A stretch of 64,000 bases of DNA from Isoetes taiwanensis (Eukaryota > Streptophyta > Lycopodiopsida > Isoetales > Isoetaceae). Both the position numbers and the translations under genes were made by a program. The stretch covers positions 12,050,101 to 12,114,100 of the forward strand of contig JAJEKV010000015.1 of assembly GCA_021234155.1 (NCBI GenBank). The letters run 5' to 3'. Below the pieces are notes generated by a model. The model ran no database searches, was not told the DNA's origin, and worked only from the letters and a program-made list of their open reading frames with translations. Below are positions 1 to 64,000 of the stretch, piece by piece (position 1 is the stretch's first letter; each line of letters starts with the position of its first letter).

Positions 1-826
1 AATCAATATCAAAATTTTGCATCAAAATTTATTAAGAAGTATCAAAATTTTGTAACGCATCACAAGTGGCCCCGACGCGTCACAAAATTGTTACGAAATT
101 GTTCCCTCCGTTTCTTGATTCCCGCCAATCTTGCTTGCAGTTCTTGTTTCCCAGTCTCATTTCATTGATATGTGGGCGCTCATCGTGAATCCATCATATG
201 TTTCTATGTTCTTCCGCATGTAGCTTTGATTTCTAAGCAATTCTTAAGCTTGGTTAAGAAATAGTTTTCTCTAACATGTATTCATTGCATATGATTTTAA
301 ACCTCTTCTTTCTTGGCCTGGCAGATCGGTTTTCTTCCTAGGGTTTGAATCATGCCTGGTGCAAACTTTTTCCTTTCGATGGTGGTTGCAGCAGCGTCAT
401 CCCATCCATGAGTGTTGATTATATTGCACAGGATATTGACTATTTGAAGTATAAACTGTAATATACTAAACCTGAAGTCCAGTTAGGGTTCTAGTTTTAG
501 CCGCTGGAATTGGGTATTGCTACTATCATATGCCTAATAAGCAAATGTATCTTTTTTTCTACCTATCGAGTGATGAGAGATGCATTGCTTCAAACTGGAC
601 GCACAATCCTTACCCTCTTTGTGACTGGTCAGTCTTTTTTTGTTAGTTACCAACAAACTGTATGCGTTTCTTGAAATTTTATTGACTGAATTATTTGTTG
701 GCACAGAGGCCAGGATCAACTCTCTGTTTGGGCTCCAGGGGCGGGCAATAGCTGGCAAACAATAGGAGATATGTCTGATCAGTGGGACAGGTTCATATAA
801 CAGTATTGGTCACTTATGTGTTTTTC
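1..826. other. Non-coding sequence with CACTA-like motif at 48-100
   Basis: Bases 48-100 carry TTTTGTAACGCATCACAAGT and GACGCGTCACAAA, matching the subterminal repeats at 3949-4140. A short open stretch around 705-792 (GQDQLSVWAPGAG on the plus strand) may be a captured exon, but I do not recognise it. Nothing else is supported. Confidence 0.4.
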
Positions 827-947
827 GGGTAGAATGCAGTATACAGCCCCCCTCCCCTACGTGGCTGATATCTACCCGTCCATGCTGGAAATGGAGGGCT
901 ACGATGGAGCCACATAGGGGAGGGGGGCTGTATAATGCACTCTTCCC
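827..947. mobile_element. 121-bp foldback MITE
   Basis: The two ends are inverted copies of about 40 bases: the left begins GGGTAGAATGCAGTATACAG and the right, reverse-complemented, begins GGGAAGAGTGCATTATACAG. Both continue into CCCCCCTCCCCTAYGTGGCT. The loop is about 40 bases. No clear target duplication is visible. It lies immediately upstream of the tryptophanyl-tRNA synthetase exon. Confidence 0.7.
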
Positions 948-951
948 GAAC

Positions 952-1105
952 ATGGGAAGTGGCTGCCAAGGATGGCAAATAGATTACAACAAATTCGTTG
1001 TGCAACTTGGATGCAAGAAACTGGATAAAGATCTCATAAACAGAGTTGAGAAAGTTACTGGAATGGCAGCCCATTCCTCTTCCGCGGAATGTTCTTTGCT
1101 CATAG
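952..1105 (+). pseudogene. Exon of cytosolic tryptophanyl-tRNA synthetase, broken
   Basis: Three frames joined across two one-base losses give WEVAAKDGK, then IDYNKFVVQLGCKKLDKDLI and NRVEKVTGMAAH, then FLFRGMFFAHR. This matches the N-terminal region of plant cytosolic tryptophanyl-tRNA synthetase (WEV..KDGKIDY..., LD..L..RV...T, FLRRG.FFAHR), which charges tRNA-Trp in the cytoplasm. The exon ends in a donor-like AG/GTATG at 1105/1106, as expected of a spliced gene. No other synthetase exon was found downstream. The frameshifts near 982 and 1070 make it non-functional. It sits inside the putative CACTA element, so capture of host DNA is the likely origin (inference). Confidence 0.75.
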
Positions 1106-1966
1106 GTATGCATTTTGCGTTCTTGGATTGCATTAATTCAGCTGTCATAATTGTTGGCTCTTAATTATTAGGGACATTGATGACAATATTATGAAAAGGG
1201 AGAGAAGTTTTATCTTTATATTAGCAAGGGTCCATCCTCAGATTCCTTGCATTTGGGCCATTCAGTGACGTTCATGAAAGGTTGCTATTTTAGCAAGCTG
1301 CTTTTGTTTCAACAGAATTTGTAAGAACCAACAACATTATTAGCAATCCATTCCATAAGTGCTTTCCTAACTTGGCTTGGGCTAGATTCAATCTTAGTAG
1401 CAGAGAAGAATTCAAAGAGAGAGAATATGAAAAGTAGAGAGGTTCTTTAAACTTTATTAACTTTGCAATGGTATACATAGCAGTTTGTTGAATATTTCAA
1501 CAAAGCCAAGGGGTTAGGCAGAAACCTTTTCTTGGACAACGAGAATGTTATTGAAATAAAAGTACAATAGAACTGACATTCGGGACAAAGAAGAGAGAAT
1601 CGTTCCAATGTCTCCTTCCAGAATGTTAGCAGAAGTGAGACTGTCCTGTTGGAGTGTCTGAAAAGAGAGTTCAAAATGACGATTGCATTAAGTTCCAAGT
1701 TTTTCTGTTGTGAGCATAGAATAACAAGCCAGCAGGAAGAAAAAAGTCATGGACTTCTTCTAAGCTTCAGAAATAGCTGCATGGAAAAGAATTGCTTTTA
1801 GGGCCTGATACATATTCCTCCAAGACGCTTTTTTCTAAATGCAGCTTGAAGGAACTGAATAATATTCCTCTCTAAGGTCCTACATGCTCTGAAGTCTGGA
1901 TGGGACACATACATGGCAGTGCGCATATCTTACAAACACGTAAGTTCCTTGAACACCTGTAGAGGT
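1106..1966. other. No gene seen
   Basis: Possibly intron and flank of the captured synthetase fragment. AT-rich with short open frames on both strands and no recognisable domain or repeat. Confidence 0.4.
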
Positions 1967-2066
1967 TGAATGATTATGTTCTTTATGTTCCTTATCAATT
2001 AGATGATGAATATGGCAGTTGTTATTCTTTGTGTATGGCTTCCTATGGCTTGTTGATGTTTAAAAA

Positions 2067-3245
2067 GAGGAATAGAATAGAATAGAATAGTTTTTTTAAC
2101 GTCCACGAAGACCAATAGGTCATGGGACCCATACAATGGGCTAGTACAATCATTACTACTAGGATTAAAAAACCCCTGCCTCGAAAGGTTTTCAAGGGAA
2201 AAACCTTTGCAGTAATGATGATACTAGACAAGCTTAGATAATGACTACTGAGGGCTCAGTAATTGCAGACGTTTATCTAGAACCTCAAGTATGTATAATG
2301 CCAAGTCATGCACAGATGGTGCGCTGAGAAGTTGTGGAAGCGTGGAATGGAATGCTAAGGTCGAAAAATGATTCCGGACTATCTCAAAAGCAGGGCAACT
2401 CAGAAGAGTATGGCTTTCATCTTCAATAACACAGAATCGCAACAGGCACATAGTCTCGCTTCTCGCGGCAATTCGCGGCCGCTCCATCTACCCGGTGCCT
2501 CAATCCGTAGCACTGTGGGACCCTCGTGCTTAATTGATGCAATAGCTACAAGCTTGTTCTGGACAATGAAGCAAGCAAATAAGCTTGGGGCCCCGTGCCA
2601 AAGTGGGATTTATGTGTGCATGATAATGACCGGTTTCACTTGGGCCAAAGTAATCTGCGTCCCATATCTTTTGAGAAAAACGACCATTAAGATATTGTTG
2701 CAAAAGCTCGGGATCGGAACCGCAAGCATTAGGCGGTTTCTCACGGTTTACCGCGACCCGGGCAAACCATGTAGTGCAATGCTCTTTCCAACATCGTTTC
2801 AAACGCTGAGGAGATTCAGCCATGGCAAGTGCAAGAACAGGATACCTAACATCGTCCATGTGGTGCACCTTGCAGATATAGTGGAGATGGCGCTTCATGG
2901 CAGAATGTTGAAGAGGCCAAAAACCTGTCTCTTGTAAAAGAATAGCATAGGGCACCATTGTTTTAACTCCAAGGCTGTAAGTGAGAAATGACTTTTGCAC
3001 CCGCTCCAAGCTCTCCCAAGCACTAGCACTAATGGCAGGCCCCCACACTTCAGAACCATACAGTAAAACAGGCTCTACCAAAGCCCGAAACAAGTGGGCT
3101 TTCCGTGGCCAATCATGAATTTCTGCACGAAAACAATTGTTTTGCATTGCATAGAGTGCTCTCTATCCAGCAGCCACCCGCTTGGTAATACACTGTTCCC
3201 AGAGTGTGTTCTTACAGAATTCTACACCAAGATACTTGTAGCTAG
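2067..3245 (-). mobile_element. 5'-truncated LINE (family with pentanucleotide tail), copy A
   Basis: Read on the minus strand, the element starts inside the end of the reverse-transcriptase ORF (SYKYLGVEF, then FRALVEPVLLYGSEVWGPAI, FLTYSLGVKTMVPYAILLQE). It runs through a C-terminal cysteine/histidine motif (CLLRFCVIEDESHTLLSCP) to a 3' UTR shared with two other copies here, containing a GTTTTTCCC..GAAAACC..GGGGCGGGG-like block and GGTCTCCGTGGACGATAAA-like end. It finishes in a pentanucleotide tail (CTATT)n at about 2068-2092. The target has AGAGGA on both sides. The coding part is frameshifted and dead. I cannot assign the clade. Confidence 0.8.
2530..3147 (-). pseudogene. C-terminal fragment of LINE reverse transcriptase ORF (copy A)
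   Basis: A 205-codon open stretch with FRALVEPVLLYGSEVWGPAI and GVKTMVPYAILLQETGFWPL, the region after the reverse-transcriptase thumb in many non-LTR elements. It aligns by eye with copies B (9000-9440) and C (21460-21680), so this is a real family and not chance. It lacks the catalytic YADD region, lost in the 5' truncation. The next frame, 2245-2487 on the same strand, carries the terminal CCHC-like motif after a frame break. It lies within the CACTA-bounded block. Confidence 0.75.
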
Positions 3246-3484
3246 AGGAGAATGTAGTAGTTGTCACCTCTATGTCTTGAGCGAAAATGGTAAGTTGTCA
3301 CACTTTGATTTAATCATTAGATTATGATCTTTATGTTCCTTATCAATTAGATGATGAATATGGCAGCTGTTATTCCTTGTTTATGGCTTGTTGATGTTTA
3401 GAAAGAGGAGAATGTACTATTGGCTGCCTCTATGTCGTGAAAGAAATTGATAAGTCGTCATACTCTGATTTAATCATTAGACTA

Positions 3485-3948
3485 TTTTGACCCAAGAAAG
3501 TGGCTTCTCATGACTTGTTGACGTTTAGAAAGACGTTTTATTTGCTGTTTCTATTCACTTAACTTGGGTATTTACGAGATATTCCAACAGGCATTTACTG
3601 GATCGATAGTGGAGCGCACATATCAGTAATCCAAGCAGCTCTTACGAGCACAATGCATGATGATTTTGATGGAAATGATAAAAGTAACTACTACATAAAC
3701 GTGTTGAAAAATGTTGAGCCATACATTTTGTATACTCTATTTCTATCGTGTAATGAAAATTTTAGTGTATTTTTTACTCCTTTTTGGAGGCTCTCAATTT
3801 TCCTCTCCATTGCCCCTTTTTTTTCTTTCAAATTTAATTGCAATTGACACCTACGACATCGAACTATGGAACTATGGTACAATTAATAATCTTGCACGAC
3901 AAAGTGACGGGTAACAAATGCAAATTCATGTAATATAAAAACAATAAT
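3485..3948. other. No gene recognised; short open stretch 3570-3720
   Basis: The plus strand at 3590-3720 reads IYWIDSGAHISVIQ and MHDDFDGNDKSNYYINVLKN without a match I recognise. It may be another captured exon. AT-rich sequence follows up to the subterminal repeats. Confidence 0.3.
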
Positions 3949-4140
3949 TTGTGACGTGCAACAACTATGATTAAATTTTGTAACATGTCGCAAATATTGT
4001 ACTAGTAACGTGTTACAAATTAATCTTTTGTAACGTGTTACAAATGGTTTTTCGTTGGTAACGCGTCACAAATCACCTTTTGTGACGCAAATAAAAAAAT
4101 GCTAATTAATGTATTTTTCGTTACAAAAAACGTTACAAAC
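3949..4140. repeat. Subterminal palindromic repeats, consensus TTTGTAACGYGTTACAAA
   Basis: About six full or partial copies of TTTGTAACGTGTTACAAA-like sequence lie in 190 bases, for example near 3949, 3976, 4005, 4027, 4058, 4078 and 4117. Variants carry GACG or CGTCAC in place of AACG or CGTTAC. They sit directly inside the putative CACTA right end at 4160, the usual place for subterminal transposase-binding repeats. Confidence 0.75.
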
Positions 4141-4220
4141 TATATTATATTCTATTAGTGGGCAATTTCTGTGACATTACCTTGAGGCTCATTCCTACGT
4201 CTTGGTCCGAGGTACATGAC

Positions 4221-5283
4221 TCAGTCCTCATCTTCCTCTACTGTAGGTGCCCTTGCAGCATTGCTAGGACCTGCCTGGTTCTCGGGTTGCTGAAAGGTGT
4301 TAGGCCATTGAAACGGTTCTTGCAATTGTCTTAGAGTTAAGCTTTGCAAAACAATTTTCTGTTCAAGAAAGAAATCTCTCCACCACATCTGGTCTTCTTC
4401 TAAGAAGTACTTAAAACCTGAGGAAATTCCATTTTCAATGGCTTTCAAGGAACTGGGGTACCTTTTTTCTGCTTAGACTCCTTAGGATTTTTGAGAGGAA
4501 GTTGCTCAGCATGTTCTATGAAACAAGTATCTGGAACAGATTTAAGGAAGTGCAATCCCTCCAGTGGACTCCAGTCCTTAGTTGTGGTGTACTTCTTCCC
4601 CTGTAAGAAGCTTTGTCCATCCTTCAAGTAAAATTTGATGTGATGTTGAAAGGTGAGATCATTCAACTTGTTCACAACTTGTCCTCTATCTGAACGTTGA
4701 GGAAAAACAAACTCTCTAAAATCAGGAGTCTCTTTGAGAAGTTTAACCACTAGAATGGGTGTGTAAGAATCTTTAATGATTCTCACTAAAGTAGGAAGAG
4801 AAAAAACTTTCTTCCTTCTAAGACGCACGGAGAATCTGCTGAACATCTGGTCTATTTGATCGTGAGTGTGGCCTACAAGTAAGAATCCGAGCTTTACTTT
4901 TCTGAAGATCCCTAGCTCTACAAGCATGGCACAATATGCAGTGTCTGATTCTTGTTCTCCCTTGTAGTGTTGTCAAGTTGTAGGTAGAGCACTGGTGGTA
5001 ATTGCTCTTCCTTGCACAGAACCTTGTTAAGAATTGTAATTGTGAGGTTCGGGTCACCATGCAAATTTGGATAAGTCAAAAATACATTGCACTTTAGACT
5101 TCCTTTGAAGACCATAGCTCCTACAAGGTGAACCTTAACAAAACATTCCTCTGGCACATCTTTACGAATGTTCAAGAAATGGGGTAGAGTAGTTTTTTTT
5201 TTATCCATTCCATCAATTACAACAGACATATATTGCAGTGGATGTTCGAGAGCTTTTTTCCTGTGCTTGGCAAGCTTTCTTCT
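4221..5283 (-). pseudogene. C-terminal part of a DUF7869-like gene (host gene split by L1 and hAT)
   Basis: Minus-strand frames joined by two frameshifts give an IDGMDKKKTTLPHF block, then YLQLDNTTRENKNQ, then FLLVGHTHDQIDQMFSRFS, then an acidic tail ending VEEDED. These conserved blocks resemble the DUF7869 family, seen in many eukaryotes and often in repeated copies. The spaced acidic residues (IDGMD, LDNTT, THDQID) suggest an RNase H-like fold as in DDE transposases, but that is inference. Frame breaks lie at about 4920 and 4447. The 5' rest of the gene is at 13854-14824 and 18954-19551. The gap to 13854 is the L1 insertion, shown by an 81-base duplication on both sides. Confidence 0.7.
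5203..5283. repeat. 81-bp target site duplication, left copy
   Basis: Begins ATCCATTCCATCAATTAC and ends CAAGCTTTCTTCT. Matches 13775-13855 with two visible differences (ACAACAGAC versus ACAGCAGAC, GATGTTCG versus GACGTTCG). It encodes the RKLAKHRKKALE...IDGMD segment of the host gene in both copies. Confidence 0.85.
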
Positions 5284-5711
5284 TCTTTTCTTTTTCTTTT
5301 TTTTTTGAGGGTAAGAGTGTGTTTTTTTTTGTTATTAATAATAATAATATAGATACAAAGAGTCCCCACAATGGGACAAATAGGAAGCATTAGGGCTAGT
5401 ATCCAGGATCTCTATGCATCAATGATGTGTGTACTTAGGGAAGTCCTATTTCCACAACAACATAATGGTAGAGTGACCCCACCTAGTTAGTTACTCATAT
5501 TGTTTCCTCCATTATACTCAGATTGTTTCCACCATTAGATCTACCATGAGAGTCTAGGTCCTCGGAGCTCATCCAATGGCATTTAAAGTAGATATAGAAT
5601 CCTTCAATCTTACCAACTCTGTCCAATCCCTTATTGTAACTCATCCCCATCTTCCTATGGTGGGACAATGCCATTAAAGCAACTTCCTTATTGAAAAGAC
5701 TCTTAAGTTTC

Positions 5712-6625
5712 TCAATAGAGATGGATTGCCACCCCAAAAGTGACATCGCAGCGATGTCTCCATATAATCCAGAGAGCCACACTAACCAGGGAAGCATCAA
5801 TACAATCTCTGTCCAAGATCATTACAACGTTCGGCCAACCAAGTTGGTGTATATGTAGTCTCAAAATAGGGCATACCCAATACCAAAATTCAATAATTTT
5901 TGGACAGAAAAAGAGATGTGAAAGAGATTCGCTAGCCTGGCACCTAAGAGGACATTGGTCTGCAGACACAATTCCTCTATGGACCAGATTGGAGAGCTTC
6001 CCATCTAAAAATTTGTATTCTCCTAGAGCATAAGGTTTTCCAGGAGTCTGCTAGGAGGAGCTTAGCCGCTGATCCATTCACTTGAAGCCTAGCCTCTGCT
6101 TTAAGAGGAGAGTCATCACAAAGAGCCCGATAGATACTTGCAACATTGTATGTCTCCTTACCTGCACAAGACCACTTTTCCTCAAGACCATTAGCCCCCG
6201 AGATGAGCTTAACATTATCTAGAATTTTTTGTAGTATCTTTCTATCTCCCTCCCCTGCTCTTTGCACTTTGAGTCTAAATTCCATCCACGAGATCCATCT
6301 ATCATTTTCACAAAGATGCTGCAATTTTAAGATCCCATGGTCTCTCCATTTCTTAAAGATGCGAGGATGAACTAATGCCAAGGGACGGCCATTCTCTTCC
6401 CATACATGAATGTTCCAGAATATACTAGTTTTCCCAGCCTCTTGAGGTACAGCCAAGGGGGCATACTGTTTGCACCTCCCTCCAAGCATGAAGAATATGC
6501 CTCATGACTGGGGAAGTGCCAGGGGCCACCTTAAAGTTACAAAAAGAGGCTCCTAATTCATCCCTAGGGAGAGATGGTTTACCTTGAATCTTGCACAGAT
6601 CAAACCAGTGCTTAACAAATGCCAA
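5712..6625 (-). pseudogene. L1 ORF2 C-terminal region with zf-RVT-like motif
   Basis: Three successive frames (6625-6425, 6489-5977, 5969-5712) continue ORF2 after the stop at 6644. The last contains DQCPLRCQASESLSHLFFCP, the cysteine/histidine pattern of the zf-RVT domain at the end of plant L1 ORF2, followed by W-rich sequence (SVALWIIWRHR). The frame changes near 6630, 6430 and 5975 show decay. Helps define the L1 3' boundary. Confidence 0.75.
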
Positions 6626-6643
6626 AGCAGGAGATGTACCCCC

Positions 6644-8602
6644 TTATAAAACTTGCCAGACAAATCTGGCCGCCAGGGCTTGAGCCTGCGTAAAAGGATC
6701 CTTACATCCTATCCCTCCATCCCTTTTATCTCTATATAGCTCGGACCATGCAACGTTAGCCATACCCCCCCAAATGAACTTTCTAATGATAACCTGTATT
6801 TGATTATATATTCCTTTCTGGGCTACCAACACTGACGAGGAATATATGTGAGAGCTGGCCAGAATAGCATTAGCAACTGTTACTCTTCCTGCTACAGATA
6901 ATCCTTTGGAAGACCATAACCCAACCTTCTTTCTAAGTTTGTCTAAAATAGGAGCCCAAAGACCCTTCATACTATCTGAGACAGAAAGGGGCAAACCCAG
7001 TAGCTTAACTGTTTCTCCTGCAGCTACGACTGGGAAGCCCAATCCATTAGCAGGAGGGTCAATATCCCCCTCTAAAGCCCATAAAACGGTACACTTGGCG
7101 GCATTTAGCCCAATGCCTGATATAACCTCAAAAGCAATCAATATCTCACGAAAGGAATGAAAGCTACCATCGTCATACCTGAGGAACATAAAGGTGTCAT
7201 CCGCATATTGCATGATTGTGAGTTTTTCTGCTTGACTCGGTATAACCAGACCACTGACGCCCCCTTCCAAAACTTTGAGATTAACCATCCTTGTGAGAAG
7301 GTTGGCCATAATTAAAAAAAGGTATGGGGCAAGCGGGCAGCCCTGCCTAATACCCTTTCTGAGATCAAAGAGACCAGAAGGCTCGCCGTTAACCAAGACA
7401 GATGCAGAGGCAAATTTGTTCATTTCCATTGAAATGTCGATAAACTGTTTATTGAATCCCATATGGCTCATCACATCTCGCAGACCATCCCACCTAAGGG
7501 AGTCATAGGCCTTTCTAAAATCCATCTTAATAAGTACACAACTTTGCCGTGTAGATCTGCACCAATGCATTCCTTCTCTAGCCGCTAGGTAGCTGTCCAA
7601 AATATATCTACCTGGCAGAAAAGCTGATTGCTCCCTTCCAATAACCCTGTTTAAGATAGGCTTAAGATGGTTGGTGATGCCTTTCATAATTACCTTATAT
7701 AAGACATTTGTTAGTGCAATGGGACGCCATTCCCCAAGTGATAGAGGTCTAGAAACTTTTGGGACCAAGGTGATGAATCCTGCCGCTAGAGTAGGATGTA
7801 ATGAGCAAGAGGACCAAGCCCCCCAAATAGCCTTCACAAAGTCTGGTCCAAGAGCGTCCCAGAACTCCACAAATAATTCAGGAGGAAAGCCATAAGAGCC
7901 TGGGGACTTACTAGAGGCCAGAGAGCATAGTACTTTAAATATCTCATCTTCGCCCGGCTGACGCAATAAAGTTTGGTTGTCATCCACAGTAATCCTATGT
8001 GTCCAATCAATCTGGGCCAACCAAAGAGAGATTTGGGATTGATGAGAGGATGGGAGATTGTCTGCTTTGAATTGAGCCTGAAAGCTGTCCCAAATAAATG
8101 CCTTGATACCCCCGGGATCAGTAAGTGTAAATTTTTGACAATTATCCTTAATTGAAGTAATATTGTTCTCTGCTAATCTGGCCCCTGCCAATCTAAAGAA
8201 GCACTTAGAATTTTCATGGTATGACTCCGCGTACCACTTTGTTTTGGAATGAACCGCAGCGCCTCTAGCTTCCTCCTCCTCAATAGCTTTGGCTTTTGTT
8301 TCCAGTTCCTCCTCTACGGATTGCTTGTCTCTGTTATGGGAATCTAGTAACAGTTCCTGCTTGACTACCCTTAGAAGGTTATACACGACATTTTTTTCTT
8401 TCTTGAATTTCAAGAACTTATCCTTGCCCCATTTCTTGATCCACATTTTCATAAGGCTAATCTTTTTAACCCACGCCTTCATGGAAGGGAGGTCTTCCGT
8501 ATTATTTAGAGAAGCCAAGAAAGTCCTAAAGGGTCTGCAAAATGCCTCCTTCCCTAATAGAGAGGTATTAAACTTGAAAGGCACATTCCCTCCTCTTCTT
8601 TT
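6644..8602 (-). CDS. L1 ORF2, reverse transcriptase domain (3' half)
   Basis: About 652 codons are open from the LINE B junction. The reverse-transcriptase blocks appear in order: FITLVPKVSRPLSLGEWRPI, ALTNVLYKVI, FLPGRYILDS, LIKMDFRKAYDSLRW, LRKGIRQGCPLAPYLFLIMA and the catalytic MQYADDTFMF. Then follow thumb-like sequences up to ARFVWQVL. The enzyme copies the L1 RNA at the nicked target. The frame continues upstream through 8776, but codons above 8602 belong to LINE B read backwards. A stop at 6644 and later frame changes end it; the C-terminal region continues in other frames. Confidence 0.9.
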   Translation of the reverse strand, partial: KRRGGNVPFKFNTSLLGKEAFCRPFRTFLASLNNTEDLPSMKAWVKKISLMKMWIKKWGKDKFLKFKKEKNVVYNLLRVVKQELLLDSHNRDKQSVEEELETKAKAIEEEEARGAAVHSKTKWYAESYHENSKCFFRLAGARLAENNITSIKDNCQKFTLTDPGGIKAFIWDSFQAQFKADNLPSSHQSQISLWLAQIDWTHRITVDDNQTLLRQPGEDEIFKVLCSLASSKSPGSYGFPPELFVEFWDALGPDFVKAIWGAWSSCSLHPTLAAGFITLVPKVSRPLSLGEWRPIALTNVLYKVIMKGITNHLKPILNRVIGREQSAFLPGRYILDSYLAAREGMHWCRSTRQSCVLIKMDFRKAYDSLRWDGLRDVMSHMGFNKQFIDISMEMNKFASASVLVNGEPSGLFDLRKGIRQGCPLAPYLFLIMANLLTRMVNLKVLEGGVSGLVIPSQAEKLTIMQYADDTFMFLRYDDGSFHSFREILIAFEVISGIGLNAAKCTVLWALEGDIDPPANGLGFPVVAAGETVKLLGLPLSVSDSMKGLWAPILDKLRKKVGLWSSKGLSVAGRVTVANAILASSHIYSSSVLVAQKGIYNQIQVIIRKFIWGGMANVAWSELYRDKRDGGIGCKDPFTQAQALAARFVWQVL

Positions 8603-10037
8603 GATGCACCACATAATCCGGCAACTCATATATGCTGATGATGTTGACCTGCTCGCATATACCCCAGAGGACATGCAACGCCACCTGGATGCTTTGGACA
8701 CTTTCTGCCAATTCACTGCCAAGACAAGGGTGCTGCTGGTCCCATCATCCCGGCACCCACGCCTTCCCTCATTCACTTACCAGGGGCAGGTAGTGGAGGT
8801 GGCTCAGTCTTATAAGTATTTGGGCATTGAGTTTTCTACTACCACACACTGGGATGCATCCATCGATTCTGGGTCACCGCAGGCGGAAAGCCCCAGATGC
8901 AATACAAAACAACAAATACAAGGCGTAGTCAGATGCATGGGGTCACCAGGCACACTTGTTCGGGGCCTTGGTTGAACCGTCCTCCTCTATGGGGCGTAAG
9001 TGTGGGGGGGCGGTGATATCCCTCACCACTTGGAACGATCTAGAGCAGTACGTAAGACCTTCTTGGCCCGCACCGGGAGTGAAATCCATGGTCCCATATC
9101 AGATCTTGCTCCGAGACAGGCTTCCTTCCATTACAGAGGGTCTGCTACTGAACGCCACCTTATTTACTTCCGTAAGGTGGTGGCTATGGATGAAGCCCGG
9201 CCCCAACCTTGCTTTGGCAAAGGGCGATGGGCCCGGCGACTCAAAGCCTCTTTGGAAAGACAAGCAAGCCCGGTGGTTCTCGCTATGGAATGTGCGAGGC
9301 ACACGATGATGTGGACGTGCATACACCGAAGGAACGCTACCGCCTTGAAGCAAGATTTCTTGATGCTTGCTTCATGGCCAAGCTTTGGGATCACAGAGGC
9401 CCCGTCACATGTCAAGGTGGCAAATTATCGACAAAGCGGTTAATCCCATGCTCACGAGGGCCCACACCACTATCTGCGCACCCATCTACCCATGAAAAAG
9501 CGTAGGGTGATTGCTTCCATTCGCCGCAGTGCACACCACCTCCGCATTGAGACAGGGAGATGGATTCGGGGCCGCCGCGTGAGGGACAGAGTCTATCGGT
9601 CTTTGCCAACGGGGCACCATTGAGGATGAAAGTCACGCCCTCCGGGCTCGTCCGGCTGCATACCCGGCATATCCGGGCTCGGTATGCTCGGGTTCGTTGT
9701 GCCCCATCAGGCCTTGCATGAGCTACTGAGCACGGCCTCTGTAGGCTTGTTGGGATCGTACCTCCGGGAGGTAATGGATACGCGGACTCAGTTATGCCAT
9801 CCTGTCCGACATTAACCTCAGCTGTACTTGTGATTATGTATATAACTGTGCAGTATGTCAGCATCCTTATTGCTACTAAGGTTTTTCCCCCGAAAACCCT
9901 TCGGGGCGGGGGTTTTTTAATCCTGGTAGTAATACACCTGCTGTTCTCTCTTTGTACTTGGGTCCCATAGGCCAGTTGGTCTCCGTGGACGATAAAATCA
10001 TATTCTATTCTATTCTATTCTATTCTATTCTATTCTA
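8603..10037 (+). mobile_element. 5'-truncated LINE, copy B, nested in the L1
   Basis: Plus-strand element opposite to its host. It starts at the catalytic block (QLIYADDVDLLAYTPEDMQR), passes SYKYLGIEF, LVEPSSSMGRKCGGAVISL and GVKSMVPYQILLRD-like sequence in several frames, then the family 3' UTR (about 9880-9995). It ends in a (TATTC)n tail at about 10002-10040. TTCTTTT flanks it at 8596-8602 and 10038-10044, a likely 7-bp target duplication, partly blurred by the tail. Its removal restores the L1 ORF2 frame exactly. Coding sequence is frameshifted several times. Confidence 0.85.
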
Positions 10038-10044
10038 TTCTTTT

Positions 10045-10770
10045 AGTATGGATACTCTCCAATACTAACTTTTGTGGCACATGGTCTGAATACGAGAAAG
10101 CAAGCTCTCCTTCGACATAACATTTGTCCATGAAGGAGGCTGTCCTATTAGCCATATAGAACATATCTAATAAGTAGTATACTCTGCCATGCCCCTTCTG
10201 CTTATTAGACCAGGAAAATGCAGCGTTAGATGGAGGAATTAGGGAGAAGCCAACGCTGTTTAAAAGAGAGTTCCATGCAACTTCTTCCTCTTGTAGCAAA
10301 TTCCTGTGCAGCCCAATTTTTTGATCCCATATATCTGTCATATTCAGATCCCCTCCAATGATCCAATTTTCAACTCCAGCACCTTGATGAGTTATCCAGA
10401 GCTCAATCTCTCTCCACATCACTGCCCTTTCTGCAGGTATATTAGAGGCATAAATGTTGATGAGCCCCCACATACAATTCTCTGTTTCAAGAATTACAAC
10501 CTGCCATCTACCACATCCTCCTGCATATTGATATTTTTGGACTTGTCCCTTCCACAGAATACAGGTGCCTCCTTTAGTTCCTTCATCCGCACAACTAAAG
10601 GAGGAGTAATTACCTCCAATCCAGCTGCCAATAGACCTGGCCTCAAAGTCTGGAAGTCTATGCTCCTGTAGAAGGATGACATCCACCTTCATAGACCTGA
10701 TAGCTGCTAACACTCGCCCATGCTTAAGAACATCCTTGATGCCACGCAAATTCCATGAGACAATAATCAT
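10045..10770 (-). CDS. L1 ORF2, endonuclease domain (5' half, interrupted by LINE B)
   Basis: This open frame starts MIIVSWNLRG and has the apurinic-like endonuclease signatures SWNLRG, ILLQEHRLP, IIGGDLNMTD and FSYSDHVP. This domain nicks target DNA to prime reverse transcription. One change is visible: the motif usually reading R.D..L has tyrosine (RVYYLLD), which may weaken activity. The frame runs on into LINE B at 10044. Joining base 10045 to 8602 restores it in phase (..ESIHTK + RRGGNVPF..), so endonuclease and polymerase formed a single ORF before the nested insertion. Confidence 0.85.
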
Positions 10771-13763
10771 AAGTTGAAAGTTGTGGGACGTCCAACTATA
10801 TCATTGCCACCAAAGGCAAAACAAGTGATTCCAAGCCCTGATTTTTTGAAAAGACATTCAACGACATCTACTAGAGATGATCTCACCTCCCGTGCCAAGG
10901 TTGCGGTGAATCTGGTCCAATTATTGCCCTCGAAGGTATAGCCATTATCCCACGACCACAAACTGATAGTACCAACCATATCCGAGGAATTTGCACCTCT
11001 AATTTTCCAGCTCCCAGCATTAGAATTCATTGTGAACTTTAAAGGTATGACCAATTCTCCCATTATCCACATCTAGTTTGCTTTCAGTAGCAACTCGCCA
11101 TCACCGGAATTGCTAAAAGAAGAGGTCGAGGCGTTTTTCCTTTTCATCGCACCTAAGTTATCTGGATTCATATTTGCATCCACCTTATTTTTCTTGCCTA
11201 TTAGAGCAAATGGGTTCTCTAGCATCTCCATATCATCTACTGTATCTGTATCAGTATCTGCTCAATTGGAGTTGCCTTTATGATTCCCCAGAGCCGATTC
11301 AAGGAGCCTTGCTCCTCGTGTATTCTTGGTTATCACACCTGCGAGATCCCCCTTCTCAATAGAAGATGCCTCTGAGATATACTTAGACAGAGCTGACATT
11401 GGTTGTGGAAAGTCTGCACACTTTGAGTTCACCATGTTATGGGAGCCTCTAGATTTTCTGGCCAGATTTCTAGCTCTTATACCATGTTTGGAGGCCACCA
11501 CTTGCCATTGAGTCTCCCCACCCACTTTAGAACTTGGCACATTCGGGGTCGCGTTTCCAGGCACATCGGATGAAGAAGGGGTAGCGATAGCTGGTTCGGG
11601 AGCGGGAGTAAATGGTGGAGTGATCGCAGCCTAGAGGAGAACATGTGTCCCTTGAGGGGCTTCTCTCTGTGTATCGCCTTCATTCATTCACTCACATGCA
11701 CATGCTCTCTGTCATTGCCCTCGGAGGCATTTTGATCATTGACGTTTGCATGGCTTGGTTTGATCACTTCTTCTAGTTCCACATTGGGGAACATCCTCCT
11801 TATTTCCCATCCATTTAATAGTTTGAGTAAAAACTTAAAGCAACACATTCCACTTTTCACAGTTACTCCTTTGGGATCTGTGTGTTTGCTGAGATAGCAA
11901 CACAGATTCTAGGTCCTTTGGCAATAGATTGAGAGACATATGAGCATAATGTGTTGGCAATAGATTTTAGGAACTCCGGGACTAATAAGTCTGATGGTAA
12001 ATACTCAATTTCAAACCAGCATGGGATTTTGAGAGCGGAAAGCTTATTAGGGAGAAAGCCTGGCATGTAAAACTGATACAAAATGAAGCCTCCTGCAAAT
12101 GGGTCTGCTGCACGGGCAACTAATCTATCCACAGCTGCTTCACTGTCAAACATGATGAGGAAAAAATTGTTACCCAGTGCCTTTAGCGATTGGTGCTGGG
12201 GCAAACCTAACCTCTTCAAGTGAGCTGATAGCCATGAGTTTAACCTGCGCAAGTCCAGGAAGCCCCCAGTAAAGAAGCCCACTACTGAGCGCGAGATCAA
12301 ACTTTCCAGATACCTTTTGTGCATCTCGTGATCAATTTCAGCTACTGGGAAATTATCTTCTGTCTCCACATTTATGCCATTGACCAATCCAGGCTTAGCA
12401 TTTGTAATTGTTACCCCAGGGTTCTGAACGAGATCTTTCTGTAGCACTTGGAGAGCCTCCGTGACTCTTGTGCTTCAGTTAGTAACATGGGTTTGCTTTT
12501 GAATCCACTCCGAGAATCTCGGCTTGTTCACTATTCTCATTGAATCCTGTCCTTTCCAAGCTGAACCCTTTGGATGAATCCCCCTATTTTGTGTAAAATT
12601 CCCTAGGCTAGCATCACTCCCGTCATTATAATGCCCTGATCCAACATTCTTTCCCCTGTTTACTGCCCTGCTTTCTAGAGATGAATAATCAACAGATTTG
12701 TCTAGATTAACTGTCTCATTAGGTGTTTGTTCCTTGGTGGATTTTTCTACATCATTTGGTGTGCCCATAGCTTCCTGATTTTCGACTTCCATCTCTAACA
12801 CTTCTGAGTTTTGCATTCATTGGACTATCTGAATGAACAGAGGGCTTACATGTAGCGCTTATTAGTTGATCCTTTTGTACTTTCCTTGTTGACTCCATTT
12901 GAATCTTGTTATGCTGTGCTAGTATTGAGTCTACTATTGCAGCAGATTTCTGTCTCAGCTCCAACAACTTGTTTTCATCTAGCTTTTTCTTTGCTTGCTG
13001 ATCCCACTCCTTAGTATCTCCCTGCTTTGGTATTGTCTCCAAGGCATTTATGTATCGGTTTGGAGCCTTATCTACTCCTAATGTCAATTTAGGGACAAGC
13101 TGGACCACCGATTGCTCACCTCCACCTAAATCTTCATCAGAAATTGGGGTTTCTGCCTCCAAACCCATCGACGATCCAGAGACTAAGGATGGGCGAAATT
13201 TCAAGGGAATACATACCCGCCCCTGGCCAATTCCTTCATCTGCAGTAGCAGAAGCAGCAAAAAGGAATGGGGCTTTTGCCCTGGATGCCAGAATCGGCCC
13301 CTCCTGGACCCGACCAACTAGATTGGGGCCACCAGGAGCCCCCCCACGATCGGTTGCAGCAGCAATTGCTGCTGCCTCCTGAGCAGCAGCCGCCCGACCG
13401 CCCGCCTCCAGGCAATCAGTCTGTCTACAAGCTACTATTGCTTCAGCTTGCGCTGCAGATTGTCGCCTGAGCTCTGCCAGCTTGTTGTGAAGGACCCCAT
13501 TCTTTTCTCTTCCTCCACTATTGTTCCTTTCTGTCTCAGAACTTTTTGTTGTCTGGAGCTTCGATTCCATCCAATCTTTCTCCGGAAGATGGGGCTTTTT
13601 CCACATTTGCATGCAATACAGGTTGTATCAGAGCTGGGCGATTCTTGAAGGCTTTACCTGGGCCCCCTCGCTCTGCATCTGTAGTAGCTTGCCGAGCAGC
13701 AACATCGGCCGCCCGTCCCTGCACCTGCGCCAAGATTGCCACGTCAGCGTCCATCCCATACAA
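10767..13763 (-). pseudogene. L1 ORF1, gag-like protein with DUF4283-like domain
   Basis: Frames 13763-13536, 13612-12752, 12816-12475, 12447-11863, 11683-11262 and 11072-10767 together cover ORF1 with several frameshifts. The first third is alanine/glutamine-rich with repeated AEAIVACRQ-like segments. Frame 12447-11863 contains FLDLRRLNSWLSAHLKRLG and LGNNFFLIMFDSEAAVDRLV, typical of the DUF4283 RNA-binding domain of plant L1 ORF1. This protein should coat the element RNA. The end overlaps the ORF2 start by four bases (ATGA at 10770-10767), suggesting translation by termination and restart. Broken, so not functional here. Confidence 0.7.
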
Positions 13764-13774
13764 ATCTTTTTTTG

Positions 13775-13855
13775 ATCCATTCCATCAATTACAGCAGACA
13801 TATATTGCAGTGGACGTTCGAGAGCTTTTTTCCTGTGCTTGGCAAGCTTTCTTCT
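13775..13855. repeat. 81-bp target site duplication, right copy
   Basis: Partner of 5203-5283, flanking the 5' end of the minus-strand L1. The length is well above the usual 7-20 bases for plant L1. Confidence 0.85.
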
Positions 13856-14824
13856 CTCGGCTGCTTGTTGTTCACGATGTCTGGCAAGGTTCTACTGCAC
13901 AATATCTGTAGAAGGAATAAGGTCAAAATAATTCTGGAAACAACTGCGAGATTAGAGAACTTGAACTTACTTCTTTCGACCTCTGTCTTTGCAGATTCTC
14001 GTTGACTCTTTAATTCTGCACATCCTGAGCAAACTGACATTCTATGTCTTCTGGGAATTTTCACAAGACCAAATTCACTTTTCCAGAGTCTGGTGAAGTG
14101 TGAGTAAGAGATGTGCTGTGACTGAATACATGTCTCTTTGTATTCTTGAAAGACATCCTTTTTTGTGATGTTGTCTATCAAATGGTACATGTTACTATTA
14201 GGTAGCTTTTCACATGTCTCTTTGAAGCATTTTTCCATCCAAGACACAGCAGCTAGAGCATGCATTGTTATAACCCGCCTTGGCCCACAATGATCATCAA
14301 TTGCAGGGTTTTTATCCAGTCTTTTATGGATTCGAGACATTCTAGTGGCCCCCAAACGATGGACAACCATAAAGCATTTCTGGCACACTTGTTCACGGTA
14401 AATATAATGCAAGAAGGTGTGGCGGTCTGGTCTAACATGATAAGCTAAGTAGGCATTTTGGTCAGCCATTGTCTAGAACTATAATTGTCTCTAACCGCAC
14501 AAAGTTTATCCATGTTGAATTTGTTAATGCAGCCCAATGAGCAGCATGTAGTTCTTAGAATTCTTCTCAGTTTTTGTTCATCCATAAGATTTTTTCTTCT
14601 TGCAGAAGAACATGCTCTCGAGCTAAAATCCACTTTAAATTTCTTAGAACTTTGGGTGGAGAACATATAATCCCGTTGCTCCTCATTGGTATCTTCATTT
14701 TCGGATGACAATTCAACTCTAGGTGTGACCTCCTCTACCCTCAAAGGTGTGCTTGAAGAGGAAAAAAGACCACGTGAAGTTGTACCCGGATATATCGGAG
14801 GCACAGTGTTAAATGTTGGTGAAG
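13776..14824 (-). pseudogene. Middle part of the DUF7869-like gene
   Basis: Two frames, 14824-14447 and 14469-13978, are separated by a one-base shift. The first is rich in serine and acidic residues and ends in a cysteine pair (TTCCSLGCINKF). The second has HTFLHYIYREQVCQKCFMVV, KIPRRHRMSVCSGC and a CxxC pair, then a short GT-AG-like intron (GTAAGT near 13977, TTCTACAG near 13908). It continues as NLARHREQQAAERRKLAKHR up to the L1 junction, with one in-frame TAG. The paired cysteines suggest a zinc-binding N-terminal module. It joins 18954-19551 upstream after removal of the hAT. Confidence 0.65.
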
Positions 14825-15200
14825 GTCCATATCAGGGTTGCCCTTAAGGATAAATTTGTCTAAGCATAATTTAGAAGGTCGGGCGAATAATAGAGTTGCA
14901 AGATTAGTTATGCTGGCGAATGTTTTCTAGACATGAATTTTTTTTATAGAAATATAGGCGAATCAGATTTAAGTGTCTTTATTTTCCAAGTGCAATTTCT
15001 GTGGTGAAATTTGATTCACCGGCAATCAAGGACACAAACACATTATAACTATAGTTGCATGATGCAAAACCACAACTTAACCTTTGGAAATGAGAACGTG
15101 GCTTATCCTTGTAGATAAAACGAATCTATTAAAAGGGGGTTTGTAAAAAAATGCTCTCCGATGCATCCTTAGAAGTATTTGAAAGACAATAGCTACAAAA

Positions 15201-15220
15201 ATCCTATATTATAATGTTAT
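15201..15220. repeat. Dispersed AT-rich motif (copy 3, inverted)
   Basis: Inside the hAT. Reverse complement reads ATAACATTATAATATAGGAT, with CCGTCCGATTTAGGGC upstream on the same strand. Confidence 0.6.
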
Positions 15221-15374
15221 TCTGTAAGTGTTGGACCCAGCCCTAAATCGGACGGTTTAAGTCGCTCGACTAAATCAGACGGCTCATATTTGGCTCGATG
15301 CATAGATCCGAGGGCAGTTTAGGGTTTTCTCTTTTCCTTACCTCTTTCCTGCTGGAGGTCGTTCGATCCTAGCT

Positions 15375-16230
15375 ATGGCTGGAAGAGCAGCATATGATGT
15401 TACTGATTGCTTTAGTCTGTGGCTGCAACATGCTTTCTCTGATAAAGAAGAGTAGGGACAAACGGACAAACTTCTTAGGCTACAAACCATTTTCGGTGAT
15501 GCAAGTTAACCCTGCATGCAACCCGTGAATCGATTTAGAGTAATATTCAGGCCATTTCTGTAAGCTCTTTTCTCTAGATGTGCTGCTTGATGTTTTGGTC
15601 GTTGTCTTATTTTCTTTTATGGAAAATCGGCCATGACATGGCTCAAATCTAGAGAAGGAATTTCACTTTGTTTTCGGTCTTTCCAGCCTTACCCTCAGTA
15701 TTCTCACAAATGTATTTCTTTGTTTGCTTCTCTTCACAACTCCTCTCTTTTGCGGCCTTGCATTGTTCCTTCGTTTGCTCCTCTTCACAAACTTATTTTT
15801 TTTGTTTGCTTCTCTTCACAACTCCTCTCTTTTGCAGCCTTGCACTGTTCCTTTGTTTGCTTCTCTTCGCAGCTCCTCTCCTTTGTTCGAACTGTACTAT
15901 TTTTGCTTCCTGGCTTTGAGAAAGACACAAAAGAAGTTCTTAGTTTGTTTTTTTACTGCATTGGCACCAATTCAGCATGCCACTCTTTCAACAGATGGCC
16001 AGTGTAAAATGTGTGATGGGAATGTGCAGAGTAAAAGAAACATTATATATGTCAAGTATGCCAAACGTTTTTTGTTATTGCATTTTCCACATTTCATTAA
16101 CTCTGAGTTTTCTTTCCCCATTATTTTTTGCAGAACAGACAATTAGCTTGATGGGGACGCCACTGGCTTGGCTACGTCAATCCTCCTTGCTGGAGCTGGC
16201 TTTGAACTTTGTCATGTGGTAATGGGTTTG
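15375..16230 (+). other. Possible captured gene fragments inside the hAT
   Basis: A short ORF starting ATG at 15375 (MAGRAAYDVTDCFSLWLQHA) follows a 5'-flank-like stretch. Further on, 15960-16035 reads QHATLSTDGQCKMCDGN and 16145-16220 reads LDGDATGLATSILLAGAGF, each next to splice-like sites. I recognise none of them. They may be exons captured by the hAT, or chance. Confidence 0.25.
15715..15893. repeat. Tandem repeat, about 2-3 units of TTTGCTTCTCTTCACAACTC
   Basis: The unit, including CTCCTCTCTTTTGCGGCCTT and GCATTGTTCC, recurs with small changes at about 15718, 15775 and 15807-15893. It is pyrimidine-rich and produces spurious open frames in all three frames. Confidence 0.7.
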
Positions 16231-16239
16231 ATTTGGCAT

Positions 16240-18950
16240 TTTTAATAAATGTAGTCATGAGAAAATTGCTGTAGAAGTTCATAGGCTTGAACTTAGTAAG
16301 TTGGTTACAATTTCAAGAACGAACAGGGGATGATGTGCAGGAAAGACATTTAAATTTGTAGATTCTAGAATAGGGGAAGTAATTACAGGAGTAGTAGAGG
16401 CATCAAAGAAAGATGTTGTTATTGTTGTAAAGTTGCTCGCATAGCATTGAAGAACTAGAGCCATGGCCTAGGGTGTCCGTATATGTGTGTTTTTCTTTTT
16501 TATGCTGATACATTTGGGGGCGCTTGCTTTTTTACTTTATAGACCTGTTGGAGCAGAACACAAGAACACAGATGAACTTGCTGCATTGAAACCCTAGATA
16601 ATGAAAAACGAATTGACGTGGTCAAGCAATTTAGACCTTCCAAGCTCCATCAAAATATTGCACACATTTGCAGGTCTTTCTTCAACATACAATTTGCTAA
16701 TTTATAACTTCATGTATGTGATTTATGCGTTTCTCATATGTAGGTTATGTTGATAAGGTGTATGGTTCTACTGTAAGAAGTGATGGATCATTTGAAGGTC
16801 ATATTCTTCAAGAACCAATTGAAATAATAAGTCAAATAATACCATGGACTTTCCTACTTTTAATACCGTTTATGAAAAATCAGCCCAGCTCTTGCTACTG
16901 GAAATAACATAGTGCTTAAAACAGCAAAACATACCCCTTGAGTGCACTTTAAGTTTTTTGTTGAAAAATGCTAGCGGTGCTTCTGGGTTGTTATTCGAAA
17001 AATGCGAGCAATGTTTATGAGGATGATGGTTCTGCAAATGATGGACACCATTCAAAGCCATCATATCTTAAAATAAACAAAAGTAAAGTTTGACAAGCCT
17101 GCAGTTTCTTACAGAACGAGCCAGACATATCTCCTAACATGTTTGTTGCAGGATGTAGGCCAGTCTTTATCGCTTGGCATAAAACACCAAAGCAAGTAAT
17201 GATGAATATCTAATAACATGAAGGATATCATATATTGGGGCATGCTCCCTGCAGCCGTAGATAAGAAATCACAGTTAGGTAAGAGAACCGATTACTTACA
17301 TTCTCTTTCCTTTTGCAAATTTTCCTAGCATGGAATGACATTTAGAACTAGCAACGTGATAAGGGTTTCTACTGCAGGTTGCACAGGAAAATCACATTGA
17401 GAGACTTGGATTCTAGAAATGATGGAATTAAACTGCCCACATGGATCAAGTGATTAAGATGAAAAGATCGGGGCAGATTAAGATGAAAAAGATCGAGGGT
17501 CTAGGACATTTGGTCCGTATGGTTTCTAGAACATTCTTCATACTCATAAAAACTTAATGGCTCTCTTTTCTAGAGGAAATTTAGAACAATTGTAGCCGCC
17601 TGGTGTTTCTTCTTAGCATGTTTATTTTGTTGCAAGAACATTTTCAATGCTAAGATTATTCTTCAGATAATTTTCAAGTGTGATGGGTTCTCAAATTCAA
17701 AGTAACATGCTCAAGATACTATTGGCGATAGCATTGGCATATCATTGGCATATGTACGTTCTATGTTTTGGAAACAATAGTGCATTGGAAATTTGTGATA
17801 AGAGTAGGGGACTCTCATAGATATCAATTTAATTATTTGGAGGTTATATGCAATAAAAGATTTTGGATGGCATGATCACTTATAATTGCAATACATTGAA
17901 CAGTTACACAAGGGTGTGACTACCTTTAGTAGTAAGAAAGATTTTTCATCTATTTCATGACTTATATTTTGTTTTCACAAGTGGTTGGCGGTGATAATGT
18001 ATATAGTTAGAATATGACACACGGATATTCTTTAAAAGCAAACCATTTGGCTAGCGCATTTATAGCTCATGAAGAACACAATAAAGACATAAAAAGATCG
18101 CTGGTTTGAACACATTCAAGACTTAAAAAGATCGCTGGAATTAGATAGTTAATATTTAGCCAATGTGTTTAAGCACTTCCTTATAGCATTGGCATAAAAT
18201 ACCACTCATAAATATGGTGGTACCCAAGCAATGCAGCAATAATTCTAATTGCAAGGTATGCTCTAAAAGGTACAAATGAGACAATTTCTACAAAACAAGA
18301 TGTTTGCTCGATCCTGACTGACTTTCTTGAATCAAGGAATGTAGGCAATATAACGTTAATTTTTTAAGAAAACACGCGATGTTTAATACTATTTTCATTT
18401 GCATATATCAACCTATACAATAGTCGAAAGCCTACTATTGACAATATGTTTGAACGTTGATAAATCCCAAGGGAACATATAGGGTTTGCCATCATCATTG
18501 AAAAAAATAAAATACATGTCATTAAAACCATTGAAACACTACGGATGCACGAAATCCATAAAATCATTGTGTATTTGCAATGCATCTGCATGCTGCCAAC
18601 AACAGACACCGGATTTTGCACAGCAATGCTGGGCACCGTTACTAGTAAGTCTTAAAATTATCATATGCACCTAGATGGATATGGAGACTAGATTGGATTA
18701 CGAAGAAAGCCTAGAATATTAGGCGATTCCTTAAGAAATCTTCGAAAATGAGGGTAGAGAATAAGGCGAATCCATAATTATGACGCTTAGTGGATGTGGC
18801 GAATTTTCAAGTGGAGTGAGCTTTGTTTGTAGAAAAGTTGGCTAATTTTATTTTTCTCATCTATAACGGATCCTACTAAACCATAGCGTCAAAATTTCTC
18901 GATACCCTTAAATATAGCCTTTTGGCGAACTTTCGTCCTTAAGGGCTACC
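16240..18950. other. hAT interior, no gene recognised
   Basis: AT-rich sequence without a recognisable domain. Short frames such as 16725-16907 (VDKVYGSTVRSDGSFEGHIL) are unassigned. Confidence 0.35.
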
Positions 18951-18953
18951 CTG

Positions 18954-19551
18954 GTCCATATGAAGTTGTAGCGGCAGTTGTCGTAGCATCATGATGAGGA
19001 GTTCTTGCAAACATCTCCCTCACAGCGGACTGAAACTCTGCAAATCCGTGGGTTACCATAGTTGTTTGAAGAGGAGTAGATGCTGTAACATCGTCCTCAT
19101 TTGTAGTGAAGTCCTGATGGGAGAAGTTGTGAAGAATCTCGCATTCTTGTGATCGTAGTGCAGTTCTTGTTTGTCTACTTGAAGCAGAGGAAACTACAAA
19201 TGGTGGGGATAACCTGTTCTGCAAAATCTGTTGATGTGGAGCATGTGCAGTTTCAGGCGACACAACAAAAGGTGGTGGAAGTTTGTTTTGTACGAGTGGT
19301 GATGGAATAAACGGAGGGGACAACCTGTTCCTAACTGGGCTTGGTGACGGTTCGAAAGGGGGTGGCAGTTTGTTAGTTGCTGGACTAGGAGTGTCATCGA
19401 GCAGCAAGAGGGATGTTGTAGAGGTTGGGGTCGGAGAAGCTTGGGCATGTACATTTTGTTCTATAGCTCCATCTGATTCAGAGGAACTAGAGACAACAAA
19501 CGGTGGTGGAAGATTGTTCATTTTGCCTTTCAATGTCTTCAACAACTGCAA
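18954..19551 (-). pseudogene. N-terminal exon of the DUF7869-like gene with LPPPF repeats
   Basis: The open frame starts at ATG 19551 and carries five copies of a short motif, N(K/N/R)L(P/S)PPF(V/I/E)xS, spaced by proline- and serine-rich linkers. Such sequence is probably disordered. It ends in ATTSYG at the hAT insertion point. If the hAT (14833-18953) and one 8-base duplication are removed, the frame continues in phase into 14824 (SPTFNTVPPIYPG), so the insertion entered an open exon. The neighbour upstream, beyond 20.4 kb, is a ParB-like/methyltransferase gene in the opposite direction, and the shared spacer carries the TATTCnnGAATA palindromes. Confidence 0.65.
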
Positions 19552-20560
19552 AAATCAAGATAACGTGAGGACACAAGGAGAAAAAATTAGAGACCGCTGG
19601 ACCTTACTATTCGAGAATACACGGCATGCAGGAAGAAGAAGTATGTGGAAACAAAACGAGGCAGAAGGAAACAAAATACTATTCCAGAATAGACAGCGAA
19701 TGGTAATATACAGAACATGTATTCCACTACACATAGAATTAATGAAGGGACTCTGTGCAACCTTTAAAACGGAAATTTCAGCGCCTCACTTTTGTATTCC
19801 GTTCCAGCCGCTCGAGTCGCCAGCGCCAGCACCCTCGATTATAATATTATTTTGCTGTATTCCGAAACACAGACAAAATCATGGACATGTCAGTCTGAAA
19901 GTACAGTGTACGTTTATTTTTGCTTTTGAACCAAAGAATAGTGTATTCCGGAATACACTTTTGTCTCTTTAAGGTTTGAGTGGTCTAATTTATTATACTT
20001 TTTTGGTAATTTTAGGTGTTTTTATCGCTTTTCGGACTTTTATAGCCTTGTTTTCTTGTCAACTGTGCAGTGTTTTTTTTGCCTTTTTGTCCTTTCTTTT
20101 TTACATTTTGTATTCTGGAATAGTTTAATGCAAGTGTTTTCTCTAAAAAAGACGTGTTTACACACAATGTGTACAGGCAAGACGTCAGCAAGAAACATTA
20201 GAAGAAGGCCATTAAAATCACCCAGAAAGCACACCCACAGAGAAGGGTTGATGATACCTCTGCGCCTACAATATACGAGAACTTCCAAACTTGGTGGTTT
20301 TTCACACGGGGTACAATTGGAAAGTACAACACCCTTACTTTCTTACATGTCTATCGCAGTCCTGGTGCAAAAAGGTACGATGACAGAGAATTTGTCTGCA
20401 TGGGCACCATACAAGATGTGAGTGAAGTAGCTGGGGAGTCGGGACAACGAGGGAGACTATCTTTTGCGACATCCCAAGGTTTCATTCATGTTGATGAAGC
20501 CTTTTTTAAACTTGTCAAAGTGCATCACCGACACTTTACAAATATGTTTCTCACTACATC
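19552..20560. other. Divergent spacer with TATTCnnGAATA palindromes
   Basis: Lies between the DUF7869-like gene (minus) and the ParB-like/methyltransferase gene (plus). It holds four palindromes (19608, 19680, 19944, 20111) plus half-sites near 19727, 19795 and 19855. As the shared upstream region of two divergent genes it is a candidate regulatory or element-specific binding region (inference). The open frames through it look non-coding. Confidence 0.45.
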
Positions 20561-20574
20561 AACAAGAGAAAGCT

Positions 20575-21455
20575 TAGTGCCATCATCAACTTGGTTCGAA
20601 GCTCACAGAGCGAAGACTTTGCTTACAGCGAGTCAGAGCAGGAAGAAGAGGAAGAACGGAGCGTGAACAGTCCATCAGAGGAGGAAGAGGAAGAAAAAAG
20701 CATAGGAGAGTCAGAAGAGTAGCCAGCACCACCTCCAAAGAAGCAGAGGCTGACCATTGCTGCTAAGGACCCTAAAAAAAGAAAAACGGCAGCAATTGCC
20801 ATAGAAGATGCTCCTGAGGATGTTTCCAAGAAGAGGAAGGGAAAGGGCAAAGCACCTAGAGTTGCCATTAAGGAAAAGAAGGTTGATAAAACTTCAGAAA
20901 AGATGGAAGAAATTAACCTGCACAAGTTTGTGCAAGGTGTCATCTACCTGCCCGTCACATCAAGGAAGCTTCCTCCTAAAAATGAAGCTGGAGAACGACC
21001 ACTGCAGGTTCGGAAGATTTACGCAGATCATCTAAGGAACGTCAAGGATAGAATTCGGAGATCCGAACGCCCATGTTGCTCCTATTGTGGTTCTTGTTGA
21101 TAGAGAGAAGTGCACAAGTCCAGCAGAGTACGATAGAGAAAATGCGGACACATATACGCATTATGTTTTGGGTGGGAACCACAATTTCAAGGCAAGGAGG
21201 CAATTGTATAAAGAAAAAAAGAATCCTAGGTACTTGTCTATTCTCTGTGCAGTCTACTGTGGATTGACCGACGAAGAAGCCAAAATCGTTGCCAATACTC
21301 ACAATGCTGACAACGAGTACAAGTTAAAAATGAGCTTCGTCGACAAAATTCGATTTATGCACAGAGAATATGACATCTTCAAAGAAAAGTATGGGGAGGA
21401 TTTGAAAAAGCCACAATACTCACTTGAATTAAAAGAAGCTTGTGCCATTGAGTGT
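20575..21455 (+). pseudogene. ParB-like/methyltransferase gene copy 1, N-terminal half
   Basis: The frame at 20530-21060 encodes an acidic stretch (SEQEEEEERSVNSPSEEEEE), one in-frame TAG, then basic nuclear-localisation-like runs (PPPKKQRL, DPKKRKTA, SKKRKGKGKA) and PLQVRKIYADHLRNVKDRI. After a shift near 21065 the frame gives VAPIVVLVDREKC, THYVLGGNHNFKARRQLYKE and CGLTDEEAKIVANTHN. The PIVV plus LGGNH..A...L plus GLTDEEA..+A..HN pattern is that of ParB/Srx-type domains in bacterial and phage proteins. In bacteria such domains bind DNA or nucleotide, or sit before a methylase. LINE C interrupts the gene at about 21458; the rest continues at 22191. Confidence 0.6.
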
Positions 21456-21457
21456 TG

Positions 21458-22190
21458 CCTTTGTCACGGGCACTTGGGGTGAAACCTTCAGTCCCCTATC
21501 AGATTCTGCTGCAGGAAACTGGGTTCTTGCCACTTCAGCGGGTAGTCCTTGATAGACACATCGTCTACTTTCAGAAAGTGGTTAATATGGGTGATGCTCG
21601 GCTCCCGCACCTGGTTTACGCTGTGGCAATGGGCCCGCAGCGGCTCAGGGCCTGTTGGAGGGATAAGAGAGATCAGTGATTCGCCAGATGGAACGTGCAG
21701 GAGGAGCACAGATGTGTGCAGGTGGAGACAGAGGCCGACCGTGACAGCTTGCGGGAATACCTGGACGCTTGCTTCCTTGGCAAGCTCTGGGACCCCGGCG
21801 CTCTAGAGCAGGTCAAAACGGCCCATTACAAGGAGCACATCAACCCCGCATTGGCCGGGGGCCCGCAGCTCTACCTGCGTTCCCAGCTGCCCCTGAAAAA
21901 GCGCAGACTCATTGCCTCCATTCGCACAGGTGCCCACCATCTCCGCATCGAGACGGGTAGGTGGATTGGCGAGTCCCGCCAGGACAGGCTCTGTCAGTGC
22001 TGTCAAACGGGTGCCATTGAGGATGAGTCTCACAGTTTCTCAGCAGGCTGATTGCTGCCACGGTTTTTCCCTCGAAAACCCTTTGGGGCGGGTGTTTTTC
22101 CGGGTAGTAATCCGCTTGCTGCGCTTTTGTATTGGGTCTCATAGACCGATTGGTCTCCGTGGACGATAAAAATACCTTCCTTCCTTCCTT
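21458..22190 (+). mobile_element. 5'-truncated LINE, copy C, with (CCTT)n tail
   Basis: Begins in the conserved GVKPSVPYQILLQETGFLPL block, continues through HINPALAGGPQLYLRSQLPL and IRTGAHHLRIETGRWIGESR to the CCHC-like RLCQCCQTGAIEDESHSF. Then comes the same 3' UTR as copies A and B (GGTTTTTCCCTCGAAAACCC at about 22059, GGTCTCCGTGGACGATAAAA at about 22152-22171). The tail is CCTTCC repeats (22175-22190), unlike the TATTC tails of A and B. No target duplication is visible. It splits an exon of the ParB-like/methyltransferase gene. Confidence 0.85.
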
Positions 22191-23812
22191 AAATACGACG
22201 AGGCGAACAAACGGGCATCACTCATTGGTCACAAGTACTGGTTTCAGCTAGCGTTCAGGGATGGCCGGGTACGTTTTCAGCGTATTCCAGAATAAGATTT
22301 AGTGTGCAAAAACCTTCCTTGTTGACAACTAGCTGATGAGTTTCTTGATTTGTTTGCAGATCTGGGAGCTCCAAAATGAAATATTTAATATGTTTGAGCG
22401 TGGTGAACTAAAAAGTAAGGGCAAGGTCTCCGAGAAGAAGAAAGGCTCCGACGTGCCAAAAAAAGAAATGACAATCACTGTCTGGAGGGAGATGCAGGGG
22501 TTCACTGACACAGAATTACTAGAACGGCTCCTGCAGAAGGTGGTGGTGCAGAAGGTGGTGCCATCATTGTTCTCTTTTCTACTTCAGATTACTACCAGAG
22601 TCTTAAAATAAGAGCAAACGGGCATTCCTGAAAATGCTTTCTGCCCCTCGAAGGATCGAAAGTGTATTCCAGAATACACTTTCGCCCTTTATGAAGTGGA
22701 AAAGTGTATTCCAGAATACACTTTCGCTTCTGCTTAGCAGCGAAAACGTATTTTGGAATACACACTCTAATTTTGTGCAGTGTAGAACTGTATTCCGGAA
22801 TACACTTTCCCTCATATGCTGCAGCTAAAGTGTATTCTGGAATACGCTTCTGCAACAACATAAAAGTTGTCTAAGCCACTTGTATTCTAGAATAAATTTT
22901 AGTGTTAGGAAGTTACTTGACTTTACTCTTGCAGTTTTCAACTGCTAAAACGGTTGTGGTTTTCTTTCTAGCCAAAAAAATGTCATCACCTGCCAGACAT
23001 GTCTGATGGAGCAATTTAACGTGGAGACGTGGGAGAGGTGCAAGGAACTTTATCCCATTGCTACATCCGACGAACGTATTGTCCAGTACGCTCCAAATTT
23101 TGAAGGATGGGTACGCTGACTAAACACATGATTCTTGACTTGTCTAGGTCTCAATCTCTCCTTTGTTTGCAGAACAAGAAGAAAAATAAGGACCTGCCAG
23201 AAGGTTTCATGCACCTCGTGAGGCTGGCACGAGAAGAAAGAACATTGACAAATAGGAGGACTCTAGAAGTGGAGCCTTCTGAATATGAAAAGTTTAGTTG
23301 TACGACCAAAACAATTTGTTCTCTATCATCCACGGGGACTGCACTAAACTGGTTGGAACAATAAAGCCACAGGATTTTACACTGGCGGACCTTCCTTATG
23401 GCTTTAAACTAAAGGACAGCCGTTACGACGATCAGCCTTTTAAAAATTCAGAATTTAACGCCTTCGTCGATGGTATTAAGCAAATCATAACGGCCAAGTA
23501 CTGGCGTCTTGTTGTGTTTCATTCTAGCATGCAATCCGGCCTTGTGGAGTCCACGTTCAAGAATCATTTTGGATCCCCAGTGCAAGCAGGTTATGAGAAT
23601 ATGGTTTGGTGAGTACTTTATTCTGGAATACGTTTGGTTAGTTTCTTCTTTGTGTTTTCGTTTTCTATTCCAGAATATGATTGCCTTTGACTTGTTCTCT
23701 TTGTTAGTTTCTTGTTCTGTTTTCGTTGACACGACTCTAATTTCTACAGGTACAAGACAAATATAAACTACCATGGCGGCGGGCTGAGGTTGCTGAGTAA
23801 GGTTGAATACAA
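22191..23812 (+). pseudogene. ParB-like/methyltransferase gene copy 1, C-terminal half with DLPYG motif
   Basis: Exons with splice-like borders: 22191-22268; 22362-about 22600 (IWELQNEIFNMFERGELKSK...WREMQGFTDTELLERLL); about 22970-23107 (TCQTCLMEQFNVETWERCKE); 23173-about 23609; and 23750-about 23812. The fourth, after one frameshift near 23300, has SIIHGDCTKLV, then DFTLADLPYGF and WRLVVFHSSMQSG. This resembles the catalytic motif IV ((D/N/S)PP(Y/F)-like, here DLPYG) of N6-adenine/N4-cytosine DNA methyltransferases. The SAM-binding part would follow but the gene ends or is cut at about 23.81 kb. Introns are full of TATTCnnGAATA palindromes. Paralogue: 46.4-50.4 kb. Confidence 0.55.
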
Positions 23813-25390
23813 AGGTACGAAAGATTTAAAAAATGAACAAAAGGTTCGCCACTAAATGCGACCATGGACTTCAGAATGAAGTTGTGCTGGCTATTGCGTA
23901 CTTGTTGAATAGTGCAGGGACCAAGATCTCCCAAGGATATATATTACAACTAAATCTTTGAGGTCTAACAATCATGACCGTTTTCTATTTTCTCTCAAAC
24001 TATTACAAGTGTGCTATATAAAGCCTCAGAAGATAAAAAAAACAAAACAAAAAAACCTTTTAAAATCTGTTCAAACAGACCTTCCATGGACTTTTGCAAA
24101 GACCATTTTAGGCCAATTTCTAGCCTTAAGCCAAAGCAGGTGCAAATTTGACTTAAGCCTTGAGAATGGTTAACCTTCATTTAAGAAAAAGAATTAATGA
24201 GAATCTATAGCCAACATTTGATTCAAATACATAAGATCATGTAAAGACTAGTGAGAGATACCTTATCCTTATTCAAAAGATTATTGTCAACAAATCATTC
24301 TTAAAAGAGAGGAAATAAATCATATACAACAATACCTTGTATATGCGTTACACATAATAGTTTACAAAATACCATTTTTGTCAGTAGATTTTCAGCAAGA
24401 ACTGCTTATTGAAAGTTCCAGTAGAATTGTAGCCTTCCTTTCTTTAATCACGAAAATACAACAAGGAGCAAGGAACCCTGTTACCTGCAGTAGAACCAAA
24501 GGACAGTTAGCCTTAATCAGGGTAAGAGCCTAAGCTACTAACAGGTAAGCTACAGGTTACTTGAGCTTAACGCACTTCATCCCATTTGTTCTCAAAAACA
24601 CAATAGAGGTTGGAAAGCAGCTGCAAATGTTATGTACAACTCATAACATTACAATGATTAAGTTATGAGTGTCAAAGAACAATTAGTACTACAAGAAATT
24701 TATCGCGGCGGCCAAGGCCGCCGCGAACATTTCTCTTTACCAACTTGATGTTATTTCAAGGCTAAATATTTCTACTAAAAAACCTATTCATTAGGCAAGG
24801 TAAATGCCAGTCTAAAAGTTAATAGGCAACAACATTTCAACACAAAATCAATTTCTTTAAATGGGATGGTGAATTGGGCTTTTAAGAATTCTAGGAACTA
24901 TGACCCTCAAATTGAATATTGTCTACTTCGGGAACTTGATGGGAAACGTTAGTATTCCAATGGAACAAACAAATAACAAAGAAGATACAATCATGGTCTA
25001 CCTAGTATCATCCTTCTCAAGTCAAATCTTGGGCAGAAGATAGAAAACACAAACGACTAGGTCATAAATGCTTGGCAAACACTCTTCATAAATGATGTGA
25101 ATGCTAGGACTATCGTTCGTTCAACACCTTCTTTACAACTCTAATGTTCCTATTTCACAAATCATGGGGACAACATATTTAAAATCGTGTGTATTATATA
25201 TGGGTTTTAAATTATTAAGAATTTTAGATTGACTTATGAGATAAGATTTAATGTTTTTACAAAAAATTTGGTTGAAAGAACAAAATCGGAAAAAAAAAAC
25301 AATTGTTGGGAAAACCAAAAAAGGAAAAAAAAATGTTGAAGAAAAAGCTTCACGGCAGCGGCTGCTGCTGACCATGTTGGATTGGCATCG
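23813..25390. other. No gene seen
   Basis: AT-rich. At 24687-24730 a CACTA-like fragment (ACTACAAGAAATTTATCG) is followed by a GC palindrome CGCGGCGGCC-AA-GGCCGCCGCG; no matching right end was found. The rest has no recognisable feature. Confidence 0.4.
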
Positions 25391-25392
25391 CA

Positions 25393-25464
25393 TTTTCTAG
25401 CCAAATCTACAGAAGCAAGGGGAGCTATTTTCTAGCCAAATCTACAGAAGCAAGGGGAGCTATA
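25393..25464. repeat. 36-bp tandem duplication
   Basis: Two exact copies of a unit starting TTTTCTAGCCAAATCTACAG and ending GGGGAGCTAT lie head to tail. Confidence 0.85.
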
Positions 25465-25689
25465 CTCGATGCCTGCAAGAAATAGAGCTCGAGCACTTTG
25501 GGAGATTTTTTTTTTCTCTCTTTCATTTTTCTCTAGTGCCTTCTATTACAGGATTTGATTTGGTCAGCGTCCGCTAACTCTAAGTAGAATGGCCAGCTGT
25601 GAGACCCACCGTGCAGGGTTTTCGGCTCTGCCATGGCTGGCTATTTGATCAGCCTCAGCCCTTGCAAGGTCAACCTGACCTTGCCATGG

Positions 25690-26520
25690 CCATGCATTTG
25701 GACCGTGAGTATGAAACAATCCATAATCTAATGAGTACCTACACAGACAAAACAAATAAGATATTGTAAGGAAAAGTTTGATTATTGTTACTAAAACTTG
25801 GCTTTGTTCTTAGCAGGTATGTCAAACATTATCTGGGCAGGCACACCACATTCCCCCCCTGAATCAGAATTGTTGTAAAATGATCCAGAGCCAGGCCAGT
25901 CACGTTCATGATTTCCACTGTGCAGTATCATAAAGTTTTCACTTTTCTAGTCTAGTCTAGTAATAAAGATATGCCTTCATGAAATTCATATTTTATACAT
26001 GACACACCTTGCAATCATGTAAGGAACACGTGATGCTATTGTTTCAACCTGTTCAGTAAATTAATCCCACTGAGAAAGATATCCATTGGAATAAATGTGC
26101 AACACGATATCTATGTTTTCGATGTCTTCTATTAACCGATCAGTCGTGTTTAATGAACTAGGTTGATAATCGTTATATTCGTTTGAACCATCCCTTTCTC
26201 CCTGTAAGCATACAACACCATACGATTGTTACAACAAAACACAAGGAGTTACTCTAACTCGTTTCCTATCTGAAGTATCATTATATTTCACACAGAAAGA
26301 GTAGCAACACCTTCCCCATATCACCAAAAATAATCACGCGCTGAAGGGAATTTTCTCCTATTGAAGGTGCAGACTTAAAATGCCTTTCCTCTCCAGTTAC
26401 CAACGACCCGTTCTGTAGCTTGTGAGCTATAGTATAGTAGTATATCCAGGATCACGCCAACCAACTGTTTTGGCAGCTCCACCTAGAAGTATAACCAAGC
26501 ATTTATAAGAAACACGTTTA
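25690..26520 (-). pseudogene. Purple acid phosphatase gene fragment (plant PAP, decayed)
   Basis: Reading the minus strand, exon-like pieces follow in the family's order: AAKTVGWRDPGY (about 26470-26505); GSLVTGEERHFKSAPSIGEN then SLQRVIIFGDMGK (about 26325-26415); ERDGSNEYNDYQPSSLN, IENIDIVLHIYSNGYLSQWD and EQVETIASRVPYMIA (about 26000-26215); SGNHERDWPGSGSFYNNSDS with GGECGVPAQIMFDIP (about 25820-25930); and YSLDYGLFHTHG (about 25705-25746). These match plant purple acid phosphatases, secreted two-metal phosphatases. The segment between HI and SNGY, normally carrying a GDLPYA metal-ligand motif, is missing; there is an in-frame TAA (QWD stop FTE) and a shift near 26440. The C-terminal half is absent. 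Confidence 0.85.
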
Positions 26521-26895
26521 AGGAACAAAGCATTTATGCTGCTATCTGGATAAGGATCATGCTTTGACTGTTACTCTTGCAAAATAAGTATAATTTTTGA
26601 AAGAACACATCACCTCGCTGGGCCCAAAGTAAAAACTTGTTCTATTTCAATTATGAGATCCAATAAACCTGCAAAATGGCATGAACCACCAGTCAAATCT
26701 GCCCGTCAAACTAAAACATAATTAGAGATCCTAGAGACATAATTGAAAAGTCTAGGAAGCTTACATAGACTCCTCCTGGAATAGCAAAAACAGATGACGA
26801 ATTAAATGCCTACAAATAGATCTGCTGCTTTAACGTATCTTTCAACTGTTTCGAGCTCATTATGAAATCTGACTTTCCCTTCTTCAGTCAGAAAG

Positions 26896-27132
26896 CAAGG
26901 GGGGTTCACTTTTGGGTGCCATACAATGTGCCTGAGTGACTTGTAGGGGGGTTTTTTGGACCCATTTCCACACGTATACGGCGGAGTTAAGGGGGTTTTT
27001 GACCACTACTTGGAGTAAGTTTTGTATGGAAGGGGTCAAATTTGCCTTTCAAAAAACCGTATACGGGGGTGTTTTTGGTCACCCTCTGCACGCACATGGC
27101 ATACCCCCTTTTGTATAAGTGCATCCCCCGGG
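26896..27132. mobile_element. 237-bp MITE with 8-bp target duplication, copy 1
   Basis: Ends are CAAGGGGGGTTCACTTTTG and, reverse-complemented, CCCGGGGGATGCACTTAT. TCAGAAAG flanks it at 26888-26895 and 27133-27140. Contains GTATACG and GGGGGTTTTT stretches also found in the copy at 45654-45894, which is in the opposite orientation. The 8-base duplication fits hAT-type MITEs. It lies just upstream of the phosphatase fragment. Confidence 0.85.
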
Positions 27133-27454
27133 TCAGAAAGTGGATGCTTCATCACGATATAGAACTATGGCATGACTAGCAAAAACTACTGTAAGGAACA
27201 AAGTATTGCATCTGCATAAAAGTATATGCATTCACTTGTCAACCTTCTTATGCTCTGCAAAGAAACCATAGATACGTTTTTGGTTATTTTTGCTTGCTAA
27301 CTTCTGTTTGAGTTAAATGCCCTGGAAGCATGACATTATATAGATGACTTTGATGGGTACTTGATGACCAGAGAAGAGAAACATGCACTGAACAAACTAA
27401 AAAAAGAAAATTTTAGAATCGACACAAATAGGCAGCATATTGTATAGTAACATA

Positions 27455-27805
27455 AACCTGAAGCAAGATGTGGCTCATTTGATGATCCCACATGACGTTT
27501 TTGCTGAGACAGAAGTAGGGCTTGAAATAGAACTTACTAGCAACATGAAGCACGCTCTTGCCATTTGAAAAACATCTAGTAACATCTGCCAGAAAATCAA
27601 TCCCATATGGTGGACGACTTCCCTTAGCCAAACTAAGCATATAGTTATTATTTCCAACACCAGAGAATGCCAAATTGAAAAATGCAGGAAAGATGGGTCC
27701 ATTCTGCTCTTCTGAGGTTCCAATAAAAAAAAATCGCAGCAATAACACAGAAACCAGAACGGAAACTGCATTTTTGCTTCCAGGTTTGGCTATGGCGATC
27801 TCCAA
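27455..27805 (-). pseudogene. GDSL esterase/lipase first-exon fragment
   Basis: The frame starts MEIAIAKPGSKNAVSVLVSV with a hydrophobic, signal-peptide-like segment. It then has VGNNNYMLSLAKGSRPPYGI, DF and CFSNGKSVLHVASKF, the block I/II region of plant GDSL lipases, secreted serine hydrolases. The catalytic GDSL serine block is altered: where GDSLSD is expected the sequence reads NLAFSG. No later GDSL exons were recognised. Probably a dead fragment; it lies upstream of and in the same direction as the phosphatase fragment but is unrelated to it. Confidence 0.7.
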
Positions 27806-28990
27806 TGAATGCAGGCATTTCGAACCAGTGTAGGTCCGTTAAAGGCTTCCTAACCTAAATTTCTAAGCACAAAAGAGCAAAGTCGAAGAGGTTACCGAAA
27901 TGCGAAATGCCCGTTAGTGAAGTTGTGCCCGCAGGAGCTGGGTTCGGCGTCCGGCAATATACCGACACTTTTGCACAGTACAATCTGGCCGAATTTAGTT
28001 TCGCATTTCGCTTTATCGAAATTTTCTTGTGACTTGTCCCCTTTTTCTCTGCATAACTCACAACCCCCTTTTTTCCTGCATACTGCCATCGCTCGCCATG
28101 CCACAGTGAAGCAGAGGTTTCTCTTCTTACGCCGGCAGACAGAACATCTGAGCAACATATCTTGCAGCGGCAGGGCTAATCTGAGGTCAAGCATGCCCGC
28201 CATCGCTAATAGCCAGGCGTCGAAAGATTGTAAAAAAAAATATACGTGGCACTTAAATATAGAACAGGATTGCGGCGCAGAAAAAATCGAGTGAACGACG
28301 AATAAAAATGAAAAATTTGAGAATGATTTATATATGTTTAGATATATTGGGAAACACTTTACCTCTGCCCAAGTTTGGATGTAGCACTTCCCAAATCCCA
28401 AAAGATTACTCCACAATAGCAACCCAAATACGTCAAATTATAATTAATTCAGATTATTAGGTCTCAATTCACTACTACATAAGTTATGCTTTTCGTATGC
28501 ATGTCATAGATTAGTTCCATAAAGAGCAGGTGTTTGTGCAAAATGTGGAGCCTATATGCTGATGTATCAACTTTAAAGTGCAAATATCACTATCATGCAA
28601 CATGCAGAACAGAGATAACAAGATAACCTTGTATTTCATTTAATCCCTTGGGTCACTATGGCAGCAACACAGGAGTTAAATACAACAAAACCAAGATGCC
28701 ATATGCTTTGAACACTTATAACCATGGATGTGCATAACTAGCATGAAGAATTTTCATTATTAAACAGGAACTTATCAAGTATATGTTAATGAGCAGCTAA
28801 TCATATTAGAGCCTATTTTCAAATAAAGAAAATGCTCTTACGAACATTGAAGCTATTACTATTTAGAGCATCTGCTAGGCAATAATAAATCCTCCATAGA
28901 TTTTTATCTCTATTTACATAGACAGAAGCAAAAAAATCTAATTGATGCCATCTTATCTATTGCATAAGGCCACTAAAAGCATTAGATAGA
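27806..28990. other. No gene recognised
   Basis: A minus-strand open stretch at 27892-28422 has a cysteine-rich part (VCRKKGGCELCREKGD) but no family match, and the GTAACC after GHFAFR (27897) could be a donor site. A poly-A/T-rich flank follows. Confidence 0.3.
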
Positions 28991-28994
28991 AATC

Positions 28995-29380
28995 ATTCAG
29001 ACCTGAGAGGTGGCTTTTGGATTGTTTTTACTGCATCAGCCATGCTAATTTGCTTATTGAAGAAAATCCTTGCTAACATCACCACGAGTGTTTTGTTATC
29101 CAAAGCATCAACTAAATTTTCCATATGATTGCCTTCTGTTGTAGCCTACAAGGCATCCTCTTCACTTTTGTCCTTGCCAATGCCATCACAATTCTTAAAT
29201 GTAGAATAGACTAATCTGCTATAATCACTTGATATCTCATCTGCAATTCCATTCCTTGTAGCCAAATTTACATCTATTTGCTTTCTCCTTGTTCTAGCGA
29301 AACAATCATACTGAACAACATGTAAGGGCTGGTATCTAATAATCACACAGGCTGCTTGCCTACCATCCGACGACCCTAAT
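28995..29380 (-). pseudogene. Unrecognised protein-coding exon, one in-frame stop
   Basis: The minus strand is open from about 29380 as SSDGRQAACVIIRYQPLHVV, QYDCFARTRRKQIDVNLATR and NGIADEISSDYSRLVYSTFK. After one TAG (29146) it continues in the same frame as ATTEGNHMENLVDALDNKTL and MLARIFFNKQISMADAVKTI, ending QKPPLR at a possible donor (GTCTGA). The composition is that of a real globular protein. I do not recognise the family. Confidence 0.45.
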
Positions 29381-31170
29381 TAGGGTTCTATTATAGTTGT
29401 ACATTAGGCATGGTCATCTATGAGACCTAGTTCGTATAAATACTATCTATCTATCTATAAATAACTTAGGATAGATCCAGATAGTAGCATGCCAGATGGA
29501 ACGACGCATCCAGGTAATAACTTGACAGATGCAACGATGCTCCACAAGAGTCTCTGCTCTTGTAAAATAAAATGAAAAAGGAAAAGCAGGCATACTTTAG
29601 GGTTGCAGAGAGAGTATGACCCTGGTATTTCGAGTTCACAATGGTTTGAATTTTTTATCCCTGTAAATAATGCAGTCCCCAAAAAATGCATAACCATCAT
29701 ACATACAAAAATGTTATTTCTATAGTTAGCCATAGCCTTAAAAAAATATCACACCACCTTGCATATCATCCAGTATTGCATATCATGACCACATACTCAT
29801 AGTAGTGAAAATCATTAGAATAAAAAAAAAAAGGGAAGGGGGAAAGCAAAAGTGTTGATCTGACTTTAATTAGCTTAGATGCCCTCATATCCTCTTTCCT
29901 AGATGAAGATTTATTCCTTTCTCAAAAGATTTCGATGCTAGAAGGTGAAAAAAACTGAGAAAGAGGCAAAAGAGCACACAAAGTCATGCCTTCATACAAA
30001 CCTTCTTTTCACCTCGAAAGAAACCATATTTGGTGCAAAGATGAAGTCAATAGTGTATACATTTCCTTAGATTTACATGATTCTTCTTCATGAAAATGTT
30101 CTTGCCAAGTTAAGAGACAATGCCAGAAGTTTTGGTCATGAAACTTCATGAGCTCTGTCTCTGAAATTAAAAATGTGGAGCTCTCTACCGTGGATGAAGA
30201 AGTCAGGCTTATATAGTTACCATCTGATTGAACATTCTATCCATTCAGAACCGTCCATTGCTACAGCAGATTATTTAGAATTTGCACTATGGAAACTACT
30301 TCCTATGGTAGTGCATAGGAATGGACAGATCAAAAGTTGCAATGGACAGATCAAAAGTTGCATAGGTTTGGCAACAGTCTCTGCCACCAAACCTACAAGT
30401 CTAATACACGCAATTGCAGACTAACAGAGATGCAAATGGCATTGGCTTCATGTGAAATATGCTTTCTTGAATGAAGATCAAAACATTATAAACCGGTAAA
30501 TCTGAAACAAATCAAGTTGCCTCGATGACTGATGTGAATCATGTGCAAAGACTAATCGGTTGGTTGATTGATTGTTAGCTTATAAATTTGATGTTTTGTT
30601 TTTCATGTTTACTAATATTAAACACTTGAATGATTCAACCATCATTCAATTATTTTTAGAATATGTCTTAATTTTTGGACTAAAATTAGATTGCCACTTT
30701 CCGCTATTTTCTTTCTTGTTTTGCGCCTTTGCTTGTTTTGTGCTCAAACTTTTTTTTTTTTTTTTTTTAAGGATAAAGAATTTTCCATTTATAGGTAAAC
30801 TATTACACAGCCTTATAGCAGATACACACCCACCTGAACAAGTGCTCAAACTTTTTTGGCGTCGTGCGTTTTGTTATGTAAAAACGTGTCAGGCCGAAAT
30901 TTTAAGGTGAGTAAAATTTCGGCAATTTCCTTATTCCGCTTCTGCATGTTCTGTTTTGCTTCTCTGTTTTCGCCCATCTGCGTTTTCTATTCCGCTTCTG
31001 CGTTTTCGCCCATCTCTATTTTGCCTCAGCCCATAGACGGGAGAAGGGACAGAAGCGTTGCAGCCCTAACCCCTAGGCAGTTTCAGAACCAGAAGGGCAT
31101 TTTTTCTTGATTCAGCAACCAGAAGGGGCACTTCGTCTTTGATATGCAGTGTCAAACGACATTTGCCTTT
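29381..31170. other. No gene recognised
   Basis: Contains a (CTAT)n run at about 29442-29458, a duplicated GGACAGATCAAAAGTTGCA at 30322-30361 and a T-run at about 30747-30768. Sequence near 30960-31030 repeats TTCTGCRTTTTCGCCCATCT. No domain seen. Confidence 0.4.
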
Positions 31171-31175
31171 GATCT

Positions 31176-31460
31176 GTGGCAAAAATACCTCAATCACAGA
31201 AAGAACTGACAAGGTTAGAGTGGCAACAACAGAGGGCATCTAAATGGATGAACTCGAAGGAATTTGTTCACAAGAAAGAAGATAAACAAGAAAGAAAAAC
31301 TGTGCAGGCCACAACTAAGAAAAAATTTGGAATGAAGCACATGCCATCTCTGATATTTGCTCTCATGCGAGGGCTTAAAACAAAGTATAAAATTATAGAT
31401 GTTGAATTTACACCCTTTTCAGATGACAGAACAGAAAGCCCAGCTCAATTTCATGTGTAG
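31176..31460 (+). CDS. Hypothetical small basic protein
   Basis: This 94-codon frame starts MAKIPQSQKELTRLEWQQQR, is lysine-rich in its middle (HKKEDKQERKTVQATTKKKF) and ends DVEFTPFSDDRTESPAQFHV. The charged composition and ATG start fit a gene or first exon. No domain is recognisable. It converges on the orphan ORF of 31507-32457. Could be chance. Confidence 0.3.
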   Translation: MAKIPQSQKELTRLEWQQQRASKWMNSKEFVHKKEDKQERKTVQATTKKKFGMKHMPSLIFALMRGLKTKYKIIDVEFTPFSDDRTESPAQFHV

Positions 31461-31506
31461 GTACAAAAGAATTAGATCTGATCGGACTTTATTTCAGTAT
31501 CCGGGA

Positions 31507-32457
31507 TTAAGATAAGTAGGAGGGAGGGCAATTCTTACGCCAATATTTCCCGGCACAACAGCTTTCTTCGCCTAGGAAAAAACATGTGCAATGAACTCCG
31601 AAATTGCCAAGAACTCGCATGATCTCTCCTGGCCAATATACAGGCTTCCCCAGTTCCTTCCAAACCATATCGAATTGGTACAAAATGCGGAATAGCATCT
31701 CTAGATATGCTTTTAGTTCCACCCAAAAGCTTGCTGATGCTGTGTGATTAAAAAATTCAGCGGTCATGCATGATCTGACTCCGCCTCCAGAACGAGGATG
31801 CTCAGCTTCTTCACAGATCCACTGCATTCTGGGCGGCCAGTTTTGTGGATCATCGTTTAACCAGCCCATGGCGATCCCCAAGTTGAGCGTCACGTAAATG
31901 TCTAGACAGTCGTCCATGATCGCCCGAACATCTTCCTCAAACAAAACACCATATGTGATATAGCTGCTCCTGTAGTATCTGTCATACAGTTCGTCCAGTT
32001 GAAATCCATTTCGCACCAAACACAGAATTGACAAAATGAACCCCCTTTCCCATAACCGCCGCACAATCTCAACCAAATCCCGAAACCCATAGCCTTCAAA
32101 TCCCTTTGCTTGCCTATTTAGCCAGTAGCTTAGCTCTTGGTATTTTCCGGCAATCAGAACATCATCAAACTGATTTTCCGTGTAAATGAGGGCTTTTTTC
32201 GGGTTGAAGTCTTGGAACTTCTTACTCTCAGAGGCTGAAAATTCTGCAATGGTGGCAACAAAACGACGAGTAAAATGCTCGCACGCTTTGAAATTTTTGC
32301 GGGGGTTTGTGGGTGGATCTTCACGGAGAGTGATGAATCTTTCGACTAGCCGGCAGGATTTAATAGCAGGGGGAGCTCCAATCACATATTTGGATTGGAT
32401 GTGCAAGGCATTGGCAAGAACTTGCCATGGAATGTTGTGGCTTTGATGAGTGGCCAT
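31507..32457 (-). CDS. Orphan 316-residue protein, intact ORF
   Basis: An uninterrupted 951-base reading frame in a window where nearly every other gene is broken. It starts MATHQSHNIPWQVLANALHI. It is rich in tryptophan and aromatic residues (WLNRQAKGFEGYGF, MGWLNDDPQNWPPRMQWICE, FRILYQFDMVWKELGKPVYW) and looks alpha-helical and globular. No transmembrane segment or signal peptide is evident. The last 40 residues hold several cysteines (VHCTCFFLGEESCCAGKYW). I do not recognise the family; it could be a plant-lineage orphan or a gene from a mobile element. Length and composition argue against chance. Confidence 0.6.
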   Translation of the reverse strand: MATHQSHNIPWQVLANALHIQSKYVIGAPPAIKSCRLVERFITLREDPPTNPRKNFKACEHFTRRFVATIAEFSASESKKFQDFNPKKALIYTENQFDDVLIAGKYQELSYWLNRQAKGFEGYGFRDLVEIVRRLWERGFILSILCLVRNGFQLDELYDRYYRSSYITYGVLFEEDVRAIMDDCLDIYVTLNLGIAMGWLNDDPQNWPPRMQWICEEAEHPRSGGGVRSCMTAEFFNHTASASFWVELKAYLEMLFRILYQFDMVWKELGKPVYWPGEIMRVLGNFGVHCTCFFLGEESCCAGKYWRKNCPPSYLS

Positions 32458-35400
32458 AACTTATTTGCACTTGTATTCTGACCTGAAAGATCTGAAAGAA
32501 CAAATATATCAGTTATATATATACGATTATATAAAATTTTGCCCCTTGTTTTGTAACCGAGGTGTCACCGTCCGGGCCAGTTCAGTTATGAGATCGGCGA
32601 CGGCTGGGAGGAAGCCACGTCATCATCCCCAAGCACCCCACTTAAATTGGGGCTTCTAATCTTAACCCTTGGAATTAGGGCATTTCATCTGGGCCGTCCA
32701 AAATTTTCATCTAGGTTAGGTGCAATGATTGCAAATTGATGAGTTGGTGGTAACATTTAATGAGCCTTCATGACGTGGCAAGGTGGAAAAAAATCTAAGG
32801 GTAAGATACCACATTATTAGGGGTAACCCTTAGATTATGACGTGGAAAGGTGGAAAAAAAAATCTATGGGTATAGGTTGCCACCTATCTTGCCTGCAATT
32901 AATGCTAGGCAATGGGAAAAAAAAAAAAAGGCCCGTTCTCATACAAGCGAAGGCGGCGATGGACTTGCGGTACCGTCTCCTTCAATGCATTCATTTGCAC
33001 GAATCACATTCCCGAGTCGTTATCCCTCGAGAGCTCAAGGGTTCTACCTCTAATTTCTCGGTCTCGGCTTACGTTTTTACTCTGTAAGGATACGTTCGTA
33101 CCCTTTCCCTCTGCCTTCTTTGGTCACTCAAGCATCGGCCGCAGCGTCGGGGTCTACAACGACCCTACGACCTTCCGATCTAAAGGTTTCTTCATTTGTT
33201 GCTTCATTTGTTTTATCGGGATGTTATGGTATAGTAGCAAAACAATTACGCATCTAACAGCCACGAAGTCGCCATTATTGCATATGGCTTCCCAGATTAA
33301 GGATTCCTTCCAATCATCAAATGCTTATATCCGGTGATACGGAAGCTTCATTCTTGTTAAATATTATTTACTAATCTGATATCTGTTGAAGTTTCCAATC
33401 GATCCTATCGATGGGTCAAGTTTCAAATCTTGTCGATGGGTTTCGAGAGAATCCGAGTCAAATCTTAAATGTTTATCTTATTAAGGGTCAGCTCTCTCTC
33501 TTTAAAAACAGCAGGCGGTTCTGTTGCATGTTTGAAATCGAAGTCCCAGGTTGTTCGAAGTCTTGATTAGGCTCTGACAAAAAGGAAAAATTTTCTCCTC
33601 ACGGTTTACGCATCACTTTACCCTTTCTCGAGATTCTTTGGGCAACGGCCATGATTGGGAAACACATGTTTGTGGTAAGCTTTTTATTTTAGTCACGCTT
33701 TTAATTATCTTTACGTATTTTTGTGTCTCTCAGATTGGCGACCCTTTTTGTCGCCGGCTTTCATTATGGGCTTTCGATTTGTCTCTTGTTTGGCAATTAA
33801 GCCCAACTTCTGGCACTCCACTGCGCATGATTTGATTCTCGATCAGGGTTGCATTTCCACGCATATTGTGCTAATGTTGGCGTTTAACCTTTTTGCGGGC
33901 AAAATCCTTCGTGTTCAACTGGTGGTAATTTGAAGGCCAAATGCACGTGGTTACATGCGTATCAAACGGCGATCATGCACTATTTGTTTTATCAATAAAG
34001 AAATTTGTTTCATTCAATAAGGAGGTCGGATACACATACACGTTATACAATGTTACTTGGGCAATAGGTTGTTTTATCTGCGTGTATGGGTTGTTCTTAT
34101 CTTCTTCATTGTTGCGGTCTATGTCAAAAAATCCAGCTTCAAGCTTTTAGAATCCGTAAGCACGGGAAGACCACCCGCTATGTCTTTCTCAAGCTAGTCT
34201 TTCTCAACCCGGTTAGTGCGAGTTTGCTTACCACCATAGAGGTGATTACAAGATCATTACTATCATCATGTGGTTTTGTAGGAGTATAGTCTTCCTACCA
34301 ACACAAACTATTGTGCGTTTACTTGCGTTTTGAAAAATGGTATAAAGACACCATCTCTTTTTGTATTCCAATGTCAATATTATGATCTCATTCCCTCTAG
34401 GTTTTGTTTTGTAGTCCAATGTCTACATGATAATTTGAGCCTCCCTCTCCAAGTATGTTTACTCCATTCATCGTAAAAAGACAGTGGCCCGTTGTTCATA
34501 TTTTGACTAGAAAGGGTCGCAACTATTCTCGCAACTATTCATAGCCAACGCTTGCTCTAGACTATGTTCTTCTAATCCATCCGGGTAATCCAATGTTATG
34601 TTGTGATAGCTTATGGCTGAATTTAATTCATTTGAGTGTCTTTTAGTCCTTGAATGTATTTAAAATATGAATGTAGCAAGATCTATATTTTTATTCAAAG
34701 CACTCTCTGCTCATTATGCTGAATTTTTTGTTACGTTTCTATAAGCCCTTTGGCGAATATATATATGTAGACATTTAGGTATTTGGCGAAAAATTTAGAG
34801 CCATCAACTTTTTGCTAGCTAAAAATTGTTAGCTCCAAACACAAGTGTTGACCTATGTCACGACAAATGTTTTTATCTTCTTATGCAAAATATTTGGTCT
34901 ATTTGTCGCATCAAATTATGGCATTTTCAACTGCAGAAGTTATCAATGTTTGTTGCAGGTCTTATAAAGACAAAGTAAAGGAGGCATGAGCTCATATGCA
35001 CTTGCAACATTTTATGATTGAATTATGTGAGTCCTTTTTTTTTTTTTTTAACTTGCGTATGGATAACACATTTCTTGAGCATGTCAATTACCACGTTATG
35101 ACGACGAGGTACCAACTTAATATAGTATTTTGCGTTTGTCCTTTGAAGAACCGCTTCTACACTGCATGCTTTGAGCTACCTCAAATCATGGCTCAAATAT
35201 TTAGGATATAATAATAATTGGTCCATGTTTGACTCATGCACATAGCTTGACACATTGGAGATCTCTCCTTGCGACTCATAACACATGTATTTGTGTTACG
35301 ATCTTTGTTGTAGCTCCAAAAAAATCGAGAATGCATTTTGATCCCATATTTGCCGTAGGGAGTTCAAGCGGAAATGTTTGTTCGCGAACATGGCATTCGG

Positions 35401-36440
35401 GTATGTCGCTCTAATAATTAATGTTCGATTTGTATTGGGAGCTTAAGGCGGTAATCATATAATATTTTTATCTTGTATTTATCAATCGATCCCTCTTTTT
35501 TTGCCATACATCATTTCGTAAAATATGTTCCAACATGCTAGATTCTTATTGCTGCAAGTACTAGATGGCAAAAATTGTGTAGGCATTTGCTTCCTTTTTT
35601 TTACAAACATACAAGTTCTAATTCTGTTTTCCATTGTTTAGGTACACTTGGGAAGATTTAAGGAGCTGCATAAAAGTGACATATCTAGGTAAGAAAACTT
35701 TTTTTTTGGATGTGATGATGTGTTGATTGCTAGTTTTGACACTTTGTTGAATTTTTGCGGTAAATCCACCGTCTTTGCAAAGAACTTTAGAAATGTTTTC
35801 ATATCTTGAAGGTCGCTTATTATTATAAGATCTTTGCATGCAATACAATTCAAATTTTTAATGACATGTAATCCAAACATCTTTTAGATGGAACAAAGCT
35901 AGAATGGGTCCATGTCTTAGATTTTGTTATTAGAAATAGAACTTGCGAAACCTAGAATTGGCATAGTGTACTCAGAGCATGTCTTTTTGCCTCTTAGTAA
36001 TGCTTTGGGTGCTTTGATTATTCTTCTTAATCTTTGATTTCATATTCTAGTAATACAATGACTTTGTTCTCTTCCTCATGTAAACAAAGGTAATTCAAGC
36101 CAACAAGATCTCAGAAATTCTTTGCCCTTAACCGATCCGCAAAATAAGGGTCTCATAATAAAGAGCACATTGGTCCGAGAAATGACTTGTTGTTCAAAGT
36201 AGTGCTCATTGCCATCAAGTCATGTTGTGGGCAAGCGGTGCTAGCCAGCCAAGTATTCGATCTAAAGTCGCTTGCCATTCAAATGCCAATCTTTGGATCA
36301 AGTCGCAGATTTATCTTTAGTGAGACCCTTTAACCGCGTGCCCGCGAAAACTGCTCTTATATTTTGTGGTAACATGCGGTATAAATCATTCCTGCATCTT
36401 GACCTATCAATTGTGGATACCTAACCATCTTTTCAATTAA
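32458..36440. other. No gene recognised
   Basis: A degenerate duplication lies at about 32766-32880 (TGACGTGGCAAGGTGGAAAA). A 5'-UTR-like stretch and short ATG frame occurs at 32960-33087 (MDLRYRLLQCIHLHESHSRV). Many small frames on the plus strand from 33.6 to 35.4 kb show no domain. Sequence may be introns of a plus-strand gene I cannot resolve. Confidence 0.35.
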
Positions 36441-36548
36441 GATTATAACATTTGAATAGTGGAGTGCAAGAGCAGCTCCTCCAAGAGTTGAGGAAGGTGC
36501 GGTACGTGTATTGCTTTTGGGGTCAAAAAGAGATCGTTCAAATGCCCA

Positions 36549-36932
36549 TTGGCATGGCCATTACATAGTCGCCTCGATATAAGTCTCAGATTAGCTAGTG
36601 AAGAGTTCCCAATCCGCGTGGTTGGCCCATCCGGTGCTCTTTCACAAGCCCGGCCATTACACATTGTACTAGATGAAGAAGTCGACAAGCTTCTCGTGTG
36701 TCTAGATATGTGTTTAAAGTTTGAGGACGACGAGTCTTGGAACTCCTACTCCGAAGCAATATATGGACCAAAGCTCGGGCTAGAGCGCCGCAATTGGTGT
36801 TCTTCCGAACTTAATTGCCCCATGGACATATTGTTTGTTTCTAGGAGCCGCATGTCAAGATTTTACAGCTTTCACCATAGAATGATTGTTTGTCACCATT
36901 TCGCTATGATGAACAAAATCGGCGAGGCGTAA
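36549..36932 (+). CDS. Hypothetical ORF, 127 codons
   Basis: The frame reads MAWPLHSRLDISLRLASEEF, RPLHIVLDEEVDKLLVCLDM and KLGLERRNWCSSELNCPMDI. Mixed protein-like composition, no family recognised. It may be an exon, since the frame is partly open upstream. Could be chance. Confidence 0.25.
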   Translation: MAWPLHSRLDISLRLASEEFPIRVVGPSGALSQARPLHIVLDEEVDKLLVCLDMCLKFEDDESWNSYSEAIYGPKLGLERRNWCSSELNCPMDILFVSRSRMSRFYSFHHRMIVCHHFAMMNKIGEA

Positions 36933-39037
36933 TCCATCGGATCAGCTAGGATTTCAAGTTCTTCGTCTGATTTGAAGTAGAACCAACATATCTCCATTTT
37001 TTTTAATTTTGGTCTCTATTTCTTTTGAACTATACTTTCGAGAACACCGGCATCAATATTCTCGCTTCAATACATCATTCAATACATGTTCAAATCCACA
37101 AAAGATTCATCGACATTTTTCCCAAGCCTTGCAAATGCTAGCTGAACCGGGGATGTAAAAAATGGTATTGTAGAGTTCCACGATTCAAGCAAGAGGATGT
37201 GGTAATAAAGGTAATGTCATAAAAAAGGAATCCAAAAAAGTGGGTGGCCAATATAACATGAATTGTGAAATAGACTTTGCCTCTAGGGAATTTGTAGACA
37301 ATATACATCACAATATTTTCCATTTCAATGAGGTATAAGGTATGGTAATTTATTTGACTGTAGTTTGTTGCTTCAAGCTTAATGTTTAGATATCTATGGT
37401 CAAAATATTGTCTAAGATTACTGCAAGCTTGGCTTAATAGTAAGGCAATTTTTTCGTACTCATCTCAAGTGGTGAGCTTTTGACTGCTAGACAACCTTCT
37501 AAGCGATTGAGGGATGGGATATTTAGTGTTTCAACAAGACAATGGATTTAGCTTAAACCTTTGTGACTTTAGTCTAGATGCCTTCTCCCACTCGTTAGGG
37601 CATTTAAAGGGATCTTAAAAGGATGTAGGAGTGTTGCACAATCCAGTGGATTTTGCATAGAATATTCTATGATCTAAGAAAACTCTTATACTTGTGATTT
37701 GTGAGATTCATAGCATCCAAAGGGATGCGTCCCTATTGTAAGAAACATTGAATTCGACATATCTAAATGGAATTCCATGAGAAGATGTTTGCTAAAGAAA
37801 TCATGAAAGTCGACTTATGCTAGATAAACTTTTTTGTAGATTGGAATTATTTGACATGATACTCATCAAGTTGTCAAAATTATTCTTTACACTGTACACT
37901 TATTGAGGATTCTTACCTTTTGATTAAAGATATTGGGCCTCCAATTAAGTCTACCACTGCTCCTATGGTATGATGTGACTTTGTGTACCACAAACCAATC
38001 TTTGACTATGCAATTGATTTTAACTTCTTCATTTAGCTTGACTCTTTTTTTTTTAATTCAAATTTAGGATCACTTTTCAATTTGAACTAAGATCGCTTTG
38101 ACCTTCAACTTCCTTGATCTCTTCACCGAGAACTCTAGTTGCATCTATTGTTAGGATTCAAGAAAAAAAAGTCAATAGCAATAAATCCCTTAGTGTGATC
38201 TCCATTTAATGGGGATTCTGAATGAGACACTTCATGTATTTGTTCTGCATTCAGTGGAAGCTAAGGTAAAACTAACAGAGTTATTGGCTTTGTAGAACCA
38301 ATTTATTGGTTTCCAAATGAGATAGTTTTTTAAGCCCTCTAGAAATGTCTCAAATGGCCGTGTGGAGTCTAAGAGAATTACCAATGCCAGCAACTTTGAA
38401 GTTTCCAAATGGAGGGCCGTTATCAACTAGGAAACAAGCTTCTAGCATGACACTTCCCACGGCATTGGATTGTTCTTATCCTGTGGATGGAGAAGTTCTA
38501 ATGAACAATGGTGAGGTTCTGACTGCTCGAGAATCTTCTAACTGGTTGAGAGACGTCATAATTAGCATTTTAACAAGAGAATTAGGAGTGGAATCTGCAA
38601 TGCAACTCCCCAACTCCTATTCCAAGATGGTCATTGAATAGCTATCAAGCAAGTGATTCAGCTTCCAGAAAATAATTGAGAAGGTAAAATCTCAAATAAG
38701 ATGTGGATTAAAGACACTACTAAATTCACCCTTAAATGAGTGGATTATGATATTTGCTATCGAACATTTAATTTGATTTGGACAATTAGAATTTTAGAAT
38801 TCACCTATGATTATTTATTGTAGATTGTTAACTAATAGACAACTATATGTTCAGAGAAAGACTATGAAATTATACGAAACTTTATGGCAATGTTGATTGA
38901 TGCAACTTCCACTGTGATATTGACTTTTTCTAACTTAATTCTTGACACTCAACTTTAGATACTGATCTGTTTAAGCTTGGACTAGTTCTAGATCTTCATT
39001 AACCATAAGTGATATACCCATTCATAGTATAAAGACT

Positions 39038-39096
<59 letters not shown>

Positions 39097-40097
39097 CACT
39101 TTGCAAAACTTCTTTTTGGGGACCCAGCAAGGGATTTCTTGCAGGGGAAGCAAGAATCATAGACTTGATTTATGATTCTTGGATCATTTTCAACGAAGCC
39201 TCCTTTTAATCGTTTTTTACTTCTAATATTTTTTAATGTAGGTTTTTATTTTTTTTAGCAGGGTTGCCTAACCCGAGCTGCCCACTTCCTTGCATTCCTA
39301 GCTATGCCACTTGTCTTGCCACGTAAGCTGATTTTCACCTCAACCATTAGATCTCTTAATTTTGCATCGGACGGCCAGGAAAATTAGAAAGTCCTTGAAA
39401 ATCACTTTTCCTCTTCTCCGACCATCCCGATTCCCTCCTCCGCTTCTGCGCTGGCTTCTAGCCTCCTAATCATTAGCTTTTTCTTCTATTCTTAGTTATG
39501 TCAATGGAAAAAATTGCTTTTGGAGCTCTAGGTACAACTTTAGGATCTCTTTTTTCTGAGCAGCACTCTAGAAGCATGAATGCATTGTTTCCTGTAATTT
39601 TGTACAAAAGAGGCAGGGTATTTCTCTTTCAGTCCTAAAAGACTAGTTTCCATCTTTACCCATCCCTAGACTTGCCGAAATTTGAATGGGGCAGCTTGGA
39701 TCAATGCTTTTTACCAAGCTTATTCTAGAAGCATTGGAAGAGCTGACCAATTCTAGCACAAATAAGAGAAACATGGTGGCAACCTTGCGAACAAATGATG
39801 CAGCCATGGAGCTGAAATATGACACTTAGATTGAGGTAAGCTCAGCAACCATTGTTATAGGGCATTTTCTTTCCTTATGGCTTTATGTTCGAAACTTGAA
39901 ACGGCCTTAGATTACCTTCTAGATATTTAATCACAATTTCCATTTCTTATAGCTTTGTATTTGAAAGTTGAAAGGTCTTGATTATCTTCTCAATGTCCAA
40001 AGATTTTCCAGCATGATACAAGGTTGGGATAAGCTCTGCACACGTTGTTCACATTTTCCCTTTTTTCCTTGGCCTCACCTTCAATCTGAGACATCCA
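36933..40097. other. No gene recognised; degenerate duplication
   Basis: A stretch near 37466-37535 (GGTGAGCTTTTGACTGCTAG) resembles 38510-38585 (GGTGAGGTTCTGACTGCTCG) over about 70 bases, inside the 98-codon frame 38345-38641, which I do not recognise. Possibly remains of a retroelement. Confidence 0.3.
39040..39095. repeat. (TA)n microsatellite, about 28 units
   Basis: Uninterrupted alternating TA directly visible. Confidence 0.98.
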
Positions 40098-40102
40098 GTA
40101 AC

Positions 40103-40416
40103 TGTTGGGGTGGTCACCACTCACCACACTCATCACCACTCACCACACTCATCATATACCGTATATAGAGTGATATACGCGCATGCACGCGTGCAGGATT
40201 TTTGCACGTATGCATTGTGGAGCCATGATGAGCAGAATATTATCTGAGCAGGGAGAGAAGAACAGAGAGACGGTGTATTGAGAGAGAGAGGATTTTGCTT
40301 GATTGAGCTATGGAGATGATGATTCTTTGTGTTGTGCATTGCCTTGATCTGATAGATTGAACTTGGATTGTTGGGTTTTTCATCCTTCTTGCACGGTTAG
40401 AGTCCAGGCTCTAACA
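40103..40416. mobile_element. Solo LTR of an LTR retrotransposon
   Basis: Begins TGTTGGGGTGGTCACC and ends GGTTAGAGTCCAGGCTCTAACA-like sequence, so TG...CA with TGTTGG/CTAACA termini typical of Ty1/copia. It is flanked by a 5-base duplication, GTAAC (40098-40102 and 40417-40421). A TATA-like TATATAGAGTGATATAC lies at about 40161-40177. A short CACCACTCACCACACTCAT duplication is inside. No internal retroelement region, so it is probably a recombination product. Confidence 0.8.
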
Positions 40417-40421
40417 GTAAC

Positions 40422-41880
40422 TTAATAACTATGTTTGTTGTATCTAATTTGAAGATCTTTTTATTTTATTATGCATTAATCTCGAACGTGCATCATATCC
40501 ATTTTCATCTTGTTTTTCTAAGCTCATCTCACTTAATAGCTTAGGGCACAGATTTCCTTTGCTTCAAAGGAGTGTTGTGTATTTAATACAGTTCATCAAC
40601 TACTTGTTCTTTTTTTGGTTTATGAAGTTAAGCCCAGTTAACTTCACGATGAGATACGAACTTTAAGTGCTATGGAACCTAGGAGTTATTTTCTAAGCCA
40701 GGTAGGTTCTTGCATTTGAACCTGGAAGTACAACATCAGAGTAAACACGATTTCAACATGTACCCTTTCTATGGTGGATAAATTATGCAGCTAAAATGTG
40801 TTTAACTTGCATTTCTCTGGTCGCTTGCTATTTAGGTTGGCCGGCAGGGCCTTATGATTCCAAAAGCTCCAGCTTCAGAATAAGTTAAGGCAGAGAAGGA
40901 TGGCATATATGGATGGCTTCAGATTTCATGCCTAAGTATGCTGAATGGTTTCTATTTGTAGCCTCTGTAATCGACTGAAGCAGCTGCACTTGCAGACCAG
41001 TTTCCAAGTAAGCTTCTTTCATCACTCTATTAGCTTCCCATATATACAGAATGCATGTAGCAATATCCTGTGATCATGCAAGGGTGTGACAAATTTAATG
41101 GCATGTATAGACATTCTTGTGCTCGGAAATACTACGCTACCTTCTCCTGTCTCAAACACAAGCAGTAGTTCTTTGTTGTTAAGCCTCATAAAATGTCCTC
41201 CTATAGTTACTAGTAAGATAAAGGCAATACCCAATGCAATTAGCTTAATTACCAGATGAGCACAATTGAAGCAAGCTGACATCAGCTTGGAAACATGCAA
41301 GGATAAAGTAAGAACCTGGTTTGGTGAAGAAAAGCAAGACCTCAATTACTGATCAACAAGGAATGCAACACAAAATTGAGAGACTGCATACCCAGAGCCA
41401 AATGCCAAGCTTGCCCGATGATGAACCGTAATACCCTATCCAGCAGCCACTTAGACATTGAGAACATCGTAGGATGACCAAAGCTATTCTGAAATTCATC
41501 ATCGAAGTTGCCATTGCTTCGAAGTCATCACGCAACTCAGTTATTTCTACAGCACTTCTTCGAAGTCATCAAACCCCATCTCTAATGCTTTCGTTTATAA
41601 TAGCTTTGATACTGGCACCTGAAGCATTAACTTCAAATTTTGAAAATTTTATAGCTCTGAATTTCCCATGAATTGGAGAAATAAGTATATTGTCTCTGGG
41701 CTGTATGGCTCTGCGCGAAGAGAGCAATATTTTGGGTAACCACGCAACCTTATAGTTGGAAGGACCAATGGGACAAGGTCTCATTCGTAACTATTCTTTC
41801 TTTATGTGCCAGTAAGTTTTTGCAGAAAGAATAATGCTACACACCTATTTTCTTTTACGCGCTTTAAGTTAGATGTTGTT
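40422..41880. other. No gene recognised
   Basis: Small frames on both strands without domains. Lies between the solo LTR and the PPR pseudogene, and could contain further decayed PPR sequence that I cannot read. Confidence 0.35.
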
Positions 41881-41899
41881 ACTGCAGCTGCATTGGTTA

Positions 41900-42540
41900 C
41901 TTTATCTGGTTGATTCTAGGATTTAAGTCTTGCCCGTCAAGAACTTAATAGGATGTATAAAATAAGCATTGTGTCATGGACTGCATGTATACAGAACAAA
42001 GAAGAATAGAGAGAGAGATAGCAGTCATGGAACTATTTGAGATCATTCAATCCCAAGGTCTCGTATCAAGTGATGCCACATATGCCAATATTCTTAATGC
42101 ATGTAAATTTGCTGTGAAGGCAAACCATTCCATAATGTCCATTTTAATGAAGCAGGTTATTTTTTAGATGTACACTCTACTTTCGTAGCCCAACTGGTCT
42201 TCTATAAAATGCATGAGAGAGGAATATTTGTATGTATCATTCCCTTTGTATGTGTGCCCATGGATATTGTACTGATGCTCTACATGTATTTCTGATATGG
42301 AGATGGAAGGTTTAACACCAGACAAAATTACTCTTGTCACCCGCATTGATGCTTGTGTTATTTTGCAGTCCCAGGTAAGTAGATTGATAATTGTCGGACT
42401 CAGATAGATTTTTTATACGGATGTGTACATGAATACAACACTTGTTAACATGTATGCAAATTGTGGGAATCTAATGGATGCAGAAGCCATATTTGAGAAG
42501 AAGACAACAAGAAACTTGATTTCGTGGAATGCCAAATTGT
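41900..42540 (+). pseudogene. PPR (PLS-class) protein gene remnant
   Basis: Repeat-like pieces in order: ARQELNRMYKISIVSWTACI; AVMELFEIIQSQGLVSSDAT then YANILNACK; MEMEGLTPDKITLVTRIDAC; and MNTTLVNMYANCGNLMDAEA with IFEKKTTRNLISWNA. The patterns VSW.A.I, LF..M...G...D..TY..+L.AC and LV.MYA.CG...DA..+F are those of plant pentatricopeptide-repeat proteins, which bind organelle RNA and direct editing or processing. Pieces lie in different frames with stops, so the gene is dead. Confidence 0.8.
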
Positions 42541-43990
42541 AGCAATTGGGAGGTTTCATGTCAGATAACATCACTCCTATTAATATTCTTTCTGGAACCA
42601 CCATGGACTTTTAAAGAATGGGATTCATTCTTATCCATCGAGCAGCATTTCTTGATTGCTTCATCAATGGGACATTATAAATGCATGATTCATCTCCTTG
42701 GATGGCAGGGTATCTGATGAGCCAGAGCACCTTATTAGCGACATGCCATTTCTGGCCTATACAAGATCATGGGCAATTTTGTTTGGTTCTTGTAAAATAT
42801 TTTGGCACAGCGTGAAAATCAGACAATGACTCTGTCGAGAAGTCCTTGATATTCATATTTCTATTGAATAGGGCCCTGTTTTGGCCATATTTCCGAATGC
42901 TTTTAATGTGTACTTAGTTTATCAGCATAATGCAAAAGAATTTGTTCCGAGGGCTGTAAAGTTTTGCCTGAACTATGCTGAAAAAAAAATCCTGGCATCC
43001 ATACAGCTATTTTTATTTACTCCTATTATGCTGAAGGAATTAGTGATGTGATGCATAACCAGAGAACATGAAGATTCACTATGTGCTCTGGATAGTGCAC
43101 ATTATTTCCTTAAGATTTCGGATATATGCAGTTCCTTATTAATGCAGCAAACTGTGTCTTCGTTCAGTTCTGCATTTTTAGCTTGTCCTACAAGCTCCAA
43201 GAATCATGCATATAAATTTATAAGAGAGTCGAAAATATGGAGATATATATTGATTTGAATCGAAGCAATGTGATCAAACCCTACAACACTAGGCTAGAAT
43301 AACAGCTAATGCACAAAACACAATTAAGTAGATTTTATCTTTCTGTTGAATTATCACAGCGACACATATGACACCTACTTTAAAAAAAAAGGGAAAAAAA
43401 GAAAAGAAAAGAAGAGAAGGGTACCTCGCGATTGCCGGGTCTCTCCACGGCTGAAGGATGAGCATGTTCCAAGCCAAGTAACATTATTTGACAATCATGT
43501 TTTCCCACAATCGCAATTCACCTTAGACACATATAAAATGACGAGAATATTCTTAAATGTCCTAACCCTCCACCATCAACAAGGATTTGGGATTTGGGCA
43601 ATCCAAAAGGTCTGTATGTTTCAAACTAAATATTATAGAATAAAAATTTACTTTTAGAATTAGCTAAGGTTTTATAAACATTCTTCAATATTGGCACGTG
43701 CACGAGCTCTAGGGGATGGTTCTAATTATCATTTGCAAGTTATTGACTAAAGAAAAGAAACAGTAGAATGAAATACATAAACAATTCTATTAATGAAATG
43801 ATTGTCTATTGAGGCACCATCCTTGGAATACAAACCATAATCCTTGTCTAAAAACCACCTATATGCAAGTAACAATTTGTACATAGTGTTTTGCTGTCTT
43901 TCTCTATATCACAAGTTCATATTATTATGATCATTGCCAACAAGTGCATCTAAAAAAAGTTAGCATGAGCATTAAGAAGTAAACCAATTT
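42541..43990. other. No gene recognised
   Basis: AT-rich, with an A-rich run at about 43381-43420. Nothing supported. Confidence 0.4.
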
Positions 43991-44006
43991 GGCAGTCCAT
44001 GGTCCT

Positions 44007-45620
44007 TCAAGCAACAAATACAAACGCAATAATGATCAATTTAAGTCTACCACTCAACCCTACATATGACGTTTTATTTCTAAATTTTCCATTTCGCGTC
44101 AAATACCAAAACTTTTTTGAACTTGAAGGATTGCCATGCAAATTGTTATAGCCAGTCAAAACAGTGTTATACTCCCGAATAAATTGCTTTTCTAATATGT
44201 TCGCCTCGTGTCGATTGGTGGCATGCCCTAATATCTCAAACTGGAACATATTCAAAATGCAACCATACTTCTCAACATCTTTAGCCATTTTCTTATTTGG
44301 CTTCTTCATATGTTGTTTCATACGTTTCCAAGGATTCGACGATTGCCCTATATTTCATCTCCCTCCCCACACATGTAATGCAATAGATATAAATAGGTTT
44401 CAATATCATGCACTCATTGTCTGCGAAAGCAAAATTGAGCATGTATAAATAATAAAGAAGCTAGTGCTACACAAAACGAAAAATTACATCCTATCATTAT
44501 CTATGAAATGCGTTCACATAATCACAAACAACATATACCTTTACGAACAACGTGAATGTAAAAAGCAACCAAACTGCTAAAAGAACCATCATAAATGGAA
44601 AGAAGATCGACACAATTTATTGATGGTTACCGAAGTCAACATTATTGTTCAGAAAACTATAGTTCAATTACATCAAGTGTTACCAACATCTGTTGAGCTG
44701 GGGAAAAAATCCTTGTTCCCGAAAAGCTCGACCGCAATTACAGGATTAATTTGATACGTAACTTTCTCTATTGTCATTGGATTTTTTGGCTTATGGTCAT
44801 GCCCATACATTTGCATTAATCTTGACATCAACTTCTGCGCTTGACTGTTTGACATCTCCATCAATTCAGAAATAGTCACATTGGTAACCATTAACGCCTT
44901 TGGTAACACCACCCAATAACTCGGCAGCCTCATCCTTCCCCAAAGCATCGTAATCGCACTCAACATTTTGTGACCTTAAAAAGAACTTCAAGAAAACTAC
45001 AAATGTCAAATGACAAAGGGGTCAAAGCATAGAGGTGGGGGACACTTTTTATGTCCTGGACACTTGGTGCTTAGTGGGTGCTTTCTGGGGACCTTTTCTT
45101 TGTATTTTGAAAAAAAAAAATTCTTTTATTTTTTTAATATTTTTCCTTGAAACGCATTAATATCACGCCTTTGAATACAAATTTTCAGCTTTAATGGACT
45201 TATAGAAAAAAAGATAAAAATAAATAAAATTTTCCGCACTGGGTGCTTAGTGGGTGCTTGGCTGGCGTAAAAGTGCCCCCCAACTCCATGCTTTGACCCA
45301 AAGAAAGTCGCATTAATACAACCAAAATCAAAAAAGGGAAGAAAAAAGAAACCATTGTTTTGCATACCATCTGCAGGGCTATCGTTGTTCTCCTTTGTAA
45401 GACTTGCTCTTTTCTTCTTTGCTAGATCAGTAAAGTCATCCATCTCCTTCTTGGTTTCCCAACCTTTTATGTATGCCTCCGTTTCCATCCCACACAAATT
45501 CAAATGCCGCATATGAGCACTGTCTAAAGTAAACCTTTTTGAGCTCGATGAAATTGGCGCAGGAGATGATATCTCTTCCAGTAAAAGCTCCCAAGCCTAA
45601 ACATGTTTGACAGAAAGAAA
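44007..45620 (-). pseudogene. GIY-YIG nuclease gene, multi-exon, frameshifted
   Basis: The last exon (44400-44007) reads IYCITCVG, then KY, a frame change at about 44350, GQSSNPWKRMKQHMKK, KMAKDVEKYG and FEILGHATNRHEANILEKQF then IREYNTVLTGYNNLHGN. This is the GIY-YIG layout: IYC...KYIGQS, R...H and a catalytic glutamate region before YNT...GYN. Upstream exon-like frames (44966-44673; 45620-about 45371, AWELLLEEISSPAPISSSSK...KKKRASLTKENNDSPADG ending at a GGTATGC donor) may be its N-terminus. GIY-YIG nucleases cut DNA and are common in homing elements, phages, giant viruses and Penelope-like elements. A MITE sits in the intron. Confidence 0.6.
45019..45299. mobile_element. 281-bp MITE with long inverted ends
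   Basis: Left end GGGTCAAAGCATAGAGGTGG, right end reverse-complemented GGGTCAAAGCATGGAGTTGG. Both ends also carry GTGCTTAGTGGGTGCTT as a subterminal direct repeat. AAAG lies on each side (45015-45018 and 45300-45303), a possible 4-base duplication. It occupies an intron-like gap of the GIY-YIG gene. Confidence 0.75.
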
Positions 45621-45653
45621 AAGTACAAATAGAAATAACATCCACATACGAGA

Positions 45654-45894
45654 CCCGGGGGGTGCAATTATATATAAGGGGTGGGGTATGGCATCTGGCG
45701 TTGAGGGTAGCAAAAAACCCCCCTTGTGTACGCAATTTTAAAAGGCAATTTGACCCCTTTGTGTATAGATATTGCTCCAAATCAGTGCCTAAAAACACCC
45801 CTAACCCCTACGTATACGTACGCAAATAGTCCAAAAAACACTCCTCCGTTGAACTCTCATGGGTTATACGCTGATCAAAGGTGAATCCCCCGGG
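45654..45894. mobile_element. 241-bp MITE with 8-bp target duplication, copy 2
   Basis: Same family as 26896-27132, inverted. Ends are CCCGGGGGGTGCAATTAT and, reverse-complemented, CCCGGGGGATTCACCTTTG. ATACGAGA flanks it at 45646-45653 and 45895-45902. Confidence 0.85.
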
Positions 45895-45902
45895 ATACGA
45901 GA

Positions 45903-46433
45903 CCCCAGAAAAAATATGCAGACTAAACAAAAACCTGTTTAGTAGCCTTCCAGACTGTCTAGCCTTCTTCCCAACCCTACAGTTCTGCTAGTTAATCATT
46001 TTTTAAGGTTTGTACAGGTGGCTTTTGCACGATAGACCATAATGCTTAGACAAAATTGTAGGGTATTGAATAAGCATAGTTTGGGTTCATTTTATCCGTT
46101 GACTTGTAGTAGAAGAGTTTAAATGTCAACTGGGCAAGGGTTATCTTAAACCAACGTCCATGTTAATTCCAATTGAACCATCATTCATTTAAATTGGATT
46201 TATGTCTGTTCCAAAAGCACGCCACTTTTGCATACCCTTTTTTCAATATAGTGTTGTAGTGTGTAACATGCTGTTTTGCAAGGTTGCAAATTTTTACATT
46301 ATAGTAGTGGGTGGTTTAACATTTTCTTGTTTTAATGAGAAGAATGTGGTGTTTGATTAGCATTTGTAGATAACAACACATCAATATACACAGAACACTT
46401 TTTACATTGTATTCACTTGATATGAAGATTACA
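45903..46433. other. No gene recognised
   Basis: AT-rich spacer between the MITE and the second methyltransferase-like gene. Confidence 0.4.
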
Positions 46434-47836
46434 TCATGGAGGGACTAGTCCTTTCTTTGTCAAATAACTCTCAAGATAGGGATCCATCTCCTTAGTCCGA
46501 TCTAGTTCTGGATGCGTTTGGACAATATCTGATAATGTTTTACTAGCAGCCAAGCCACTCATGATGGACATGAATAGTACTAGAAACTCATCTGTTGAGT
46601 AATCTAGTAGAGTATAACTTGGTGGATTTAGAGCCTGACCTTGATTATTAAAAGCACTTAAGAGCATGATCATCTACTATTATGATGTCCTCTTTCTTTT
46701 GAATGCCAAGCTGATCCATCATAGTACCAAGATGTTTAACGAAGACCAGTATGCCATCCGGATTTCTTGGATGTGGAAACTTTATACACTTAGTTTGGTC
46801 CCAAATCGCCACAAAGTCTCAATTCATTCCTGGTAACACCCTAAGAACTTCATCAATATTTCTGCATTCCATTGAGAACTAGATGGCAACATGAAACAAT
46901 CTGAATGCCTCGTTCATCATATCTTCTAAGTGTGGGCGAGGAAAGATCCATTTAGTATTCGATTCGAGACGGACTTGTTCGAAGTCATCCTTATTAATAA
47001 GCTTCTTAGGAAACGTTTCACACCGGACACCCTTCAGATCGAAGAAAATGATTTTGTCACAAGCAGGTGGAGCCCTGAACCATGGAAAACAAAGAGTTAG
47101 CCATACAAAAATTGTCTGCAATACACGCCAAACGCGTTTTGTCCGTTAGAAGTATTCTACATATCGCGCCTGGCGTGAATTACCTTTCATCATCAGAGCC
47201 TTTGTGGTCATCCCCAACAGTCATAGCGTCTACTTCACTCCCCGGATGCTTACTGCCACGGTTTAGTTCGGACATGTTCTCTTCTATGAAAGCTACCTCA
47301 AGGTTTTGATTCCTAACCTCAGTGGTTGAATCTGAGCTTGCATGATCATCCCGGCTTGTATCAGGAACTACCGTAGTCGTACCCCCAAGTGTAACATTAC
47401 CGGTTGGAATATTACCAAGCATGGACTCCATATTTTGCTCCATGATCTCACGTTCCGTGCTAGCATTGCGGCCTTCTCCTCGGGTTGCATTGCTTTTTAA
47501 ACATTCTGGAGTTGCCCTTGGAGGCTTTTGTGAAATAGTAGTATGCTTCTTCCCTTTGTAAGGTACCAAAGCCAATGGGTTTTTATCTTTGACAGGATCC
47601 CAATCAGCCGTGGCTAGTACCTTTTCGAAAAACACTTCAAAGAAATCCCTGGACTTGTCATCGTTGACGAAACTTAGACATCTTCTTGATGTCTTCAAGG
47701 CTTCTCTACCAATGTACCCTCCAACATGAAATTCACAACAAGTGGTATCAAGTGGTGCAAAAGACTCAACAAGATAGCTTGCCAGATTGATTGCAAACCC
47801 ATGTTTATTTAAAGGCCCCTTTTGTTTTGTCAGCAA
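46434..47836 (-). pseudogene. ParB-like/methyltransferase gene copy 2, C-terminal half
   Basis: Frame 47836-47180 extends upstream in phase (EFDVPDLYGKDITLELLTKQ). It has GPLNKHGFAINLASYLVESF and APLDTTCCEFHVGGYIGREA followed by LKTSRRCLSFVNDDKSRDFF. That resembles the SAM-binding motif of DNA methyltransferases (...D.F.G.G....A....R....E.D). A serine/threonine-rich acidic tail follows. Frames 47121-46879 and 46673-46434 continue with FDLKGVRCETFPKKLI and DFVAIWDQTKCIKFPHPRNP-like text in several frames. The motif-IV-like block is not seen in this copy. Multiple shifts and stops show decay. Confidence 0.5.
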
Positions 47837-47879
47837 TTCCAGAGTGATGTCTTTCCCATAAAGGTCAGGAACATCAAAT

Positions 47880-50388
47880 TCCTAGCATTTCATTCGCTTC
47901 ATCCTCATCATCTGCTTTGTAAAAGACATTTTTCAAGCTGGGTTCATCTAAAAGAAAACACTGCCATGCACCTTTATCTGATGCTCCTTTGCTCTTAGCT
48001 ACCTCATAGTCATCATCTGGCACAAGGGATATCATTATGAAGATTATACATGCGCTTTTTAAACTGCATCCTCAAATCAGTATCCTTTGTCTCAAAGAGA
48101 AGAGAACCTTCCTTAACGACCTTTAGGCATTCCAAGTCGTATGAAGCCACCAAAGCATGCATATGAGGCTCTCCCGGGGGGAATTGATGACAATAATAAA
48201 GAGCTTCTCAATTGTTAAGCCTATGTAGCTAGTAAAAAAACTGTTGTACTCTTTTTGAATCATCCCCTTCTCTCCTTTTGCAGTCCTGCTAGCCAATACA
48301 AACAGAGAAATATTACAAGGGCCTATTGTTGTATCGGGTAGGAGACCTTTATAGTCAGTAGAGACCAGGTATTGGAGTGCAGGTAAGTCACCACCAGCAT
48401 CTTTCAGGATGGCAACCTTTCTTCTCAGCTCAACCATCACCTTATCTGATAGTTTTGTAGTATGATGTTGGTTCTTTGATTTCTTGTTTTGCATAACGTC
48501 CTTGGACCAGAAGACGTATTTCTTGATGTCATCGGCAGACACGCCATACTTGTCTAGCAGACCGAGTTCAGACAATGTTACATTACCAGATAGCTTCTGA
48601 AGTTCTTGATCAATTGCTACCTTCATAACTCGCATGTTCTTTATATGAGTGCAATAATCAACGAAGGACATTTTGTTCTTAACTGAAGAACCCTTCTTGT
48701 ACAGAACTTCTTTATTTATGCATTGATCTAACAGCCAAATGACTTCATCATCCTGAAGGCCCTGTACTTTCCTCATCTCGGTGGTCTTCAAATCAAATAT
48801 TGTCTCTTGAGGAGGCACTCTTCCCATTGCATCTGGCAGCTGTTTCTGAGTATAAGCATCCCAGAACTCGTTTCACTTCGCCCAGACTTCGTCCTTAGCG
48901 AAGATGGTCCCTCTGGAAAATGCTCCAGACGTCTCCTCTGCTTCCTCCCACTATTTTTCCTGTCTTTTTGGGCCTTGGTTTCTTTATCTTGGATGATAGC
49001 CAAGGTCTTTTCCAATGCCTTATACTCCTTAGACTTCGTGCCTCCTTGCTTTGTTTGCAGCGATCTTCCATATTCTATCCATTGCTGGGGGGCATGACGG
49101 AGTTGTTCCATGTAAGGGCTGCACGAATAAGAAAAATATATCAACCAAAACACGCAGGGCATACAAAAATAAACAGCTTTTTAAATCAAGCCAACAGGAT
49201 AACCAGGAAAGGACAAAGCCAGGCGTGCTCATAACGTTTCTGATGTGTACTCATGCTGCCAATTCGCGCCAGGCCTAGTCTATTGTCTGGCGCGAATTGC
49301 CTGTTGAATACACACCAGAAGCGTTTTGGTCAGGCAGTATATTGCCAGTTCGCGCATGACCTAGTCTATTGTCAGGCAGTATATTGTCAATTAAGTATAT
49401 TGTCAGGCAGTATATTGCCAGATGCGAGCTGACAGCATGAATAGACGCCTGACCTAGTCTACTACTGTTATTCCTACTTGATACATCTAAATACCACCTA
49501 ATATACTAACCTTTTATAAAGGAAGACTTTGTCCATTTCGTTCAATGTTGCATTAATCTCTGCGAGGTTCTCTGCAGGGGTATGGAGGCTTAGAAACCGA
49601 CACCTTCTGTAGTTGTAATGAAGCAGATACATGGTTTGTCCTGTTTGCTTAGCCTATCCATGGTTGGATAGGGAACGTTGTGCTTCAATAGAATGCTGTC
49701 CGTCAATAATAAGCAAGCATATATTTGGGTTCTCTACTGTAAGCTCCTCTAGCGTTGTCCACTGGAGTGGAGCATCTTTTTTCCTATCCTAAGGAAGCAC
49801 GTCTGCTGGCATAGGGACTTGGCCTAGATTCCTCAGCATCGCCCTCAAGATTTCTCTTGCATGCTCAGAGTCATACCTCCTGCTAACAAATGTTGACTTA
49901 TGTGATCTCACCAGACGGTCAACATGGATGGGATGTGTAAAAGATTGGCCAAGTGGGTAGTTGTCTGCGTACTTGACTAACCTACTCATTGCCTCCAGCT
50001 GCGATTTTTTTTCGGAGTCATTTTCTGCCAGCATGCCATCAACTGTTGCAGCTGGGATGTCCTTTCCTAAGTCCAGCAATCTTCGTACATCCCTGATATC
50101 ATTTTGATGCTTCAACTCTTCCAGGTAGTAACTTAGAGAAGATCCCCGCAAAGCTCTCCTCACTGCAGACACTGGAGTGAGAGCAGTATTTTGAGGCCAT
50201 CCATACTTGAAACATGATTCAACACTCACATCCTTCTTCACCAGACCAATCTTTGAAAGCTGTTGCCTTGGCATGTGTAAATCTGACAAGATCTTTCTTG
50301 TGGTTCCAATTATTTCGTTTCGTATTTGAGGGCGTATCTCACGCATGGTTTTGCCTAGATTTTGGGGGTGTATTGTATGCAGAATCAT
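47880..50388 (-). pseudogene. ParB-like/methyltransferase gene copy 2, N-terminal half
   Basis: The first exon (50388-49512) reads MILHTIHPQNLGKTMREIRP, then FTHPIHVDRLVRSHKSTFVS, and after a stop NICLLIIDGQHSIEAQRSLS and HTPAENLAEINATLNEMDKV. The IDGQH..EA...L core plus the following (A)E..A.I...LN matches the GGNH..A..L and GLTDEEA block of copy 1. An intron (about 49511-49110) with repeat motifs follows, then a charged exon (QQWIEYGRSLQTKQGGTKSK, KAQKDRKNSGRKQRRRLEHF), then 48827-48123 with TTEMRKVQGLQDDEVIWLLD, parallel to WREMQGFTDTELLERLL of copy 1. Decayed. Confidence 0.55.
49250..49450. repeat. Intronic repeat array in copy 2: TTCGCGCCAGGC and CCTAGTCTATTGTC motifs
   Basis: CCAATTCGCGCCAGGC (about 49259) and GTCTGGCGCGAATTGCC (about 49289) form an inverted pair. 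CCTAGTCTATTGTC recurs at about 49276 and 49360, a related CCTAGTCTACT at about 49454, and CAGGCAGTATATTG recurs three times. The related GCCTGGCGTGAATTACC sits in another intron near 47169. Confidence 0.7.
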
Positions 50389-51960
50389 AGCTGAACTGTA
50401 TTTTTTTGAGTGCTTTGAGCTGCTTGTTGGCCATCAAAGCAGCATTCCAAAATAGGCTCTGGCATGCATTTGTTTAATGGTTTGTGTGCATGGTCTAAGA
50501 ATGGAAGGATACGGATGCATGCCCCTTTATTTATTTGGCAAGGGTGCCAACGGATCCGGCAAGGTCTATTGAAAGGGAATACAGTAAATCTTTTTACTGT
50601 GCAAAAGAAATTCCAAAGCGTTTGAAGGGAAAAACGCTTCTTGCTCGAGAAATCAGAGGGCTCTTTTGGTGATGAGGGTGGAATCCCAGATATTTCAGTC
50701 CATAATTACTTGTCTCAGAGACATAAGGAGGTTTAGATTTGGCTTCTTTACCTAGATTCAAGGGTTCTGGAGAGGTCGGCATAGCCTAGAGGTTCGAATC
50801 CTCCAGCCCTGGTATCAGCAGTTGTGTCTGTTTGTTCTACAGTTAGATCCAGTTAAACCCAGGAAGACGATTGATTGCGGCGGTTCCAAATCTTGGAGTC
50901 AGCACAGAACTAGTTAGGGCAAAACAAGTTCGAAATCTTGGAGTGAGCACAAACCTAGTCAGGGCAGCAGCAGCAGAGGATTCTTGGGCAGAGTGCGGAG
51001 AGTGCAAGCCGAACTGTGAATTTTGTTATCGAACAAAGGTATTGTTGCAGAGCCCGGCCATGGTAGACATTTGCTGATACTGGAAAAGTCGATTCTGTTC
51101 TTTTGTTTGTGACCTTTTTGTTTGTTTGTTTGTGATAGCCACAAATCCGAATGCAAGGAGAAGCATTGGAACGTTATTAGGCCTTCAACCATGGGAAGTT
51201 CTTTCTGTTTGCCATTAAGCAGGGAAGGAGGAATTCTGAGTGTAAGAGGAAGCGTTTGCAAATGCATGTATATTTGTGTAGAGCTATGGTTTTGAATTGC
51301 ATGTACATATTTTGTGGACGTATTGGAACATAAGGAGCACCACTTTTATATATTTATTTGCATCAAGACACGCCATTATTACCAATGCTGAATTCAAATA
51401 AGAAGCAATACATGAATTCAAATAAGAAAGAATACATGCAAAATAAATGAAGTTGAGATTCCATGTCATATATTGTCAAGATCTAAAATCTTTTAAAATC
51501 GGAATGCAATAATTCCTCTGCCAAGTTTCGGAGATCAAGTAGGATATGTAGAGTGAGAGGCCAGACGCATGACCTCACTTTCCTAATCCAATGTTCGTTT
51601 AAGATAAGTATAGAGGAGTATATAAGAGTTCTTTACCGAAGAGAACAATTTTCATGTAGTCAATGTTTGCTTCCAATCTGCATATACAATGGCTCAAACA
51701 TTGCCTAAGCTTTTATCTTAATTATGGGTCGAACATTTCTCTTATACAGTCTATAGAGCAAAGAAAAGACCCGAAAGCAATGAGGAGCTGCAGGAACTGC
51801 TTGCCAATGTCTTTGGCTAATGATGTCTTCCACGTTCATTTGTGTCCAATCAAACATTTCCTGCAAAACAACCTAATAAACAGAGTTAGCAGAAAGCTGA
51901 GATTTTTTATGCATTGTATTATTATTAGTATTCCCAATCAGGGTGCAAAATGCTACTAAA
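50389..51960. other. No gene recognised; short direct repeat and a tRNA-primer-like site
   Basis: TTCCAAATCTTGGAGTCAGC (about 50884) and TTCGAAATCTTGGAGTGAGC (about 50929) are the starts of a 45-base direct repeat. TGGTATCAGC at 50810 resembles the TGGTATCAGAGC primer-binding site of copia elements, but no LTR ends were found. Plus-strand frame 50871-51077 is not recognised. Confidence 0.35.
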
Positions 51961-51969
51961 TCCAGTTCA

Positions 51970-52310
51970 TGTTTTAATCTGTGCATTGTTGACAAAACCT
52001 TTGCTCTTGCCCATAATTGATAACCATCTGCCTGTACCATCAAAACAGATGTTAAAAATATCAGGTATTGATTTACTGTTCCTTTCATAAGGAAATATAA
52101 CTTTTAAATGAGTCACACAGTTCATGCCATTGATATAACAGGCATGAATGTATTTGCCGCATGCCAAAAATTTTGCAGATGTACATGCATGCAGCGCACT
52201 TGTACATGCGACCTGATCTGGCATCTCGAGTGCTTCCATATTTCATACACAGTGTAAGAATGGCATTGCCAGTAAATATGTCAGAAGCATATTGTAACCT
52301 AATAGCACCA
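51970..52310 (-). pseudogene. PPR protein gene remnant
   Basis: The minus strand gives FTGNAILTLCMKYGSTRDA in one frame, then PDQVACTSALHACTSAKFLA and CGKYIHACYING in another. This is the PPR pattern (N.L..MY.K.G...DA, then L.AC.......GK.IHA). A frameshift separates them, and the rest is lost. Confidence 0.7.
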
Positions 52311-52499
52311 ACATGAATGTATTTTTACCATTCCAGGCTTCTTGCTGCACTACAGTTACTCTTCACTGATATACACGGCACTATCTGGCTTGGATCTGTT
52401 GGACTGCATGATCTTAAAGAGTATGACAATATTCCTAACTAGTAATGGTGCCCAGCGTTGCTGGGCATAAGTTGAGAGCCTGTAAATGCTTTGGGATGT

Positions 52500-54436
52500 A
52501 GTGAGAAAAGCCCTATCCCCTTCCATTTCCCTTTTGCTCTATCCCGCATTTCATTTTTTCTTATTTTCTCTACTTTTTTTTTCTTTTCCTTTTTTTTTTC
52601 TCGTCTTTCTCACATGTTTCCTTGTTTTCCCATCCCTTTCCTTCCCCCTTTCCTATTCCTGATAACCTTTTTCCCTTCCCTTTTGCTCATTTCTCCACCT
52701 TTTCCTTCTTCTCTTTTTTCTTTGCCCTTTTCCCTTCCCCTTTCTCTTTTTTTATGCCTTCTCTTTTCCCCACCCTTTTTCCATGTCTTCCCTTTTTCTC
52801 AACCTTTTACTCTTTCGCCCTTTTCCATGCCTTATTTTCCTTATCTTTTCCTCCTTTTCCCACTCTTTTCCTCCTTTTTTTGTGTGCCATTTTCCCTTCC
52901 ATTTTTCTTTTCTCCCTCCCGTTTTCCATGCCCTTTTTACCTTCCCTTTTTCCATCTCCTCACCCTTTCCCTCTTTCCCTTTTCCATGTGCCCTTTTTCT
53001 CTTCCCCTTTTCCATTTTCCTCATTTCCTTTTTCTCGTGCCTCTCTCTCGTTCCCCCCCATGGTTCGAAAATAGGGGAGTTCCTCCCCTAAAAATCCGCC
53101 CACTTGTCTTAAATTCCGATCATCCAAAAAAAATTTCGGCAATTTTCCGGCACAAAAATAACAAATTTCTGGCATAATACACTAAAAAATGCACTAACAT
53201 ATATATATTTTTTCCGGTAGCCTCAAAAAACCAGCGGCATTTTTTCTGGCTAGACTCATTGCTATTTTCGAGCCCTGTTCCCCCCTTTTCCATTCTTTTT
53301 TCTTTTCTATTTCCCTTTTCCCATGCCCTTTTTCCCACCCTTTTCTTCTTTCTATTTTTCCCGTGCTTCCTTTTCCTCCTTTTCCCACCCTTTCCCTCTT
53401 CCCGTGCAATTTTCCCTCCTTTCAACCCTTCCTTTTTCTTTTCTCTTTTCCTTTCCTCATGTCCTTTTTCCCTTTCCCTCCCTCCATCACTCCCCTGCTT
53501 CCCTTTCCCTTTTTTCTCGTTTCCTTTTCTTGATGGATTTTTTTTCTTTCCATTTTCCTCCTTTGCCGATCCTTTTCCTGTGCACTTTTTCCCTTCCTTT
53601 CCTTTTCCTTTTCCTTTTTTCCATGCCTTTTGCACATTTGTTTTATTCTCTTATTTCCTATACCCATTTTCCTCTTTTCCCCACCCTTTCTGTCTTGCCC
53701 CTTTTCTTTTCCCTTTTTTCTTTTTTTCCTTTCTTCACCATTTTCCTCTTCCCTTTTCTCTCATGCCCTTCCCCCCTTCCCTTTTCTCGTTTCCCTCTTT
53801 CTTTTTCCTTGTGACCTTTACCTAGGTCCCCTTTCCCCCCTTTCCCTTTCCTTTTTCTTTCTTCTCACTTTCCTTTTTTTATGCCCCTTTTCTTTTCCCC
53901 TCTCCCCATCCTTTTCTTATTCCCCCTTGTCCCTTCCCTTTTCCTCATTTTTCCAACCTTTCACTCTTCCCCTTTTCTTGATGCGTTTTTTCCCTTCCCT
54001 TTCCCTCTTTTTTTTTTTTTTTTTTTTTTCCCTTTTCCTATGCCATTTGTCCCTTCATTTTTCCTCTTTCCTCAACGCTTCTCTTTTTCCCCCTTTTCCC
54101 ATGCTCCTTCCTTTTCCATACTTTTTTTCCTCCTCCCCTTTTCCATGCTTTTTTTCTCCTTCATTTTCTCCTTTTTTCAACCTTTTCCTCTTTCCTTTTT
54201 TTTTTTCATGCCCTTTCCATTTACCTTTTCCACTTTATCTCTTCCTCCTTCCCTCGTGCCCTTTTCCCAAGTTCCCTTTCCCTTTTTCGTTTTCCATGCC
54301 TTTTTCTCTTCTCTTATCCCCACCCTTTTCCCTTTTCCTTTTACCCTTTTCCCTTTTCCCCATGCCTTTTTGCCCTTCACATTCTCTCTTTCCACTTCCC
54401 TTTTCCTTTTCCCCCTTTTCATTTACCCTTTCCCCT
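52500..54436. repeat. 1.9 kb polypyrimidine tract (C/T-rich, plus strand)
   Basis: Two blocks (about 52500-53045 and 53262-54436) consist almost only of C and T, built from degenerate units like CCTTTTCCCATGCCCTTTTT; ATGC recurs at irregular spacing. The middle (53046-53261) is ordinary sequence. The tract yields long spurious ORFs on both strands in many frames; none is a gene. Tracts of this kind can form triplex (H-DNA) structures. Confidence 0.95.
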
Positions 54437-54474
54437 TAAGAGATCGAAGCATGACCAATCATAGTGTTGGTAAC

Positions 54475-55008
54475 ATTAGGGTTTTTTTGAGATTAAAAAA
54501 GGGCAACTAAGCCAAATGAATATAAATGAACTACCAATCAGAAATCAGAGCCTGACGGGTCCAGTCAGCAAAACTGTTATAACTAACTCACTGGATCACA
54601 TTTTCTAACATAACTATTGATAGAAAAGTCCAAATGAGCTCTCGTTTAGTGCAATAGATAGATCTCGTTGAGATCTTTCTAATCTTAGGTGCTTTGCATA
54701 TATTTTAACCATTTATGATTGTCAAAACTCCAAAAAATATGGTTTTTACCATTTTTTACTATCCCACAAGGCTAAAAGATATGCAAACCACCCAAGGTTG
54801 GAAAGATCTCAATGAGATCTATCTATTGCACCAAACAAGAGCTCATTTGGACTTTTCTATCAACACTTATGCTAGAAAATGTGATCCAGTGAGTTAGTTA
54901 TAACTGTTTTGCTGACTGGATTACCAGTTCTATTTTCTAATTGGTAGTTCATATAGCTTAGTCAGCAGTTCTTAGAAGGCCCTTTTATGATTTAAAAAAA
55001 TCCCTAAT
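54475..55008. repeat. Long inverted repeat (foldback element), arms about 240 bp
   Basis: The left arm starts ATTAGGGTTTTTTTGAGATT and the right end reverse-complements to ATTAGGGATTTTTTTAAATC. Inner arms pair too: AAAAGTCCAAATGAGCTCTC (left) with its complement in GAGCTCATTTGGACTTTTCT (right), and ATAGATAGATCTCGTTGAGA with TCTCAATGAGATCTATCTAT. Both arms carry ACTGTTATAACTAACTCACT. No clear target duplication. Probably a foldback or MITE-like element. Confidence 0.8.
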
Positions 55009-55094
55009 GGTCGTGCAATAAATCTAGGCCTTCGGATGCATCCAGATGATCTTGGCCATTCAAATTAGGGCTCGATGCACTACACACTTACGGT

Positions 55095-55114
55095 ATAACA
55101 TTATAATATAAGAT
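55095..55114. repeat. Dispersed AT-rich motif ATAACATTATAATATAAGAT (copy 1)
   Basis: Identical to 56373-56392, and 19 of 20 bases match the reverse complement of 15201-15220. The flanks share a (TTC or GTCCGA)..TAGGGC block about 30 bases upstream, so the repeat unit is about 60 bases. Confidence 0.65.
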
Positions 55115-55154
55115 GGTTATTCCATCAAAAACTTGGTAAACATAATTCATGTCT

Positions 55155-55620
55155 CTAGGAGCTGCACGATCCACCTTTCCGAAGCTGCATAAAGACTTCG
55201 TACTCATCTCCAGGAGCGTCAAGCCCTGAGATATCTGCTTTGATGACGATTCTGGAATCAGCATATATAGACTTTCCCCACCCTAATGATTTTGTATGGG
55301 CAATTGTAGATAGGACACTTACATAAGTAACAATGTCTGGCTTGAACTCATTTTGCCTCATCCTTTAAAAAAGCTTGCTTGCTTCCTTTCCATCTCGATT
55401 CTGATTATAACCTACAACCATTGTAGTCTATGTAAATACATCTATTCTGGACATGTTGTCAAACAATTAACTTGCATCAATCACACTTCCACACTTTAGA
55501 TTCATGTTGAGCAGAGCATTTTCTACAACAATGCTAGTTTCTCTTGTTTGAGTAACGTGAGTTGCATATCTATCTTGGGAGCTCAATTTCTTCAGCTGGC
55601 GAATTGCCCTGCACTACAGA
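55155..55620 (-). pseudogene. PPR protein gene remnant
   Basis: Reading upstream to downstream: TSIVVENALLNMNLKCGSVI, DAS, one stop, LFDNMSRIDV, TMVVGYNQNRDGKEASKLF, one stop, MRQNEFKPDIVTYVSVLSTI. These are two PPR units in a single register broken by stops. The family acts in organelle RNA processing. Upstream of 55620, the sequence to about 55860 may be a further decayed unit (SSFIQNACVGHAKK). Confidence 0.75.
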
Positions 55621-56157
55621 ATGCAATCGAGATCGTTGGATACTGATTTTTCTTATAAAACACTTGGTATTTGGGATGCAGCCGTACCTTTATTGTTTTT
55701 CTTGGCATGTCCAACACAAGCATTTTGGATAAAACTCGATCCTGCTACTACTTGTGTTTGCTGTACAAAACGCGGAAAAGCACATCTAACATCAATGGAT
55801 GGAATAGAAGAGACTGCGACTTCCAAACTGAGTTGCCCTAAAATCCCCTGTTTTGTATGAGTTGATCGGCCAAAAAAAGGACTGAAAATTGCTTAAATCA
55901 TCAAATCATCTGTTGTTGCTGCAAGTAAGCTCGGCATGGATGCCCTTAAAGAATGGATAAATTGCATATGAAACACAAACTGTTGCAGAAAGCCAGGGCA
56001 ATTATTTTTTCCATTGTAGGGTTGTTTTCCTGCCATCACCAGATCATCCAACTATCTACTTAGATCCGGATTAGAAGGCTCTTTAAATCCAAGAAGGCGC
56101 TCTGAATTCTTGGCTGGTAGGATTAGAAGCCAGAAGAATCCAGAAAGGCCATAGCAT
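55621..56157. other. Probable extension of the PPR remnant; otherwise nothing seen
   Basis: See the preceding pseudogene. The plus-strand frame 55621-55860 is not recognised and is likely antisense noise. Confidence 0.3.
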
Positions 56158-56290
56158 GCCTGCTTGCCCGTTAGGGTTAAAACAGAGAAGGGGCTCGAGA
56201 GCTGCCCAGCATGTGGATATGGAAGAATGCGGTGCCCAATTTGCCATCGTTCTGCTCGTTGCAAGAGCAAAGAGAGAAAAAAAATAGCAA
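56158..56290 (+). pseudogene. Cysteine-rich CxxC exon fragment
   Basis: The frame reads RVKTEKGLESCPACGYGRMR then CPICHRSARCKSKERKK. The spacing CPACGYGRMRCPIC resembles zinc-binding repeats of DnaJ-type (CxxCxG) plastid proteins. An isolated fragment; the identity is a guess. Confidence 0.35.
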
Positions 56291-56372
56291 GTTTTAATAT
56301 TCAAGCAGCAATTTTGACCGTTAAACAGAGAGAGCAAATCTCAGCCGTCCGATCTAGGGCGTGGTCCATTAC

Positions 56373-56392
56373 ATAACATTATAATATAAGAT
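56373..56392. repeat. Dispersed AT-rich motif (copy 2)
   Basis: Preceded by CCGTCCGATCTAGGGC, as in the copy at 15.2 kb (which reads CCGTCCGATTTAGGGC on the minus strand). The common unit may be a promoter or element end. Confidence 0.65.
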
Positions 56393-57179
56393 TGTGGCCA
56401 CGTGCCATTTCCTCAGCGACTGCTGACGTGGCCACGTCAGCAGTCCGCACACCCACGTCACGGATTGCCATGCATTCATTATGGCACTTTTTCGAGGTTC
56501 GAGAATGCAGCCAGAAATAACTGCACTCTTCCCCTTCCTTCTGCCCCGACCTCATCCAATTCATCCTCCTCTTCTGTCCTTTGTCTGCTCTGTTCCGGCT
56601 AGGCGATCGATCAAAGAACACCTCCGCGACTTAATCTTATGATAGCCGCCTGGTCGACGGATCGCGATGCATCCAGCGCCAAAGTTTTCGGACAAACCTC
56701 TATTCTATTTGCAAGCGTCTGTGTAGGCAAGGAATCAGACATGCAAGCTGCCTCTTCTTCCAGCAAATCTGACGAGTGCGTTCTTTCCTTATGTTATCTG
56801 TTTTCTGTTCACAGTTTTTATCATTGTTTCACTCTTTTTCATATGTTCTTTTCACCATTTGTTGTTGTTGTTGTTTTTTTTTTTTTTTTGAAGCCAATTC
56901 CGTGTTCTTTGTTTGTATTGCTTAGTTGAATACCGTTTATGCATAACTAAGATTAGGGATAAGCAATCGAAATAGGAATCCTCCAAAGACAGGCGATAGA
57001 ATGAAAGAAATTGCATAAGCAAGCATGTACACAAATGAAACAACTATGAATATTTCATTGCGCAGAGCATTTATAACACCTTCAATCCATCAGGTTATGT
57101 AGCTTAGAGCATTGCGCAGAGCTTTCTAACATTTTACTACATCCTCCCTTGCAGGAAAGGTACAGTCTACACCCTGCAA

Positions 57180-57262
57180 TCTCGACTCGCGAGTCGAGAA
57201 TCCCTCACCCAACCATCACTTCTAGAAGTACTCTCCCTATTCTCACCTCGCGAGTCGAGAAT
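57180..57262. repeat. TCTCGACTCGCGAGTCGAGA palindromes, first cluster
   Basis: A perfect 20-base palindrome at about 57180, and a related TCTCACCTCGCGAGTCGAGA at about 57241, separated by CACCCAACCATCACTTCTAG. Confidence 0.85.
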
Positions 57263-57334
57263 GGTCCAGCAAGTACGTCAGGAGACGATGAAAATGAAAA
57301 TGATGAATGAGATGATGAAGCAGACAGTGTAAAG

Positions 57335-58069
57335 ATGCAAGCGGAGGAGCGCTTTAAAAATTACAGTGCAGACATACCCATATTTCCATGTGCCAAGTGC
57401 AACATGCTTTGGTTCTCTTGCCAAATGACGTGCTCAACAACACATTGGAAGAATAGGCACACCTTGGTCAACGGTATCAGCTACTCCGCAGGGAACAACA
57501 TATGCAAGCAATACCAAAGAAGCCCGAGGTTTGAGAGTCCCAGGCGCATAGAAATGAATGCAGTACTAGAATCCGTAAGGTCACTCACAGACTTGGAAGA
57601 GAGATTGGTATCGGTGAGGATACCCTTTGCGAGAATAGCGCTATCAGACAAATGGGTTGGGCAGAACAAGTTGCATGGGCCTGTTATTCATGTTGCATCA
57701 AACGTTGAAGCAACACATGTCGCACTGCCCAGGCTCAGCGACAACCATGTGCAACTGAAAAGGAGAATGGCAGACACATGCCCGTACATGGAAGGACCAG
57801 TGAATCCAACTACCGTGATGCGAGCCATGCACTACCTTCACAAGCAGCCCCTGTATGTGGAAGTAGGCATCAAGATGAACGAAGAATGGGCTTCACAATT
57901 TAAGGATCAATGCACAGTCCTCGAGCTGGATGGCATAGGGCCTAACAGGGATGATCATGATCCTGAGCATGTGGGACAGGCCCTATTGTGGAATATGCAG
58001 CCTGAGAAAATCCAGGACTTCGACGACAACATTATCGCCGTTGCACCAGGGGAGGGTTCACACCCGAAA
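57335..58069 (+). pseudogene. Helitron helicase-like N-terminal fragment (DUF6570 region)
   Basis: The frame contains FPCAKCNMLWFSCQMTC, then LTDLEERLVSVRIPFARIAL, KLHGPVIHVASNVEATHVAL and LKRRMADTCPYM. This is the segment before the Rep/helicase-like domain in plant Helitron proteins. The Rep HUH motif and helicase lie beyond the fragment and are absent. The frame is open but the protein runs straight into the second copy of the duplicated block, so it is truncated. Helitrons move by rolling-circle replication and often carry gene pieces. Confidence 0.8.
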
Positions 58070-58931
58070 TAACTGCACTCTTCCCCTTCCTTCTGCCCCG
58101 ACCGATTCATCCAATTCATCTTCCTCTTCCGTCCTTTGTCTGCTCTATTCCGGCTAGGCGATCGATCAAAGAACACCTCCGCGACTTAATCTTATGATAG
58201 CTGCCTGGTCGACAGATCGCGACGCATCCAGCGCCGAAGTTTTTTGCACAGATCGAGTCCTCCAAAGGTCGCTATTATCTAAGAAGAAAGTGAGGTTCTG
58301 TTTAGTAAGTTTTTAGCACTATTTTTTACAATTATTCTTGTTACTTCCATATCCTTTACTGTATTCTTACTTACACCTTTTTTTTATAGTACTTAGAGGA
58401 TCTTACTATCACCTGATACAATTTTCAGCCCGACAAATCCCTATTCTCGATTTGCAAGCATCTGTGTAGCCAAGGAATCAGACATGGAAGCTGCCTCTTC
58501 TTCCAGCAAATCTGACGGGTACGTTCTTTCCTTATGTTATCTGTTTTCTGTTCACAGTTTTTATCACGGTTTCACTCTTTTTCATATATTCTTTTCACCA
58601 TTTGTTGTTGTTGTTGTTGTTGTTTTTTATTTTTTAAAGCTAGTTCCGTGTTCTTTGTTTGTATTACTTAATTCAATACCGTTTATGCATAACTAAGATT
58701 AGGGATAAGCAAACGAAATAGGAATCCTCCAAAGACAGGTGATAAAATGAAAGAAATTGCATAAGCAAGCATGTACACAAATGAAACAACTATGAATATT
58801 TCATTGTGCATGCAGAGCATTTCTAACATCTCCTTCAATTTATCAGGTTATGTAGCTTAGAGCATTGGGCATAGCTTTCTAACATTTTACGACATCCTCC
58901 CTTGCAGGAAAGGTACAATCTACACCCTGCA

Positions 58932-59455
58932 ATCTCGACTCGCGAGTCGAGAATCCCTCACCCAGCCAGCACTCCAGGAAGTACTCCCTATTCTCGCCTC
59001 ACAATCAGCTAGCACTCTAGGAAGTACTCCCTATTCTCGTCTCGCGAGGCGAGAATAGGGAATACTTCCTGGAGTGCTGGCTGGGTGAGGGATTCTCGAC
59101 TCGAATGCCTCAGCCAGCCATCACTTCTAGAAGTACTCTCCCTATTCTCGCCTCGCTCGACTCGCGAGGTGAGAATAATGAGAGTACTTCCTGGAGTGCT
59201 GGCTGGCTGAAACATTCTCGATGCCTCAGCCAGCCATCACTTCTATTCTCGACTCATCATTCTCGACCCGCAAGTCAAGAATGTCTCAGCCAGCCAACAC
59301 TTGTATTCTCGATTCGAGAGTCGATAATGCCTCATTAGAGTCGAGAATGCCTCACCCAGCTAATGCTTCTATTCTCGACCCGTGAGTCGAGAATGCCTCG
59401 GCCAGCCAAGCCTAGTCTACTCCTCCTGTTCTCGATACGCGAGTCAAGAATGCGA
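58932..59455. repeat. Array of TCGCGA-centred palindromes
   Basis: About nine variants of TCTCGACTCGCGAGTCGAGA at irregular spacing of 50-90 bases (near 58933, 59034, 59150, 59245, 59306, 59372 and 59431). They are separated by a CCAGCCA(G/A)CACT(C/T) spacer with AGAAGTACT or GGAAGTACT. At 58960-59090 the array folds on itself (CCAGCCAGCACTCCAGGAAG and its reverse complement). Confidence 0.85.
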
Positions 59456-59545
59456 CCATCCAGACTGGATCCCTCCACTCCAGCGCCTTTGAGGATAGGA
59501 GCTCAGTCTTGGTGGTCGCATACTCCACAAGCGAGATTATCAGTT

Positions 59546-60070
59546 GTTGATTTTTCGGAGAATTATACTTTGAAGCCATTCAACGAGATTCAAGCACAAC
59601 ATTGGTATAATGAACAAATCAGCATATTGGTTCATATCACGATGTTCAAGGTAAAGGGTAAAATGAGGTAATGTGTGCACTTCTTTATTTCAGATGACAA
59701 AATACATGATATCCACTTTGTACAAAAAGCATTCAAGATGCACCTCAATTGGCTGAAAGAAAATGAAGCTGGCCATATGAAATATCACTTAGTTTGATCT
59801 GATGGGTGTGCAGCCCAATTCAAGTCAAGAAGAGCATTCTATCATGTAACTAGGTATCATCATCAACATAATATCAGAATGCAGTGGAATTTCTTTGGCT
59901 CAGGACATGGAAAGGGCACACATGATGGAGAAAGCAATAGCCAAACTATGGCTTGAGGCAAAACAAAGAAAAAAGGATGGAAAAGTGATAAAAAATGCAG
60001 AAACTGCATGTGAGGTTGTTGAAGAGAAAATTTCTGATGTGGAGAGGGTATTTTGGAAGGTGTCTAACTT
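59546..60070 (+). pseudogene. Transposase-like gene fragment (same family as 60.9-63.7 kb)
   Basis: The frames read VVDFSENYTLKPFNEIQAQH, then HFFISDDKIHDIHFVQKAF, then SDGCAAQFKSRRAFYHVTRY, MQWNFFGSGHGKGTHDG, and after a shift AIAKLWLEAKQRKKDGKV. Each block aligns by eye with the larger copy (DFAENYTF, SDGAASQFK, WNFFGSNHGKGEHDG). Stops lie after KGKMR and before SDGCA. It is preceded by the TCGCGA palindrome array. Ends at about 60070, where another sequence begins. Confidence 0.75.
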
Positions 60071-60158
60071 CAGAAGCGGGTGAAGGAGGCGGAGTAACGT
60101 AATCACCCAGCCTTGCACCACCTGGATGAATCTTTGCGGTTTGCTTAGTTCTAGTCAT
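60068..60158 (-). CDS. ORF fragment with a histone-H3-like N-terminus
   Basis: On the minus strand the ORF starts MTRTKQTAKIHPGGARLGDY. Residues 3-8 match the histone H3 tail start (RTKQTA) and the following GG and basic residue sit in similar positions. The frame then runs into the transposase-like fragment (from about 60067), so the gene is cut after about 30 codons. It may be a histone-tail mimic or coincidence. Confidence 0.3.
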
Positions 60159-60344
60159 GGCTTCTCAACGGATGGCGCTTTATATTACGCATACTGACAA
60201 AAAAGAGACAATTGGCGAGAAATAAATAGTAAAAAATGGACGTCAAACGTAAAATACACTGGTAACTTTTTAAATAATTGTATGGAGCCCTATAAAAAGA
60301 TTAACACAAACGAAAAAATAAATGAAATTCAAATCGCTAAGCAA

Positions 60345-60605
60345 TAGACAATTTCTTGTTGATCGTGAACTCACTAAACTTTACATTACACTCTTGCTTA
60401 TAGGCAACCCAAATGCCATCAATGAAATAGTGAAAGTCCGATGCAATCTCCTCCCTCTCCATTAGCACTCTTAGTTCTGATAATGGCCATTCGGCTTCCA
60501 TTGTAGCCCCCTCGCCATACTCGAATATCTAATGCATAGGAGTGTTTGTTATGATCCTCAAATGGCTCCCAATAAGATGTGCACCCTCTCTGTTTCTATT
60601 TCCTG
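60345..60605 (-). pseudogene. Unrecognised exon remnant
   Basis: The minus strand reads NREGAHLIGSHLRIITNTPM, then one stop, then IFEYGEGATMEAEWPLSELR, MEREEIASDFHYFIDGIWVA and YKQECNVKFSEFTINKKLSI in one register. Real-protein composition; no family recognised. Could belong with the H3-like fragment. Confidence 0.35.
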
Positions 60606-60764
60606 CATTCTAGTTGACAATTAACATATAAATATTGTTTTAGAAGAAAGTATCTGAACTTAAAAGAGGACTTAACTATGCGACACTCTGTAAATTGACC
60701 GGATGATTCATGGAATCGAACGTCCCACGAGGGATCAAAAAATAGGCCATCCGGGTGAAAGCAT

Positions 60765-60855
60765 GGTGTAGTGGAACACCCTGGGTGTCCCCCCTGTCCC
60801 CCCTAAAAATGTGGTGGGGTGGAACACCCTGGGTGTCCCCCCTGTCCCCCCGCCC
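60765..60855. repeat. Duplicated 32-bp unit ahead of the transposase-like gene
   Basis: GTGGAACACCCTGGGTGTCC plus CCCCTGTCCCCC occurs twice, separated by about 24 bases. The unit contains the palindrome ACACCCTGGGTGT. It precedes the ATG at 60884 and may be a regulatory or binding repeat. Confidence 0.8.
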
Positions 60856-60883
60856 CCCAGCAGCCAAGAGTAGTTGCCTTGCT

Positions 60884-63698
60884 ATGGTCGTAAGAGGAAG
60901 CATTACCGAAAATGCTAATCCTGTCAGTGCTCGGGGTTTTGGTAAACTGCTGGGTGTTCATCCTAGGAATCTTACCAAAGCAAAATTGAAGAGGGAAGAG
61001 ATAGATTGCAAAGGGGGGAAATGGGTTTTGTACAAAAGAGTTAGAAGAGCAGATGCAATTCCCAATTCTGTCATAGAACTTGTGCAGCAATTTTGGACTG
61101 AAAACAGTAGGGTCTCTCCAAATGCAAAGGATATCAAGTTCAAAAGACTGGAACGAAATGTAAGACAGGATCATGCCACTCACTATGTGGAAGAATCACA
61201 GGTTATTTCATTTCTTCATCTTCACCACATTTTTTATTGTTAATGTGGTATGTGGTTAGTGATTGCTTGTGATATGTGGTTGGTGTGGTTAGTGATTGCT
61301 TGTGGTATGTGGTGCCTATTAATACCGTGATATATGATATGTGGTGCCTAGTGTGGTGAGGCACGTGGTGCAAAATAAATGCTGTAAATATATGCTTTGT
61401 GGTGCCTAGTGTGGTGAATAACATGGTGTAAAATAAATGCTGTAATATATGCTATGTGGTGCCTAATGTGGTGAAAAATATGGTGTACAATGAATTATGT
61501 AATATATGCTTTGTGGTGCCTAATGTGGTGAATAACATGGTGCAAAATAAATGTTGTAATATATGCTATGTGGTGCCTAGTGTGGTGAAAAATATGGTGT
61601 ACAATAAATTATGTAATATATGCTTTGTGGTGCCTAGTGTGGTGAATAACGAGGTGTAAGATGAATGTCTATAATATATGCTATGTGGTGCCTAGTGTGG
61701 TGAATAACGTGGTGTAAATAAATGCCGTAATATATGCTATGTGGTGCCTAGTGTGGTGGAAAATATAGTGTACAATAAATTATGTAATATATGCTGATCA
61801 CCTTGTTATCTTCCTTGCAGTTGCAATTGTTCAGGAAATTCAAGACGGAACATCCTAGTGTTATGATCAAATAGAGGATGTTTGAAAAGCTGAAACCATG
61901 GTTTGTTGTAAAATTAAAGGACTTCAATAGTTGCTGATGTATATACCATGTTAGAATGCAGATGCTAATAGATGGCTTCAATAGTATGAGAACTAAGCAC
62001 CCAAAAAGCTGCAGCTGCACTTGTCAACTTTGCAGGTCAGACATATATGGTGAATGCAGGGCATCTGAATACAAAATAAGTAGCACAAGAAGTCTGTAGC
62101 AGGGAATTTTATGTGAGAAAACTAGCTTCCAACCTTACCATAAGAAGGAATGCATTCTGGGTGAGTATGAAGAGTGTGGGATTAAGAAGTTCCCTATCTG
62201 CCTACATGAACAATCTAGTGATAGTGGCATGGTGAAGTGGGAATACCTAGACTATAAAAAAACTGAATTCAGAGTTGGCAGCAAGAAGTCTAAGCTCGTT
62301 CACCAACACAATGAAACTGCAAGTCTTCCACTGGAGAACAAAATGTTGGAGAAGTTTCCAAAATTTTCTTTACACAACTTTAGATATAAGTGGCAGGTAG
62401 GCCAGTACAAAGAACTCCTTGAGAACTTGCCTGGAGATGCTTACCTATTCGTGGTTGACTTCGCAGAGAATTATACTTTTAAGAAGCAGAATGAAGTTCA
62501 GTCCATGCACTGGGTCAACAACCAGATAACTATATTTGTTCAAATAACCTATCAGGTTGATCCACGGACAGACACCATTGAGAATGAAACACACTACTAT
62601 GTGTCAGATGATAGAGAACATGACACACTTTTTGTTCAACATTGTTTTATGAAACATTTTGAGTATTTAAAGCAGAAAGGCAATGTCCCCAAACAACACT
62701 ATGTATTTTCAGATGGTGCTGCATCACAATTCAAAGTATCCAGACCATTTTATTTTGTTGGAAGGTACAGTTGTGGTACAGAGGTCAATATGATGTGGAA
62801 CTTTTTTGGATCAAACCATGGAAAAGGTGAACATGATGGGAAGGCAGCAGAATTGAAAAGATGGATACGAGGTCTACAGCTTAAACATCCTGACATTAAA
62901 CTAGATAATGCCCATGATGTGGTGAAAATTGCAGAGAAACAATTTCAATGTGGTACATCTGAGTGGACTGAAAATGGAAGAAAAGTTCGGAGATACTTCT
63001 AGGAAATAAAACCTGAGGATATCAACAGGAAAAATGCTTGGGGTGCAAAGACAATTCCAGAAACCAGGCAAATTCATTCAGTCCATGGATTCAGCACAGG
63101 AAATCCAACACAACTACATACCAGAAAGCTATCATGTTTTTGCAGCAATTGTTTGGATGGAAAATGGAACATGTATGAGAACAAATTGTATGTAGATGAA
63201 TGGAACCTTGTAGTCGTTGAACCATCCTCCAATGTTCATGCAGATGTGGAAGAGACCCGCAAGTCTACCAGGCCACTATACTCAATCTTGGCAAATGTAC
63301 TTGCAGAAGCACTCAGAGAAGGAGACAACTTTGCAGTTGCTGCACCTAAAGGGAATGAGGAGGATTCTGTATTTTGGATGTTGCTATGCACCAAACCAAA
63401 ATTTGAAGTTGAAAATGACTTCAAGCAGAACGGAAACTGGTTTGTGAGAGGTGAAACTGTTGTGGAGGGCATTTACTATAGAAAGAAGCCTCGGTCAAAG
63501 GTGATGTATGAGTTGTGCACAAACGAGCCAAAGTCACTTGCATTCTCTACTCAAATTTGTGCTATTCGAGTTCCCATGCAGCAGTTCAAGAAAGGTGCTC
63601 GAACTGTTTACAGGCTAGACCATGCAGATGAGGAAAAGATTCTAGAAAACTTGCCCGAGGTCTTATCTGATGAAGATAGCATGTCTGATGAAGAATAG
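60884..63698 (+). pseudogene. Transposase-like gene (DFAENY/SDGAASQ/HGKG family), nearly complete, four in-frame stops
   Basis: Two exons: 60884-61201 (ATG; RGFGKLLGVHPRNLTKAKLK, N-terminal basic region) and 61821-63698, joined by a phase-0 GT-AG intron with CTTGCAG acceptor. Exon 2 is a single reading frame with LQLFRKFKTEHPSVM, a cysteine-rich segment (CSCTCQLC..C...C..C), FVVDFAENYTFKKQNEVQSM, YVFSDGAASQFKV, WNFFGSNHGKGEHDGKAAEL and an acidic C-terminus. Aspartate and glutamate at DFAENY, SDGAA and HDG..AEL suggest an RNase H-like DDE catalytic core (inference). Stops at 61872 (TAG), 61935 (TGA), 62097 (TAG) and 63000 (TAG) would each be CAG or CGA before a C-to-T change. I cannot name the superfamily. 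Confidence 0.7.
61247..61820. repeat. Intronic minisatellite, about 58-60 bp unit with GTGGTGCCTAGTGTGGTG
   Basis: About eight units such as TGCTATGTGGTGCCTAGTGT then GGTGAATAACATGGTGTAAA follow at roughly regular spacing from about 61310. Earlier, looser TGTGGTTAGTGATTGCTTGT repeats start at 61247. The array fills the intron of the transposase-like gene. Its core (CATGTGGTGAA-like) reappears inverted at 63895-63960. Confidence 0.85.
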
Positions 63699-64000
63699 TT
63701 GAAGACATTCTTAGGGGTTAGGAAATGATTCAGAAATTTTGAATATATGTTGTTGTGTCTTGCCTTGTTTAGGAATAATATAAGAAACTCAATTCCATGC
63801 TCAATTGTATTTTGATGTTCCTTGTTTCAATGTAATATGTTTGCTTTTGATGTAATATGTAATTGTATTTTGATGTCCCTGATGTAACATGCGTCAGGTT
63901 CACCACATGTCAACACATGTTTCACCACATGGTTCACCACATGTTTCACCACATGTTTCACTTTCTGGCTCTTCCCCCGAGCCAGATAGATCCTTCTGAA
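63699..64000. other. 3' flank with TTCACCACATG repeats
   Basis: After the stop, GATGTAATATG and ATTGTATTTTGATGT repeats occur. At about 63897-63950 TTCACCACATG or TTCACCACATGTTTC occurs about four times. This is the reverse complement of the intron core CATGTGGTGAA. The element's right end probably lies at or beyond the window edge. Confidence 0.6.

What the first reader, a model, noticed from the sequence alone, without database searches (positions are those of the whole stretch)
20575..50388. A ParB-like plus DNA-methyltransferase-like gene family in a plant nuclear genome
Two copies (20.5-23.8 kb plus; 46.4-50.4 kb minus) share a ParB/Srx-like core (LGGNH..A...L or IDGQH..EA...L, then a GLTDEEA..+A..HN-type block) and methyltransferase-like signatures (GDC...FTLADLPYGF in copy 1; DTTCCEFHVGGYIGREALKT in copy 2). 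ParB-domain plus N6/N4-methylase fusions are known in bacterial and phage proteins. Here the genes have introns, nuclear-localisation-like basic runs and decay like transposons, so they may be a mobile element encoding its own DNA methylase.
Basis: partly seen in the sequence, partly recalled or inferred. Interest (0 to 1): 0.85.

Follow-up and report, generated by a model that had tools for sequence, protein, structure and literature searches.

The report
Plant jumping gene encoding DNA methylase
Both gene fragments belong to large DNA transposon families in a plant genome; one family carries a ParB-like protein fused to a bacterial-type DNA methylase, and a palindrome repeated in its introns, which suggests, without yet proving, that the transposon recognises and chemically marks its own DNA.

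Summary
Copy 1 is a decayed copy of an 8.3 kb transposon: imperfect ~25-bp terminal inverted repeats, 4-bp target duplications (7 of 7 elements with both ends found), a DUF7869 transposase-like gene and, on the other strand, a five-exon ParB-like/methyltransferase gene. The methyltransferase is certain (PF01555, 69 bits, cut-off 26.7; 150 of 150 scored genome hits above it); the ParB-like domain rests on weaker profile hits. Purifying selection is strong. Copy 2 belongs to a related 11.7-12 kb family of the same layout without a detectable methylase; it ends in an NIF-type phosphatase. ParB-methylase proteins in algal transposons, and the idea that they mark their own element, are in print (Ectocarpus Sola1-1_Ec32). 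New here: a plant (by LEAFY and dirigent genes, a land plant), the phosphatase-bearing sister family, and a candidate target. The palindrome core TATTCYRGAATA occurs 124 times in non-coding and 0 times in exonic DNA of 14 copies, mostly 41-43 bp apart; the 18-base form occurs 4,367 times genome-wide (backwards control 0). I propose, unproven, that the protein binds these sites and methylates the element against host silencing, as VANC proteins do by another route.

The parts
4586..5151 (-). Family 1 element: DUF7869 (transposase-like) domain, in two frames
   Evidence: Pfam PF25273 E 7.7e-17 and 9.4e-26; element homology over 4161-5283
13767..14831 (-). Family 1 element: further part of the left (transposase-gene) side, separated by other sequence
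   Evidence: 81-83% DNA identity to copies A, B and C; no Pfam hit
18952..20176 (.). Family 1 element: region between the two divergent genes, with palindrome cores at 19680, 19944 and 20111
20177..22268 (+). ParB-like/methylase gene, exon 1 (frameshifted; interrupted by an insertion at about 21462-22186); ParB-like core in frame at 21036-21461
   Evidence: exon mapping; core found at 150 scored genomic places
22283..22294 (.). Palindrome core in intron 1
22360..22555 (+). ParB-like/methylase gene, exon 2 (3' end lost)
22662..22895 (.). Intron 2 array of the palindrome (cores at 22665, 22707, 22791, 22833, 22883)
22972..23110 (+). ParB-like/methylase gene, exon 3
23173..23608 (+). ParB-like/methylase gene, exon 4, with methylase motif IV (DLPYGF); frameshifted
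   Evidence: PF01555 on the relative L019
23619..23677 (.). Palindrome cores in intron 4 (23619, 23666)
23751..23810 (+). ParB-like/methylase gene, start of exon 5; the copy breaks off here, before motif I
46176..50306 (-). Family 2 element, 3' part, with 3' terminal repeat at 46176-46200
   Evidence: TIR exact match
49657..50433 (-). Family 2 gene: ParB/DGQHR-like exon region (LLIIDGQHSIEAQ)
   Evidence: weak DGQHR-domain hit on the relative L027
47180..48872 (-). Family 2 gene: large middle exon (frameshifted); in relatives its first part is related to the family 1 helical region
46642..46977 (-). Family 2 gene: NIF-like (HAD) phosphatase domain
   Evidence: PF03031 E 1.7e-4, 21.7 bits against 21.8; relatives 2.5e-11

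Best explanation
Shown by sequence: copy 1 is a decayed member of a large, Sola-like cut-and-paste transposon family with two divergent genes, a DUF7869 transposase-like gene and a ParB-like/beta-class DNA methyltransferase gene; copy 2 belongs to a sister family whose ParB-like protein ends in an NIF-like phosphatase. Inferred mechanism: the ParB-like part of the family 1 protein binds the palindrome GTGTATTCYRGAATACAC. These sites lie in the region between the genes and in introns 1, 2 and 4; in arrays they are spaced about four helical turns. From there the fused methylase places N6-methyladenine or N4-methylcytosine on the element, which keeps it from host silencing or keeps its genes on; self is recognised by the repeated motif. 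Family 2 would use its own motif (GAATACACGCCAGG...). I put the anatomy at about 0.95, binding of the palindromes by the ParB-like protein at about 0.55, and the full self-marking, anti-silencing mechanism at about 0.4.
For: Methylase: PF01555 E 6.4e-19, 69.2 bits against a cut-off of 26.7; CcrM 1.2e-11; GDC, D-x-PY, QKP and VLD...GSGTT shared with two phage methylases, motif IV before motif I; DLPYGF in 14 of 14 aligned copies. ParB-like: TIGR03764 9.4e-5, PHROG_1033 0.005, 12 of 12 plasmid records matched are annotated ParB, though at E 0.3-8. Transposon: TIRs and 4-bp duplications in 9 of 9 elements with both ends found, 7 of family 1 and 2 of family 2. Linkage in three separately ranked best-150 lists: 47 of 150 ParB-like hits have a listed methylase hit within 12 kb, 47 of 47 downstream on the same strand; 22 of 150 have DUF7869 within 12 kb, 22 of 22 upstream on the opposite strand. 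Selection on the ParB-like region: median dN/dS 0.062, maximum 0.157, over the 23 of 55 pairs with measurable dS above 0.1. Palindrome core: 124 non-coding, 0 exonic in 14 copies; intron 1 14 of 14, intron 2 14 of 14, intron 4 11 of 14, upstream 10 of 14; 51 of 73 spacings under 140 bp are 41-43 bp; the 18-base form 4,367 sites genome-wide, backwards control 0; 0 cores in three family 2 stretches. Analogue: VANC21 binds motif arrays in introns and intergenic parts of its own transposon (PMC5735166, passages).
Against: PF02195 does not match; the top PHROG hit is a family of unknown function (0.00085); the ParB-like region found nothing in the PDB (profile), in phages or in viral contigs. The motif is DLPY, not DPPY. 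Many copies are frameshifted. The selection figures come from copies chosen for long open frames. Intron 3 and the 3' end carry no palindrome. The arrays could serve another factor. I did not test how many of the 4,367 sites lie in family 1 elements. No methylase was detected in family 2, so self-methylation cannot be the shared function of the ParB-like proteins unless it was lost there.
Confidence: 0.45

Rival explanations
1. The palindrome arrays are binding sites of the DUF7869 transposase, as repeated motifs are in some other transposons; the ParB-like/methylase protein acts elsewhere.
For: Transposases can bind repeated motifs (recalled). DUF7869 is in both families and both have a family-specific repeated motif.
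Against: In copies A, B and C the palindrome cores begin 3.7-4.0 kb from the left end and stop 1.1-1.9 kb before the right end; none lies near the TIRs or in the left 3.6 kb. Most are in introns of the ParB-like gene.
Confidence: 0.2
2. The protein is a repressor or copy-number brake: it binds the promoter region and introns and lowers expression of both genes.
For: Sites lie between the divergent genes; 19 sites lie 8-15 nt after a splice donor.
Against: A methylase domain is not needed for simple repression; no expression data.
Confidence: 0.2
3. The palindromes act in RNA, as hairpins near splice donors that control splicing of the ParB-like/methylase gene.
For: Near-fixed distance from donors; palindromes can fold.
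Against: Regularly spaced arrays, and sites upstream of exon 1 in 10 of 14 copies, are not needed for that. Folding was not computed.
Confidence: 0.1
4. The methylase domain acts on RNA or is inactive, and only the DNA-binding part matters.
For: DLPY rather than DPPY; no methylase model matches the sister family; dN/dS for the exon 4 segment of copies A and C is 0.37 at low dS.
Against: Best matches are DNA methylases such as CcrM; DLPYGF kept in 14 of 14 copies; leaving out frameshifted L021, exon 4 dN is 0.07-0.12 in all 11 pairs whose dS is saturated.
Confidence: 0.12
5. Passenger: a captured bacterial gene without function, or bacterial contamination.
For: Bacterial-type domains in a plant contig.
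Against: Five exons with mostly kept splice sites, purifying selection, fixed linkage to DUF7869, copies on many contigs.
Confidence: 0.03

Closest known systems
ParB-like/DNA methylase gene of Sola1-1_Ec32, brown alga Ectocarpus (PMC12477816, passages and one part of the reference list); [quoted passage not shown] 2011; Petroll et al. 2025; neither held)
   Same: ParB-like plus N6/N4 methylase domains in one protein of a DNA transposon, on the strand opposite the transposase; binding and marking of the own element is already proposed there
   Different: Plant host, 8.3 kb instead of 21.5 kb, palindrome arrays as candidate target, and a sister family with an NIF phosphatase and no detectable methylase. 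I could not compare the sequences
VANC proteins of Arabidopsis VANDAL transposons (PMC5735166, passages)
   Same: Works-like candidate: element-encoded protein; family-specific repeated motif in introns and intergenic parts of its own element
   Different: Binding and loss of methylation were shown there, nothing of the kind here; no methylase domain in VANC that I know of (recalled); no homology claimed
Sola DNA transposons (PMC10741241, passages; PMC3627910, passages)
   Same: 4-bp target duplications, TIRs, size range; known from the moss Physcomitrella and not common in flowering plants
   Different: No Sola transposase model was on hand, so superfamily membership is inferred
Beta-class DNA methylases (CcrM, RsrI, MboIIA)
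   Same: Domain, motif order and motifs
   Different: DLPY in place of DPPY; joined to a ParB-like domain; eukaryotic introns

Membership tests
N6_N4_Mtase DNA methylases (PF01555) | Profile match above the curated cut-off | tested here: met
   69.2 bits against 26.7; 150 of 150 scored genome hits over the cut-off, 1,444 candidates
N6_N4_Mtase DNA methylases (PF01555) | Motif IV before motif I (beta-class order; rule recalled) | tested here: met
   DLPYGF in exon 4, FSGSGTT in exon 5
N6_N4_Mtase DNA methylases (PF01555) | Methylates DNA | not testable with these tools
   no assay
ParB/Srx (PF02195) | Match to PF02195 | tested here: not met
   no hit at E up to 10 for the isolated ParB-like region; none
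ParB-like proteins in the wider sense | Significant match to a ParB family model | tested here: met
   TIGR03764 E 9.4e-5 (L004) and 5.8e-4 (L019), 22 and 20 bits, far below that model's cut-off of 143.75; PHROG_1033 0.005 and 0.018
ParB-like proteins in the wider sense | ParB fold | not testable with these tools
   structure prediction switched off
Transposon ParB-like/methylase accessory proteins | Both domains in one gene | tested here: met
   exons on one strand in phase with splice sites; 47 of 150 ParB-like hits with a listed methylase hit, 47 of 47 downstream on the same strand. No transcript seen
Transposon ParB-like/methylase accessory proteins | Carried by a DNA transposon, opposite the transposase | tested here: met
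   that DUF7869 is the transposase is inferred
Sola superfamily | 4-bp target duplications and TIRs | tested here: met
   9 of 9 elements with both ends found; L023 had no 5' TIR in the 3 kb fetched and was not counted
Sola superfamily | Sola DDD transposase | not testable with these tools
   no Sola profile; DUF7869 has candidate acidic residues by eye only (VIDGMD, QLDN, GHTHDQID)
VANC-like anti-silencing (works like) | Family-specific motif arrays in non-coding DNA of its own element | tested here: met
VANC-like anti-silencing (works like) | Protein binds the motif and relieves silencing | not testable with these tools
   needs experiments
NIF-like phosphatases (PF03031), family 2 | Profile match above the cut-off | tested here: met
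   44 bits against 21.8 on letters joined from L027 and L028; the window copy 21.7, just under

The most novel reading that the evidence does not exclude
In a plant, two related transposon families carry self-recognition systems of prokaryotic design: a ParB-like protein loads on family-specific repeated motifs inside the element, as ParB does on parS clusters, and delivers a catalytic domain along the element. In one family this is a DNA methylase writing a non-canonical mark that shields the element from 5-methylcytosine silencing; in the other the methylase has been lost or degraded and a CTD-type phosphatase added, acting on transcription or chromatin instead.
Probability: 0.25. Interest if true: 0.88.

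Novelty: new variant of a known kind. Interest (0 to 1): 0.66.

Why it matters
Whether plants make functional N6-methyladenine or N4-methylcytosine in DNA is disputed. A transposon family of at least 150 scored copies (probably many more) that encodes a conserved bacterial-type methylase, with a defined candidate target sequence, makes the question directly testable in one species: look for the mark on GTATTC/GAATAC sites in young copies. It also gives a second, apparently unrelated candidate for sequence-specific anti-silencing besides VANC.

Tried and rejected
Rejected: a methylase in copy 2. Pfam finds none, and for four relatives the alignment of the middle region with the family 1 methylase half is marginal (z 3.0, 1.1, 0.3, 1.6; shuffles reaching the score 4, 43, 99 and 26 of 300), whereas the preceding helical half is related (z 5.9, 4.1, 6.5, 6.7; 0, 1, 0, 0 of 300). 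The profile comparison gave E 0.02, probability 2.3. ParB-like blocks of the two families: E 0.0069, probability 5.5, weak. Rejected: one family for both copies; LTR or Helitron origin (TIRs and 4-bp duplications instead); bacterial contamination. Led nowhere: PDB search with the ParB-like profile, phage and viral-contig searches, species naming, paper search for DUF7869. Literature searches for ParB with methyltransferase and transposon listed, as far as titles and the opened passages show, only the Ectocarpus paper as relevant; I did not open the others in full, and the library lacks most subscription journals, so absence in print is not shown.

Limits and rows dropped: of 11 right halves fetched, L015 and L025 were left out of the 14-row alignment because they lack the 3' half. 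Copies were picked for long open frames. dN/dS leaves out 32 of 55 pairs (dS at or below 0.1, or saturated). Exon 5 selection was not measured (only L023 fitted the search pattern). Candidate counts are rough. The species is unknown. That it is a land plant rests on 4 LEAFY-domain matches and 150 of 150 scored dirigent hits; the 14 control genomes ring in neither, and the distribution of these families is recalled.
Full report
OBSERVATION. The quoted blocks are real. Copy 2's middle exon did the same, 3,844 candidates. The genome has 4 LEAFY-domain matches and 150 of 150 scored dirigent hits over the cut-off; by what I recall of these families it is a land plant. The species is unknown.

THE FAMILY 1 ELEMENT. 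Comparison of fetched copies gave common ends. Two complete copies measure 8,284 bp (B) and 8,760 bp (A, which holds a 0.55-kb insertion). The ends are imperfect inverted repeats, AACAAAGTTGCGTATTAAACGGGAG and, reversed, AACATGATTGCAAATTAAACGGGAG. Seven copies with both ends found have 4-bp direct duplications: ATGA, TGTT, CCTA, TCAA, AATA, CTCG, GTTA. Six further copies were tested; in the sixth, L023, no 5' repeat was found in the 3 kb fetched and it is not counted. Copy C's 5' end is truncated, and C lies between 3.5-kb direct repeats. The left side holds a DUF7869 gene on the minus strand (E 1e-46; window copy 7.7e-17 and 9.4e-26). DUF7869 is a very large family here: 150 of 150 scored hits over the cut-off, 9,908 candidates. 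In the window the element is split by other sequence and truncated.

THE GENE. Fourteen aligned right halves (13 loci and the window) show five stretches with third-codon-position excess. At the four introns 51 of 56 donors are GT; at introns 1-3, 37 of 42 acceptors are AG; the intron 4 acceptor lies one base further upstream and was read by eye. The spliced protein of L019 (its methylase part) matches PF01555 at 6.4e-19 and CcrM at 1.2e-11. The 20 phage records listed are 22-26% identical. DLPYGF is in 14 of 14 copies and a clean FSGSGTT in 8 of 14. In the whole genome 150 of 150 scored PF01555 hits pass the cut-off, of 1,444 candidates. The ParB-like region gives DUF6551 at 0.012, TIGR03764 at 9.4e-5, PHROG_1033 'ParB-like partition protein' at 0.005 and, better, a PHROG of unknown function at 0.00085. 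All 12 plasmid records matched are annotated ParB, but at E 0.3-8. PF02195 is not hit. dN/dS in this region is 0.062 at the median of 23 pairs. In a 222-base segment of exon 4, 15 of 21 pairs have saturated dS; leaving out the frameshifted L021 these have dN 0.07-0.12. Of the rest, A-C has dN/dS 0.37 at dS 0.10, A-L023 0.14, C-L023 0.13, L018-L020 0.10, and two pairs with L021 0.49 and 0.91.

LINKAGE. Three separately ranked best-150 lists were compared. Of 150 ParB-like hits, 47 have a listed methylase hit within 12 kb, all downstream on the same strand (45 at 1.7-2.6 kb). Of 150, 22 have a listed DUF7869 hit within 12 kb, all upstream on the opposite strand. Of 150 methylase hits, 24 have DUF7869 within 15 kb, 22 in that arrangement and 2 not. 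As only the best hits of large families were listed, these are lower bounds.

THE PALINDROME. TATTCYRGAATA occurs 11, 14 and 12 times in copies A, B and C; a first-order Markov model gives a mean of 0.0 in 100 trials each. In the window all 11 occurrences lie at 19680-23666, within family 1; three family 2 stretches have none. In the 14 right halves 124 sites are non-coding (19,218 bases) and 0 exonic (37,343 bases): intron 1, 14 of 14 copies (14 sites); intron 2, 14 of 14 (81); intron 4, 11 of 14 (18); upstream, 10 of 14 (11); none in intron 3 or the 3' end. Of 73 spacings under 140 bp, 51 are 41-43 bp. The centre is CA 51, TG 40, CG 25, TA 8, as expected if a methylated CpG decays (inference). 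For 19 sites a donor-like pattern lies 8-15 nt upstream. The 18-base form GTGTATTCYRGAATACAC occurs at 4,367 sites in the genome, backwards control 0; how many lie in family 1 elements was not tested.

FAMILY 2. Two complete copies are 11,660 and 12,040 bp, with TIR AACCATCATTCATTTAAATTGGATT and duplications ACTG and TTTT, DUF7869 on the minus strand (4.7e-29), a DGQH block (DGQHR-domain hit at 0.047) and a C-terminal NIF-like phosphatase (2.5e-11 on joined letters). Its protein is related to family 1's through the helical region (0-1 of 300 shuffles, four relatives); relation in the methylase half is marginal. It has its own motif, AATACACGCC within GAATACACGCCAGGCGCGAAT, in the region between the genes, the intron after the ParB-like exon, and downstream (positions compared by eye with the frames; one site in G27 falls in an open frame that may begin in intron). 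The 21-base form occurs 103 times in the genome, backwards control 0.

WHAT IS KNOWN. The Ectocarpus transposon paper (PMC12477816; passages and one part of the reference list) describes a ParB-like plus N4/N6 methylase protein opposite the transposase of Sola1-1_Ec32, mentions green and red algal cases, and already suggests binding and marking of the own element. Sola elements have 4-bp duplications and are known in moss (PMC10741241, passages). VANC21 of Arabidopsis binds a nine-base motif arrayed in introns and intergenic parts of its own element (PMC5735166, passages). A 2025 survey finds the AMT1 type of 6mA pathway lost in plants (PMC12695648, passages). So the kind is known; the plant host, the palindrome arrays and the phosphatase-bearing sister family are what I did not find in print.

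VERDICT. Transposon with its own methylase gene: shown by sequence. ParB-like: likely. Self-binding and self-marking against silencing: the best guess, about 0.4, untested.

Noticed in passing
44007-44351, minus: A GIY-YIG nuclease domain (PF01541, E 6.6e-7) beyond the family 2 element; possibly part of a Penelope-like retroelement (guess).
   Followed up: no
21461-22032 and 8604-9935: Both stretches resemble one region upstream of the family 1 copy on C1028 (67% and 71%), so a further repeat has inserted into exon 1 of copy 1 and elsewhere in the window; the frames scanned gave no Pfam hit.
   Followed up: partly
L012+L007 (C1100), joined positions 1-3528 and 12056-15575: A family 1 copy lies between 3.5-kb direct repeats 95.8% identical: local duplication or another element.
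   Followed up: no
52001-56000: Strongly pyrimidine-rich strand (GC skew -0.55, AT skew -0.49 at 52-54 kb) with TTTTCCC-type repeats.
   Followed up: no
61330-61795: Tandem array of a 57-bp unit with a 171-bp higher-order period.
   Followed up: no
family 1 copies, exons 4-5 (alignment): By eye, small insertions and deletions between copies seem to gather at a few sites such as CTGG/CCAGG; not counted. Mutational hot spots or sequencing error at modified bases are possible.
   Followed up: no
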